DNA of 52,833 bases. It comes from Streptomyces sp. NRRL WC-3618. Lineage in GTDB: Bacteria > Actinomycetota > Actinomycetes > Streptomycetales > Streptomycetaceae. The stretch lies in NCBI RefSeq assembly GCF_001280005.1, contig NZ_LGDW01000447.1, positions 1-52,833 of the forward strand, read 5' to 3'. Shown one piece after another: positions 1 through 52,833 of the stretch; the stretch's first letter is position 1, and every line of letters begins with the position of its first letter. Both the position numbers and the translations under genes were made by a program. Under the pieces are notes generated by a model. That model worked only from the letters and a program-made list of their open reading frames with translations, did no database searches and had not been told where the DNA came from.

Positions 1-28
1 CCCCCGGCCCCCGGCCCGCGTTCTCCGG

Positions 29-1441
29 TCAGCTGGCGGGGGTGAACTGCCACCAGTTCACGTTGAGCAGGTAGCCGCTGCCGCCGGTGAACCGCAGGTA
101 GAGGTCCTGGGTTCCCGTCGCGCCGGTGACCGGGCAGGTCACCGTCGTCCAGGCCTGCCAGCCCCCGGTGTTGGGCACAGCGCACCGGCCCACCACCGTG
201 CCGCTCGGCGAACCCAGGCGCAGTTCGACCGTGCCGCCGGAGCTGCCCGAGGCGACGCGCGCGGCGAAGGAGGACGCGCCCCGACCGAAGGCCACGCCCT
301 TGACCTTGACGTAGTCGCCGTTGTCGATCCAGCCGACGTTCATTCCGCCTTCGGTGGCCGGTTCGGTCTCGATCCCGGATCCCCAGGCGATCGTCTCGGC
401 CTCCTGGCGTACGTAGGGATTGAGCGTGTCGGCCGCGGGGACGCCGGTGTTCGTCATGTTGATCGTCGGGATCGTGCCGTCGGCGTTGTAGGAGAACTTC
501 TCCACGGCGACCGAGCGGGTGTAGCCACCGCCGCCCGTGAGCGCGCCGTTGTGGTAGAAGAAGTACGAATTGCCCTTGAAGTCCACGAGTCCGGGGTGGT
601 TGGTGAAGCTGCCGCCCTGGGTGGGCATGATCGTCCCTCGATAGGTCCAGGGGCCGGTCGGGCCGGGTGCCGTGGAGTACGCGATGAACTCCGAGCAGCA
701 CTTGGCCGCGAACACCAGGTAGTACAGACCGTTCCGCTTGTAGACCCAGGGGCCTTCCTCGAACAGCGTGGGACGGTTGGCGTCGCCGGTGCGGGTGCCG
801 AATCCCGCGGTGGTGAGCGGGATCCTGGTGGGGCTGCCCGAGTAGGAGGTCATGTCCGCGTTCAGCCTGACGTACGTCAGATTCGGGTTGCCCCAGTACA
901 GATAGGCCTGGCCGTTGTCGTCGATGAAGACGGTCGGGTCGATCTCGCCGTTCTCCACCAGCGGGTGACCGAGGGCGTCCCGGAACGGTCCGGTGGGGCT
1001 GTCAGCCACCGCCACGCCGATGGCCATCCGGCCGGTCGCCCGGTTCGTCACCGGCACGTACCAGTAGAACCGGCCGTTGCGCTGCACGGCCTGTCCCGCC
1101 CACGCGTCCTTGGACGCCCAGCTGAAGGTGTTCAGGCTGAGCGGTGAGCCGTGGTCGGTCCAGTTGACCATGTCGGCGGAGGACCACACCCGCCAGTCCT
1201 TCATGGTGAAGTAGGTGGACCCGTCCTCGTCGTGCCCGGTGTAGAGGTAAACCCGTCCGTTGTGGACCAGCGGGGCCGGATCGGCGGTGTAGACGTGCTG
1301 GACGATCGGGTTGTCGGCCCTGGCCACCGTGGGCTGCATGACGGCGGGAAGAACGGCGAACGCCAGCAGGAGGCCCATCACCCAGGCGGCCGCCCGGGTG
1401 AGCCTCGCACCGGTGGGGGGTAACGGTCGAGCTGTGATCAT
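29..1441 (-). CDS. Secreted GH43 arabinofuranosidase/xylosidase with C-terminal CBM6
   Basis: Exported glycoside hydrolase of about 470 aa. A signal peptide (basic stretch, then a hydrophobic run ending near TVARA) is followed by a five-bladed propeller GH43 domain (about residues 44-330). Candidate catalytic residues are D54 (TADPAP), D168 (EIDPT) and E228/E229 (LFEEG). A C-terminal domain beginning VRQEAE with WIDNGDYV matches CBM6, which binds xylan. This layout is typical of arabinoxylan arabinofuranohydrolases, which release arabinose from decorated xylan outside the cell. The frame stays open upstream inside the GH27 gene, but GGAGG lies 5 nt before the ATG at 1441 (2 nt before the ATG at 1444), so translation starts there. 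It lies 58 bp downstream of the GH27 gene, probably in the same operon. The exact linkage specificity cannot be read from sequence. Confidence 0.88.
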   Translation of the reverse strand: MITARPLPPTGARLTRAAAWVMGLLLAFAVLPAVMQPTVARADNPIVQHVYTADPAPLVHNGRVYLYTGHDEDGSTYFTMKDWRVWSSADMVNWTDHGSPLSLNTFSWASKDAWAGQAVQRNGRFYWYVPVTNRATGRMAIGVAVADSPTGPFRDALGHPLVENGEIDPTVFIDDNGQAYLYWGNPNLTYVRLNADMTSYSGSPTRIPLTTAGFGTRTGDANRPTLFEEGPWVYKRNGLYYLVFAAKCCSEFIAYSTAPGPTGPWTYRGTIMPTQGGSFTNHPGLVDFKGNSYFFYHNGALTGGGGYTRSVAVEKFSYNADGTIPTINMTNTGVPAADTLNPYVRQEAETIAWGSGIETEPATEGGMNVGWIDNGDYVKVKGVAFGRGASSFAARVASGSSGGTVELRLGSPSGTVVGRCAVPNTGGWQAWTTVTCPVTGATGTQDLYLRFTGGSGYLLNVNWWQFTPAS

Positions 1442-1499
1442 CATGGCCTCCGGTGGACGCCTGCTGGTGGCTGAGCTGTCGGGCGGTGCGCTACGTCCC

Positions 1500-3146
1500 T
1501 CACGCGCGGGTCCATTTCTGGCCGGCCCGGCCGTCGCAGGACCACAGGACCAGCGGGGTGCCGTTGGCGGTGCCGGCCCGGTCGACATCGAGGCACAGCC
1601 CGGCGCGCACATTGCGGACCGTTCCGTCGGAGCCGAGGGTCCATGCCTGGTTCGTCTGGCCGTTGCAGGCCCAGGTGATGACCCGGGTGCCGTTGGTGGT
1701 GCCCTGGTTGTAGGCGTCCAGGCACTTGTCGCCGAAGACGCGGATCTCACCGCCGGCCCAGGTGGTCCACAGCTGGTTGGCGGCCGTGTGACAGTCCCAG
1801 ATCAGCGCCGTGGCCCCGGCAGTGGTGGAGGCGTTGTCCACGTCCAGGCAGCGGCCGGACGCGGTGGCGCGCAGCCGCGAGGTGGTGGCGCTCAGCGGGC
1901 TGCCACCGCTCACCTTGTAGACGGCCACGCCGTGCGCGGGCACGCTCGCCGTGATCTGCCCGGACGTGCTCGACGTACCGCCGGTCCACAGGTCTGTGAG
2001 GGTGAACTGCCCACCGGACAGGCCGACTTGCGCGGCCGTGGTGCTGATCGTGGCGGTGCCGCCGCCCCGGTTGAACAGGCCGACCGCGACCGAGCCGTCG
2101 GACAGGGGCTTGGCGAACACCTCGGTGTTGCCGTCGTCGCGCACCCTGCGCCCGCCCGCGCCCAGCGAGTCCTGGTTCACGGCCAGCAGCCGCGGGTTGC
2201 GCAGGATCGCGCTCACGTCCGGGGACATGGTCCGGATGTCGTTGCCGGCCATGAGCGGTGCGCTCAGCAGCGACCACAGGGCGAAGTGGGACCGGGACTC
2301 GGTCAGCGACAGACCGGGACGGCCGACGACCAGCATGTCGGGGTCGTTCCAGTGCCCCGGACCCGCCTGCGCCGCCAGTGGCGCGGTGACGTCCAGGACG
2401 TTGCCGACGCCCATCGGGTAGCTGTTGGTGTTGTTGTTCTGCCAGATGTCGAGCAGATCCTCGGTCGTCCGCCACAGGTCGGCGACCTCGCCCCAGTTGT
2501 ACGTGGAGCCGGTGATCGCGTGGAAGCTGTTGGGGTTGATGCTGTACACGATCGGCCGCCCGGTTGAGCGCAGGGCGTCGCGCATGAGCTTGAATCGCGC
2601 GACCTGCTCGTCACGGGTGCCGCTGGAGGAACACCAGTCGTACTTGAGGTAGTCCACGCCCCACGAGGCGAACGTGGCGGCGTCCTGGTTCTCGTGCCCC
2701 TTGCTGCCCGTCGACCCGGGATAGCCGCCGCTGGTCTGCGCGCAGGTGCGTTCGCCCGGCACCTGGTAGATGCCGAACTTCAGGCCCTTGTTGTGGATGT
2801 AGTCGCCGAGGGCCTTCATCCCGCTCGGGAACTTGGTCGGGTTGGCCCGCAGGTTCCCCGCCCCGTCACGCTGCGGGTCGAACCAGCAGTCGTCCACCAC
2901 GACATACCGGTACCCGGCGTCCCGCATGCCCGAGGACGCCATGGCGTCGGCGGCCTGGCGGACCTGCGCCTCGGTGATCCCGCATCCGAAGCTGTTCCAG
3001 CTGTTCCAGCCCAGGGGCGGGGTGAGCGCCGGGCTGCCGGGTGCGGCCGAAGCGGTGGAGTGGGCAGAGGCCGTGGAGAACGCGGTAAACACCATGGCGG
3101 CGGCCGCGAGGAGACGCAGCAGCCGACTGCCTGATCGTCTGGGCAC
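1500..3146 (-). CDS. Secreted GH27 alpha-galactosidase (or beta-L-arabinopyranosidase) with CBM13
   Basis: About 548 aa, starting at GTG 3146 with AAAGGAG 5 nt upstream; the longer open frame to 3395 has no such site and lacks a signal-peptide pattern. Order: signal peptide (RRSGSRLLRLLAAAAMVF), GH27 barrel from LTPPLGWNSWNSFGC, the VVDDCW substrate-binding pair, nucleophile D170 in YLKYDWC, likely acid/base D230 in WRTTEDLLDIW, the WNDPDML motif, a beta-sandwich, then three ricin-type repeats (QLW, QAW, QKW motifs), i.e. CBM13. GH27 enzymes remove alpha-galactose. A Streptomyces member is known to cleave beta-L-arabinopyranose, so either activity is possible, although the intact DD pair fits galactose. 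It is first in an operon with the GH43-CBM6 gene and has its own promoter at 3299-3326. Confidence 0.88.
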   Translation of the reverse strand: MPRRSGSRLLRLLAAAAMVFTAFSTASAHSTASAAPGSPALTPPLGWNSWNSFGCGITEAQVRQAADAMASSGMRDAGYRYVVVDDCWFDPQRDGAGNLRANPTKFPSGMKALGDYIHNKGLKFGIYQVPGERTCAQTSGGYPGSTGSKGHENQDAATFASWGVDYLKYDWCSSSGTRDEQVARFKLMRDALRSTGRPIVYSINPNSFHAITGSTYNWGEVADLWRTTEDLLDIWQNNNTNSYPMGVGNVLDVTAPLAAQAGPGHWNDPDMLVVGRPGLSLTESRSHFALWSLLSAPLMAGNDIRTMSPDVSAILRNPRLLAVNQDSLGAGGRRVRDDGNTEVFAKPLSDGSVAVGLFNRGGGTATISTTAAQVGLSGGQFTLTDLWTGGTSSTSGQITASVPAHGVAVYKVSGGSPLSATTSRLRATASGRCLDVDNASTTAGATALIWDCHTAANQLWTTWAGGEIRVFGDKCLDAYNQGTTNGTRVITWACNGQTNQAWTLGSDGTVRNVRAGLCLDVDRAGTANGTPLVLWSCDGRAGQKWTRA

Positions 3147-3260
3147 CGGGGCTCCTTTCAGGGAAGGGCAATCCGACCTGTACGGCGCACGTGGGCAGAC
3201 AGCGGATGAAAACCGCACAATTCGATGGCTCATCACAGTCCACGACACATGGAGCCCGTT

Positions 3261-3270
3261 CGAAATTTCG
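3261..3270. promoter_or_regulatory. CGAAA-type palindrome, candidate xylan/arabinan operator
   Basis: Perfect 10-bp palindrome CGAAATTTCG, about 25 bp downstream of the predicted transcription start of the GH27-GH43 unit, a position where a bound repressor would block transcription. It resembles the CGAA-N-TTCG inverted repeat known for the BxlR xylobiose repressor of Streptomyces. Assignment to a particular regulator is inference. Confidence 0.5.
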
Positions 3271-3298
3271 ATCGCATTTCGGATCGCCGACTGTACGG

Positions 3299-3326
3299 AT
3301 GCTAGAGAGAACCTCCAGCGTGTCAA
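3299..3326 (-). promoter_or_regulatory. Promoter of the GH27-GH43 unit
   Basis: On the minus strand TTGACA (3326-3321) is followed after 16 bp by TAGCAT (3304-3299), a consensus-like housekeeping promoter pointing at the GH27 start at 3146. Confidence 0.6.
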
Positions 3327-3422
3327 CACCTTTCGACCCGTCAGTCCCGTTGCACACGCCCGGGACCTATTGATGGGAGGAGGGCCGAGCAGCATTCACC
3401 CCTCACCGAACGCCCCAATTTC

Positions 3423-3434
3423 CGAAACATTTCG
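3423..3434. promoter_or_regulatory. CGAAA-CA-TTTCG inverted repeat, candidate operator
   Basis: Inverted repeat with 5-bp arms CGAAA/TTTCG and a 2-bp spacer, ending 28 bp before the -35 element of the plus-strand GH43 promoter. It has the same arms as the palindrome at 3261-3270, so one regulator could control both divergent units. Confidence 0.5.
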
Positions 3435-3462
3435 AGGAGCGTGGCGAATTTTGCGAGAGGTA

Positions 3463-3490
3463 TTGACGGGATGTGTCGGGCTCATATCAT
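3463..3490 (+). promoter_or_regulatory. Promoter of the GH43 / GH10-GH62 unit
   Basis: TTGACG (3463-3468) and TATCAT (3485-3490) separated by 16 bp, about 60 bp before the ATG at 3552. The 3147-3551 interval holds only these two divergent promoters and the two palindromes; no gene is visible in it. Confidence 0.6.
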
Positions 3491-3551
3491 CCTGGCAACG
3501 AGCCAGATGACGTTCCCCGTCCCGCACACTCCCTGACAGAGAGAACGACAC

Positions 3552-7254
<3,703 letters not shown>

Positions 7255-7262
7255 CAGCACCG

Positions 7263-7309
7263 GCAGGCGACCGCGGGAGCGCGAACGACGCGCTCCCGCG
7301 GTCGCCTGC
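7263..7309 (+). terminator. Strong hairpin terminator after GH10-GH62
   Basis: Perfect 21-bp inverted repeat (arms 7263-7283 and 7289-7309) with a 5-nt loop AACGA, starting 9 bp after the stop codon. There is no U-tract, as is usual in Streptomyces. Confidence 0.85.
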
Positions 7310-7454
7310 TGTGCCGCTGCCCCCGGGCCGCACCCGCGGGCCGCCCTCGAACGCATCTGCCGGGGCGGCGCGTGGGACGGGGCGGATCTAGGGTGGAAAC
7401 AGCGGCTGGAGACCAGTCCTTACGGGCGCGGCTGTCCGGACGGAGGCGTGGCGC

Positions 7455-9911
7455 GTGGAGATGGCTGAGAAGGGGGACTCCCCGACTGCCGCAGCGGTGG
7501 TGGGCCCGGACGGCGTGATCAGCGGCTGGAGCGAGGGCGGGCGGCTGCTGCTGGGCTGGACGGCGCAGGACACGGTGGGGCGCCCGGTGACGGACCTGCT
7601 GGTCGATCCCCCGCCCGGCTTCCCCGAGAGCCACGCAGGCGGCCCCGACCAGACGGGATTCATGCCGGTGCGCCGCCGGGACGGTTCCACGGTGGACGCC
7701 GTGGTGACGGCTCACCCGCTGCACGGCCCCGACGGCCGGCCGCTGGGCCACGCGGTGACCGTACAGCGCTGGGGACGCCGGCCGGTGATCGCCGACCGGG
7801 CCTTCGAACAGTGCCCCTTCGCTCTGGGCGTCTACGACCCTGACCTGCGGTTCCTGTGGATCAACGCCTCCTCGGGCCGGGTGATCGCGCACTCCGAGGA
7901 ACAAGTGGTCGGTAAGAAGTACCGCGAGGTGCTTCCCGAGTTCGACCGCTCGCTGTTTCCCGAAAGGGACGACAAGCCGTACACCGACAAGCTCGCCGAA
8001 GTGGCGAGGACCGGCGTGCCCGCCCGCCTCATCACCGTCTTCCAGCCGCGGGGCAGCAACTACGCGAACGCCTGGGCCACCAGCATCTGGCCCGTCCGGG
8101 ACGCCGAGGGCCAGGTCCGCGCGGTCGCCAACTGGGGCTTCGACATGAGCGCCGAGTACTGGGCCCGGCAGCGTCTGCTCCTCCTCAACAAGGCGAGCGG
8201 CGGCATCGGCCGGACACTCGACGTGATCGGCACCGCCCAGGAACTGGCCACGACCTCGGTGCCGGGATTCGTCGACCTCGTCAGCGTGGATCTCTTCGAC
8301 GAGGTGCTGCGCGGAGAGGAACCACCCTCCGTGGCCGCGTTCACCCCCGGCGAGACGATCAGGCTCAGCCGTGCCGCTCGGCACAGCGTGAAGGAGGGGG
8401 TCGACCGGGCTCCCCAGCCGGCGAACTCGGTCACGCACCTTCCCGATTCCGTCGCCGCCCACTGCATGACCGCCGGCCGGTCCACCGTTCAGCTCGCCGC
8501 TGCGCCCGACCAGGGCGGCGAATGGGCCTTCGGGCCGGGAATCGCGGCCGACCCGGCCCACTGGCCGCCGGGCAACCCGCTGATCGACGAGTCCCTCGCC
8601 GCGGACGGGGTGACCGGCCGGATCACCGTGCCGCTCCGGGCCCGCGGCGCGCTGCTCGGCGTCGTCGCGTTCGAGCGCAGCGACCGGCCCGAGAGCTTCA
8701 CCGCCGACGACCTGATCCTCGCCGAGGAACTGACCGCCAAGGCGGCCGTCGCCATCGACAACGCCCGGCGCTACTCACGTGAGCGCACCACCGCGCTGAC
8801 CCTGCAGCGCAGCCTGCTGCCACAGCGGCTGCCGAGCCAGGAGGCGATCGAGGTGGCCTCCCGCTACCTGCCAGCGGGAACCGGCGCGGAAGTGGGCGGC
8901 GACTGGTTCGACGTCATCCCGCTGTCCGGCGCCCGGGTGGCGCTGGTCGTCGGCGACGTCGTCGGCCACGGCCTGCACGCCTCGGCCAGTATGGGCCGGC
9001 TGCGCACGGCGGTCCGCACCCTGGCCGACGTGGACCTGCCGCCGGACGAGCTGCTGACCCACCTGGACGACCTGGTCATCCACCTGTCCAACGATGTCCA
9101 GTCGGCCGGCCACTTCCAGCCCGCCGGCGAGTTCGGGGCCACCTGCCTGTACGCCGTCTACGACCCGGTCTCCCGCCGCTGCACCCTGGCGAGCGCCGGC
9201 CATCCGCTGCCGCTGATCATCTCCCCGGACGGAACCAGCACTCCCGTGTCCGTGCAGCCCGGTCCGCCGCTCGGCATCGGGGGGCTGCCCTTCGAGTCGG
9301 TCGAGGTCGAACTGCCCGAGAGCAGCCTGGTCGCCCTCTACACCGACGGGGTGATGGAGAACCGCGAGATGGACATCGACCAGCGCACCGCCGAACTGCT
9401 GCGGGTTCTGAAGGAGCCGGGCGCCTCACTGGAGAGCCTCTGCGACACGGTCATGGACGCCATGCTCCCCGAAGACCGCAGCGACGACGCCGCACTGCTG
9501 CTCGCCCGTACCCAGGCCCTGGATCCCCAGCACGTCGCGGACTGGGACGTCGAGCCAGACCCGGCTCAGGTGCCGCGCGCCAGGAAGTTCGTGCTGGACC
9601 AGTTGGACGCGTGGGGCCTGGAGGAGGCGGCGTTCGTCACCGAGCTGGTCGTCAGCGAGCTGGTCACCAACGCCATCAGATACGGCGAGCCGCCGATCAA
9701 GCTGCGGCTGATCCGCCACACCTCCCTGATCTGCGAGGTCTCCGACGCCAGCGACACCGCACCACATCTGCGCCGGGCGCGTGCCTTCGACGAGGGCGGC
9801 CGGGGCCTGCTGCTCGTCGCCCAGCTCACCCAGGGCTGGGGCACCCGGCAGACCACCAACGGCAAGACGATCTGGTGCGCGCAGACCTTTGCGGAGCCGC
9901 CGGCTCCCTGA
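7455..9911 (+). CDS. PAS-PAS-GAF-SpoIIE phosphatase-HATPase regulator
   Basis: 818 aa, start GTG 7455 with GGAGG 8 nt upstream. Domains in order: PAS (about 12-100), second PAS (about 115-240, from FEQCPFALGVYDPDLRFLWINAS), GAF (about 260-435), SpoIIE/PP2C phosphatase (about 455-690, with GGDWFDVIPL, VVGDVVGHGL and LYTDGVME metal-binding motifs), and an RsbW-type HATPase (about 700-815, with ELVVSELVTNAIRYG and DEGGRGLLLV). Proteins of this type dephosphorylate anti-anti-sigma factors while the C-terminal kinase-like domain can bind or phosphorylate the same partners, linking a sensed signal to an alternative sigma factor. No partner gene lies next to it. Cytoplasmic; no membrane segments. 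Confidence 0.9.
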   Translation: MEMAEKGDSPTAAAVVGPDGVISGWSEGGRLLLGWTAQDTVGRPVTDLLVDPPPGFPESHAGGPDQTGFMPVRRRDGSTVDAVVTAHPLHGPDGRPLGHAVTVQRWGRRPVIADRAFEQCPFALGVYDPDLRFLWINASSGRVIAHSEEQVVGKKYREVLPEFDRSLFPERDDKPYTDKLAEVARTGVPARLITVFQPRGSNYANAWATSIWPVRDAEGQVRAVANWGFDMSAEYWARQRLLLLNKASGGIGRTLDVIGTAQELATTSVPGFVDLVSVDLFDEVLRGEEPPSVAAFTPGETIRLSRAARHSVKEGVDRAPQPANSVTHLPDSVAAHCMTAGRSTVQLAAAPDQGGEWAFGPGIAADPAHWPPGNPLIDESLAADGVTGRITVPLRARGALLGVVAFERSDRPESFTADDLILAEELTAKAAVAIDNARRYSRERTTALTLQRSLLPQRLPSQEAIEVASRYLPAGTGAEVGGDWFDVIPLSGARVALVVGDVVGHGLHASASMGRLRTAVRTLADVDLPPDELLTHLDDLVIHLSNDVQSAGHFQPAGEFGATCLYAVYDPVSRRCTLASAGHPLPLIISPDGTSTPVSVQPGPPLGIGGLPFESVEVELPESSLVALYTDGVMENREMDIDQRTAELLRVLKEPGASLESLCDTVMDAMLPEDRSDDAALLLARTQALDPQHVADWDVEPDPAQVPRARKFVLDQLDAWGLEEAAFVTELVVSELVTNAIRYGEPPIKLRLIRHTSLICEVSDASDTAPHLRRARAFDEGGRGLLLVAQLTQGWGTRQTTNGKTIWCAQTFAEPPAP

Positions 9912-9942
9912 GCCCGTCAGTTCCTGTGCCCCTGCCCGGCCG

Positions 9943-10743
9943 CTATCCGAACAGGCGCCGCTGGATCTCCCGCCGGTAGTCGTCCAGCGTCCTGTTGAGA
10001 TGTGCCGCCGTGGCCTCGGCGGCCTCGTCGGGCCGGCCGTCACGAATGGCCCGGTAGATCGCCTCGTGTTCCTCGACCGCGCGCTCGGTGCCCTCACCGA
10101 ACGTGTCGTGGATGCCGATGGCGCTGGACTGCCGCTGCAGCCGGCGTGCGTCGCGCACGGCGCTGGCGAGGAAGGCGTTGTGCGAGGCGGCGGTCACGGC
10201 CGCGTGGAAGTCCTCGTCCGCCTGGTTGAACTCGTCGATCTGCCGGTGGACGAATCCGTGTCGGCACTGCTGCACGGCGACCTCGATGGCGCGCAGCTCG
10301 GCCGGGGTGGCACGGGTGGCCGCCAGACTGCTGGCGGCCATCTCCTGAACCCTGCGGAACTCGAACAGCATGAGGACGTGATCGATGTCGACGGGGCGGA
10401 AGAAGCCGCCCCAGCGGCTGGTGACGAGCATGCCCTCGTCGTCCGCGACGAACAGACCGCGTCCCTTGTGCGCCCGGACGCGGCCGAGCGCCGAGAGGAT
10501 CTTCACGGCTTCCCGGACCACTGCCCTGCTGGTGTTCAGCGTCTTGGCCAGGTCGTTCTCCGTGGGCAGCCGGTCACCCGGCACCAGGCGCCCCTGGGCG
10601 ATGTAGTCGAGGATCTGCTCGGCGACGATTTCGTAGCCGGGCCGGTAGGCACCGCGCGCCTCGTCCGAGCGGTTCGCCGCTGCCGTCTCCACGGGAGAGG
10701 GCTGCACTGGCGCGTCCGCTTCGGTCAAGGGCGTGTCGTTCAT
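9943..10743 (-). CDS. FadR-subfamily GntR transcriptional regulator
   Basis: 266 aa. An N-terminal tail (about 1-35) is followed by a winged-helix GntR domain (about 36-100: EIVAEQILDYIAQGRLVPGDRLPTE is the entry helix and LNTSRAVVREAVKIL the recognition helix) and an all-helical FCD ligand-binding domain (about 120-255) with the conserved D/H metal-binding pattern (FEFRR, DFHAAV, EHEAIYRAI). FCD regulators sense small organic acids, sugar acids or related metabolites. It is convergent with the SpoIIE-type gene (31 bp apart), so its targets are not obvious; the nearby hydrolase locus is one possibility. Possible autoregulation through the inverted repeat at 10855-10869. Confidence 0.9.
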   Translation of the reverse strand: MNDTPLTEADAPVQPSPVETAAANRSDEARGAYRPGYEIVAEQILDYIAQGRLVPGDRLPTENDLAKTLNTSRAVVREAVKILSALGRVRAHKGRGLFVADDEGMLVTSRWGGFFRPVDIDHVLMLFEFRRVQEMAASSLAATRATPAELRAIEVAVQQCRHGFVHRQIDEFNQADEDFHAAVTAASHNAFLASAVRDARRLQRQSSAIGIHDTFGEGTERAVEEHEAIYRAIRDGRPDEAAEATAAHLNRTLDDYRREIQRRLFG

Positions 10744-11023
10744 CTGTCCTACCTCCGGATGGCTCGAAGAGGCGACTCATCGCTGGGGCGCCGATCGCAT
10801 CGTACCCCTGCACGGTAATGAGTCGTATTCATCCAGGGCTGGCTCCGGCAATGAATTCTGGGACAGAATCGGGCAATTAGTGGGTTGCAGGGTAATTCTC
10901 GGCACCATGGTTGAACTGTCTCCCGCAAACCGCCGAGAAGAATGCCGCAGGAACCTCGATCCGCCACTCGATAGGGCGGCTCATTGCCGCTGCGGCCACA
11001 GCCATGGGGCCGGCCGGAGGTAA
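10744..11023. other. Intergenic region with an inverted repeat upstream of the GntR gene
   Basis: About 280 bp without a credible gene and less GC-rich than its surroundings. It contains ATTCTG-GGA-CAGAAT (10855-10869), a 6-bp-arm inverted repeat about 110 bp upstream of the GntR start, a possible operator. Nothing else is recognised. Confidence 0.4.
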
Positions 11024-12583
11024 TCACAGACTGCCGGACGCAGGTGAGCCCGTAGAGGGCCGGGCGGGGCACTCCGCCAGTGCCGGACGATCCTTCGTCC
11101 GCACCGCCGGCAGCCAGGCCGTGGTCTGGCCCTTCTCCGCCGTGAGACGCACCCTGTACCACCGCACCGAGCGCGTGCCCACCTCGTCGGCGACCGGCGT
11201 CCCCTGCGAGAACTGGCAGTCGGCGGTCAGGACGTCGCCGTCCCACACCCTCGTCAGCACGACGTTGTAGGCGGCGTACGGCTTCGACGGGTCGATGGCG
11301 AGTCCGAGGCTGCACAGGTTGTCGCGGTCGCCGAGCCGCTGGCACGAACGCTCGGCGTTGTACACCTCGATGCGCGCGGTCGGCACGACGCTCGCCGTCG
11401 CCCCGCCCCGCCGGGACGCGTCGCCGCTGCCCGGCGAACGGTCGTCGTCGTTGCCGAACTGGAGCCATCCGAAGGCGCCCACCCCGCCGACGGCCACCGC
11501 CAGCGCGGCGGCTGCCAGGACCTTGCGTCCGCGCCGTGCTCCGGGCGGCGGCGCAGCTCGCTCCTGCTCGGCCCGGATACGGCCCAGCACGCTCTCGGCG
11601 GTGTGCGCGGCACGGTCGGTGTGCGCCGGGCTGAGGCAGTCCGCCGCCAGCTCACGCCAGAAGGGCGGCACGCGCAGATCCATGCGCAGCGGTGCCCGTC
11701 CGTCGGCGTACTCCTGGGCGGCGGCTCCGCGGGCCGCCGGGGTGGCACCGGGAAACGGCGAGGCGCCCTGGGTGAAGACCTGGTGGATCATCACGCCCAG
11801 CGCCCAGATGTCGGTGCTCTGGCGCACCTGCACGCCTCGCTCACCCAGCGACGCCTGCCAGCGTTCCGGCGGCAGGTAGTCAGGGGTGCCCAGGGGCGGT
11901 ATGTAGGCGTGGGTGCCGGTCAGCTCCACGGAGAGGCCGAAGTCCGCCAGCCGTACCGATCCGTCCGCCATGATCAGGACGTTGTCGGGCTTGAGATCTC
12001 CGTGCACCCAGCCCAGTCCGTGCAGGTGCGCCAGCCCTTCGCAGATCTCGGTGAGCAGCCGCGCGCCCTCTTCCTCCGACAGCGGCTCTTCTTCGGACGG
12101 GGCGGCGGATCGCGCGTCGGCCGACGAAGCCTCCAGCCGTTCGCGCAGGCTTCGTTCGGCCCGCTCCATCACGAGCACCACGGCCCCGTCGAAGGCCGAA
12201 CCGGCGGACTCGCCCAGCGTGATGGAGTCGAACAGCCGAATAAGCCGGGGATGCCGGGTACGCCGGCTGATCTCGGTCTCGCGCCGGCCGGTCTCCACCA
12301 GTCCGCGCGCCTGACGCGGCGCGAGCCCGGCCGTGGGCAGGAACTTGAGCGCGACCTCCGTCGGGGCTGTCTCCCCGCGCCCGGCCGACCCGGTACCGCT
12401 CCCGCTCCCGCTCCCGCTCCCGCTCCCGCTCCCGCCAGCGTTCCCGTCCTCGCCGACGTCCGGATTGTCGGCGCGCCTGGCCGCGTACACCGTCCCCCAT
12501 CCACCGGCCCCGATCAGGTCGGTGACCTCCCACTCGCCGACCCGGTAGCCGCGCGGGATCATCTCCACGGATCCGCTGTTCAT
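11024..12583 (-). CDS. Membrane-anchored Ser/Thr protein kinase
   Basis: About 519 aa from the ATG at 12583; GGGAGG abuts this ATG, so an internal ATG (12562) or GTG (12568) may be the true start. Kinase domain about residues 12-300: glycine loop GAGGWGTVY, lysine K80 in VALKFL, catalytic D196 in HGDLKPDN (HGD instead of HRD, a non-RD kinase), D214 in ADFG, and GTPDYLPPERW. A (Gly-Ser)6 linker encoded by six copies of a hexanucleotide sits between the glycine loop and K80. One transmembrane helix (about 345-365) is followed by an extracellular domain of about 140 aa with Cys pairs (ERSCQRL, NLCSLG, ADCQFS, AECPA) and no PASTA repeats. It probably senses an external cue; substrate unknown. Confidence 0.9.
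   Translation of the reverse strand: MNSGSVEMIPRGYRVGEWEVTDLIGAGGWGTVYAARRADNPDVGEDGNAGGSGSGSGSGSGSGTGSAGRGETAPTEVALKFLPTAGLAPRQARGLVETGRRETEISRRTRHPRLIRLFDSITLGESAGSAFDGAVVLVMERAERSLRERLEASSADARSAAPSEEEPLSEEEGARLLTEICEGLAHLHGLGWVHGDLKPDNVLIMADGSVRLADFGLSVELTGTHAYIPPLGTPDYLPPERWQASLGERGVQVRQSTDIWALGVMIHQVFTQGASPFPGATPAARGAAAQEYADGRAPLRMDLRVPPFWRELAADCLSPAHTDRAAHTAESVLGRIRAEQERAAPPPGARRGRKVLAAAALAVAVGGVGAFGWLQFGNDDDRSPGSGDASRRGGATASVVPTARIEVYNAERSCQRLGDRDNLCSLGLAIDPSKPYAAYNVVLTRVWDGDVLTADCQFSQGTPVADEVGTRSVRWYRVRLTAEKGQTTAWLPAVRTKDRPALAECPARPSTGSPASGSL
12398..12433. repeat. Six tandem copies of the hexamer GCTCCC
   Basis: In-frame microsatellite within the kinase gene (minus strand), encoding alternating Gly-Ser residues between the glycine-rich loop and the catalytic lysine. 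Copy-number change would lengthen or shorten the loop by two residues without a frameshift. Confidence 0.95.
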
Positions 12584-13041
12584 CCTCCCGCCACCCCCGT
12601 CCGCTGAAGCGACGCTCTTCTCGGCGGCAGGAGGCGCAGATCGACGGAAACGGACGCGGAGCCGCGGCCGAAGCGGGCGACGTCCCTCGGGTCGAGCCGG
12701 ATGCTCACCGGCTTGTCGTGGGCGCTCCCGGTCGGATTGGGCCCGGAGGGGTGAACCCGCTTCCCAGGAGGGGCCGTTGTGCGGATTCGCCGGCCCGCCG
12801 CGCGAGCAGGCGGGAGCCTGCGACATCGGCAGTGCTCCGGCGACGGCATGCTGATCACGCTCACGTTCGGTTCCCCCGTCTGATTCCCTGCAACGAGCGA
12901 GTGCGGCAGTGCCCGGCCTCAAGGCAGGAGGGTCAGTCCGGCGACCAGGGCAGCGTTCAGAACATTCACACGCCAGCACCCTCGTTGTCATGGCTTTCAG
13001 GCATGCGGAATCTCATCGCGCCGATAAGATAATCCTCATGG
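12584..13041. other. Intergenic region between the kinase and LysR genes
   Basis: About 460 bp between divergent genes. The kinase frame stays open upstream to 12991, but this stretch has low-complexity Arg/Pro composition and no convincing ribosome binding site. A 14-bp palindrome CCTCAT-GG-ATGAGG (13034-13047) overlaps the LysR start and could be its autoregulatory site. No other gene is recognised. Confidence 0.4.
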
Positions 13042-13983
13042 ATGAGGAGATGGGCAACTGCCATAGCCGATAAGCGTTTTGAGAAGGCGACGGAACCGTC
13101 CGTCCACCAGTTGCGTCTATTCGTGGTGCTCAGTGAAGAGCTCCATTTCAGGCGCGCCGCCACACGTCTGTTCATCACGCAGTCCGCGCTCAGCCAGCAG
13201 ATCAGGGACCTGGAACAGCGTCTGGGGGTAAAGCTGTTCGAGCGCACGAGCCGTGCGGTCGCCCTCACCGCCGCCGGACGGGCCCTGCTCCCCGATGCGC
13301 GAGCAGCCGTCGACGCCGTGACGCGGGTGCGGAGGATGGCCGACGCCCAGGCGCGCCAGCTTTCGGACCAGCTCGTCGCGGGAACCATCGGGGCCGAGGC
13401 CGCCATGCCGCACACCCGCGCCGTCCTGCGCCAGCTGCTGGACCAGCGTCCCCGGATGACGCTGCGGGTGGTCAGCCTCAACTTCGCCGATCATCTCGCC
13501 GCTCTCGTCCGGCAGGAGGTCGATGTGATGTTCCTACGGCCCCCCGTCCCGGCCGGCATAGAGGTGCGCCATCTCGCCACCGAGCCTCGCGTGGCCTGCC
13601 TTTCCGCCGACGATCCGCTGGCCGCCCTGCCCAGCGTCTCCCTGGCGCAGTTGGCCGGCCGGCCCGTGGTCGCCATGCCCGCGGAGGTGCCGCGGGTGTG
13701 GTGGGACTTCTGGGCGGTGGACCCGCGCCCCGACGGCAGCACCGTGCGGTACGGGCCGGTAGCCACCGACATGGAGGCCCTGCTGCACGCCGTGGCCGAG
13801 GGCGAGGCGATGTGTTTCCTCCCGTCAGCCGCCCGCGACTTGTTCCCCCGCCCCGGCATCCGCTACGTCGACGTCACCGATCTCACCCCCTGCAGTGCCG
13901 CCCTGGCCTGGCTTGCCGAGCGCCGCGACGAACCCACCATCGCCGCCGTACGCGAGGCAGCGCGCGCCGTTCTGGGCCGATAG
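13042..13983 (+). CDS. LysR-family transcriptional regulator
   Basis: 313 aa. A winged HTH (about residues 22-80: VHQLRLFVVLSEELHF, then ITQSALSQQIRDLEQRLGVKLFER) is followed by a LysR substrate-binding domain (about 105-305). The N-terminal extension of about 20 residues before VHQLRLF is unusual. The ATG at 13042 has no ribosome binding site and lies inside a palindrome, so the transcript may be leaderless or the start slightly off; no better in-frame start lies between it and the HTH. LysR proteins usually regulate an adjacent divergent gene in response to a small molecule; here the divergent neighbour is the protein kinase. A strong hairpin follows the gene. Confidence 0.88.
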   Translation: MRRWATAIADKRFEKATEPSVHQLRLFVVLSEELHFRRAATRLFITQSALSQQIRDLEQRLGVKLFERTSRAVALTAAGRALLPDARAAVDAVTRVRRMADAQARQLSDQLVAGTIGAEAAMPHTRAVLRQLLDQRPRMTLRVVSLNFADHLAALVRQEVDVMFLRPPVPAGIEVRHLATEPRVACLSADDPLAALPSVSLAQLAGRPVVAMPAEVPRVWWDFWAVDPRPDGSTVRYGPVATDMEALLHAVAEGEAMCFLPSAARDLFPRPGIRYVDVTDLTPCSAALAWLAERRDEPTIAAVREAARAVLGR

Positions 13984-14123
13984 CGACGCCCACCACGCCG
14001 TCCGGGCCGCCGCCCTCGGCGCGGTGATTCACGGTCAGCGTGACCCGCTGTGCGGTGCTTCGAGCCGCCGTCCGCGAGTCCGAGCGGAGCGACACCACAC
14101 CTCCGGCGCCTGTCGAGCGCGAC

Positions 14124-14160
14124 AGTGTGCGCGGCCGGCGAACCACCGGCCGCGCACACT
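14124..14160. terminator. Hairpin terminator between LysR gene and Hsp20 remnant
   Basis: Perfect 15-bp inverted repeat (14124-14138 and 14146-14160) with a 7-nt loop CGAACCA. It can end the LysR transcript on the plus strand and the USP/Hsp20 transcript on the minus strand. Confidence 0.75.
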
Positions 14161-14187
14161 TGGTACGGCTCGACGCCCCCTGCCTCC

Positions 14188-14400
14188 GTCGCGCCGCACC
14201 CGGATGGTCCTGGTCCCCGCCTTCTCCTGCGGGACCGGGACCCTGATGGTCAGGACACCGTCCTTGTACTCCGCGGTCGCCTCCTGGCCCGTGGCCCCGG
14301 CCGGCAGGCGGACGGAACGGGCGAAGGTGCCGTAGCGGAACTCGGTGCGGTGCTTCGTGCTTCTCTCCGGGCCGTCCGGACGGCCGTATCCACTGTTCGG
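14188..14400 (-). pseudogene. Remnant of an Hsp20 / alpha-crystallin small heat-shock protein
   Basis: Read on the minus strand, in the same frame as the USP gene and directly after its stop codon, the sequence encodes ERSTKHRTEFRYGTFARS, then VRLPAG, EYKDGVLTIRVPVP and RTIRVRRD. This is the C-terminal half of an alpha-crystallin domain (the F-x-R-x-x-x-LP and Y-x-DGVL signatures). No start codon exists in this frame between the USP stop and the domain, and the N-terminal half is missing, so the gene is truncated. Hsp20 proteins are ATP-independent holdases; HspX (Rv2031c) is a hallmark of the mycobacterial DosR regulon. Readthrough from the USP gene is possible in principle because the frame is shared. 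Confidence 0.7.
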
Positions 14401-14460
14401 CCCACCTGCCTCGGTGCCCCGCCGTCGTCGGCGCCGTCGGGCCCGACGTTCCGCCGCTCG

Positions 14461-15303
14461 TCAGGCGTGGGGCACAACCGCGACCGGTGCGCAGGCGTGC
14501 TGAAGCACGGCGTCAGTGACCGGGCCGATGCGGCTGCCGACCGGGGCGTGGCGCCTCTTCCGTCCGACGACGACCAGCGCCGCGTCCCGTGAAGCGTGCA
14601 CGAGATGACGGCCGGCCCCGCCGACGACTGCTTGCGCTGTCACCTCCACGTCGGGGAACTTGTCCTTCCAGGGCCGCAGGAGGTCAGTCAGTCCCGGGTT
14701 CCAGCCATGGATCACCCGCAGACCGGCCGCGCGACGCCGGGCGGCCTCGAACGCGAACTCGATGACGGCGTCGCCCGGGTCCTCGATGTCCAGCCCGAGA
14801 ACCACGTCGCGGTACGGAGTACTCGTCGCCCCCGTACCTGTGGCATCCGGCAGATGCTCGTCCTCCGCGTGCCCGCCCGCACGCACGAGAACGACGGGCC
14901 GCTCGGTACGCGCCACCACGGCCAGCGCGACGGAGCCGACCAGGAACCCGGCCACCGCGCCGAGACCCCTGGATCCCAGGACCAGCAATCCGGCTTCCTC
15001 GGTGGTGGCCAGCAGGGCCAAAACGGCCCCCTCTGCCACCTGCCCGGTCGTGACACGGAGGCCGGGATGGAGCCGCGCGACCCGGGACTCCGCCTCGCGC
15101 AGCAGGTCAGCGGCCCACTGACGCTGCGCGTCGATCACGACCGACGCAGGATCTCCCACGAAAGACGGGTACGCCGAGCGCAACGGCTCCTCCGCATGGA
15201 GGAGATGCAGAGGAACGTCTCGTTGCGCCGCTTCGCGAGCGGCCCAGTCTGCGGCGGCGAGACTCTCGGGCGAGCCGTCGAGACCGACGGTGATGGCGGA
15301 CAT
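14461..15303 (-). CDS. Tandem-domain universal stress protein
   Basis: 280 aa with two USP domains (about 1-142 and 160-280). Each begins with a beta-strand and Asp (ITVGLDGS, VVLGLDIED), and the first ends with the ATP-binding pattern GSRGLGAVAGFLVGSVALAVV. The second carries VGRKRRHAPVGSRIGPVTDAVLQHA. Streptomyces and mycobacteria carry many such ATP-binding proteins, induced under hypoxia or nutrient stress; several belong to the DosR regulon. The ATG start has GGAGG-like purines upstream (AAGGAGG, 5-6 nt). Two copies of the GGGCC-N4-GGCCC dyad lie 57-91 bp upstream, and an Hsp20 remnant lies downstream. Confidence 0.93.
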   Translation of the reverse strand: MSAITVGLDGSPESLAAADWAAREAAQRDVPLHLLHAEEPLRSAYPSFVGDPASVVIDAQRQWAADLLREAESRVARLHPGLRVTTGQVAEGAVLALLATTEEAGLLVLGSRGLGAVAGFLVGSVALAVVARTERPVVLVRAGGHAEDEHLPDATGTGATSTPYRDVVLGLDIEDPGDAVIEFAFEAARRRAAGLRVIHGWNPGLTDLLRPWKDKFPDVEVTAQAVVGGAGRHLVHASRDAALVVVGRKRRHAPVGSRIGPVTDAVLQHACAPVAVVPHA

Positions 15304-15359
15304 GCGGACCTCCTTCAGGGATGCCGTCAGTCTTCCGAGGCGGACACGGGCGACAGCAG

Positions 15360-15394
15360 GGGCCTGAGGTCCCTGTCAGGGGCCCGACCGGCCC
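15360..15394. promoter_or_regulatory. Tandem DosR-like boxes upstream of USP gene (14461-15303)
   Basis: Two 14-bp dyads 21 bp apart: GGGCC-TGAG-GTCCC (15360-15373) and GGCCC-GACC-GGCCC (15381-15394), each with one mismatch to GGGCC-N4-GGCCC. The first has the GTCCC half-site of the mycobacterial DosR box. Confidence 0.6.
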
Positions 15395-15430
15395 TGGCGT
15401 CGGGAGGCGGAAATCATGTGGCCTCGGTGG

Positions 15431-15730
15431 CTACGGATGGTGAGCGAGCTCTGACCACACCGGTCGTCCGGGTGCGGAGCGCAGTGCGGGACGGCCCGTA
15501 CCCACTGCACCCTCCACAGCCGGCGCGCCAGAGGGTGGCACCGGTCTCCCTCGACCCGGAGCAGGTGACCGCCGGCCTCGCCGTCCGCGAGCGGCCCCGT
15601 GTGTCCGACGCCGCAGCAGCCGGACGGCGAGACCGTCGACGGCGGCAGTGAGGACACACGCCACGCCTGCTGCCAGCACGAGCAGCACCGCGAACCGTTC
15701 CCAGAACTCCGGTGTCAGACTGGTACCCAC
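15431..15730 (-). CDS. Small membrane protein, unknown function
   Basis: 99 aa from GTG 15730, with GAGG 3 nt and GGGAGG further upstream. One transmembrane helix near the N-terminus (FAVLLVLAAGVACVLTAAV), preceded by LTPEFWERF and followed by an Arg-rich tail that then becomes low-complexity Pro/Gly/Arg. I do not recognise a family. The credible part is the first 45 residues; the tail may be misframed. It lies between the kinase gene and the USP gene on the same strand, and a weak pair of dyads (15801-15836) sits 71-106 bp upstream, which argues that it is a real, co-regulated gene. Confidence 0.5.
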   Translation of the reverse strand: MGTSLTPEFWERFAVLLVLAAGVACVLTAAVDGLAVRLLRRRTHGAARGRRGRRSPAPGRGRPVPPSGAPAVEGAVGTGRPALRSAPGRPVWSELAHHP

Positions 15731-15800
15731 TGTCCTCGCCCTCCCTGGCCTGCGTCATTCTCCGTGCTTCCAGCCAACTCCACTGCGCGGCAGAGCACTT

Positions 15801-15836
15801 GGGCCGAAGAGGTCGGAGAGGGGTCCGGAAAGGCCC
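15801..15836. promoter_or_regulatory. Weak tandem DosR-like boxes upstream of the small membrane protein gene
   Basis: GGGCC-GAAG-AGGTC (15801-15814) and GTCCG-GAAA-GGCCC (15823-15836), 22 bp apart. Each has one good half-site only; the spacing matches the other pairs. Confidence 0.3.
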
Positions 15837-16017
15837 TGTACACGGGGTCGCATCGGCCGGAGGGGCGGCAGGCGTGATGATGCGGGTCCCGGCGGCTGGA
15901 AGCGGCGGGAAGGACGCCACCCGCTTCTCCCGCGCGGCCCGCCGTGGCACACCGCACGGCGGCCACCACGCGGACCTGAGTGTTCCGCCGGAAGCGGCCG
16001 GAGTCGCCGTGCGCGCC

Positions 16018-17736
16018 CTACGCCTTCCGCAACGGCACCCGCCACATCAGCGTGGTCCCGCCGTCCTCGGGATTCCCGAGCTCCAGTCGGCCGCCCAGCT
16101 GCTCGGCCCGCTCCGCCATGTTGCGCAGCCCGCTGCGGCGGCCGTCGGCGGGGATGCCCACACCGTTGTCGGTGACCGACAGCCGTATCTCCCGGCCGTC
16201 CGTGGCCAGCACCACGTCGGCACGGCTCGCACGGGCGTGCCGGGCGATGTTGGTCAGGGCCTCGGAGAGGACGGCCACCACGTGGTCGGCGGTCTCCTTC
16301 GGAACGTCGGTGTCCAGCAGGCCTTCCATCCGCACACTCGGGGCGAAGCTCAGGACCGGCGCGGCCTGCCCCACGACCCGTACGGCCCGGGCCCGCAGAC
16401 CGGCCTCCCCGGCGCCGTCACGGGTCCGCAGCCCGAAGATCGTCGACCTGATGATCTTGATCGTCTCGTCGAGGTCGTCCACCGCGCGCACCACGCGCTC
16501 GGAGGCCCCTTCGTGCTCGATGAAACGGCCCGCGCTCTGCAGGGTCATGCCGGTGGCGAACAGCCGCTGGATCGCCAGGTCGTGCAGGTCGCGGGCGATC
16601 CGGTCGCGGTCCTCCAGCACCGCGATCTGCTCGGCGTCCTCGCGGCGTTCCGCCAGTTCCATGGCGATGGCGGCCTGAGCGGCGAAGGCCTGCAGCGTCT
16701 CGGTCTCCGTCGCCGTGAACGCCGGCCCGCCGGCCTCGCGTGCCAGCAGCACCACGCCTCGCGCACCCCCCTCGCCCGTGCCGATGGGCACGGCCACGGC
16801 GGATCCGAGTCCATCGAACCGGGGAGGCTCGAGGGAGATCCGTTCGTCATGGCCGACGTCGGCGCTGGTGACCGGAGCCGCGCCGGCGAAAGCCAGGCCC
16901 ATCAGGCTCTTGTCCATGGACAGTACGAGCCCTCGATGCGCCTCCGCGTTCGTCCCGACGGCGATCTCCACAGCGAGCGCCCCGGTGTCCTCCATGGGCA
17001 GCGCCACCGCGGCCAGTGCCGACTGGGTGATCTCGCCGGCCCGATCGGCGATCAGCCCGAGGACATCGGTACGCGCACCGCCGGACATGAGGCTGTGGGT
17101 GATCTCCGCGTTCGCTCGCAGCCAGCGCTCGCGCTGCCGGGACTCGGCGTACAGCCGGGCGTTGTCGATGGCGACGCCGGCCGCCACGGCGAGGGTGAGC
17201 GTGACGGAGATGTCGTCCTCGTCGAACTGGGCTCCGCCCCGTTTCTCGGTCAGGTACAGGTTGCCGAAGGCCTGCTCGCGCACCCGGATCGGGACACCCA
17301 GGAAGGTGTTCATCGGCGGGTGGTGCGCCGGGAAGCCGTACGAGGCGGGGTGGTCGGAGATCTTCGCGAGGCACAGTGGCTCCGGGTGACTGATGAGCTC
17401 CCCCAGAATGCCGTGGCCCTCCGGGTAGGAGCCGATCTCGGCGATCTGGTCCTCGCTGACCCCGACCGTATGAAACGCGGACAGTCGCTTTCCGTCCGGA
17501 CCGATCACGCCGAGCGCCGCGTACTCGGCGTCGACGAGCACCGCCGCGGCCTCCACGATGCTGCGCAGGGCCTGTTCCAGGTCCAGCTCCCGGCCGACGG
17601 CCAGTACCGCCTCCAGCAGGCTGTGCACCCGGTCGCGGGTGCCGCGGGCCGCGTCCAGCCGCGCCTGCAGCTCCTCCAGCAGCTCGTCAAGTCGCAGCTG
17701 AGGCAGCCGTACGCGGGCTTCCTCCGGGGTTCCCAC
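16018..17736 (-). CDS. DosS/DevS-like GAF-GAF sensor histidine kinase
   Basis: About 572 aa from GTG 17736, with GGAGGAG 5 nt upstream (the frame is open to 17787 without a ribosome binding site). An N-terminal helix is followed by GAF-A (about 45-185), GAF-B (about 205-355), a HisKA_3 dimerisation domain with the phosphorylated His in DRIARDLHDLAIQRLFATG, and an HATPase (about 460-565: SEALTNIARHARAS, VTDNGVGIP, GSGL-like RSGLRNM). GAF-A contains YGFPAHHPPMNTFLGVPIRV (H138/H139), closely resembling the segment that holds the proximal heme histidine in M. tuberculosis DosS/DosT. A heme-based O2/NO/CO or redox sensor is therefore likely (inference). No intact response regulator lies in this window; only a fragment is found at 38137-38225. 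It is divergent from adhE. Confidence 0.9.
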   Translation of the reverse strand: MGTPEEARVRLPQLRLDELLEELQARLDAARGTRDRVHSLLEAVLAVGRELDLEQALRSIVEAAAVLVDAEYAALGVIGPDGKRLSAFHTVGVSEDQIAEIGSYPEGHGILGELISHPEPLCLAKISDHPASYGFPAHHPPMNTFLGVPIRVREQAFGNLYLTEKRGGAQFDEDDISVTLTLAVAAGVAIDNARLYAESRQRERWLRANAEITHSLMSGGARTDVLGLIADRAGEITQSALAAVALPMEDTGALAVEIAVGTNAEAHRGLVLSMDKSLMGLAFAGAAPVTSADVGHDERISLEPPRFDGLGSAVAVPIGTGEGGARGVVLLAREAGGPAFTATETETLQAFAAQAAIAMELAERREDAEQIAVLEDRDRIARDLHDLAIQRLFATGMTLQSAGRFIEHEGASERVVRAVDDLDETIKIIRSTIFGLRTRDGAGEAGLRARAVRVVGQAAPVLSFAPSVRMEGLLDTDVPKETADHVVAVLSEALTNIARHARASRADVVLATDGREIRLSVTDNGVGIPADGRRSGLRNMAERAEQLGGRLELGNPEDGGTTLMWRVPLRKA

Positions 17737-17855
17737 GTGTACTCCTCCAGGTCCCCTCAACGGCCGGACGCCCACCGGTCCGATCATGTGCCACGTTAGT
17801 GCTCGGCCGGAGCGGGCGACAGCGAATCGGGCCGAGTGCCCGGTGTTTCCCGCCT

Positions 17856-17869
17856 GGGCCGATCAGCCC
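17856..17869. promoter_or_regulatory. DosR-like box upstream of the sensor kinase
   Basis: GGGCC-GATC-AGCCC, one mismatch to the dyad, 120 bp upstream of the kinase start. A weaker GGGCC half with GCCC lies at 17829-17841. Confidence 0.5.
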
Positions 17870-17981
17870 GGCGGAAGGGACCGGCAGCCCCTGCCCCCGA
17901 TGCCACGCCGGCGATCTGGCTGACGTGTCGGATCGACGGGGTGATCGGCGTGGTCAACAGGCTGAACGTCCGTGTCAAGCG

Positions 17982-18016
17982 GGGCCGTTCAGCCCTTCGA
18001 AGGGCCCAACGGGACC
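17982..18016. promoter_or_regulatory. Tandem DosR-like boxes upstream of adhE
   Basis: GGGCC-GTTC-AGCCC (17982-17995) and, 21 bp on, GGGCC-CAAC-GGGAC (18003-18016). The interval also contains the perfect palindrome GCCCTTCGAAGGGC (17992-18005). The first site is the exact reverse complement of the box at 29186-29199. Confidence 0.55.
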
Positions 18017-18135
18017 TGGGAGGGAGAACCCCTGACGGGAGACGCTGCTGGTGGGAGCGGTACCCACGCCTCGTGTTCCCGCTCCCTCCCGCGCCGCCTG
18101 CGGCGGCACCCTCTCGACGACGGAGGCTCGCCCCC

Positions 18136-20838
18136 ATGACCCGCCACGACGAACCCGGCGCGACCACCGGCCACGCCGCCGCGCCGTCCGACCTCGCCAT
18201 CGCGGTGGACCGGCTGGTGACGAACGGGCTCAAGGCACTCGCCGACTACGAGTCGCTCGACCAGGATCAGGTCGACCACATCGTGAAGAAGGCATCGGTC
18301 GCCGCCCTCGACCAGCACACCGCGCTCGCGGCCCTCGCGGTGGAGGAGACCGGACGAGGCGTCTTCGAGGACAAGGCCGCCAAGAACATGTTCGCCTGCG
18401 AGCACGTCACGCACGGCATGGGCCCGATGAAGACGGTCGGCGTCATCGCCCGCGACGACCTGGACGACCTGATCGAGGTGGCCGAGCCCGTGGGAGTGGT
18501 GTGCGCGATCACACCCGTCACCAACCCGACCTCCACCACCGTCTTCAAGGCGCTGATGGCGCTGAAAACCCGCAACCCGGTCGTGTTCGCCTTCCACCCG
18601 TCCGCCCAGCGCTGCTCCGCGCAGGCGGCCCGCATCGTGCGCGACGCGGCCGTCGCCGCGGGTGCGCCCGAACACTGTGTGCAGTGGATCGAGACCCCGT
18701 CCGTGGCGGCCACCGACACCCTGATGCGACACCCCGGCGTCTCGCTGATCCTCGCCACCGGCGGCAACGCCATGGTCAAGGCTGCCTATTCGGCCGGCAA
18801 GCCCGCCCTGGGCGTGGGCGCCGGCAACGTGCCCGCCTATGTCCATCGCAGCGCCGAGCTGCGCCGGGCCGTCAACGACCTGGTGCTGTCCAAGGCGTTC
18901 GACAACGGCATGATCTGCGCCTCCGAACAGGCCGTCATCCTGGACGACGAGATCTACGACGCCGCCCTGGCCGAATTCCGCACCCTGCACGCCCACTTGA
19001 CCACCGCCGAGGAGAAGTCGCAGCTCGAGACGTTCCTGTTCCCCGCGGCCCGGGCCGACTCCGGGGGCGCGGGCTGCGAACCCAAGGTCAACTCGGCGGC
19101 CGTCGGCCAGAGCCCGGCCTGGATCGCGCAGCAGGCGGGCTTCACCGTGCCCGACGGGACCTCGCTCATCCTCGTCGAGGCCGACCGGGTCGGCCCGGAC
19201 GAGCCGCTCACCCGCGAGAAGCTCTGCCCGGTCCTCGCCGTCCTGCGCGCCCACTCCGAGGAGCAGGGCTTCGACCTGGCCGCCGACATGGTCGCCTTCC
19301 ACGGACAGGGCCACAGCTCCGTCATCCACACCGAGGACACGGCACTGGCCGAGGCGTACGGCAAGCGGATGAAGACCGTGCGCGTCATCGTCAACGCCCC
19401 GTCGTCGCAGGGTGCGATCGGCGGCATCTACAACAGCTTGCTGCCGTCGCTGACGCTGGGCTGCGGATCCTGGGGCAGCACGTCGGTGTCCAACAACGTC
19501 TCCGTCGCCCAGCTGCTGAACGTCAAGCGTGTCACGGCGCGCCGCAACAACCTCCAGTGGTTCAAGGTCCCGCCGAAGATCTACTTCGAGCAGCAGTCCA
19601 TCCGCTACCTGGCCTCGATGCCGGACGTCCACCGCGTCACCGTCGTCACCGACGCGACGATGACCCGCCTCGGTCTCGTCGACCGGGTCGAGCGCGTGCT
19701 GCGACGGCGCCGGGAACCGGTCACCGTCCAGGTCATCGACAACGTGGAGCCCGAACCCAGCATCGACTCCGTCCGGCGCGGCGCCCGTCTCATGGGCGAC
19801 TTCCGCCCGGACACCATCATCGCCCTCGGCGGTGGCTCACCCATGGACGCGGCCAAGGTGATGTGGCTGCTGTACGAGCAGCAGGCCGAGGGCAAGGACG
19901 TCGACTTCGCCGACATGCGGCACAAGTTCTCCGACATCCGTAAGCGAGCCTTCCGCTTCCCGACCCTGGGCAGGCTGGCCCGCCTGGTGTGCATACCGAC
20001 GACTTCCGGAACCGGCGCCGAGGTGACCCCGTTCGCCGTCATCTCCGACCCCGCCACCGGCAAGAAATACCCGCTGGCCGACTACGCGCTCACCCCCAGC
20101 GTGGCCATCATCGACCCGCTGCTCACCGCCGCGCTGCCCCGCGCGCTGGCCGCGGACAGCGGCTTCGACGCCCTCACCCACGCCATCGAGGCGTATGTGT
20201 CGGTGTACGCCAACGACTTCACGGACGGCCTCGCCCTGCACGCGATCAGGCTGATCTTCGACAACATCGAGTCCGCCGTGAACGACCGGGCGGCCCGGCC
20301 CCGGGCCCAGGAGAAGATGCACAACGCGGGCACCCTCGCGGGCATGGCCTTCGGCAACGCCTTCCTCGGCATCGTCCACGCCATGTCCCACACCCTCGGC
20401 GCCACCTTCCACATCGCGCACGGCCGCACCAACGCCGTGCTCCTGCCGCACGTCATCCGCTACAACGGCACGGTCCCCACGAAGCTGACCGGCTGGCCCA
20501 AGTACGAGAGCTACCTGGCCCCCGAACGCTTCCAGGACATCGCCCGCACCCTCGGCCTGCCCGCCGCCACCCCTGCGGAGGGCGTCGAGTCGCTCGCCTC
20601 CGCGGTGGAGCGGCTCCGCGACACGCTGGGCATCGAGCCGACGTTCCAGGCCCTGGGCGTCGACGAGCGGTCCTTCCTGGCCGCCCTTCCCCAGCAGGCC
20701 CTCAACGCCTACGAGGACCAGTGCGCGCCCGCCAACCCGAGGATGCCCATGCTCGACGACATGCGCGAACTGATGCGTACGGCCTACTACGGGCGAACGC
20801 AGGCCCGTCCCGACGCCGAGCGGGCAACACAGCCGTAG
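18136..20838 (+). CDS. adhE: Bifunctional acetaldehyde-CoA/alcohol dehydrogenase AdhE
   Basis: 900 aa from ATG 18136 with CGGAGG 9 nt upstream; the upstream in-frame extension is rejected. The N-terminal half is a CoA-acylating aldehyde dehydrogenase (about 20-450) with catalytic C261 in DNGMICASEQAV and the ITPVTNPTSTT signature. The C-terminal half is an iron-dependent alcohol dehydrogenase (about 470-890) with NAD loop GGGSPMDAAK and metal-binding stretches DSGFDALTHAIEAYVS and HAMSHTLGATFHIAHGRTNA. It reduces acetyl-CoA to ethanol while regenerating two NAD+, a fermentative reaction. With PflB (34354-36612) making acetyl-CoA and formate, it offers a redox-balancing route when oxygen is lacking. 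Such enzymes are usual in facultative anaerobes and notable in an actinomycete. Confidence 0.95.
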   Translation: MTRHDEPGATTGHAAAPSDLAIAVDRLVTNGLKALADYESLDQDQVDHIVKKASVAALDQHTALAALAVEETGRGVFEDKAAKNMFACEHVTHGMGPMKTVGVIARDDLDDLIEVAEPVGVVCAITPVTNPTSTTVFKALMALKTRNPVVFAFHPSAQRCSAQAARIVRDAAVAAGAPEHCVQWIETPSVAATDTLMRHPGVSLILATGGNAMVKAAYSAGKPALGVGAGNVPAYVHRSAELRRAVNDLVLSKAFDNGMICASEQAVILDDEIYDAALAEFRTLHAHLTTAEEKSQLETFLFPAARADSGGAGCEPKVNSAAVGQSPAWIAQQAGFTVPDGTSLILVEADRVGPDEPLTREKLCPVLAVLRAHSEEQGFDLAADMVAFHGQGHSSVIHTEDTALAEAYGKRMKTVRVIVNAPSSQGAIGGIYNSLLPSLTLGCGSWGSTSVSNNVSVAQLLNVKRVTARRNNLQWFKVPPKIYFEQQSIRYLASMPDVHRVTVVTDATMTRLGLVDRVERVLRRRREPVTVQVIDNVEPEPSIDSVRRGARLMGDFRPDTIIALGGGSPMDAAKVMWLLYEQQAEGKDVDFADMRHKFSDIRKRAFRFPTLGRLARLVCIPTTSGTGAEVTPFAVISDPATGKKYPLADYALTPSVAIIDPLLTAALPRALAADSGFDALTHAIEAYVSVYANDFTDGLALHAIRLIFDNIESAVNDRAARPRAQEKMHNAGTLAGMAFGNAFLGIVHAMSHTLGATFHIAHGRTNAVLLPHVIRYNGTVPTKLTGWPKYESYLAPERFQDIARTLGLPAATPAEGVESLASAVERLRDTLGIEPTFQALGVDERSFLAALPQQALNAYEDQCAPANPRMPMLDDMRELMRTAYYGRTQARPDAERATQP

Positions 20839-20942
20839 TCCACGCGCCGCCGCCGCCGCGACCATGGGCCGGCGACAGCGGTGCCAGGGGGCACCCGGCC
20901 GTCGCCGCACGGCCGTCCGGCCCGGATCGAGCAGATCCCACA

Positions 20943-20978
20943 GGGCCGATGCGCCCGAGTGATGGGGCCCTTCGGCCC
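20943..20978. promoter_or_regulatory. Tandem DosR-like boxes upstream of the flavohemoprotein gene
   Basis: GGGCC-GATG-CGCCC (20943-20956) and a perfect GGGCC-CTTC-GGCCC (20965-20978), 22 bp apart and 124-159 bp before the start codon at 21102. Confidence 0.65.
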
Positions 20979-21101
20979 TGCTTCGGCCCGTAGGCCCCGA
21001 ACGGCGCCGGAACGCGGCCCCGCGCCTGCTACACAGAAGACGCCACCGCCCGAGGCGACGCGGCCGCCCTTCCCTTTCATCCACCCCTTCCGGGAGATTC
21101 C

Positions 21102-22316
21102 ATGCTGTCCGCAGAATCCGCCGCCCTTGTCCGGGCCACCCTGCCCGCCGTGGCCGGAGCGCTCGACGAGATCACCGCCCGCTTCTACGCCACGATGTTC
21201 CACGACCGGCCGGAGCTGCTCGACGGGATGTTCAACCGCGGCAACCAGGCCAGCGGCGCCCAACGCCAGGCTCTGGCCGCCTCGATCGCCGGTTTCGCCG
21301 GCGCGCTGCTGGAGAACCCCGGAGTGCGGCCGGACGCCCTGCTGTCCCGGATCGCCCACAAGCACGCCGCCGTGGGCGTCACCGACGACCAGTACACGAT
21401 CGTGCACAAGTACCTGTTCGGCGCGATCGCCGAGGTCCTCGGCGCCGCGGTCACGCCGGAGGTGGCGGCCGCCTGGGACGAGGTCTACTGGCTGATGGCC
21501 GGCGCGCTGATCAGCCGCGAGACCCTCCTCTACCAGGACGCGGGAGTCCAGCCCGGCGGGATCTGGCGGCCCTGGACGGTCGTCGAACGCCGTACCGAGA
21601 CCGCCGACGTGGTCTCCTTCCTGCTCCGCCCCGCCGATGGCGAACCGGCGCCACGGGCCCGGGCGGGCCAGTACGTGAGCGTCCGCGTGGCCATGGCCGA
21701 CGGAACGCACCAACTGCGCCAGTACAGCCTTTCCTCGGCACCGGGCGGAGAGCTGCGGCGGATCACCGTGAAGCGGGTCACGGGCGACGCCGACGGTCCG
21801 GACGGCGAGGTCTCCACCCTGCTGCACGGCACCGTTCGCGAGGGAGACGAACTGCTGCTGTCCGCGCCGTTCGGCGACGTCTTCCTCGACGACGGGGCCG
21901 ACGCCACCACCCCGCTCGTCCTGGTGTCGGCGGGCATCGGCTGCACCCCTATGACGGGAATCCTGGCCCACCTCGCGGCCCTCGGCTCGACCCGACAGGT
22001 ACTGGTCCTGCACGCCGACCGCTCCCCCGCCGACCACGCCCTGCGCGCCGAGACACACGACCTGGTCGCTCAACTGCCGGGCGCCCGCGCCGTCTTCTGG
22101 TACGAGCACCCTGGAGCGCAGGAACCCGACGCCCGCACCGGCCTGATGGACCCGAGCGGCGTCGGACTCCCGGACGGTGCCTCCGTGTTCCTTTGCGGGC
22201 CGCTGCCCTTCATGCGGGACGTGCGCGGCAGGCTGCTGAGCGCCGGGGTCCCCGCGCGGCGCATCCGTTACGAGGTCTTCGGTCCCGACCTGTGGCTGCC
22301 CGGCAGCGCGGTCTGA
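21102..22316 (+). CDS. hmp: Flavohemoprotein (nitric oxide dioxygenase)
   Basis: 404 aa, the usual length. A globin domain (about 1-140) with the proximal heme His in RIAHKHAAVG (H88) is followed by a ferredoxin-reductase-type FAD domain (about 152-260: RQYSLSSAP binds FAD) and an NAD domain (about 265-395: LVSAGIGCTPM, VFLCGPLPFM). It converts NO plus O2 to nitrate using NADH, protecting respiration and heme sensors from NO. GGGAG lies about 5 nt upstream of the ATG. It is the first gene of a short operon with the HPF-like gene 42 bp downstream. Its boxed promoter and its position after adhE fit a hypoxia/NO response like that sensed by DosS. Confidence 0.94.
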   Translation: MLSAESAALVRATLPAVAGALDEITARFYATMFHDRPELLDGMFNRGNQASGAQRQALAASIAGFAGALLENPGVRPDALLSRIAHKHAAVGVTDDQYTIVHKYLFGAIAEVLGAAVTPEVAAAWDEVYWLMAGALISRETLLYQDAGVQPGGIWRPWTVVERRTETADVVSFLLRPADGEPAPRARAGQYVSVRVAMADGTHQLRQYSLSSAPGGELRRITVKRVTGDADGPDGEVSTLLHGTVREGDELLLSAPFGDVFLDDGADATTPLVLVSAGIGCTPMTGILAHLAALGSTRQVLVLHADRSPADHALRAETHDLVAQLPGARAVFWYEHPGAQEPDARTGLMDPSGVGLPDGASVFLCGPLPFMRDVRGRLLSAGVPARRIRYEVFGPDLWLPGSAV

Positions 22317-22358
22317 GTCGCGCCCGAACGTCCCGACATCCCCAAGGAGGAACCCCTG

Positions 22359-22757
22359 ATGAACAGCGACAACACCCAGGCGAAACCCGCGGTTCGGCTG
22401 CGCTCCGTCGGCGCGGTGGAGGAGGAGACCCTGGCGTACGCCCGTACGAAGATCGACGCCGTGGTGGGCAGGACCGGCCTGCCCGCCGTCTCCGGCGAGG
22501 TGCGCCTCGTGCGGGCGGCCGCACACCACGTCGACCGCCCGTGGTCGGCCACGGCCGATCTGCGCGTCGGCGGACACCCGGTGGTCGTGATGGTGGAGGA
22601 GGCCACCGGCACGGCGCTCGTCGACCGGCTCCAGGACCGGCTGCGGCGCCAGACGGACAAGGCCGCCCATGCCTGGGACCACGGACATCGCCCGGCGGCC
22701 CCGCCGTGGCGCGGCGGAGACCTGCCCTCTGCAGCGGGAGCCCCGGGCGCGGCGTGA
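22359..22757 (+). CDS. HPF/RaiA-like ribosome-associated protein
   Basis: 132 aa, ATG with AAGGAGG about 8 nt upstream. The central part (about residues 18-105, EETLAYARTKIDAVVGRTG, then VEEATGTALVDRLQDRLRRQ) has the beta-alpha-beta-beta-beta-alpha pattern of the S30AE/HPF family, which binds the decoding centre and hibernates ribosomes. It lacks the C-terminal dimerisation domain of long HPF, and the Pro/Gly/Ala tail is low-complexity. M. tuberculosis Rv0079, a DosR-regulon protein, is of the same general type. It probably helps shut down translation in hypoxia (inference). Likely co-transcribed with the flavohemoprotein gene. Confidence 0.72.
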   Translation: MNSDNTQAKPAVRLRSVGAVEEETLAYARTKIDAVVGRTGLPAVSGEVRLVRAAAHHVDRPWSATADLRVGGHPVVVMVEEATGTALVDRLQDRLRRQTDKAAHAWDHGHRPAAPPWRGGDLPSAAGAPGAA

Positions 22758-22814
22758 ATCCCGCCGGACAGCGGCCCGGCCGGTGACGTGCGCCGGCCGG
22801 GCCACCCCCTTCGA

Positions 22815-22848
22815 GGGCCGTCCGGACCTGTCCGGTGCCCATCGGCCC
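22815..22848. promoter_or_regulatory. Tandem DosR-like boxes upstream of oleate hydratase
   Basis: GGGCC-GTCC-GGACC (22815-22828) and GTGCC-CATC-GGCCC (22835-22848), each one mismatch from the dyad, 20 bp apart. A separate 10-bp inverted repeat (22869-22878 / 22890-22899, TCGGGAACCG arms) lies closer to the start and could fold in the leader. Confidence 0.55.
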
Positions 22849-22927
22849 ACTGACGAGAGTCCTGCCGGTCGGGAACCGCGGGACCCCCCCGGTTCCCGAT
22901 CTGCAGGCCGGAACGAGGAGTTGCGTG

Positions 22928-24499
22928 ATGGCGAAGGCATATCTGGTGGGTAGCGGCATAGCGGCACTGGCCGCGGCCACGTTCCTGATCCGCGACGGCG
23001 GCTTCGAGGGATCCGACATCCACCTGTTCGAGGAAGGCCGGACCATCGGCGGCAGCCTGGACGCGGGCGGCACGCCGGACGCCGGATACAGCATGCGCGG
23101 CGGACGGATGTTCGAGGCCGAGTTCCGCTGCACCTACGACCTGCTGTCCGCGATCCCCACCCTCGACGACCCCGCCGTCTCCGTGACCGAGGAGATCCTG
23201 GCCGGGCACGAGGACTTCGCCTGGGACGACATCGCCCGGCTCGTCGACGGGAACGGCAAGATCATCGACACGACCGCGATGGGATTCTCCGAGCGCGACC
23301 GGCTGGAACTGGTCCGCTGCCTGGCCACACCCGAGGGGCGCCTGGACGGCAAACGGATCACCGACTGCTTCGGCGAGCACTTCTTCACCACCAACTTCTG
23401 GTTCATGTGGTGCACCACGTTCGCCTTCCAGCCCTGGCACAGCGCGATCGAGTTCCGTCGCTACCTGAGGCGTTTCATCCATCTCTTCCCCGGCTTCGCC
23501 ACCATGTCGGGCATCCACCGCACCCGCTACAACCAGTACGACTCCATCGTTCGGCCCCTGACGGCCTGGCTCCGTGAGCGCGGCGTCACCCTGCACACGC
23601 GCTGCCGAGTCACCGACCTCGGCTTCGCCCCGGGCGTCCGAAGCGGCACGGTCGACACCCTCCACCTGAGCCGGAACGGCCACGACGAGAAGATGCCCGT
23701 CGCGCCCGAAGACCTGGTCATCGTCACCAACGGGTCCATGACGGACGCGTCCAGCCTCGGCTCCCACACCGCCGCGCCCGCGCCGGCCCCGCACCGCTCG
23801 GACGCCTGGCTGCTGTGGCACCGGCTCGCCCGCGGACGCGAGGACTTCGGCAACCCGGCCGCCTTCGACCACCACCGTAAGGAGTCCCGCTGGGAGTCGT
23901 TCACGGTCACCTCGAAGGACCCCGCCTTCCTCAGGGCCCTGGAGGAGTTCAGCGGCCGTCCGGCCGGCAAGGGCGGCCTCATGACCCTGACCGGCTCCCC
24001 CTGGCTGCTGACCCTCGTCGCCAACCGCCAGCCCGTCTACCGGGACCAGCCCGAGAACGTCGGCGTCTGGTGGGGCTACGGCCTGTTCCCCGACCGTGCG
24101 GGCAGCCACGTACCGAAGCCGATGACGATGTGCTCCGGCCGGGAGATCCTCGAAGAGGTCCTGCACCACCTCCCCTTCGACGAGCGGACGACGGCCCAGG
24201 TCCTGGAGACCTCCACCGTCGTGCCCTGCGTGATGCCGTACATCACCAGCCAGTTCCTGGCCCGTCGCCGCGAAGACCGGCCCGAGGTGGTCCCGAAGGG
24301 ATCGGTCAACCTCGCCTTCGTCGGGCAGTTCGCGGAGGTACCGGACGACGTCGTCTTCACCGTCGAGTACTCCGTGCGCACGGCCTGGACCGCGGTGGCA
24401 CAGCTTCTGAAGCTGGACAGGCACCCGCCGGAGGTCTACAAGGGCCACCACCATCCCCACGTCCTGGCCGCCGCGCTGGAGACCATGCACCGCCGGTAG
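22928..24499 (+). CDS. Oleate hydratase (MCRA family)
   Basis: 523 aa from ATG 22928 (GAGGAG 8 nt upstream); the preceding in-frame GTG is possible. FAD-binding motif GSGIAALAAATFLIRDG, with E-E-G and GGSLDAGG after it. MRGGRMFE corresponds to the RGGREME signature; the Glu that protonates the double bond is kept although the flanking residues differ. NFWFMWCTTFAFQPWHSA and YNQYDSIVRPL are also typical. The enzyme adds water to oleate to give 10-hydroxystearate and is FAD-dependent without net redox. In bacteria it is linked to fatty-acid detoxification and membrane stress. Its place in a dormancy island, with its own boxed promoter, suggests lipid remodelling during stress (inference). Confidence 0.9.
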   Translation: MAKAYLVGSGIAALAAATFLIRDGGFEGSDIHLFEEGRTIGGSLDAGGTPDAGYSMRGGRMFEAEFRCTYDLLSAIPTLDDPAVSVTEEILAGHEDFAWDDIARLVDGNGKIIDTTAMGFSERDRLELVRCLATPEGRLDGKRITDCFGEHFFTTNFWFMWCTTFAFQPWHSAIEFRRYLRRFIHLFPGFATMSGIHRTRYNQYDSIVRPLTAWLRERGVTLHTRCRVTDLGFAPGVRSGTVDTLHLSRNGHDEKMPVAPEDLVIVTNGSMTDASSLGSHTAAPAPAPHRSDAWLLWHRLARGREDFGNPAAFDHHRKESRWESFTVTSKDPAFLRALEEFSGRPAGKGGLMTLTGSPWLLTLVANRQPVYRDQPENVGVWWGYGLFPDRAGSHVPKPMTMCSGREILEEVLHHLPFDERTTAQVLETSTVVPCVMPYITSQFLARRREDRPEVVPKGSVNLAFVGQFAEVPDDVVFTVEYSVRTAWTAVAQLLKLDRHPPEVYKGHHHPHVLAAALETMHRR

Positions 24500-24516
24500 C
24501 CCGCCCGAGAAGGGGA

Positions 24517-24552
24517 GGGACATCCGGCCCCGTCGCCGGGGACCTTCGGCAC
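24517..24552. promoter_or_regulatory. Tandem DosR-like boxes upstream of PPOX-fold gene 24665-25090
   Basis: GGGAC-ATCC-GGCCC (24517-24530) and GGGAC-CTTC-GGCAC (24539-24552), 22 bp apart and 113-148 bp before the start. Both left halves are GGGAC, as in the mycobacterial DosR box. Confidence 0.6.
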
Positions 24553-24664
24553 CAGCGGGAACGCTGTGGCCCGAGGGAGAGTGGCCTCAGGAGCGGCGCC
24601 GATCCCCCGTGGCGTCGCTCCGTCCACATGGTCAGGCCGCACTTGGCGGCGGGGACGGAGAACT

Positions 24665-25090
24665 GTGAGCGACCCGACGATACGGAGTGTCGAACTGGAG
24701 AGCGCGGAGGCGCTGCGGCTCCTGGGCGGCGTGTCCTTGGGACGCGTCGTCTTCACCCGGCAGGCGCTGCCGACCATCCGCCCGGTCAACCATCTCCTGG
24801 TCGACGGCCACATCGTCATCCGCACCCACGGTGACGCCGCGCTGACCCGGTACACCGGGCACGCGGGGGGTGACGGCGCCGTCGTCGCCTACGAGGCCGA
24901 CGACATAGACCCGCTCACCCATCTCGGCTGGAGCGTGGTCGTGACGGGCTATGCGCGGCTGGTCACCGATCTGCGGGAGCTGGCCCGCTATCAGGCCCTG
25001 CTGCGCCCCTGGAGCACGCAGAGCATGGATCACGCCGTCCGTATCCGCCCCGATCTGGTCACCGGCCTCCGTCTGATGGCACCTGACTGA
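24665..25090 (+). CDS. Pyridoxamine 5'-phosphate oxidase-fold protein
   Basis: 141 aa from GTG 24665, GGAG 5-6 nt upstream. Split-barrel PPOX fold: LLGGVSLGRVVFTRQALPTIRPVNHLLVDGHIVIRT is the entry strand pair, VVAYEADDIDPLTHLGWSVVVTGYARLV the second strand set, and WSTQSMDHAVRIRPDLVTG the C-terminal dimer strand. Such small proteins bind FMN, F420 or heme; M. tuberculosis Rv0080 is a DosR-regulated member. Substrate unknown. It is related to the two other PPOX proteins at 26441-26888 and 27020-27694. Convergent with the USP gene downstream. Confidence 0.88.
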   Translation: MSDPTIRSVELESAEALRLLGGVSLGRVVFTRQALPTIRPVNHLLVDGHIVIRTHGDAALTRYTGHAGGDGAVVAYEADDIDPLTHLGWSVVVTGYARLVTDLRELARYQALLRPWSTQSMDHAVRIRPDLVTGLRLMAPD

Positions 25091-25454
25091 GCACCCGCAT
25101 CCGCCCTTGTCCGGCCGCCCACCGGCATTCGTGCGGCACCGGCGCGACGGCATACCGCAGAACGGCGCGCTTCACCGGGCCGGGCATCAGCAGCGCGATC
25201 CGCACCCTGATCGGCGATCACCCGCACGCTGCGGCGGCGGTGAGCCGGCAGAGTCCCCACCCCCGTCAGCGGACGAGCCGACCGGTCCGCTCCCGGCAGA
25301 GAGCCCGTCACAGGGCCCGGCAGAGAGGTCGACTCGCACGCGAACGGCACGTGGTCGTAGATCCGTTGCTCCTCCGCGCCGACGAGGCGAGGGACCGGCC
25401 GGTCCGCCGGTGCGGGCCGGCCGGTCCCCCAACGGCCGAGCCCCGGGCCGCCCG
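25091..25454. other. Intergenic region between convergent genes
   Basis: 364 bp with no recognisable gene. It holds the hairpin at 25391-25428 and otherwise nothing I can identify; minus-strand frames here have poor composition and no homologous motifs. Confidence 0.5.
25391..25428. terminator. Hairpin terminator downstream of USP gene 25455-26285
   Basis: Perfect 12-bp arms GGGACCGGCCGG (25391-25402) and its complement (25417-25428), 14-nt loop, 27 bp past the minus-strand stop codon. Confidence 0.6.
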
Positions 25455-26285
25455 TCATCCGTGGGGCACCAGGACCACCGGGCAGTGCGCCCGGTGCAGG
25501 AGCGTGTGGGCGACCGGTCCCAGGCGCGGACCGAACACGCTCGTCCGGCGGTGGGCGCCGATGACAGCCACGGCGGCCTCCCGGGTGGCCTCCAGCAGGG
25601 CGTCCGCAGGGGCCGTGCGGACCGTGCGGGTGTCGACCACGACGTCCGGGTGCCGGTCCCGCAGGCGGGTGAGGGCATACCGCGGCACGGCCTCCTCCGC
25701 CCGGACCTCGCGGATCAGGCGTTCCTGGCCCGGACTGCGCGCCGGTACGAGGGAGGGCAGTTCGGGGATGACGTGCCGATGGCTCCAGGAGTGCACGACG
25801 CGGAGCGTCGCGCTACGGCGCTCGGCCTCCTGAAAGGCGTAGGCAGCCGCCTCGGCGTCGAGGTCGTCCTCCAGCCCGAGCAGTACGCCCCGCCCGTCGT
25901 CGCACGGGTGATCCCCGCGTACGACCAGCAGCGGTCCCCGCGTGAGCACGGCCAGCCTCATCCCCACCGATCCGAACGCCGCGCCGGTCAACCCGCCCCC
26001 GTCGCGTGTTCCGACAACCGTCAGGTCCGCGGTCGCGCTCTCCCGCGCCAGCGCGTGCACCACGCCGCCTTCCACGGCGACGGTTTCCACCAGCAGCCCC
26101 GGATGCCGCCGCCGTATCCGCGACGCCGCGGAACAAAGGACCGGTGCCGCCTCGTCACGGTCGGGGACCGCGTACAGCACGCGCAGGGCGGCACCGTGCC
26201 GTTCGGCCTCCGCCGCGGCCCAGTCCGACGCCCGTACCGAGTTCAAGGAGCCGTTCACTCCCACGACTATGTGACGCGAGGTCAT
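25455..26285 (-). CDS. Tandem-domain universal stress protein
   Basis: 276 aa from ATG 26285, with GGGAGGG 6 nt upstream. Two USP domains (about 1-142 and 145-276). The first begins HIVVGVNGSLNS and includes LTVVGTRDGGGLTGAAFGSVGMRLAV; the second begins GVLLGLEDDLDAEA and ends with VIGAHRRTSVFGPRLGPVAHTLLHRAHCPVVLVPHG. The G-x2-G-x9-GS(V/L) pattern indicates ATP binding in the first domain. Because of a frameshift in the upstream PPOX gene, the same frame is open all the way from 26888, so a readthrough fusion is theoretically possible, but the strong ribosome binding site and typical N-terminus argue for independent initiation. Boxes lie 126-162 bp... upstream of the start within the 3' end of the PPOX gene. 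Confidence 0.92.
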   Translation of the reverse strand: MTSRHIVVGVNGSLNSVRASDWAAAEAERHGAALRVLYAVPDRDEAAPVLCSAASRIRRRHPGLLVETVAVEGGVVHALARESATADLTVVGTRDGGGLTGAAFGSVGMRLAVLTRGPLLVVRGDHPCDDGRGVLLGLEDDLDAEAAAYAFQEAERRSATLRVVHSWSHRHVIPELPSLVPARSPGQERLIREVRAEEAVPRYALTRLRDRHPDVVVDTRTVRTAPADALLEATREAAVAVIGAHRRTSVFGPRLGPVAHTLLHRAHCPVVLVPHG

Positions 26286-26410
26286 GGCCGTCCCTCCCCT
26301 ATCTGTGCGTGACTGTCCGATGGAGGCTTCGCGTGCCGCGGTCACGGCCTCCATGGACGATGCTCCTCGGGCTCCGACGCCTGCGTCAGACGCCGAGCGG
26401 GCCCGACCGA

Positions 26411-26447
26411 GCGCCGAACGGCCCTTGTGGCACGGGCCGTTCAGAAG
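26411..26447. promoter_or_regulatory. Tandem DosR-like boxes upstream of USP gene 25455-26285
   Basis: GCGCC-GAAC-GGCCC (26411-26424) and GGGCC-GTTC-AGAAG (26434-26447), 23 bp apart. Facing half-sites make a 9-bp inverted repeat (26416-26424 / 26434-26442) that mimics a terminator. The same arrangement occurs before the GAPDH gene at 33558-33594. Confidence 0.5.
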
Positions 26448-26888
26448 GCAAGGGGAACGCCGCCGTACAGGGTCCGTCCGGCGGCGAGTTCGCGACCGGT
26501 GACCAGGTCCGGGTCGATACGCACGAAGATCTGCTTGGGCGCCGGCCGGCACCCAGGAACGCGGACCGGTGCGCAGCAGCCGTTCGTGCTCGGCGAGGTC
26601 GGTGATCAGGCCGGCTGCTCCGGTGACCACGACGCTCCAACCGGAGTTCGTGGCCGCGTCGACCTGGTCGGCCTCGAAGGCGACCACCGCTCCGTCGACC
26701 GCGCGCACCAGGTCCGAGGCGGCCGAGGTGCGCACCAGCACCGCGCCGTCGCTGTCCAGAGCGAAGTTGACCGGCAGGACCGCCGGCAGGGCGTGCCGTG
26801 TGTACACGATCCGTCCCACGGGCACCTTGGCCAGCAGGCGCAGGCACTCCTGCCGGTCGAGTTCGCGGAATCCGTCGTTGGCATCCAT
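26441..26888 (-). pseudogene. PPOX-fold protein gene with a 4-bp frameshift
   Basis: Starting at ATG 26888, the first 115 residues or so are a normal PPOX-fold protein (RLLAKVPVGRIVYTRHALPA, then VNFALDSDGAVLV, VAFEADQVDAATNSGWSVVV), related to the one at 24665-25090. After SWVPA the frame is lost at a GCCGGCCGGC tract (26541-26550). Removing one GCCG unit restores KQIFVRIDPDLVTGREL and LYGGVPLAF, ending at a stop at 26441-26443, for a full length of about 147 aa. So a 4-bp duplication, or a base-calling error in the assembly, disrupts the gene. In the shifted frame translation would run on into the USP gene. Boxes at 26959-26995 lie upstream. Confidence 0.75.
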
Positions 26889-26958
26889 GTGCCTTCTCGT
26901 CTCTCACCTGATGAGTCGGGGGCGCGCCGGTCCGTCGTCACGCCATCGTCAAACCGTG

Positions 26959-26995
26959 GGGACCGATGGCCGCCGGCCAGGGAGCCATCGGTCCC
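26959..26995. promoter_or_regulatory. Tandem DosR-like boxes upstream of PPOX gene 26441-26888
   Basis: GGGAC-CGAT-GGCCG (26959-26972) and GAGCC-ATCG-GTCCC (26982-26995), 23 bp apart and 71-107 bp before the start. Facing halves form 12-bp complementary arms (26959-26970 / 26984-26995), so the region could also act as a terminator for the XRE-PPOX gene ending at 27020. Confidence 0.45.
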
Positions 26996-27019
26996 TGGCC
27001 GGCCCGGGAAGGACCCGGT

Positions 27020-27694
27020 TCAGACCGTGATGCGGCGTCCCGTGACGGCGTACGGTTCGACGCGCATCCACACGTCACGGCGACCGCCGGCCCACGGCGT
27101 GCTGTAGGCCTGCCGCGCGAGCCGTTCCGCCTCTTCGAGATCCGTCACGATGCGTGCGTGGCCCCGTACCAGCACGCTCCAGCCCTGGCTGAACGCGTCG
27201 TCGATGCGATCGATCTCGAAGGCGACCTTGTTGCCGGCCCCGAGCGACGGCGTCGCGCCGCGCGCGGTCCTGAAGACGATCGTGCCGTCGATGACGCTGT
27301 AGTTGACAGGGACGATCACCGGGCCCTGGGCGGTGGACACCGCGAGCCTTCCGACGCCGTGCTTCGAGAGCAGGTCGCCGCACTCGGTCCGGCTCAGCTC
27401 GGTGAATGCGGGAGTGCGCCCGGCCCGTCCGGGGCCCGGTGGCCGATCGGCGTCCCCTCCGGTGAGCGACGCGAGCGTGGTCTCCAGGACTCCCGCCAGC
27501 CGGAGCAGCGCGCCTTGACCCGGCCCGGTGACAGCATGCTCCTCAAGGTGCTGCAGATAGCCGGGGTCCATGCCCGCACGGGTGGCCGTCTCCTCGCGGG
27601 TCAGCCCCAACTGGGCCCGGCGTGCGGCGAGTCGACGCCCCAGGTCGCCCGAGGGTCGTCCCTCCGTCACCATGGGCTGCTTCGGTTCGGCCAT
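27020..27694 (-). CDS. XRE helix-turn-helix fused to PPOX-fold domain
   Basis: 224 aa from ATG 27694 (frame open to 27763). The N-terminal XRE domain (about 15-75) has the five-helix pattern LGRRLAARRAQLGLTREETA, TRAGMDPGYLQHLEEH. A linker of about 30 residues leads into a PPOX split barrel (about 100-220: ELSRTECGDLLSKHGVGRLAV, VIVPVNYSVIDGTIVFRT, VAFEIDRIDDAFSQGWSVLV). This suggests a DNA-binding regulator whose activity is set by a flavin, F420 or heme bound to the C-terminal domain, i.e. a cytoplasmic redox or gas sensor (inference). It sits next to two stand-alone PPOX genes. A perfect dyad (27886-27899) and a TATATA -10-like element (27849-27854, minus strand) lie upstream. Confidence 0.88.
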   Translation of the reverse strand: MAEPKQPMVTEGRPSGDLGRRLAARRAQLGLTREETATRAGMDPGYLQHLEEHAVTGPGQGALLRLAGVLETTLASLTGGDADRPPGPGRAGRTPAFTELSRTECGDLLSKHGVGRLAVSTAQGPVIVPVNYSVIDGTIVFRTARGATPSLGAGNKVAFEIDRIDDAFSQGWSVLVRGHARIVTDLEEAERLARQAYSTPWAGGRRDVWMRVEPYAVTGRRITV

Positions 27695-27885
27695 GCCCTT
27701 CACGTCCTTTCGTCGGGTCGCCCGGACAGCGACCTCTTCGTGCGACTGCTCTCCGAGGACCACCTTGAGCGCGCCGGTGTCGGCGGGCAGAAGTCATTCA
27801 TCTCGCTCCGCACCGTCCCTCGCTTCGCACGCTGAGCCGAGTTGCCCTATATATCCAGCCTGTCCGGTACTCGCCTGGTCCGCTT

Positions 27886-27899
27886 GGGCCGTCCGGCCC
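27886..27899. promoter_or_regulatory. Perfect DosR-like box upstream of XRE-PPOX gene
   Basis: GGGCC-GTCC-GGCCC, perfect in both half-sites, centred about 50 bp upstream of the start point predicted from the TATATA at 27849-27854 on the minus strand. The 27695-28047 interval holds no gene. Confidence 0.6.
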
Positions 27900-28047
27900 T
27901 CCTCGCCCGCCGGACGGTCCTTCCCCCCGCCGGGCGCGGCGGCCGGTGGCACGGAGGGGGCACGTCGACTGCAGTCGACGGCAACGCCGCCTCCCCGCCC
28001 TCCGGGGTTCCGGCCGGCGCAGGGATCGCGAACCCCGTCCCCTGCCG

Positions 28048-29061
28048 TCAGCCGAGCCCTCGCGGGTGGGCGTCCGGCGCCCCGGCGACCTCCCGCAGCA
28101 CCCGCGCGACTGCGCGGCGAGGTGTGGCCGGACCGTCCGGACCGTAACCGAGGCGTATGAGCAGCTGCGGATGCGTGCCGCCGTCACAGGCGTCGACCAG
28201 GCGGTCCCGCAGGTCGTCCCACTCCGCCGCCTGATCCAGCACGGAAGCGCGCAGGCCGTACGCCGTCGCGACGAGCCAGAGGCGCTCGAGGGCCTGGCCG
28301 GCGCGCAGCCGGTCGACTCGGCGATCGTGTTCGGTCGTCAGCAGGGCAATGGACGGGTCCGGTTCGAAGGGCCGTGCGGTGAGTCGTTCCGGATGCCGCT
28401 GCGCGGTGAAGTCTCGCAGTGGGATCCGCTCCCGGGCGTCCTGCGGGCCCAGCGCCGTGCGCGGCAGACCTGTGTCGGGCATCGGCTCCAGATCGCGGTG
28501 CACCCGTTGACGGCCCTCGGCCGCCCGGTCGGCGTCAAGGCGGTTGCGCCGTTCGGCCTCCGTCGTCAGGTGCAGGAGACGAGTCGTCTCGGCCGCTCCG
28601 CAGAAGCGCAGTGCCGCACCTTCCGCACGAGCCACCGTGCTGAGGTCGTCGCGCACGGCCACAGGGAGCGTCCGGTCCGAGAACGGGAAGCGGCTGCTGT
28701 GCCTGCGCCAGATCGCCTCGAAGAGGTCGGCGCCGCGCTCCCCCTCCTGGTCGGCCACGAGCTCGGCGAGCCGCACGGTGGCGAGCAGGCCGGGGTCGTC
28801 ATGGCGGGGCAGCAGCCGGGTGACGGGTGACCAGCCGAAGTGGGCCAGGGCGACCCGCAGGTTGAACACGCAGGCCCCCACCGAAAGGAGCGCGGCACGG
28901 CCCGTCGGGTCGACGTGCCGCACGCCCCGGCCGGGAGCGGCCCGCACCTGGAACGTGAGCGTGTCGGAGTCCAGCCCGAAACGCCACGGCTGGATGTTGT
29001 GGATCGAGGGCGCGCCGACCGCGGCGGAGACGCAGGTCTCCACCAGCGCGGCGTCGAACAC
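28048..29061 (-). CDS. Acg-like nitroreductase-fold protein
   Basis: About 337 aa from GTG 29061 (GGGGAG 6 nt upstream); the frame extends to 29280 but that part is low-complexity. VETCVSAAVGAPSIHNIQPWRF is the FMN-binding entry of the family and HVDPTGRAALLSVGACVFNLRVAL follows, as in Rv2032 (Acg) and Rv3131, both DosR-regulated. The protein is longer than classical nitroreductases, with two half-barrels (about 1-150 and 160-330). Acg proteins bind FMN but lack known NAD(P)H activity and may sequester flavin during dormancy. It shares a 260-bp divergent promoter with the membrane-protein gene at 29322, with two dyads in the middle. Confidence 0.88.
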   Translation of the reverse strand: MFDAALVETCVSAAVGAPSIHNIQPWRFGLDSDTLTFQVRAAPGRGVRHVDPTGRAALLSVGACVFNLRVALAHFGWSPVTRLLPRHDDPGLLATVRLAELVADQEGERGADLFEAIWRRHSSRFPFSDRTLPVAVRDDLSTVARAEGAALRFCGAAETTRLLHLTTEAERRNRLDADRAAEGRQRVHRDLEPMPDTGLPRTALGPQDARERIPLRDFTAQRHPERLTARPFEPDPSIALLTTEHDRRVDRLRAGQALERLWLVATAYGLRASVLDQAAEWDDLRDRLVDACDGGTHPQLLIRLGYGPDGPATPRRAVARVLREVAGAPDAHPRGLG

Positions 29062-29168
29062 TGTGCTCTCCCCGTACCAGGCCTCGGACGGCAGGTGCCG
29101 TGGGCACGAGCATGGTTGCCTCGCCGCTCCGTCGGCAGGGGCCGTACGTCCTGTACCGGGGGTCGGTC

Positions 29169-29199
29169 GGGCCTCACGGCCCCTTGGGCTGAACGGCCC
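29169..29199. promoter_or_regulatory. Tandem DosR-like boxes in the nitroreductase / membrane protein divergent promoter
   Basis: A perfect GGGCC-TCAC-GGCCC (29169-29182) and GGGCT-GAAC-GGCCC (29186-29199), 17 bp apart, 108-138 bp from the nitroreductase start and 123-153 bp from the start at 29322. Confidence 0.65.
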
Positions 29200-29321
29200 G
29201 GCCCGCCCTCGGGGTGGGACCCGAGCGGCCCCGCGGGGGCACCTGGTCGGCCCATGTCGCGGCAGGCGCGCGGCTGTCACGCTGCGAGAGCGTCACCACG
29301 GCGACGAGGAGGTGCGGACCG

Positions 29322-29909
29322 ATGACCACGAGCGAGAACGCGAGGAAGAGGAAATGGCTGTGGCGGTGGCGGAACAACCCGCTACGGCGGCGCGACGACA
29401 TCGTCGAGGCGTGGATCGTGCTGGCGGTGTGGGCCGTCGTCGCCGTGGGTGGCACGGTCTCGGGACTGATGACGGCCCATGCCGCACTTGACGTGTTCGC
29501 ACATCAACGAGCCGACCGGCAGACGGTCCGAGCCGTCCTCCTGGACGACGTGCGGCGCGCCACCGTCGCCCGGGGCGGCAGCACCGACCGCAGGATGACG
29601 TCCGTGAGCTGGATGACGCCCGAGGGCGCGACCCGTACCGGCCGAACGCTGGTGGACAACGGCCTCAAAGCCGGAGCACACGTCCCGGTCTGGCAGGACG
29701 GCCAAGGCCGTCTCACCGCCGCGCCGCCGACCACCGAGGAGGCGACGATCGAGTCGGGCTCCCTCGGCATCGCGGCCGCGGCGTCCTTCGCCGGCCTGGC
29801 TTTCGGCACCGGAGCGGTCGTCCGGTGGCGGCTCGAACGGCGCCGTATCGACCAGTGGGGCCTGGAATGGGAGCTGGTGGGACCGCAGTGGGGCCACAAG
29901 ACCGGCTGA
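29322..29909 (+). CDS. Rv1733c-like two-helix membrane protein
   Basis: 195 aa from ATG 29322, with GAGGAGG 9 nt upstream. A basic N-terminus (ARKRKWLWRWRNNPLRRRDD) is followed by TM1 (about 30-52, IVEAWIVLAVWAVVAVGGTVSG), an extracytoplasmic domain of about 90 aa (VRAVLLDDVRRA, VSWMTPEGATRTGRTLVDNGLKAGAHVPVWQD), TM2 (about 148-168) and a short cytoplasmic tail. The LRRRDDIVEAW entry and the two-TM layout match the Rv1733c family, a DosR-regulon antigen of unknown role. It lies upstream of a USP-like gene in the same direction (100 bp), probably one operon. Confidence 0.85.
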   Translation: MTTSENARKRKWLWRWRNNPLRRRDDIVEAWIVLAVWAVVAVGGTVSGLMTAHAALDVFAHQRADRQTVRAVLLDDVRRATVARGGSTDRRMTSVSWMTPEGATRTGRTLVDNGLKAGAHVPVWQDGQGRLTAAPPTTEEATIESGSLGIAAAASFAGLAFGTGAVVRWRLERRRIDQWGLEWELVGPQWGHKTG

Positions 29910-30009
29910 CCGCGCCGTGGAATGCGAGCTCCGGGCCGAGAGACACCGCCCGGAGTTTTCGCCGCGTGTCCGAGGCGTGGGTCGCTCCGCGCCGGAAAGG
30001 CAGACTGTG

Positions 30010-30708
30010 ATGGACCGAATGATCCTTGCCTGTGCCGGCCCGTCGGCACGCGCCCACTCGGCCGTCGTCGAGTGGGCGCGGGAGGAGGCGCGGCTGCGGC
30101 GTCTGCCGATGCGTGTCGTTCCCTGGCCACCACCGGAGGCCGGCGTGACGGACATCGTCGTGTGCGCCATGCCCGGGGAGGAGGCCGCCGACGGTCGGCC
30201 GCTCGACTCGGGCCGTGCGCCGGCGGGCGGGGCCCCGGACCGTCCGCTGGTGGTGGTTGCCGACGCCCCCGCGTCCTCCTGTCGTTCGGAGCACGTCCTC
30301 CTCGGCGTGGACGCCCGCCACCCTTCGGACAGCGCCGTCCTCTTCGCCTTCGACAGTGCCCGGATCCGCGGGGTACGCCTGCACGTCGTCCACGCCTGGG
30401 CCCTGCCTTCCGATGCCGCCGCATGGCCGTTCGGCGTTCCGGAGGAGGAACGCGCGACCTGGGAGGACCACGAGGTCCAGCTGCTGGCCGACGTGCTGCG
30501 TCCGTGGCGCGAGAAGTACCCGGAAGTGGCGGTCCAGGAAGACGTCCTCCTCCTCGAACCGGCTCAGGCCTTGCTCCACCATGGCGAACACGCCGCGCTC
30601 GTCGTGGTGGGCGCCAAGCCCGGTACCGAGTGGGGCGAGGTCGTGCCGGCCCTCCTGCGCGGGGCCACGCGCCCCGTGGCCGTGGTGCCGACCGGGGCGC
30701 GGACGTGA
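30010..30708 (+). CDS. Universal stress protein, divergent first domain
   Basis: 232 aa from ATG 30010 (AAAGG upstream). The first part (about 1-90) is a shortened, degenerate USP half that keeps MILACAGPSARAHSAVVEWAREEA but lacks the ATP loop. The second half (about 92-232) is a normal fold: HVLLGVDARHPSDSAVLFAFDSA, LHVVHAW, LVVVGAKPGTEWGEVVPALLRGATRPVAVVPTG. The glycine loop is altered (GAKPGTEWGEV), so ATP binding is doubtful. It is the second gene of the unit starting at 29322 and ends at a long palindrome that acts as a terminator. Confidence 0.85.
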   Translation: MDRMILACAGPSARAHSAVVEWAREEARLRRLPMRVVPWPPPEAGVTDIVVCAMPGEEAADGRPLDSGRAPAGGAPDRPLVVVADAPASSCRSEHVLLGVDARHPSDSAVLFAFDSARIRGVRLHVVHAWALPSDAAAWPFGVPEEERATWEDHEVQLLADVLRPWREKYPEVAVQEDVLLLEPAQALLHHGEHAALVVVGAKPGTEWGEVVPALLRGATRPVAVVPTGART

Positions 30709-30723
30709 CCGATGCGATGGGGC

Positions 30724-30761
30724 CGGCCCCGGTACCCGGTTCGAACCGGGTACCGGGGCCG
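30724..30761. terminator. 38-bp perfect palindrome, bidirectional terminator
   Basis: Perfect self-complementary sequence centred on TTCGAA (19 bp per arm, no loop), placed between the convergent USP gene (ends 30708) and flavodoxin gene (ends 30787). Confidence 0.75.
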
Positions 30762-30786
30762 CGGCGACGGGCGCGCCTTCCGTCTG

Positions 30787-31284
30787 CTAGCCCTGTGTCA
30801 GGGCATCGGCCACACGTTCCGTCCACGTCTCGATCGCGCCGAAGTCCCGGAAGTCACCTCCTTTTCCGGAGCGGAGGATCATCCCCGCCACTCGTCCCTG
30901 GGAGCCTTCTTCCAGGCATCCTCCGAAGGTGATGTGGTCGCGGACCCCCAGTCGGGTCATGGCCCGCCGCACGCCGCGCACCGGCGGGATGTTCTGCTCT
31001 GAGGCCGAGGCGTCGAGCGGTCCGCTGCTGAAGAACCACACCGGGCGCTCCGCCAGCACATGACGGTGGCGACGAACGAAGCGCCGCGCGTCCTTGTGCC
31101 AGCGGCCGGCGTACAGGGCACCGCCGACCACGACCGCCTCGTACGGCGCCACACCGGTGACAGCCCGCGCCGGGAGAACGTCGACCGTCAGTCCGGCCTT
31201 GCGCAGGACGTCGGCGACGGCTTCGGCTGTCCGGGCCGTCGATCCGTTCGTCGTTCCGTAGGTGACCAACACGGTGTCGGCCAT
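30787..31284 (-). CDS. Flavodoxin-domain protein
   Basis: 165 aa. The N-terminus VLVTYGTTNGSTARTAEAVADVLRKAG is the FMN phosphate-binding loop of flavodoxins (T-x-T-G/N-x-T). VVVGGALYAGRWHKDARRFVRRH and WFFSSGPLDAS follow the pattern of menaquinone-dependent protoporphyrinogen oxidase HemG and related flavodoxins. It probably carries electrons or performs quinone-linked oxidation, for example in heme synthesis when oxygen is low (inference). It lies 16 bp downstream of the CBS-BON gene, in one operon. Confidence 0.88.
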   Translation of the reverse strand: MADTVLVTYGTTNGSTARTAEAVADVLRKAGLTVDVLPARAVTGVAPYEAVVVGGALYAGRWHKDARRFVRRHRHVLAERPVWFFSSGPLDASASEQNIPPVRGVRRAMTRLGVRDHITFGGCLEEGSQGRVAGMILRSGKGGDFRDFGAIETWTERVADALTQG

Positions 31285-31300
31285 GGCGTTCCGCCTCCTC

Positions 31301-32038
31301 TCACAGTCGGCGCAGCCAGTCGTCGGCCACGCCGTGCATCTGCCGCGCCGCTTCCTCGGTACGCAGGCGAGCGTCGTCCAGCCGGTAGGTGAGATGGCCG
31401 ACCACGTCGACCACGCCGTCGATCCGGCGGGTCATGGCCACGGCGATCTCCGTCTCGCTCTTGCGTTCCATGTGGCCGGTGAGCGTCACCACGCCCTCCG
31501 TCACGGAGACCTCGACGCTGCCCGGCGGCAGCCACAGCGCGTGCAGCAGGACTTCTTGGATCACCTCGGTGCGGATCTCCTGGTCGGGCCGCAGGAAGAC
31601 CTGAAGGAGGTCGCGCCGGGTGACGATGCCGACGAGCCGGTCCTCCTCGTCGAGGACGGGGAGCCGTTCCACATGCCGCTGGGCCATGGTGCGGGCGGCC
31701 TGGACGATGGTGTCGTCGGCGTGCACGGTGACGGGCGGCCGTGTCATCAGTTCACCAGCGGTGCGCGCCCTGCCCTTCGCGGCCTGTCGTCTGGCGCCGG
31801 GCGTCAGTTCGGCGAGACTCGCCCGGTGCTTGGTCTCGTACGGGTCGGGAGTGGTCGCCTGGTGCATGATCAGGTCCGTTTCGGAGAGGACCCCGATGAC
31901 CTTGTCGTCCTCGTCGACCACCGGTACTCCGCTGATCCGGTGGGTCGCGAGCAGCAGGGCCACTTCCTTGAACGGGGTGCCGTACTCGGCGCGGACGACG
32001 TCCGTGGCCATCACGGTGCCGACCTTGTCGTGTCTCAT
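31301..32038 (-). CDS. CBS-domain pair with C-terminal BON domain
   Basis: 245 aa. Two CBS domains (about 6-60 and 92-150; VGTVMATDVV, VVDEDDKVIGVLSETDL, and ELMTRPPVTV, VLDEEDRLVGIVTRRDLL) followed by a BON domain (about 160-225; VEVSVTEGVVTLTGHMERKSE). CBS pairs bind adenine nucleotides or NAD and report energy state; BON domains bind membranes or phospholipid. A paralogue with the same layout lies at 37431-38090. The DosR regulon contains the CBS protein Rv2626c. It is the second open frame in a unit beginning with the GNAT remnant and ending with the flavodoxin gene. Confidence 0.92.
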   Translation of the reverse strand: MRHDKVGTVMATDVVRAEYGTPFKEVALLLATHRISGVPVVDEDDKVIGVLSETDLIMHQATTPDPYETKHRASLAELTPGARRQAAKGRARTAGELMTRPPVTVHADDTIVQAARTMAQRHVERLPVLDEEDRLVGIVTRRDLLQVFLRPDQEIRTEVIQEVLLHALWLPPGSVEVSVTEGVVTLTGHMERKSETEIAVAMTRRIDGVVDVVGHLTYRLDDARLRTEEAARQMHGVADDWLRRL

Positions 32039-32051
32039 GGTCGTTTCCTCC

Positions 32052-32312
32052 TCAGCGCAGTCGGCGCGGGTAGGGGTCCTGGGGGCGGCGCGGCAGCAGA
32101 CGTGGCCGCGCGTCGGGCACGGTCACGCCCTCGGTCCTCGCCAGGGCGGGGTTGACGTCGGCGAACCGCGGGCGGAGGTTGTCCGGCGACAGCTCCTCGT
32201 AGAACCCCTGAAGCTGGTCGGGGTCGTCCGACAGAGCCGACCGGACGCACCCCGTGGGGCCGTCCGCGAGCAGGGCGTGGACCGTGGGCCAGGCGGGCAG
32301 GTCGTCCGTCAT
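32052..32312 (-). pseudogene. N-terminal remnant of a GNAT/CoA-ligase-type acetyltransferase
   Basis: 86-aa frame starting at ATG 32312 with AAGGAGG 9 nt upstream. VHALLADGPTGCVRSALSDDP, QLQGFYEELSPDNLRPRF matches the first strand-helix pair of the GNAT domain in actinobacterial protein acetyltransferase / ADP-forming acyl-CoA synthetase proteins (the family pattern is roughly VHALLADG-T-V-IRP, LYE-MSPENLRLRF). After about residue 48 similarity is lost and the frame stops. The acetyl-CoA-binding part is absent, so it cannot be an active acetyltransferase. It still leads the CBS-flavodoxin operon and may serve mainly as its leader. Confidence 0.6.
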
Positions 32313-32395
32313 CGCAGGTCGCCTCCTTGGCTTCCATACCTCGATCGTCCGGCCGAGCAGGGACGGAGCCCATTGGCTGTATGGGAGCCACCCAG

Positions 32396-32409
32396 GGGCC
32401 GGTCGGCCC
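32396..32409. promoter_or_regulatory. Perfect DosR-like box upstream of the CBS-flavodoxin unit
   Basis: GGGCC-GGTC-GGCCC, extending to a 16-bp near-palindrome (32395-32410), 84 bp upstream of the first start codon at 32312 and just past the GAPDH stop codon. Confidence 0.6.
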
Positions 32410-32445
32410 CCGCCTGCGCCGTCACCGGGAGCTGTCGGCCCCGCG

Positions 32446-33459
32446 TCAGTCGTCCGCCACGAGGGCCGTGAGGTCCAGGAGGCGGTTGGTGTAGCCCCAC
32501 TCGTTGTCGTACCAGCCGAAGACCTTGACCAGGGTTCCGTTGGCCTGGGTCAGCGCGGGGTCGAAGACGCAGGACGAGGGGTCGCCGATGACGTCGCGGG
32601 AGACGATCGGGGCCTTCGAGACACGCAGGATCCCGTTCAGCGGGCCGTCCGCGGCGGCCTGGAACGCGGCGTTGACCTCGTCCGCGCTCGCCTCCCGGGC
32701 AAGGACCACCGCAAGGTCGGTGAGCGAGCCGTCCTCCACCGGGACCCGGACGGCGATCCCGTCCAGTGCGCCGGCCAGCTCCGGCACCACCAGGCCCACC
32801 GCGCGGGCGGCGCCGGTGCTCGTGGGAATGATGCTCAGAGCTGCCGAGCGGGCCCTGCGCAGGTCCTTGTGCGGGCTGTCGAGCAGGGACTGGTCGTTGG
32901 TGTAGCCGTGGATCGTGGTCATGACACCGCGTTCGACGCCGAAGGCGTCGTCGAGCACCTTCACCATGGGGGCGACGCAGTTGGTGGTGCAGGAAGCGGC
33001 GGAGATGATCCGGTCGCGGTGCCGGTCGTAGGCGCGGTCGTTGACACCCAACACGATGGTGGCATCCACGTCCTTGCCGGGCGCCGACAACAGCACGGTG
33101 TGCGCTCCGCCCTTGAGATGCAGAGCGGCGGAGTCCCTGTCCCGGAAGCGGCCGGTGGACTCGATCACGATGTCGGCCCCGTAGTCGGACCAGTGCAGGG
33201 CGGCCGGATCACGTTCGGCGGTGACGGCGATGCGTCGGCCGTCGACCGTGATCGAGCTGTCGTCGTGCTCGACGTCGCGTCCGATGCGGCCGAAGGTGGA
33301 GTCGTACTCCAGCAGGTGGGCCAGGATGGCGGGTGATGTGATGTCGTTGATGGCGACCACTTCGACGTCCTGGACGCCCTCCTCGGCGCGGTCGAGGGCG
33401 GCTCGCAGATAGGTGCGGCCGATGCGGCCGAAGCCGTTGATGCCCACGCGTACGGTCAT
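32446..33459 (-). CDS. gap: Glyceraldehyde-3-phosphate dehydrogenase
   Basis: 337 aa, full length. Rossmann motif VGINGFGRIGRTYLRA, catalytic Cys in SAASCTTNCVAP, His in GVMTTIHGYTNDQ, and WYDNEWGY near the end. It oxidises G3P with NAD+ in glycolysis. GAPDH genes in Streptomyces usually sit with pgk and tpi; this one stands alone in the stress island between the CBS-flavodoxin unit and pflA, so it is probably a condition-specific paralogue supplying pyruvate for PflB. The start ATG has GAAAGGA upstream. Tandem dyads lie 99-135 bp upstream. Confidence 0.95.
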   Translation of the reverse strand: MTVRVGINGFGRIGRTYLRAALDRAEEGVQDVEVVAINDITSPAILAHLLEYDSTFGRIGRDVEHDDSSITVDGRRIAVTAERDPAALHWSDYGADIVIESTGRFRDRDSAALHLKGGAHTVLLSAPGKDVDATIVLGVNDRAYDRHRDRIISAASCTTNCVAPMVKVLDDAFGVERGVMTTIHGYTNDQSLLDSPHKDLRRARSAALSIIPTSTGAARAVGLVVPELAGALDGIAVRVPVEDGSLTDLAVVLAREASADEVNAAFQAAADGPLNGILRVSKAPIVSRDVIGDPSSCVFDPALTQANGTLVKVFGWYDNEWGYTNRLLDLTALVADD

Positions 33460-33557
33460 GGCGGTGAGTTCCTTTCAAGGTGGGGGCGGTGCCTGACACC
33501 ACTCACTGTGGCCCGCCCGCACCGGCCGGCGACGGATGCCGAAGGTCCACGACCACG

Positions 33558-33594
33558 GAGCCGAACGGCCCTGATCCCAGGGGCCGTTGGGCCA
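33558..33594. promoter_or_regulatory. Tandem DosR-like boxes upstream of GAPDH gene
   Basis: GAGCC-GAAC-GGCCC (33558-33571) and GGGCC-GTTG-GGCCA (33581-33594), each one mismatch, 23 bp apart. Facing halves give an AACGGCCC/GGGCCGTT hairpin-like repeat, as at 26411-26447. Confidence 0.6.
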
Positions 33595-33619
33595 AGAACG
33601 GCACGCCGGACACACGGCC

Positions 33620-34357
33620 TCAGTAGACCTTCAGCCCCTGTCCACGGAACTGATCCCGCACGCGCTCGACCAGTTCGAGCTCCGGAGTGGGCGTGTCCTT
33701 CAGCGGGAAGGGGAGCTCGAGGGCCCCGTACTTCGCGGCCCCGAGTTTGTGGAACGGCAGCACGTCCACCCGCTCCACCGCTTCGAGCCCCGCGACGAAG
33801 CCGGCCAGTGCGTCTATGGCCGACGGATCATCGGTCCAACCCGGAACGAGTACGTGGCGGATCCACATCGGGACGCCGAGACGGTCGAGACGCGTGGCGA
33901 AGTTGAGGGTGGGGGCAAGGCTGCCGCCGGTCAGCTTCCGGTAAGTGCCCACGTCGAAGGCCTTGATGTCCAGCAGGACCAGGTCGGTGGCGGCGAGGAG
34001 CTCGTCGGTGGCGCGGGCGCCGAGGAAGCCGGAGGTGTCCAGGGCGGTGTGCAGACCGGCTTCCCCACAGCGGCGCAGCACCTCTCCGGTGAAGGCCGGC
34101 TGGAGCAGCGGCTCTCCTCCGGTGATCGTCACGCCGCCACCGGCGCTGGTGATGAAGGCCCGGTACTTCTCGATCTCCGCCATCACCTCGTCCACCGTCG
34201 TCTCCCGGCCGTCCCGCATGTGCCAGGTGTCGGGGTTGGCGCAGTACAGGCAGCGCAGGGGGCAGCCGCTCACGAAGAGGACGAACCGGGTCCCGGGACC
34301 GTCCACGCCCGTGGACAGGTCCCAGGAGTGGATCCGGCCGGTCGTCACGGCCGTCAC
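33620..34357 (-). CDS. pflA: Pyruvate formate-lyase activating enzyme (radical SAM)
   Basis: 245 aa. The radical-SAM cluster motif is in [14 protein letters not shown] (C-x3-C-x2-C), with [15 protein letters not shown] binding SAM and VLLDIKAFD further on. It generates a 5'-deoxyadenosyl radical that abstracts hydrogen from the glycine of PflB. The GTG start overlaps the pflB stop by four bases (GTGA), giving translational coupling; it is therefore second in the pflBA operon. The protein needs an intact [4Fe-4S] cluster and reducing conditions, so it works only when oxygen is scarce. Confidence 0.95.
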
Positions 34358-36612
34358 AGCGTTCCGTGGAAGGTACGGCTGATCACGTCGAGCTGCTGCT
34401 CCCGCGTCAGGCGGACGAAGTTGACCGCGTATCCGGAGACCCGGATGGTCAGCTCCGGGTACTTCTCGGGGTGTTCCATGGCGTCCTCCAGCACCTCCCG
34501 GTTCAGCACATTGACGTTCATGTGGAAACCGCCGGAGGACATGTAGGCGTCGAGGATGCCCACCAGGTGTCCGGCACGCTCCTGTGGGGCGTGTCCGAGC
34601 CCTTCCGGGGTGATGGTGGTGGTCAGTGAGATGCCGTCGCGGGCCTGCTCGTACGGAAGCTTGGCGACGGAGAGCGCGGAGGCGGCCACGCCGTGCCGGT
34701 CACGGCCGTTCATCGGGTTGGCACCCGGGGCGAAGGGCTGGCCGGCCCGGCGCCCGTCGGGGGTGTTGCCGGTGTGCTTGCCGTAGACGACGTTGGAGGT
34801 GATGGTCAGCACCGACTGGGTGTGTTCGGCGTCCCGGTAGGTGGGGTGTCGGCGGACCTTGGCCATGAAGGACTCCACCAGGCCGACGGCCAGGGAGTCG
34901 GCGCGGTCGTCGTTGTTGCCGTACGCCGGGAACTCGCCCTCGGTCACGAAGTCGACGGCCAGGCCTGTGGCGTCCCGGATGACCTTGACCCGGGCGTACC
35001 TGACGGCGGACAGGCTGTCGGCGGCGACGGAGAGCCCGGCGACGCCGCAGGCCATGAACCGGTGCACGGGATGGTCGTGCAGCGCCATCTCCAGGCGCTC
35101 GTAGGCGTACTTGTCGTGCATGTAGTGGATGACGTTGAGGGTGTTGACGTACGTCCGCGCCAGCCAGTCCAGGACACGGTCGTACGCCGCCGACAGCTCC
35201 TCGAAGTCCAGGTACTCGCCCGTCAGCGCGGGCATCTCGGGGGTGACCTGGTCGCCCGTCATCTCGTCACGGCCGCCGTTGACGGCGTAGAGCAGTGCCT
35301 TGGCCAGGTTGACGCGGGCGCCGAAGAACTGCATCTCCTTGCCGACCGCCATGGCGGAGACACAGCAGGCGATGGCGGTGTCGTCGCCGTTGCGGGGGCG
35401 GATGAGCTCGTCGGACTCGTACTGGACGGCGCTGGTGTCGATGGAGACCTGGGCGCAGAACTCCTTGAAGCCGGCGGGCAGCCGCGGCGACCACAGCACG
35501 GTCAGGTTGGGTTCGGGGGCGGGGCCGAGGTTGTAGAGGGTCTGGAGGAAACGGAAGGAGGTGCGGGTGACCAGTGTGCGGCCGTCGTCTCCGCCACCAC
35601 CGATCGACTCGGTCACCCAGGTCGGGTCGCCGGAGAACAGGGCGTCGTACTCGGGGGTGCGCAGGAACCGGACGATCCGCAGCTTGATCACGAAGTCGTC
35701 GATCAGTTCCTGGGCGCGGGACTCGTCGATGGTTCCCGCGTCCAGGTCCCGCTGGAGGTAGACGTCGAGGAAGGTCGACGTGCGGCCCAGCGACATCGCG
35801 GCGCCGTTCTGCTCCTTCACCGCGGCGAGGTAGCCGAGGTAGAGCCACTGCACGGCCTCGTGCGCGGTGACCGCGGGACGGGACACGTCACAGCCGTAGG
35901 TCGCCGCCATCCGGGTCAACTCACCCAACGCCTTTACCTGCTCGGCGAGTTCTTCCCGGTCACGGATGACGTGCTCGCTGGATGGCCGGCCGTCCAGCAG
36001 AGCCTTCTCCGCCCTCTTGGCCTCGATCAGCCGGTCGGTGCCGTAGAGGGCGACACGCCGGTAGTCACCGATGATCCGGCCGCGGCCGTAGGCGTCCGGC
36101 AGCCCGGTGATGATGCCGACCTTGCGCGCGGTGCGCATGGTGGGCGTGTAGGCGTCGAAGACACCGTCGTTGTGGGTCTTGCGGTAGGTCCCGAAGACCT
36201 TGGTCACAAACGGGTCGGCCTCATAGCCGTACGCCTTCAGACTGTTCTCCACCATCCGCAGACCGCCGTTGGGCATGATCGCCCGCTTCAGGGGGGCGTC
36301 CGTCTGGAGACCGACGACCAGCTCGCGGTCCCGGTCGATCCAGCCGGGCTCGTGCGAGGTGATCGTCGACGGCGTCGCGGTGTCCACGTCGAGGATGCCG
36401 CGCGCCCGCTCCTCGGGGAACAACGCACCGACCCTCTCCCAGACCGCCCGGGTGCGGGCCGTCGCACCGGTGAGGAAGGAGGCGTCACCCTCGTACGGGG
36501 TGTAGTTGGCCTGGATGAAGTCGCGCACGTCGATCAGCTCAGGCCAGCGGGCCCCGGCGAAGCCGCGCCAGGCCTCGGTGGCCCGGTCGCCGACTGTCAC
36601 GGTTGCGGTCAT
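34354..36612 (-). CDS. pflB: Pyruvate formate-lyase (glycyl radical enzyme)
   Basis: 752 aa from ATG 36612 (AGGAGAGGAA upstream; frame open to 36672). The twin active-site cysteines are in [12 protein letters not shown], and the radical glycine G727 is in [10 protein letters not shown], 25 residues from the end, as in known PFLs. It splits pyruvate plus CoA into acetyl-CoA and formate. The radical form is destroyed by oxygen, so expression in a normally aerobic actinomycete implies a low-oxygen role. Together with AdhE (same island) it completes a pyruvate-to-ethanol-plus-formate route. No formate channel or formate-hydrogen lyase is visible here. The divergent gene is a cyclic-nucleotide-binding protein. 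Confidence 0.96.
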
Positions 36613-36821
36613 CGCCGTTCCTCTCCTCGGTTCGTGTCCTGCCCTTCGATGCTCGTCGTTCGTGATCGTCACGGGGAGGGCCGGACAGCGCCCGCGGGCG
36701 GGCCGTCCGGCCCCGGCCCGAGAGCCGGACGGCCCGGCTGCGCCCCGGGCCCAGGTGTCGGCCGGCCGCGAGATCCGGACGGATCAGGGTGCTAGACCGA
36801 CCGTGCACGACCGACCCATCG

Positions 36822-36856
36822 GGACCAAAAGACCCGATAGCTGGACCATATGGCCC
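36822..36856. promoter_or_regulatory. Tandem DosR-like boxes in the pflB / cNMP-protein divergent promoter
   Basis: GGACC-AAAA-GACCC (36822-36835), within the longer dyad ATCGGG...CCCGAT (36818-36838), and GGACC-ATAT-GGCCC (36843-36856), 21 bp apart. They have AT-rich spacers, as in the mycobacterial box. The 36613-36924 interval contains no other gene. Confidence 0.6.
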
Positions 36857-36924
36857 ATGGTCCCCGTCCCGGGCCGAGCGGACGCTGGCCTTACACGTTC
36901 GAAACCCCGCCAGGGAGGCCCGTC

Positions 36925-37388
36925 ATGCTCGCCAACCCCACCCCCGACATGGTGCGCTCGCTGTCCGTCGAACACCGCGAGCGGCTCATGCGCTTCGCCC
37001 GCGAGGTCTCCGTCCCCCAGGGGACACGTCTGTTCGAGGAGGGCGGACACGCCGACCGCTTCTGGATCATCCGCACCGGCAGGGTCGATCTCGACATGCA
37101 CGTGCCGGGCCGTCGGTCGGCCGTCATCGAGAGCCTCGGCCACAACGAACTGGTCGGCTGGTCCTGGCTGTCCCCCCGCACGCCTGGCAGATGGGCGCCG
37201 AGGCGACGACACCGGTGCGGGCCTACGAGTTCGACGCCACGGCCGTCCGGTCCATGTGCCAGGACGACCCGGCCCTCGGTCATGAGGTGAGCCAGTGGGT
37301 GGGCGAGGTCCTCGCCCACCGTCTGCGCTCCGCCAGGACCCGCCTCCTCGACCTGTACGCCCCTCACGGCTCCGGCAGCCTCATCTGA
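36925..37388 (+). pseudogene. Cyclic-nucleotide-binding-domain protein, frameshifted in a C6 tract
   Basis: ATG 36925 follows GGGAGG with 7-nt spacing. The first 84 residues or so (VEHRERLMRFAREVSVPQGT, LFEEGGHADRFWIIRTGRVDLDMH, IESLGHNELVGWSWL) are the front of a Crp/Fnr-type cNMP-binding barrel. At the C6 run 37172-37177 the frame breaks; one extra C restores PPHAWQMGAEATTPVRAYEF and DPALGHEVSQWVGEVLAHRL to the stop at 37386-37388, for about 154 aa in all. The restored protein is a stand-alone sensor domain without a DNA-binding HTH. The homopolymer makes either a sequencing error or phase-variable slippage possible. Followed 42 bp later by the CBS-BON gene. Confidence 0.75.
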
Positions 37389-37430
37389 ATCCGACCCGGC
37401 CGGTCCCGAACAGTTACCGAAGGAGAGGCC

Positions 37431-38090
37431 ATGCACGGCACTCCGTACATCGTCAGCGATGTCATGACCCCCACGGTCGCCGCGATCGGCCGTGGAGCGG
37501 CCTTCAAGGAGATCGTGCAGCTGATGCAGGACTGGAAGGTCAGCGCCCTGCCCGTCATCGAGGGCGAGGGCCGGGTCGTCGGTGTCGTCTCCGAGGCGGA
37601 TCTCCTGCCCAAGGAGGAGTTCCGCGACAGTGACCCCGACCGGTACACGCAGCTGCGCCGTCTGTCCGACCTGGCGAAGGCCGGGGCCGTGACCGCGGGC
37701 GAGCTCATGACCTCCCCCGCCCTCACCGTGCACCCGGACACGACGCTCGCCCAGGCCGCCCGGACCATGGCCCGCGAGAAGGTCAAGCGGCTTCCCGTGG
37801 TCGACGCCGTGGGCCTGCTGCAAGGCGTCGTCAGCCGGGCCGACCTCCTCAAGGTCTTCCTCCGCACCGACGAGGAGATCGCCGAGGAGGTTCGGCGCGA
37901 GGTCGTGTCCCACCTGTTCCCCACCCCGGACTCACAGGTGCGCGTGGAAGTTCTGGACGGCGTCGTGAAGCTCGCCGGCCAGGTCCGGGACACCTCCTTG
38001 GTGCCGGTGGCGGCACGGCTGGTGCGCGCGGTGGAAGGGGTCGTGGATGTGGCATTCGACCTCACACGGATGCCGCCCGCGCAGAAGTAG
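37431..38090 (+). CDS. CBS-domain pair with C-terminal BON domain
   Basis: 219 aa, ATG with AAGGAGAGG 4-8 nt upstream. CBS1 (about 8-60: IVSDVMTPTVAAI, PVIEGEGRVVGVVSEADLL), CBS2 (about 90-145: ELMTSPALTVHPD, PVVDAVGLLQGVVSRADLL) and BON (about 155-215: VRVEVLDGVVKLAGQVRD). Same layout as the protein at 31301-32038, with which it shares the KVFLRTDEEI / QVFLRPDQEI bridge, so the two are paralogues. It probably senses adenylate energy charge (family knowledge). It follows the cNMP-binding gene, and the pair may report nucleotide signals to fermentation control. Confidence 0.92.
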   Translation: MHGTPYIVSDVMTPTVAAIGRGAAFKEIVQLMQDWKVSALPVIEGEGRVVGVVSEADLLPKEEFRDSDPDRYTQLRRLSDLAKAGAVTAGELMTSPALTVHPDTTLAQAARTMAREKVKRLPVVDAVGLLQGVVSRADLLKVFLRTDEEIAEEVRREVVSHLFPTPDSQVRVEVLDGVVKLAGQVRDTSLVPVAARLVRAVEGVVDVAFDLTRMPPAQK

Positions 38091-38103
38091 GGCAGATCGG
38101 CCC
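38090..38103. promoter_or_regulatory. DosR-like box just before the response-regulator remnant
   Basis: GGGCA-GATC-GGCCC, one mismatch, starting on the last base of the CBS-BON stop codon. Probably the former promoter box of the lost regulator gene (inference). Confidence 0.45.
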
Positions 38104-38136
38104 TGGTGAAGCCGTCCCGGCTCAGGCCCCGTCCGT

Positions 38137-38225
38137 GCCGTCCGAGCTGGAGAGACTGTCACCGGGAGATCGGCACCAAGCTCCACCTGTCCGAGAAGAC
38201 CGTCAAGAACCACATCTCCCGCCTC
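38137..38225 (+). pseudogene. Remnant of a NarL/DosR-type response regulator (HTH only)
   Basis: In one frame the plus strand reads VPSELERLSP (38137-38166), the usual entry to a LuxR-type HTH. In a second frame it continues REIGTKLHLSEKTVKNHISRL, the recognition helix region seen in DosR/DevR (EKTVKN). The bases coding for the 10-16 residues normally between these parts are missing, the receiver domain is absent, and nothing recognisable follows SRL. It is a deletion fragment of a NarL/FixJ regulator, plausibly the former partner of the DosS-like kinase at 16018-17736. Confidence 0.6.
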
Positions 38226-38651
38226 CCAGGGAGTCCCAGCGAAGTCTCACTCGCCGGTGATCGGGCCGCGTCGGTCGAAGCCGACGGAGCGCGGAAGCCC
38301 TCACGGCCTGGTGGGGCCTACGCCCCCGGGCACAGACCGTCGCCTTCGCTCTACGGACCGGGATACTGTGAGCTGGGGGAAGACCCCTGACGACTCACAT
38401 GGGACGCTCAATCGGTCGCGGGCAGTGAGTGCGGGTCAGGGTCTCGGAATGGGGAGAATCACGACCATGGCGCTCTTCGCGTGCAAGTGGGCAAGGGCAT
38501 GGCCGGGTACCGGCTCGCGCTTCGCCGGTCGCCGTGCTCAGCCGACCGCGGCATGACACACACGACCGAATCGCAGGAACCACAGGAACCACACGCCGGA
38601 CTCACGACCGATCTCCCCGGCGAACAGGAGCACCAGCTTCCGGAGGAAAAG
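38226..38651. other. Gap before the first SARP gene
   Basis: About 425 bp. The SARP frame is open upstream to 38481, but that part has no homology. A 9-bp direct repeat AGGAACCAC occurs twice in a row at 38575-38592, a possible regulator site. No other gene is seen. Confidence 0.35.
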
Positions 38652-41570
38652 GTGCACTTCGCCGTGCTGGGCCCCGTACGGGCCTGGCAGGACGGTGTCG
38701 AGCTGCACCTGGGGCCCCCGCAGCAGCAGGCATTCGTCGCGCTGCTGCTGGCGAACGCCGGTCGGCCCGTCACTTTGACGGAAGCCGTCGACATCCTGTG
38801 GGGGCAGGATCCGCCGCCGAGCGCGGTGAATGTCATACGCCGCTACGTGGGAGCTCTGCGCCGCGTGCTGGAGCCGGGGCTGCCCCGAATGGCGCCAGGG
38901 AAGTGGCTGCTCCGCGAGGGCGGCGGATACCGGCTGGACGTCCGCGTCAGCACACTGGACCTGCTGCGCTTCCGCGACCTCTGCACCCGTGGGCGTACGG
39001 CCGACCGGGCGGACCGTCCCGAACGCGCCGTCGAACTGTACGGGCAAGCGCTGGCGCTGTGGCGCGGCCACGCCGCGCTCGGCATAGCGGCGGAGTCCCG
39101 CAGCCACCCTGTGTTCTCGGTGCTGGACGACGAGCGCCTGGCCGTGGTCAAGGAGGCCGCAGACGCGTCCCTGCGCTGCGGCCGTGCGGAACAGATGCTG
39201 GCTCAACTCCAGCGCACGGCCGACGACCATCCCCTCGACGAGCCACTGCACATCCGCCTGATCCGGTCGTTGTCGCTGACCGGTCATCAGGCCGAAGCCC
39301 TGGAGACGTATCAGAGGATGCGGGTGCGACTGGCCGAGGAGTTGGGCGTCGAGCCCTCCTCCGGCCTGCTGGCCGCCCACCGTGAAGCGCTCGGCGCGCG
39401 CGTCCCAGCCACTTCCACGACGCCTCTCGTAGCCGCGGCCGGCGACGGCCCGACGGGTCCGTCCACCGGCCCTGGGACGGCCGCCCCGGATGCCGGCGAC
39501 CTGCTCGTGCCGCTGCCCCGGCCCGCTCAACTGCCCGCCGCATACGAACACTTCACCGGCCGTGAAGCCGAGATCGACCACATGCTGCGTCACCTTCGGG
39601 CCACCTCGGGCGACCTCGGACCCGGAACCACCATGGTGATCAACGCTATTGGCGGTATGGCCGGGGTGGGCAAGACGACTTTGGCCGTCCAGGTGGCTCA
39701 TCGAGTGTCGGACCGTTTCCCGGACGGCCAGCTGTACGTCAACCTGCGCGGGTTCGACCTCCACGGCTCTGCCATGGATCCGACGGAAGCCGTACGCGGT
39801 TTCCTCGAGGCTCTCGGAATGAGTCCCCGACAGATGCCGGACGGTCTCGAAGCCCAGGCCGCACTGTATCGAAGCCTCCTCGCGAACCGGCGCGTCCTGG
39901 TCCTGCTGGACAACGCGCGCGACGCCGATCATGTACGTCCGCTGCTGCCCGGCGCGGCCGGCTGTCTGGTCCTGATCACCAGCCGCAATCAGCTGACGAG
40001 TCTGGTGGCCGTGAGCGGCGCCCACCCCCTCACCCTCGACCTGCTGTCTCCGAAGAACGCCAGGGAGTCATTGGTACGACGTCTGGGAGCCGACCGGGTG
40101 GCTGTCGAGCCGGATGCTGTCGACACGATCATCTCCCTGTGCGGCGGGCTGCCGCTGGCGCTGGCCATCATCACCGCCCGCGCCCTGATGAACCCGACCT
40201 TCCCGCTGTCCGGCATCGCCGCGGAACTCGTGGAGGCGAACGGAAGCCTCGACGCGTTCGACGGCCTTGACGCGACGACAAATGTGCGGACGGTGTTCGG
40301 CTGGTCGTACCGCACGTTGACCGCCGAAGCGGCGCGGCTGTTCCGGCTCCTGTCCCTGCATCCCGGACCCGACATCGGTACGCACGCGGCCGCGGCGCTC
40401 GCGGACCGTCCGACAGGCCGGGCCCGTTCCCTGCTGGCCGAACTGACGCGCATGCACCTCCTCACCGAGGAGGCCCCGGGCCGCTACCGCTTCCACGACC
40501 TCGTGCGCGCGTATGCGAACGAACTCGTCCGTGCCGAGGACAGCGACGACGAACGTCGCACCGCGATACGCCGCATGCTCGACCACTACCTGGTCACCGC
40601 GCGGTCCAGCGCCTCCCTGCTCGACCCGGCCGGTGTCTTCCCCTCGCCGCCCCTGCCGCCGGAGGTGTCGGGCGCCCCCGCGCCGCTCGATGACACCGAG
40701 GCCGCACTCATCTGGTTCAGCACGGAACGGCTCGTCTTCCTGGAGGTGGCGCGGCAAGCGGTTGACCACGGACTCGGCAGCCACGCCTGGCAACTGGCCC
40801 GACTCCTGGACCCGGTGCACGAACGGTCAGGCCACTGGCACGACTGGGCGGACCTCCAGCGCATCGCTCTCTCCGCGGCCCAGCAGTTCGCCGATTCCGC
40901 GGGCGTCGCCCATGCCCACAGCGGCCTCGGCCGCGCCTATTCCCTGTTGCGCCACTACCGCGAGGCCGAAGAGCACCTGCGCCATGCCCTGTCTCTGTTC
41001 GAAACCCTGGGCGACGACCTCAGCCAGGCACACACGCGACGCGCTCTCGGCTGGGTGATGACCCGTACCGAAAGGAATCGCGAGGCCATACGGCAGACCC
41101 GGCACGCCCTGGACCTGTACCGCATCGCCGGACATCTCAGCGGCCAGGCGGACGCCATGAACGCGATCGCCTGGTACGAAGCGGTACTCGGCTCATACGA
41201 GAAGGCAGTGGCCAACGCCGTACGGTCGCTCTCCCTCTACCGGCGAACGAGCGAGCGCGGCGGCGCGGCCGAGGCCAACACCTGGGACACTCTTGCCTAC
41301 GCCCACCACCATCTGGGTCGCTTCCGGCGGGCCCGCACCTGCTATCTCCGGGCCATCGCCATGCTCCGCAGGAACGGCGACCGCTACAACGAGGCGGGCA
41401 GCCTCGACCGACTCGGTGACACCTGCGCGGCGACCGGCGACCATGCGGCTGCCCGTGCCATGTGGGCACAAGCAGGGGACATCCTCACGGAGATCGATCC
41501 CTCCTGGGCGGCCGAGATACGGGCCAAGTTCCAGAACTCACCCAACTCCTTCGCCCGCATACGGTTGTGA
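38652..41570 (+). CDS. AfsR-like SARP regulator (BTAD - NB-ARC - TPR)
   Basis: 972 aa from GTG 38652, chosen because GGAGG lies 5 nt upstream and the N-terminus VHFAVLGPVRAW then aligns with the paralogue at 42092 (VRLTVLGPVRAW). Domains: OmpR-type winged helix (about 1-95), BTAD (about 100-245), linker, NB-ARC NTPase (about 315-590) with Walker A GGMAGVGKTTLAV and Walker B VLVLLDNAR, then TPR repeats (about 720-960). Such proteins activate secondary-metabolite or developmental genes, with ATP binding and TPRs setting activity. No biosynthetic cluster is present in this window. It ends convergent with a small secreted-protein gene across a hairpin. Confidence 0.9.
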   Translation: MHFAVLGPVRAWQDGVELHLGPPQQQAFVALLLANAGRPVTLTEAVDILWGQDPPPSAVNVIRRYVGALRRVLEPGLPRMAPGKWLLREGGGYRLDVRVSTLDLLRFRDLCTRGRTADRADRPERAVELYGQALALWRGHAALGIAAESRSHPVFSVLDDERLAVVKEAADASLRCGRAEQMLAQLQRTADDHPLDEPLHIRLIRSLSLTGHQAEALETYQRMRVRLAEELGVEPSSGLLAAHREALGARVPATSTTPLVAAAGDGPTGPSTGPGTAAPDAGDLLVPLPRPAQLPAAYEHFTGREAEIDHMLRHLRATSGDLGPGTTMVINAIGGMAGVGKTTLAVQVAHRVSDRFPDGQLYVNLRGFDLHGSAMDPTEAVRGFLEALGMSPRQMPDGLEAQAALYRSLLANRRVLVLLDNARDADHVRPLLPGAAGCLVLITSRNQLTSLVAVSGAHPLTLDLLSPKNARESLVRRLGADRVAVEPDAVDTIISLCGGLPLALAIITARALMNPTFPLSGIAAELVEANGSLDAFDGLDATTNVRTVFGWSYRTLTAEAARLFRLLSLHPGPDIGTHAAAALADRPTGRARSLLAELTRMHLLTEEAPGRYRFHDLVRAYANELVRAEDSDDERRTAIRRMLDHYLVTARSSASLLDPAGVFPSPPLPPEVSGAPAPLDDTEAALIWFSTERLVFLEVARQAVDHGLGSHAWQLARLLDPVHERSGHWHDWADLQRIALSAAQQFADSAGVAHAHSGLGRAYSLLRHYREAEEHLRHALSLFETLGDDLSQAHTRRALGWVMTRTERNREAIRQTRHALDLYRIAGHLSGQADAMNAIAWYEAVLGSYEKAVANAVRSLSLYRRTSERGGAAEANTWDTLAYAHHHLGRFRRARTCYLRAIAMLRRNGDRYNEAGSLDRLGDTCAATGDHAAARAMWAQAGDILTEIDPSWAAEIRAKFQNSPNSFARIRL

Positions 41571-41577
41571 CGTCCGT

Positions 41578-41619
41578 ATCCCGGTGAGTCGGCGAGCTGG
41601 GAATGCCTCTCACCGGGAT
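41578..41619. terminator. Hairpin between SARP and small secreted protein genes
   Basis: 11-bp perfect arms ATCCCGGTGAG (41578-41588) and its complement (41609-41619), 20-nt loop, between convergent stop codons. Confidence 0.55.
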
Positions 41620-41634
41620 TCTCGGCGGCCTGGC

Positions 41635-41874
41635 TCAGACGAGTCGGAAGAGGTACACGCCGTCGCACCAGTAGGTACGGCCCTCGATCGCGGTGGAGAT
41701 CTGTGCGACTGCCCTGCACACATCGATGGTGGGAAACGACCTGACGAATTGGACGCCCTGGGCCGAGGACGGAGCCGCGGAGGACGATCCGGCGGTGCCG
41801 AGGACCACGCTGCTGGCAGCCGCGATGGTCAATACCGCTGCGGTCATCGTGCGCTTCAGTCGTCGTTGATTCAT
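41635..41874 (-). CDS. Small secreted protein, unknown function
   Basis: 79 aa from ATG 41874 (GAGGAG 6-7 nt upstream). The signal peptide (RRLKRTMTAAVLTIAAASSVVLGTAGSSSAA) leaves a mature peptide of about 45 residues with two cysteines (IDVCRAVAQISTA and TYWCDGVYLF), probably one disulfide. I do not recognise a named family; similar short exported peptides are common beside regulators in Streptomyces. It lies between two AfsR-like SARP genes and could be a target of either (inference). Confidence 0.75.
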   Translation of the reverse strand: MNQRRLKRTMTAAVLTIAAASSVVLGTAGSSSAAPSSAQGVQFVRSFPTIDVCRAVAQISTAIEGRTYWCDGVYLFRLV

Positions 41875-42091
41875 GTGGCTCTCCTCGAGTCGTACCGGAT
41901 TCAAGTGCTCCCGTGTGCAGAACGCTACGGCTCGGGCGGTTCACAAAAAGTGACCGATCAGTGAACGCCATGGCGGGCTTGGCGCACACCGATCCAGCAG
42001 GCGGCGGCCTGTCAGGCGGCGGCTGTCTCTCTTCCGCGCCTCCGTTCTGCCGCTGCCGCGCAGGGTCAAAATCGCTCTAGACTCGGGCCTT

Positions 42092-44992
42092 GTGCGGTTG
42101 ACAGTTCTCGGGCCGGTCAGAGCCTGGCGAGACGGGACGGAGCTGAGTCTCGGGCCGCCCATGCGGAGGGCGTTGCTGGCGCTGCTGCTTGCTCAGGTCA
42201 ATCACCCCGTTCCCGTGTCCGCGATCGTGGACGTCCTGTGGGGCGAGGGCGCACCGGACAGCGCGGTGAACGTCGTACACCGACATGTCGGGGTCTTGCG
42301 CAGACTCCTGGACGCGTCGAAGGCTGATGCGAACACCACCGCTCTGATACGCGGATCCGGTGGTTACCGTCTCGAACTCGGTACGGCACAGCTCGATCTG
42401 CTGCAGTTCAAGGCCCTCCGCGCGCAAGCGCGGCGACATCGTGAGGCGGGGGACCGAGCTGCGGGCGTTGACCTTCTGTTGGACGCAATCGGACTGTGGC
42501 GTGGCCCTGTTGCCTCCGGAATCCCCTCCCACATCCGCGCGCATCCGCTGTTCGCACGCATCGATCGTGAGTATCTGGAAGCGGTCAAGGACGCTGCCGC
42601 CGCAGCCATCGAGGCCGGCCCGGACCGGGTCGACCGGACGCTGCTCGTGCTGCGCCGGGCCGCGGCCGAGCACCCGCTGGACGAATCCCTGCACGCCCGG
42701 CTCATCATGGCCCTGGCCGCCACCGGACATCAGACCGAGGCGAGGCACGCGTACGAGGCCGTGAGCAGTCGCCTCCGGGAAGAACTCGGACTCGACCCCG
42801 GCCCGGAGCTGACGCAAACGGGACGGAACCTGACGTCAGCCGCAACAGGCCCAGGCCGGCGAGCTGTTCCCGAGGCATTCCGGGCTTCCCTGCCGGACAA
42901 CCCGGCCTCGGCTGCGGTGAAGCCGGATGTTTTAGGCGTCGAGACGCCTGATACGGCAGACATGGGGACCGCGTGGACGCGTCCGGCGCAGCTTCCGCCT
43001 GATCTCGGCGTCTTCAGCGGCCGGCATACGGAACTCGCCCTTGCGCACGCCGTCCTTCCCGCCGACGACACTGCCGCGCCACCCGTCGTGATCACCACGA
43101 TCAGTGGCATGGCCGGCGTGGGCAAGACCACTCTGGCCGTCCACTGGGCCCACAAGGTGGCCCATCGCTATCCCGACGGTCAGCTGTACACCGACCTGCG
43201 CGGCTTCGACCCGGGCGGGGGGACGGCGAGCCCGGCGCAGGTCCTGCGGGCCTTCCTCGACGCTCTGGGCGTACCCCAACACCGGATACCGGTGAGCGTC
43301 GATGCCCAGGCCGCCCTGTATCGCAGTCTGTTGGCGGGCAAGCGGGTTCTGGTGGTCCTGGACAACGCGAGAGACACCGAACACGTCCGGCTCCTCCTTC
43401 CTGGCGCGGCGGGGTGCCTGGCCGTCGTCACCAGCCGCAATTACCTGTCCGGTCTGGTCGCGGAGGGAGCGCGTCCTCTCGCTCTCGGCGTCCTCGACGC
43501 GGCCGAGTCGCACGGCTTCCTCGCCCGCCGCCTGGGCGAGGACCGGCTTGCCGCGGAACCTCAGTCCGTGGAGGACATCGTCGCGCTGTGCGGTGGGCTG
43601 CCGCTGGCGCTGGCCATCGTCAGCGCCCGGACCGCTGTCCACCCGGAATGGAATCTCGCCGCCATCGCGACGGAGCTACGCGAAGGGGACAGCCACCTGA
43701 CGGCGCTGTCAGCGGGCGATCCGGCCACCGACATCCAGACGGTCTTCTCCTGGTCCTACCGAGTCCTCACCGACATGGCCGCCCGGCTGTTCCGCCTGCT
43801 TGCCCTGCATCCGGGACCCGATGTGTCCGCCGCAGCCGCGGCCTGCCTGCTGGGCGTGGATCGGGCGCGGGCCCGCCCCGTGCTGTCCGAGCTGACCACC
43901 GCACACCTGGTCACCGAACGTTTCCCCGGCCGGTTCGTGTGCCACGACCTTCTGCGTGTCTACGCCGGTGAGCTGCTCGGCGAGCAGGACGACGCCGCGG
44001 AGCAGACCGCCGCGCGACAACGACTCCTGGAGCACCTTCTCCACAGCGCCCATCGGGCGGACGGCCTGCTCGCCCCGCACCGCGAACGCATCACCCTCGC
44101 ACCACCGGTGGCCGGAGCCGATCCGGTCGCGTTCACCGGCCGGGAAGAGGCCGCGAACTGGCTGGAGACCGACCGCGCTGTGATCCTGGCGGCGGTCCGG
44201 GACGACGGAGCACAGACCCACTGCGCCTCGCAGTGCTGGCAGTTGGCCATCACTGTAGAGCTCCATCTCGACCGGCACGGCCGTTGGCAGGAACAACTCG
44301 CTTTGCAGTCCGCCGCGTTGGATGCGGCCCAAAAGGCCGCAGACCTTTCCGGGCGAGCCCATGCGCACCGCGCCCTCGGGTTCGTCCACGGCCGCCTGGA
44401 GAATCCCGCGGAAGCGGTACGGCACCTGGAATCCGCCCTGGAAGTCTTTGCCGCCGCCGGCGACCCGGCGGGCCGGGCTCGCACCCACCGCTACCTCGCC
44501 TTTCAGGCCAACAAGGGCGACCGGCATGACGAGGCCCTCACCCACTATGCCGCCGCACACGCCCTGTACCGCGAGGCTGGACATCTCGTCGGTCAGGCGC
44601 AGGTGTCCAACGAGGTGGGCTGGACCCACATCCTCCGGGGTGACCACGCCCAGGCGCGACTCGACTGCCAGGAAGCGATCGGCCTTCATCAGCACCTCGA
44701 TGACCAGAACGGCGAAGCCGCCGCCTGGGACAGCCTCGGTTACGCGCATCACCACCTGGGCAGGCACCGCGAGGCGATCGGCTGCTACCAGCGCGCGCTC
44801 CTCCTCTACCGCCGGCTGCACGACACCTACCTGGAAGCCGACACCCTCGTGCACATCGGCGACAGCCTCGAAGCCCTGGGCGACATGGCTCGGGCAGACG
44901 CATCCTGGCGACAGGCGCTCGAGATCCTGGAGAACATCGCGCACCCGGAGGCCGAGACGCTGCGGAAGCGACTCATACAGAACCCGGGGTGA
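42092..44992 (+). CDS. AfsR-like SARP regulator (BTAD - NB-ARC - TPR), paralogue
   Basis: 966 aa from GTG 42092. Winged helix (about 1-95, VRLTVLGPVRAWRDGTELSL), BTAD (about 100-245), NB-ARC (about 315-590) with Walker A GMAGVGKTTLAVHWAHK and Walker B VLVVLDNAR, and TPR repeats (about 720-960, LGYAHHHLGRHREAIGCYQRAL). It is collinear with the protein at 38652-41570 along its whole length, so the two arose by duplication. A TTA codon at 42932-42934 (codon 281, in the linker between BTAD and NB-ARC) would make full translation depend on the bldA tRNA; I see no TTA in the first paralogue. Followed by a long inverted repeat acting as terminator. Confidence 0.92.
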   Translation: MRLTVLGPVRAWRDGTELSLGPPMRRALLALLLAQVNHPVPVSAIVDVLWGEGAPDSAVNVVHRHVGVLRRLLDASKADANTTALIRGSGGYRLELGTAQLDLLQFKALRAQARRHREAGDRAAGVDLLLDAIGLWRGPVASGIPSHIRAHPLFARIDREYLEAVKDAAAAAIEAGPDRVDRTLLVLRRAAAEHPLDESLHARLIMALAATGHQTEARHAYEAVSSRLREELGLDPGPELTQTGRNLTSAATGPGRRAVPEAFRASLPDNPASAAVKPDVLGVETPDTADMGTAWTRPAQLPPDLGVFSGRHTELALAHAVLPADDTAAPPVVITTISGMAGVGKTTLAVHWAHKVAHRYPDGQLYTDLRGFDPGGGTASPAQVLRAFLDALGVPQHRIPVSVDAQAALYRSLLAGKRVLVVLDNARDTEHVRLLLPGAAGCLAVVTSRNYLSGLVAEGARPLALGVLDAAESHGFLARRLGEDRLAAEPQSVEDIVALCGGLPLALAIVSARTAVHPEWNLAAIATELREGDSHLTALSAGDPATDIQTVFSWSYRVLTDMAARLFRLLALHPGPDVSAAAAACLLGVDRARARPVLSELTTAHLVTERFPGRFVCHDLLRVYAGELLGEQDDAAEQTAARQRLLEHLLHSAHRADGLLAPHRERITLAPPVAGADPVAFTGREEAANWLETDRAVILAAVRDDGAQTHCASQCWQLAITVELHLDRHGRWQEQLALQSAALDAAQKAADLSGRAHAHRALGFVHGRLENPAEAVRHLESALEVFAAAGDPAGRARTHRYLAFQANKGDRHDEALTHYAAAHALYREAGHLVGQAQVSNEVGWTHILRGDHAQARLDCQEAIGLHQHLDDQNGEAAAWDSLGYAHHHLGRHREAIGCYQRALLLYRRLHDTYLEADTLVHIGDSLEALGDMARADASWRQALEILENIAHPEAETLRKRLIQNPG

Positions 44993-45354
44993 TCTGCGCC
45001 CCGGCGCCCATCCCGTCGGCACCTTCAGTCACCTGGGCCTGACTGGTGTGGCCGCGCGTTGCTGGTGTGCGCCCGCGCGGCCGTTTCCGGTGCCAGGAGC
45101 ATCGACGAGCTCGCCGAGGGGGCGCCCGCGCCCAGGCCGGACAGCTCGCGGCCACTGGCATCCGCCGGCACCTGCTGTGCGGAAGGATGCCGCCCCAAGA
45201 CCCTCCACGTGGAAGGGGTCAGGCACGTCCGCGCCCGACCCCTTCCACGTGGTTCAACCTGCGCCGGGTTTATCAGCACATCTGGGCGAAGCGGTGCCGC
45301 AGCCTTGGAGCGGCGGCACCGCTTGTACCCGTCAGGCCGGCGGCCGGGTCTGGT
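44993..45354. other. Intergenic region between convergent SARP and GH54 genes
   Basis: 362 bp without a gene. It contains the inverted repeat at 45205-45252 and nothing else I can identify. Confidence 0.5.
45205..45252. terminator. Inverted-repeat terminator between SARP and GH54 genes
   Basis: 16-bp perfect arms CCACGTGGAAGGGGTC (45205-45220) and complement (45237-45252) with a 16-nt loop. The outer part of each arm is itself the palindrome CCACGTGG. Confidence 0.65.
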
Positions 45355-46902
45355 TCATCGGTAGCCGGCGGCGGCGATGTTCGCCTGGACCGCGTTTTCG
45401 GTCGCATCCGACGGGTAGCCCGAGACCATGGCACCCTCGTAGAACGTGCCGGCGCTGTCGTTGATGTTGCCTACCTCGGGTGAGCAGCAGTCGCCGCCGC
45501 TGCCCAGGACGATGGCGCCTTGCTTCTTCATCGGGCTGTATACGTTGGGCTCGTTGGGAAGCGCGCCGTCCCATAGGGTGTTGAGGCTTCCGGCCTGGGC
45601 GTTGCTGCCCTTGATCGCGAATCGCGACGTCCCGTTGTTCTTGAGTGTCGCCGTGACGAACTTGCTGGTGAACGCCTGCTGGTTCGGGTTCCACGTGCTG
45701 CCGCCACCTGGGAACAGGCCCCATTCGAGGTCGGCCTGCACCCAGGGTCCGGTTCCGGAGCAGCTGCCGAACCAGCAGCTCGTCCCGAAGTAGATGGCGT
45801 CCATGGCACCTGGCCCGTCGGCCTTGCGGGTGGTTTCGCTGTTGCCGTAGTCGAAGCAGCAGCCGCTGTTGACGTGCGTACCGCTGGTGACCATGTACAT
45901 GCCCTCGGGTGCGCTGCCCGTCGGGACACCCGTCAGGTGGCCGTCGCGCCAGTAGCTGGTCCCGGGGTTGATGTACAGCGAGTAGGCCTTGCTGCCACCG
46001 ACCGTCAGCGATTCGGTGGTCGCTACGGCCGGCCGGGTCTGTGGTGAGCCCGGGACCACGCTGGAACCCTGGTACCACAGGTCGTTGCCACGCCCGGACT
46101 GGTCGAACAGGACCGTGATGACACACGTGGTGTTTACGCAGAAGGAGTCCTGGGCCGCCGCGTTGGCGACGCCGCCAGGGGTCAGTACGCCGATGTTGCG
46201 GGTTGTGTTGTCCGAGGAGCGTCTGACCTGATACAGGTCTCCGTTGTAGGCGCTGTAGAGGGCGCGCGTTGTGCTGTGCGCCGCCACGCAGGGCGTACCA
46301 CCTGCGCCGTAGATGTCGCACGGGCCGGAGCCGGTGCCCGCATCCACCTGGACGAGTTGCCACTGCTGGTTGGTGCCGCCCCAGTCGCTGTACTGCACGA
46401 CGCTGGCGCCGTCGTTGGTCGCCGCGTTCTGGACCTCGACCGCCTTGTTGCTGTTGCGGTTGATCAGCCGGACGTAGCCGCTGTCGGAGTCGGCCAACCG
46501 GAACTGCTGGTTGGCGCCGCCGTGGTCGGTCCACTGGTGGATGGCGGCACCGTCGGCTGTCGACCAGCTGGACACGTCGATCATTTTGCCCGAGTGCCGT
46601 GCCTTGATCCGGTAGTAGCCGCCGCCGGAGTCCACGAACTGGAACTGCTGGTTGGTGGCGTTGGTGCGGGTCCACTGGACGACGTTGGCGCCGTCGGCGG
46701 TGGAGGAGTTGTAGACGTCGAGGGCCTTGCCGCTGTTGTGGTTCACCAGTACGTACCAGGCGGTGGTGTCCACCGTGGCGGCCGACGCCGGCGCCGTGGC
46801 CACCGTGAGCAACACGCCCACAATCGCCATGGCTGCCGCGGCGGCCACCCCCGGCCGCCACCGACGACGCCACCTCGCGGCGCGCGCAAACCCAACCGAC
46901 AT
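45355..46902 (-). CDS. Secreted alpha-L-arabinofuranosidase, ricin-type lectin + GH54
   Basis: 515 aa. Signal peptide (RRRWRPGVAAAAAMAIVGVLL to about residue 42), an N-terminal beta-trefoil ricin-type lectin domain (about 45-190) with repeated NQQFQFVDSGGGYYRI, NQQFRLADSDSGYVRL and NQQWQLV units, then the GH54 (AbfB) catalytic domain (about 195-515, from GPCDIYGAGGTPCVAAHST). The likely nucleophile is Glu in QADLEWGLF and the likely acid Asp in GSGGDCC. The vicinal cysteines in NSGCCFDYGN match those of fungal AbfB. It removes arabinose from arabinan or arabinoxylan. GH54 is mostly fungal, so a bacterial copy with an N-terminal lectin is noteworthy. A LacI-type palindrome lies 100 bp upstream. 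Confidence 0.92.
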   Translation of the reverse strand: MSVGFARAARWRRRWRPGVAAAAAMAIVGVLLTVATAPASAATVDTTAWYVLVNHNSGKALDVYNSSTADGANVVQWTRTNATNQQFQFVDSGGGYYRIKARHSGKMIDVSSWSTADGAAIHQWTDHGGANQQFRLADSDSGYVRLINRNSNKAVEVQNAATNDGASVVQYSDWGGTNQQWQLVQVDAGTGSGPCDIYGAGGTPCVAAHSTTRALYSAYNGDLYQVRRSSDNTTRNIGVLTPGGVANAAAQDSFCVNTTCVITVLFDQSGRGNDLWYQGSSVVPGSPQTRPAVATTESLTVGGSKAYSLYINPGTSYWRDGHLTGVPTGSAPEGMYMVTSGTHVNSGCCFDYGNSETTRKADGPGAMDAIYFGTSCWFGSCSGTGPWVQADLEWGLFPGGGSTWNPNQQAFTSKFVTATLKNNGTSRFAIKGSNAQAGSLNTLWDGALPNEPNVYSPMKKQGAIVLGSGGDCCSPEVGNINDSAGTFYEGAMVSGYPSDATENAVQANIAAAGYR

Positions 46903-47350
46903 AGCGTCTTCCTTCCGTCATGGAGATCGCCGGCATGAGACGGGCCGCATCGGCGCGGACGCCGACGACACCCGCGCACGGACTCCTGCCAGGAAGTGAC
47001 TTGTTAGCGCTAACATTTCCCGGGGACGAGCCGTGCAGGAACATGTGGGGTGTAGGTGTTGAGTAGCCAACCAGCGGTGCGGCTGAACGCACCACGTGCA
47101 CTGTGATCGACAACATCGGCCGCGTCAAGATGTAACGGGAAGGTTTGCGGAACAAGTCCCTTATGAGACGCGGGCCTTGCCGAGGCTCGACGGCCGTCAA
47201 GCCGACCGCAGCCTTTCGCCAACCGTTGATCAAAGCCGCGATCCGGGCCGACGATCTCGGGGAGGTCCGCCGGAGTCCACGGGCGCGCCGATGGCCCGGC
47301 GCGGTGGCCGGAGTCCTCCGCCGACTGCTCGTCGGGACGTGGGCCGGTGT
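46903..47350. other. Upstream region of the GH54 gene
   Basis: About 450 bp without a gene. The only clear element is the palindrome at 47002-47015; the rest shows no recognisable feature. Confidence 0.45.
47002..47015. promoter_or_regulatory. LacI-family-type operator TGTTAGCGCTAACA
   Basis: Perfect 14-bp palindrome with a central CG step, the hallmark of LacI/GalR-family operators, 100 bp upstream of the GH54 start. It probably mediates sugar-dependent repression; no LacI-family gene is in the window. Confidence 0.7.
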
Positions 47351-47560
47351 TCAGGTGATCGGTCGCGGTAGCGCGGTCAGCCGGGTGAACGCGTGACCAG
47401 GTCGCCGGCCCAGGGCCGGCCCTCGGCAATGCGCAGCCGGGTGCGTCCGGCGGTGCGGGTATGCGGGCCGCGACGTGCAGCAGCCGGTAGCGCAGCTTCT
47501 TCGGCTCGGCAATCCGCTTCTCCCCCCTCCGTACGCCACCGGCCCGGCGCGAGGCGTTCC
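47351..47560 (-). pseudogene. Decayed C-terminal end of an IS1380/IS4-like transposase
   Basis: Across three frames the minus strand reads EPKKLRYRLLHVAAR, then TRTAGRTRLRIAEGRPWAGD, then AFTRLTALP up to a stop at 47351. This is the typical tail of actinobacterial IS1380-like transposases (RLLH-AARI, RLRIA--WPWA, AFTRL-ALP). At least two frameshifts separate the parts and the catalytic core is absent. The family assignment is from memory of these motifs. Confidence 0.5.
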
Positions 47561-47735
47561 GGGACGCCACCGCGAGCGACATCGACGCGGTGCACCCTTG
47601 AGGTCATCCTGGTGCTCTGAGCCAGTCGGATCGGCCACCGTCGACGCAGTAAGCCACACCAGGCGAGCGGGCGGCCGTGACCATCCACGCCGGGTGTATG
47701 CACCAAGGGCTGCTGGCGCTGTCGCGCCGGGGCCG

Positions 47736-47863
47736 ATAGTCCTCGCGCACCTCGGCGACCATGCGCACCGCACGACGGCGGAGCTCAAGCGGGTAACGGG
47801 AAGGTCGTGCCATGACTCGATCCCTTCATGAAATCGAGTCTCCATTCGAGCCGGGGCGGTTCA
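47736..47863 (-). mobile_element. IS3-family left-end fragment with start of orfA
   Basis: On the minus strand TGAACCGCCCCGG (47863-47851) resembles a Streptomyces IS3-family terminal repeat. It is followed by a short leader and an ATG at 47813 that opens MARPSRYPLELRRRAVRMVA, EVREDY, the N-terminus of an IS3 OrfA. Similarity stops after about 26 codons, so the element is truncated. Confidence 0.55.
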
Positions 47864-47944
47864 GTCCACCGAAACCAGCTGGTCAGAGTCGGTCGGCGCA
47901 CACTGAGAGACTCGGCGCCGATTCAGACCGAGCCGCCATCACCA

Positions 47945-48096
47945 GTGCCAACCATCCCTCTTTTGTGCCAACTGAAAATCCTCGTCACAGGTCTGTGACC
48001 GGGCTCGCTAGTTGGCACCAGGCCACGTTCACGACCTGCACTGATGCCAAGTAGCTTCAGTGGCCGGAGTCGCAGAATCAGCGAAATAGTTGGCAC
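47945..48096. repeat. Four GTTGGCAC/GTGCCAAC units around a central palindrome
   Basis: GTGCCAAC at 47945-47952 and 47965-47972, and its complement GTTGGCAC at 48011-48018 and 48089-48096. Between the inner pair lies GTCACAG-GT-CTGTGAC (47984-47999). The inner pair and the palindrome share the same centre (47991.5), giving a 54-bp nested dyad. No gene is visible from 47864 to 48186; function unknown. Confidence 0.6.
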
Positions 48097-48186
48097 TTTG
48101 GTACAGCACAGGCTATGAGGCGTTTGTCGCCATAGGAGCAATCATCAAGACTTGTGGATGAAAAATCTTTGATCAGGCTGCGACCG

Positions 48187-48465
48187 GACCTTCCTGCTCG
48201 GACAAAGCCTTCTCCCTGCCGTCAACGCCCTGCTGCTGGGCTCCCTGCTGTACAGATCGCGCCTGGTCCCACGAGTTCTCCCGCTGCTCGGATTCATCGG
48301 AGCGCCCTGCTCGTCGCCTCCTTCACCGCCGTGCTGTTCGACGTCTGGGGACGAACCTCCGCGCAGTCGGGGCTCGCGGCACTTCCGACCGCACTGGGGG
48401 AGCTCTCACTGGGCGTGTGGCTGATCGCCAAGGGCTTCAAGCCCTCACCGGACGAAGCGGGTTGA
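48187..48465 (+). pseudogene. C-terminal remnant of a DUF4386-type membrane protein
   Basis: The plus strand reads TFLLGQSLLPAVNALLLGSLLY and PRVLPLLGFIGAP in one frame, then, after a break near 48303-48308, LLVASFTAVLFDVWGRTSAQ, SGLAALPTALGELSLGVWLI and AKGFKPSP to the stop at 48463-48465. These are the last three membrane segments of DUF4386 proteins, whose usual N-terminal two thirds are missing. One missing base in the CCC run explains the frame change. Confidence 0.6.
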
Positions 48466-48498
48466 GCGATTGTTCGGAACAGGGTGGTGGGTCAACGG

Positions 48499-48544
48499 GG
48501 ACCGACCTGGCGCAGGTACCTCGGTACCTGCGCCAGGTCGGTCC
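48499..48544. terminator. Long hairpin terminator downstream of the GH2 gene
   Basis: Perfect 22-bp inverted repeat (48499-48520 and 48523-48544) with a TC dinucleotide at the turn, 17 bp past the GH2 stop codon. Confidence 0.8.
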
Positions 48545-48561
48545 GCACCCGGACTACCGGC

Positions 48562-52710
<4,149 letters not shown>

Positions 52711-52833
52711 GTGGCGGCAGACGGGTTGGGACTGCTGGTCATGGCCGTGATGCTCGCCGTGACGGCGGGCCTGCTCGACCTTCCGGTCGGCTGGGCCGGG
52801 GCGGTGGCGGGGATCGGGTTCTCGGCTGTCAGC
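52711..52833 (+). CDS. Possible start of a membrane-protein gene, cut by the window edge
   Basis: From a GTG at 52711 the frame reads VAADGLGLLVMAVMLAVTAG, then LLDLPVGWAGAVAGIGFSAVS to the end. It is strongly hydrophobic, with two likely transmembrane helices. No clear ribosome binding site is seen, and too little is present to name a family. The start could also be the ATG at 52741. Confidence 0.3.
   Translation, partial: MAADGLGLLVMAVMLAVTAGLLDLPVGWAGAVAGIGFSAVS

What the first reader, a model, noticed from the sequence alone, without database searches (positions are those of the whole stretch)
15360..38103. Recurrent tandem 14-bp dyad GGGCC-N4-GGCCC before nearly every transcription unit of the island
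Reading all intergenic regions of the island gives perfect copies at 20965-20978, 27886-27899, 29169-29182 and 32396-32409. Copies with one or two mismatches lie at 15360, 15381, 17856, 17982, 20943, 22815, 22835, 24517, 26411, 26959, 26982, 29186, 33558, 33581, 36822, 36843 and 38090. In most promoters they come as pairs whose starts are 17-23 bp apart (about two helical turns), 60-240 bp before the start codon. Half-sites drift between GGGCC and GGGAC or GTCCC, so the architecture equals the core of the M. tuberculosis DosR box (GGGAC-TWWA-GTCCC). This points to one DosR/DevR-type regulator controlling about 13 units. Several pairs look like terminators only because facing half-sites are complementary.
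Basis: partly seen in the sequence, partly recalled or inferred. Interest (0 to 1): 0.9.

Follow-up and report, generated by a model that had tools for sequence, protein, structure and literature searches.

The report
OsdR dormancy-regulator boxes in Streptomyces island
The repeated short palindromes look like the already known DNA docking sites of OsdR, the Streptomyces counterpart of the tuberculosis dormancy switch DosR, here set in evenly spaced pairs in front of a block of low-oxygen genes.

Summary
A weight matrix built from published Streptomyces coelicolor OsdR sites, not from this window, finds 17 sites of at least 11 bits in the 23.7-kb island; a 400-kb sample of the same genome predicts 0.7. 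Sixteen of 17 are intergenic with my gene starts. Sites come in pairs 20-23 bp apart, mostly one strong and one weak. The same spacing dominates around osdR in 17 other genomes (26 pairs, 1.4 expected per bin) and is absent from the background sample. The motif equals the published OsdR consensus AGGGCCGATCGGCCCT, kin to the DevR/DosR box. The genome encodes one close OsdR homologue, on another contig, with its own box, and two DevS/OsdK-type kinases, one in this island. Island genes match DosR-regulon classes (USPs, Acg, Rv1733c, CBS) plus fermentation genes (AdhE, PFL). Inferred mechanism: low O2 or NO, OsdK, OsdR~P, strong site, then cooperative weak site. This is a new member of a known regulon; the spacing rule, the doubled island and the osdR remnant are the fresh parts. 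Binding was not tested.

The parts
15360..15394 (.). Box pair 15360 (9.9) + 15381 (15.3), 21 bp apart, before USP gene 14461-15303 (-63/-84)
14461..15303 (-). Universal stress protein (two Usp stretches)
   Evidence: Pfam PF00582
16018..17736 (-). OsdK/DevS-type kinase GAF-GAF-HisKA_3-HATPase; haem-pocket His and Tyr equivalents kept (roles recalled)
   Evidence: start GTG inferred from the RBS
17856..17869 (.). Box 11.7, -126 of kinase
17982..18015 (.). Box pair 17982 (16.1) + 18002 (9.1), 20 bp, before AdhE (-147/-127)
18136..20838 (+). AdhE, bifunctional acetaldehyde-CoA/alcohol dehydrogenase (start inferred from the RBS)
   Evidence: NF010378, 1312.9 bits, cutoff 951
20910..20978 (.). Boxes 20910 (12.8), 20943 (11.7), 20965 (16.8); last two 22 bp apart, before flavohaemoglobin
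21102..22316 (+). Flavohaemoglobin-like protein (Globin + FAD + NAD domains)
   Evidence: 347 bits, below the NCBIfam cutoff of 432
22815..22848 (.). Box pair 22815 (16.1) + 22835 (9.8), 20 bp, before oleate-hydratase-family gene (-106/-86)
22928..24499 (+). MCRA / oleate hydratase family (start inferred)
   Evidence: PF06100
24517..24552 (.). Box pair 24517 (13.3) + 24539 (9.8), 22 bp, before pyridoxamine-oxidase-like gene 24566-25090
26411..26424 (.). Box 17.0 between a PPOX-like part and a USP part that read as one open frame, apparently through a frameshift
26959..26995 (.). Weak, possibly decayed pair 26959/26982 (4.1/3.8, 23 bp) before the PPOX-like gene
27886..27899 (.). Perfect box 16.6 before HTH-PPOX gene 27020-27763 (-129); lies in a 73-bp stretch 82% identical to a C118 stretch that holds a 15.4-bit box
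29139..29199 (.). Boxes 29139 (12.0), 29160 (9.3), 29186 (11.1) in the divergent promoter of Acg and Rv1733c-family genes
28048..29061 (-). Acg (Rv3131) family FMN oxidoreductase (start inferred)
   Evidence: NF047509 284.5 bits (cutoff 199); best PDB 2ymv
29322..29909 (+). Rv1733c family protein
   Evidence: NF050032 175.2 bits (cutoff 80)
32396..32409 (.). Perfect box 17.2, -90 of the likely unit 32312-30787 (small ORF, CBS-BON, flavodoxin)
33558..33594 (.). Box pair 33558 (14.0) + 33581 (7.2), 23 bp, before GAPDH; both boxes kept in the paralogous promoter on C118 (88% over 171 columns)
32446..33459 (-). GAPDH
36678..36735 (.).
33620..36672 (-). Pyruvate formate-lyase (34354-36672) and its activating enzyme (33620-34357)
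   Evidence: TIGR01255 1137 bits, cutoff 994
38090..38103 (.). Box 18.4 overlapping the stop of the CBS-BON gene and just upstream of the osdR remnant
38111..38224 (+). Remnant of an osdR gene (two pieces matching the C118 osdR at 91% and 95%, with C118 bases missing between them)

Best explanation
The palindromes are OsdR (DevR/DosR-type) operators. Shown by sequence: the motif matches the published OsdR box; it is concentrated before the units of this island and of paralogous or orthologous islands; sites are tandem with a 20-23 bp centre-to-centre spacing; the genome encodes a close OsdR homologue with its own box and two DevS/OsdK-type kinases. Inferred from homology: low oxygen, NO or redox change switches the GAF-type kinase on; it phosphorylates OsdR; OsdR~P dimers bind the strong site and recruit a second dimer to the weaker site two helical turns away on the same face; the pair activates transcription of stress, nitroreductase-like, CBS and fermentation genes. 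The regulator acts in trans from another contig; this island keeps one kinase and only a fragment of osdR.
For: Published consensus AGGGCCGATCGGCCCT with gel-shift tests (PMC5069765, sections 6, 7, 12, 16 and passages). Independent matrix: 17 sites >=11 bits in the island, 0.71 expected; 16 of 17 intergenic with my gene set; no shuffled matrix of 300 reaches 17. Pairs at 19-24 bp: 10 in the window against 0.62 per 6-bp bin; 26 in 20 osdR stretches of 17 genomes against 1.44; 16 in ten PFL loci against 1.25; 0 in 400 kb of own background. OsdR homologue: DevR 3c3w E 4e-74, with the KTVKN stretch and the DevR Asp54/Thr82 equivalents in the alignment; box of 19.0 bits about 90 bp upstream; box >=14 bits before osdR in 19 of 29 relatives. 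Kinase GAF matches solved DevS GAF domains, E 4e-42 to 5e-41, and 2vzw, E 3e-47. Target families. Orthologous promoters with a site >=11: 32 of 61 in six Streptomyces PFL loci and 59 of 128 in osdR stretches, against 12 of 1160 background segments. DevR in M. tuberculosis binds tandem strong/weak sites cooperatively (PMC3029386 and PMC4973870 passages).
Against: No binding or expression data for this organism. Five of the 21 listed sites score poorly. 5 of 21 adopted genes have no site >=11 within 400 bp. PFL loci of more diverged Streptomyces/Kitasatospora have sites in only 1 of 14 promoters, and other actinobacteria in 4 of 21; PFL itself has one in 2 of 6 close Streptomyces loci; in osdR stretches the kinase has one in 2 of 13, CBS2 in 2 of 14 and CRP in 3 of 12. 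Ten of 30 osdR-like upstream regions lack a site >=11, the C144 paralogue among them. A loose genome-wide pair pattern in 61 genomes did not stand out from its control.
Confidence: 0.94

Rival explanations
1. RNA hairpins: the palindromes are intrinsic terminators or attenuators in GC-rich intergenic regions.
For: GGGCC-N4-GGCCC can form a 5-bp stem with a 4-base loop, and paired sites are mutually complementary.
Against: No T run longer than 2 in the 12 bases after, and no A run longer than 2 in the 12 bases before, any of the 16 sites checked; the terminator scan of 18500-38110 (14461-18499 was not scanned) finds 2 matches, fewer than in shuffles (3.6), neither on a site >=11 bits; sites sit before genes, with fixed spacing and a sequence-specific core.
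Confidence: 0.02
2. Another NarL/LuxR-type regulator, such as the 62%-identical paralogue on C144, binds these boxes instead of or beside the C118 OsdR.
For: C144:82688 encodes a second DevR-like response regulator; PMC5069765 states that OsdK also partners with SCO3818 in S. coelicolor.
Against: In this genome the C118 copy has a near-consensus box upstream; the C144 copy has none scoring 8 or more in 400 bp.
Confidence: 0.12
3. Composition artefact of 70% GC DNA or a dispersed repeat family.
For: Half-sites are pure G/C; the exact pattern occurs 112 times in the genome, and its reversed control is commoner still, 213.
Against: Controls: order-3 Markov sequence, own-genome background, rest of the window, shuffled palindromic matrices. 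Flanks of the 16 printed boxes differ from promoter to promoter.
Confidence: 0.01

Closest known systems
OsdKR regulon of Streptomyces coelicolor (SCO0203/SCO0204; core SCO0167-SCO0219), PMC5069765
   Same: Same 16-bp palindrome; same gene classes (USPs, nitroreductase family, PPOX, ADH, CRP-like); regulator with its own box about 80-90 bp upstream.
   Different: Here osdR is on another contig from this island; a kinase paralogue and an osdR remnant sit in the island; AdhE and a PFL/activase pair are under boxes. Urem Table 1 lists no PFL; SCO0206 PFL was reported as co-expressed with osdR in S. lividans, where the activase was listed as a putative pseudogene fragment (PMC6302529 passages).
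DevR/DosR dormancy regulon of Mycobacterium tuberculosis
   Same: Dyad geometry; tandem primary/secondary sites with cooperative binding (PMC3029386, PMC4973870, PMC7018068 passages); USP genes (stated in PMC5069765) and Acg, Rv1733c and CBS families (their place in the DosR regulon is recalled).
   Different: G-NN-C core instead of the AT centre given for DosR in the finding (GGGAC-TWWA-GTCCC); fermentation genes AdhE and PFL under boxes.

Membership tests
OsdR/DevR regulon | Upstream box matching AGGGCCGATCGGCCCT | tested here: met
   17 sites >=11 bits with a matrix from published sites; 0.71 expected
OsdR/DevR regulon | Sites upstream of genes rather than in coding sequence | tested here: met
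   16 of 17 intergenic with my gene set, 15 of 17 if 25455-26888 is one gene; Fisher p 9e-13 for 16 of 17
OsdR/DevR regulon | DevR/OsdR-type response regulator in the genome | tested here: met
   C118:131046-131747, RR + GerE, DevR 3c3w E 4e-74
OsdR/DevR regulon | GAF-GAF-HisKA_3 kinase of DevS/DosT type | tested here: met
   window 16018-17736 and C118:118276-119997, 86% identical; haem binding not tested
OsdR/DevR regulon | Box before osdR itself (autoregulation) | tested here: met
   19.0 bits at L004:15951; 19 of 29 relatives >=14 bits
OsdR/DevR regulon | osdR and osdK in one operon, as in S. coelicolor | tested here: not met
   osdR is about 11 kb from one kinase on C118 and on another contig from the other; the two are adjacent in L007. 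I do not take this as a defining trait of the regulon
OsdR/DevR regulon | Typical target families (USP, Acg, Rv1733c, CBS) | tested here: met
   the CBS protein is only a distant match to Rv2626c
OsdR/DevR regulon | Tandem strong/weak site architecture | tested here: met
OsdR/DevR regulon | Binding by phosphorylated regulator; induction by hypoxia/NO | not testable with these tools
   needs footprinting and expression data

The most novel reading that the evidence does not exclude
OsdR regulons of Streptomyces (and perhaps other actinobacteria) use a fixed promoter grammar: one strong and one weak 16-bp box with centres 20-23 bp apart (triples at 22+22 bp), so that cooperative loading on one helix face, not single-box affinity, sets the response. 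In this genome two diverged copies of the island, two kinases and one intact close regulator form one switch that puts a PFL/AdhE fermentation route under oxygen control, a possible part of the answer to the Streptomyces 'anaerobic paradox'.
Probability: 0.45. Interest if true: 0.55.

Novelty: new member of a known kind. Interest (0 to 1): 0.36.

Why it matters
It gives a bounded, testable regulon in which many promoters share one architecture, and a quantitative spacing rule (20-23 bp) that could sharpen genome-wide prediction of OsdR/DosR targets, where single-box scoring in GC-rich DNA is noisy. It places pyruvate formate-lyase and AdhE in the predicted OsdR regulon, which bears on why Streptomyces, unable to grow anaerobically, carry anaerobic enzymes (the 'anaerobic paradox' named in PMC5069765).

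Tried and rejected
Terminator/attenuator reading: rejected. Rfam: no family at gathering score in the window. Composition artefact: rejected. Loose pair pattern over 61 genomes: too unspecific; own-genome counts 5/5 against control 3/4, and in many genomes the control is as high or higher; uninformative. A transplanted promoter module at 33452-33621 (88% identical to a C118 stretch in front of a SulP transporter gene): an ancestral neighbourhood with later gene loss explains it more simply (in L006 SulP pieces lie beside the PFL activase). No consistent order of strong and weak box relative to the gene: counted by hand, the strong one is distal at 4 of 7 window pairs, the PFL triple apart. Published DevR inter-site distances were not found: papers searched, passages read; the 2008 source paper is not held. 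An OsdR spacing rule did not turn up: PMC5069765 holds no 'tandem' or 'spac', and of the other 18 papers listed I saw passages of two (PMC6302529; PMC11472566, otherwise unused), for the rest only the listing. PFL with OsdR: searches; found as co-expression in PMC6302529.

Own errors and dropped rows: AdhE was translated one base off (query from 18137); corrected to 18136. In one search the row 'USPx' was dropped because my coordinates were out of frame, and matches that began beyond residue 45 of the query, lay within about 360 bp of a stretch's end or overlapped a better match were not counted. The ten PFL loci (L006-L012, L014, L016, L018, of 80 fetched) were picked after one search had shown sites in most of them; L013, L015, L017, L023, L026-L028, L030 and L034 had no site >=11 there. 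The 20 osdR stretches come from 20 of the 68 places listed, mostly from the top. A note says 18 genomes for these; the right number is 17.
Full report
Setting. The window is contig C446 of a 9.34-Mb, 499-contig genome, 70% GC. The genus is not named; the six closest named matches of its PFL protein are Streptomyces (84-89% identity, which may leave out very near genomes), so Streptomyces is inferred. The island 14461-38110 holds, in order: a USP; a GAF-GAF-HisKA_3 kinase; AdhE; a flavohaemoglobin-like protein; a 132-aa protein; an oleate-hydratase-family protein; a PPOX-like gene; a frame joining USP and PPOX-like parts; an HTH-PPOX protein; an Acg-family oxidoreductase; an Rv1733c-family protein; a USP; a flavodoxin; a CBS-BON protein; a small ORF; GAPDH; PFL activase and PFL; a CRP-like gene; a second CBS-BON protein.

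Is the motif there? Yes. The plain pattern with up to one mismatch gives 37 matches against 16.3 in shuffles. To avoid circularity I built a matrix from 26 sequences of Table 1 of Urem et al. 2016 (PMC5069765; outline, sections 6, 7, 12, 16 and passages seen), with no window sequence in it. It finds 18 sites >=11 bits in the window, 3.8 expected from an order-3 Markov model (4.6 in a second run). Against 20 stretches of 20 kb from the same genome (12 sites in 400 kb), the island's 17 compare with 0.71 expected, and the rest of the window's 1 with 0.87. Those stretches are from contigs that the listing showed to be long, at preset positions. Sixteen of 17 are intergenic with my gene set (3,537 bp against 20,113 coding; p about 9e-13); 15 of 17 if 25455-26888 counts as one gene. 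Several starts were moved downstream of the longest ORF on the strength of RBS or domain position, which puts some boxes outside the genes. Of 300 column-shuffled palindromic matrices none reached 17 (largest 7).

Pairs. In the window 10 pairs (one member >=11, the other >=6) are 19-24 bp apart, against 0.62 per 6-bp bin at 25-120 bp. In 20 stretches around osdR genes of 17 other genomes, the 26 pairs in that bin are all at 20-22 bp, against 1.44 per bin; in ten PFL loci 16 against 1.25; in 400 kb of own background none. Of 53 pairs listed (window, C118, ten PFL loci, 20 osdR stretches), 2 have both sites at 14 bits or more; most join a stronger and a weaker box. The thresholds favour mixed pairs, so this asymmetry is suggestive, not proven. 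Mycobacterial DevR binds tandem high- and low-affinity sites cooperatively (PMC3029386 and PMC4973870, passages), which is the natural reading here.

The regulator. A search with the C118 protein lists 105 matches in the genome, but one stands out as DevR-like together with its own box: C118:131046-131747, best solved relative DevR (3c3w, E 4e-74), with the KTVKN stretch of the recognition helix and residues equivalent to DevR Asp54 and Thr82 in the alignment (Asp54 as phosphorylation site is in PMC3029386, the cooperativity role of Thr82 in PMC4973870, the helix role is recalled). A 19.0-bit box lies about 90 bp upstream. In 29 relatives, 19 have a box >=14 bits (20 have >=11) within 400 bp upstream of osdR; the 62% paralogue on C144 has none. 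A match at E<=1e-85 is present in 40 of 61 genomes of the genus, own genome included, and 22 of these have two or three.

The sensor. The kinase 16018-17736 matches solved DevS GAF domains (E 4e-42 to 5e-41) and 2vzw (E 3e-47; recalled as DosT), and keeps the HPPM...LYLT stretch holding the haem ligand His and the distal Tyr (recalled as DevS His149/Tyr171). A second kinase, 86% identical, lies on C118 about 11 kb from osdR and keeps the same stretch.

Two islands. C118 carries diverged copies of parts of this island: kinase (86% DNA), PPOX-like gene (83%), CRP-like gene (82%), a promoter stretch with the same box pair (88% over 171 columns), a 73-bp stretch around box 27886 (82%), and the osdR to which the remnant at 38111-38224 corresponds (91% and 95%). 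In the window the CRP-like gene and the PPOX-like gene each appear frameshifted relative to C118; in a 499-contig draft this may be decay or assembly error.

Conservation. A site >=11 occurs within about 340 bp upstream in 32 of 61 orthologous genes in six Streptomyces PFL loci (adhE 5 of 5, osdR 4 of 4, USP 8 of 13, PFL 2 of 6, kinase 0 of 3) and 59 of 128 in osdR stretches (osdR 17 of 21, Rv1733c family 3 of 4, USP 14 of 31, kinase 2 of 13, CBS2 2 of 14), against 12 of 1160 background segments. It is weak elsewhere: 4 of 21 in other actinobacteria and 1 of 14 in Streptomyces/Kitasatospora with a diverged PFL.

Mechanism. Shown by sequence: operators, spacing, regulator, sensor, targets. Inferred: signal, phosphorylation, cooperative loading and activation, by homology to OsdKR (gel shifts, and lower expression of several USP and nitrate reductase genes in an osdR mutant, PMC5069765). 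Not shown: any binding or expression in this strain.

Verdict. The system is known; this is a new and richly marked member. The spacing rule across genomes, the doubled island with two kinases and one intact close regulator, and the PFL/AdhE promoters are the parts worth following.

Noticed in passing
38111-38224: Remnant of an osdR gene: two short pieces nearly identical to the C118 osdR, with C118 bases missing between them, just downstream of an 18.4-bit box.
   Followed up: partly
25455-26888: One open frame joins a PPOX-like domain and USP domains; comparison with C118 suggests a frameshift about residue 122, with a 17-bit box lying in the junction.
   Followed up: partly
36850-37290: CRP-like gene appears frameshifted near 37174 relative to the C118 copy.
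   Followed up: partly
33452-33621: Promoter region 88% identical to a C118 stretch in front of a SulP transporter gene, although the gene it serves here is GAPDH.
   Followed up: partly
36822-36856: Two dyads with AT centres (GGACC-AAAA-GACCC and GGACC-ATAT-GGCCC), 21 bp apart, score poorly with the OsdR matrix but have the right spacing, before the CRP-like gene; a terminator-like match overlaps them.
   Followed up: no
22359-22757: 132-aa protein after the flavohaemoglobin with no Pfam match above cutoff and no NCBIfam match.
   Followed up: partly
38481-41570 and 42092-44992: Two large BTAD/NB-ARC/TPR (SARP-like) regulators directly after the island.
   Followed up: no
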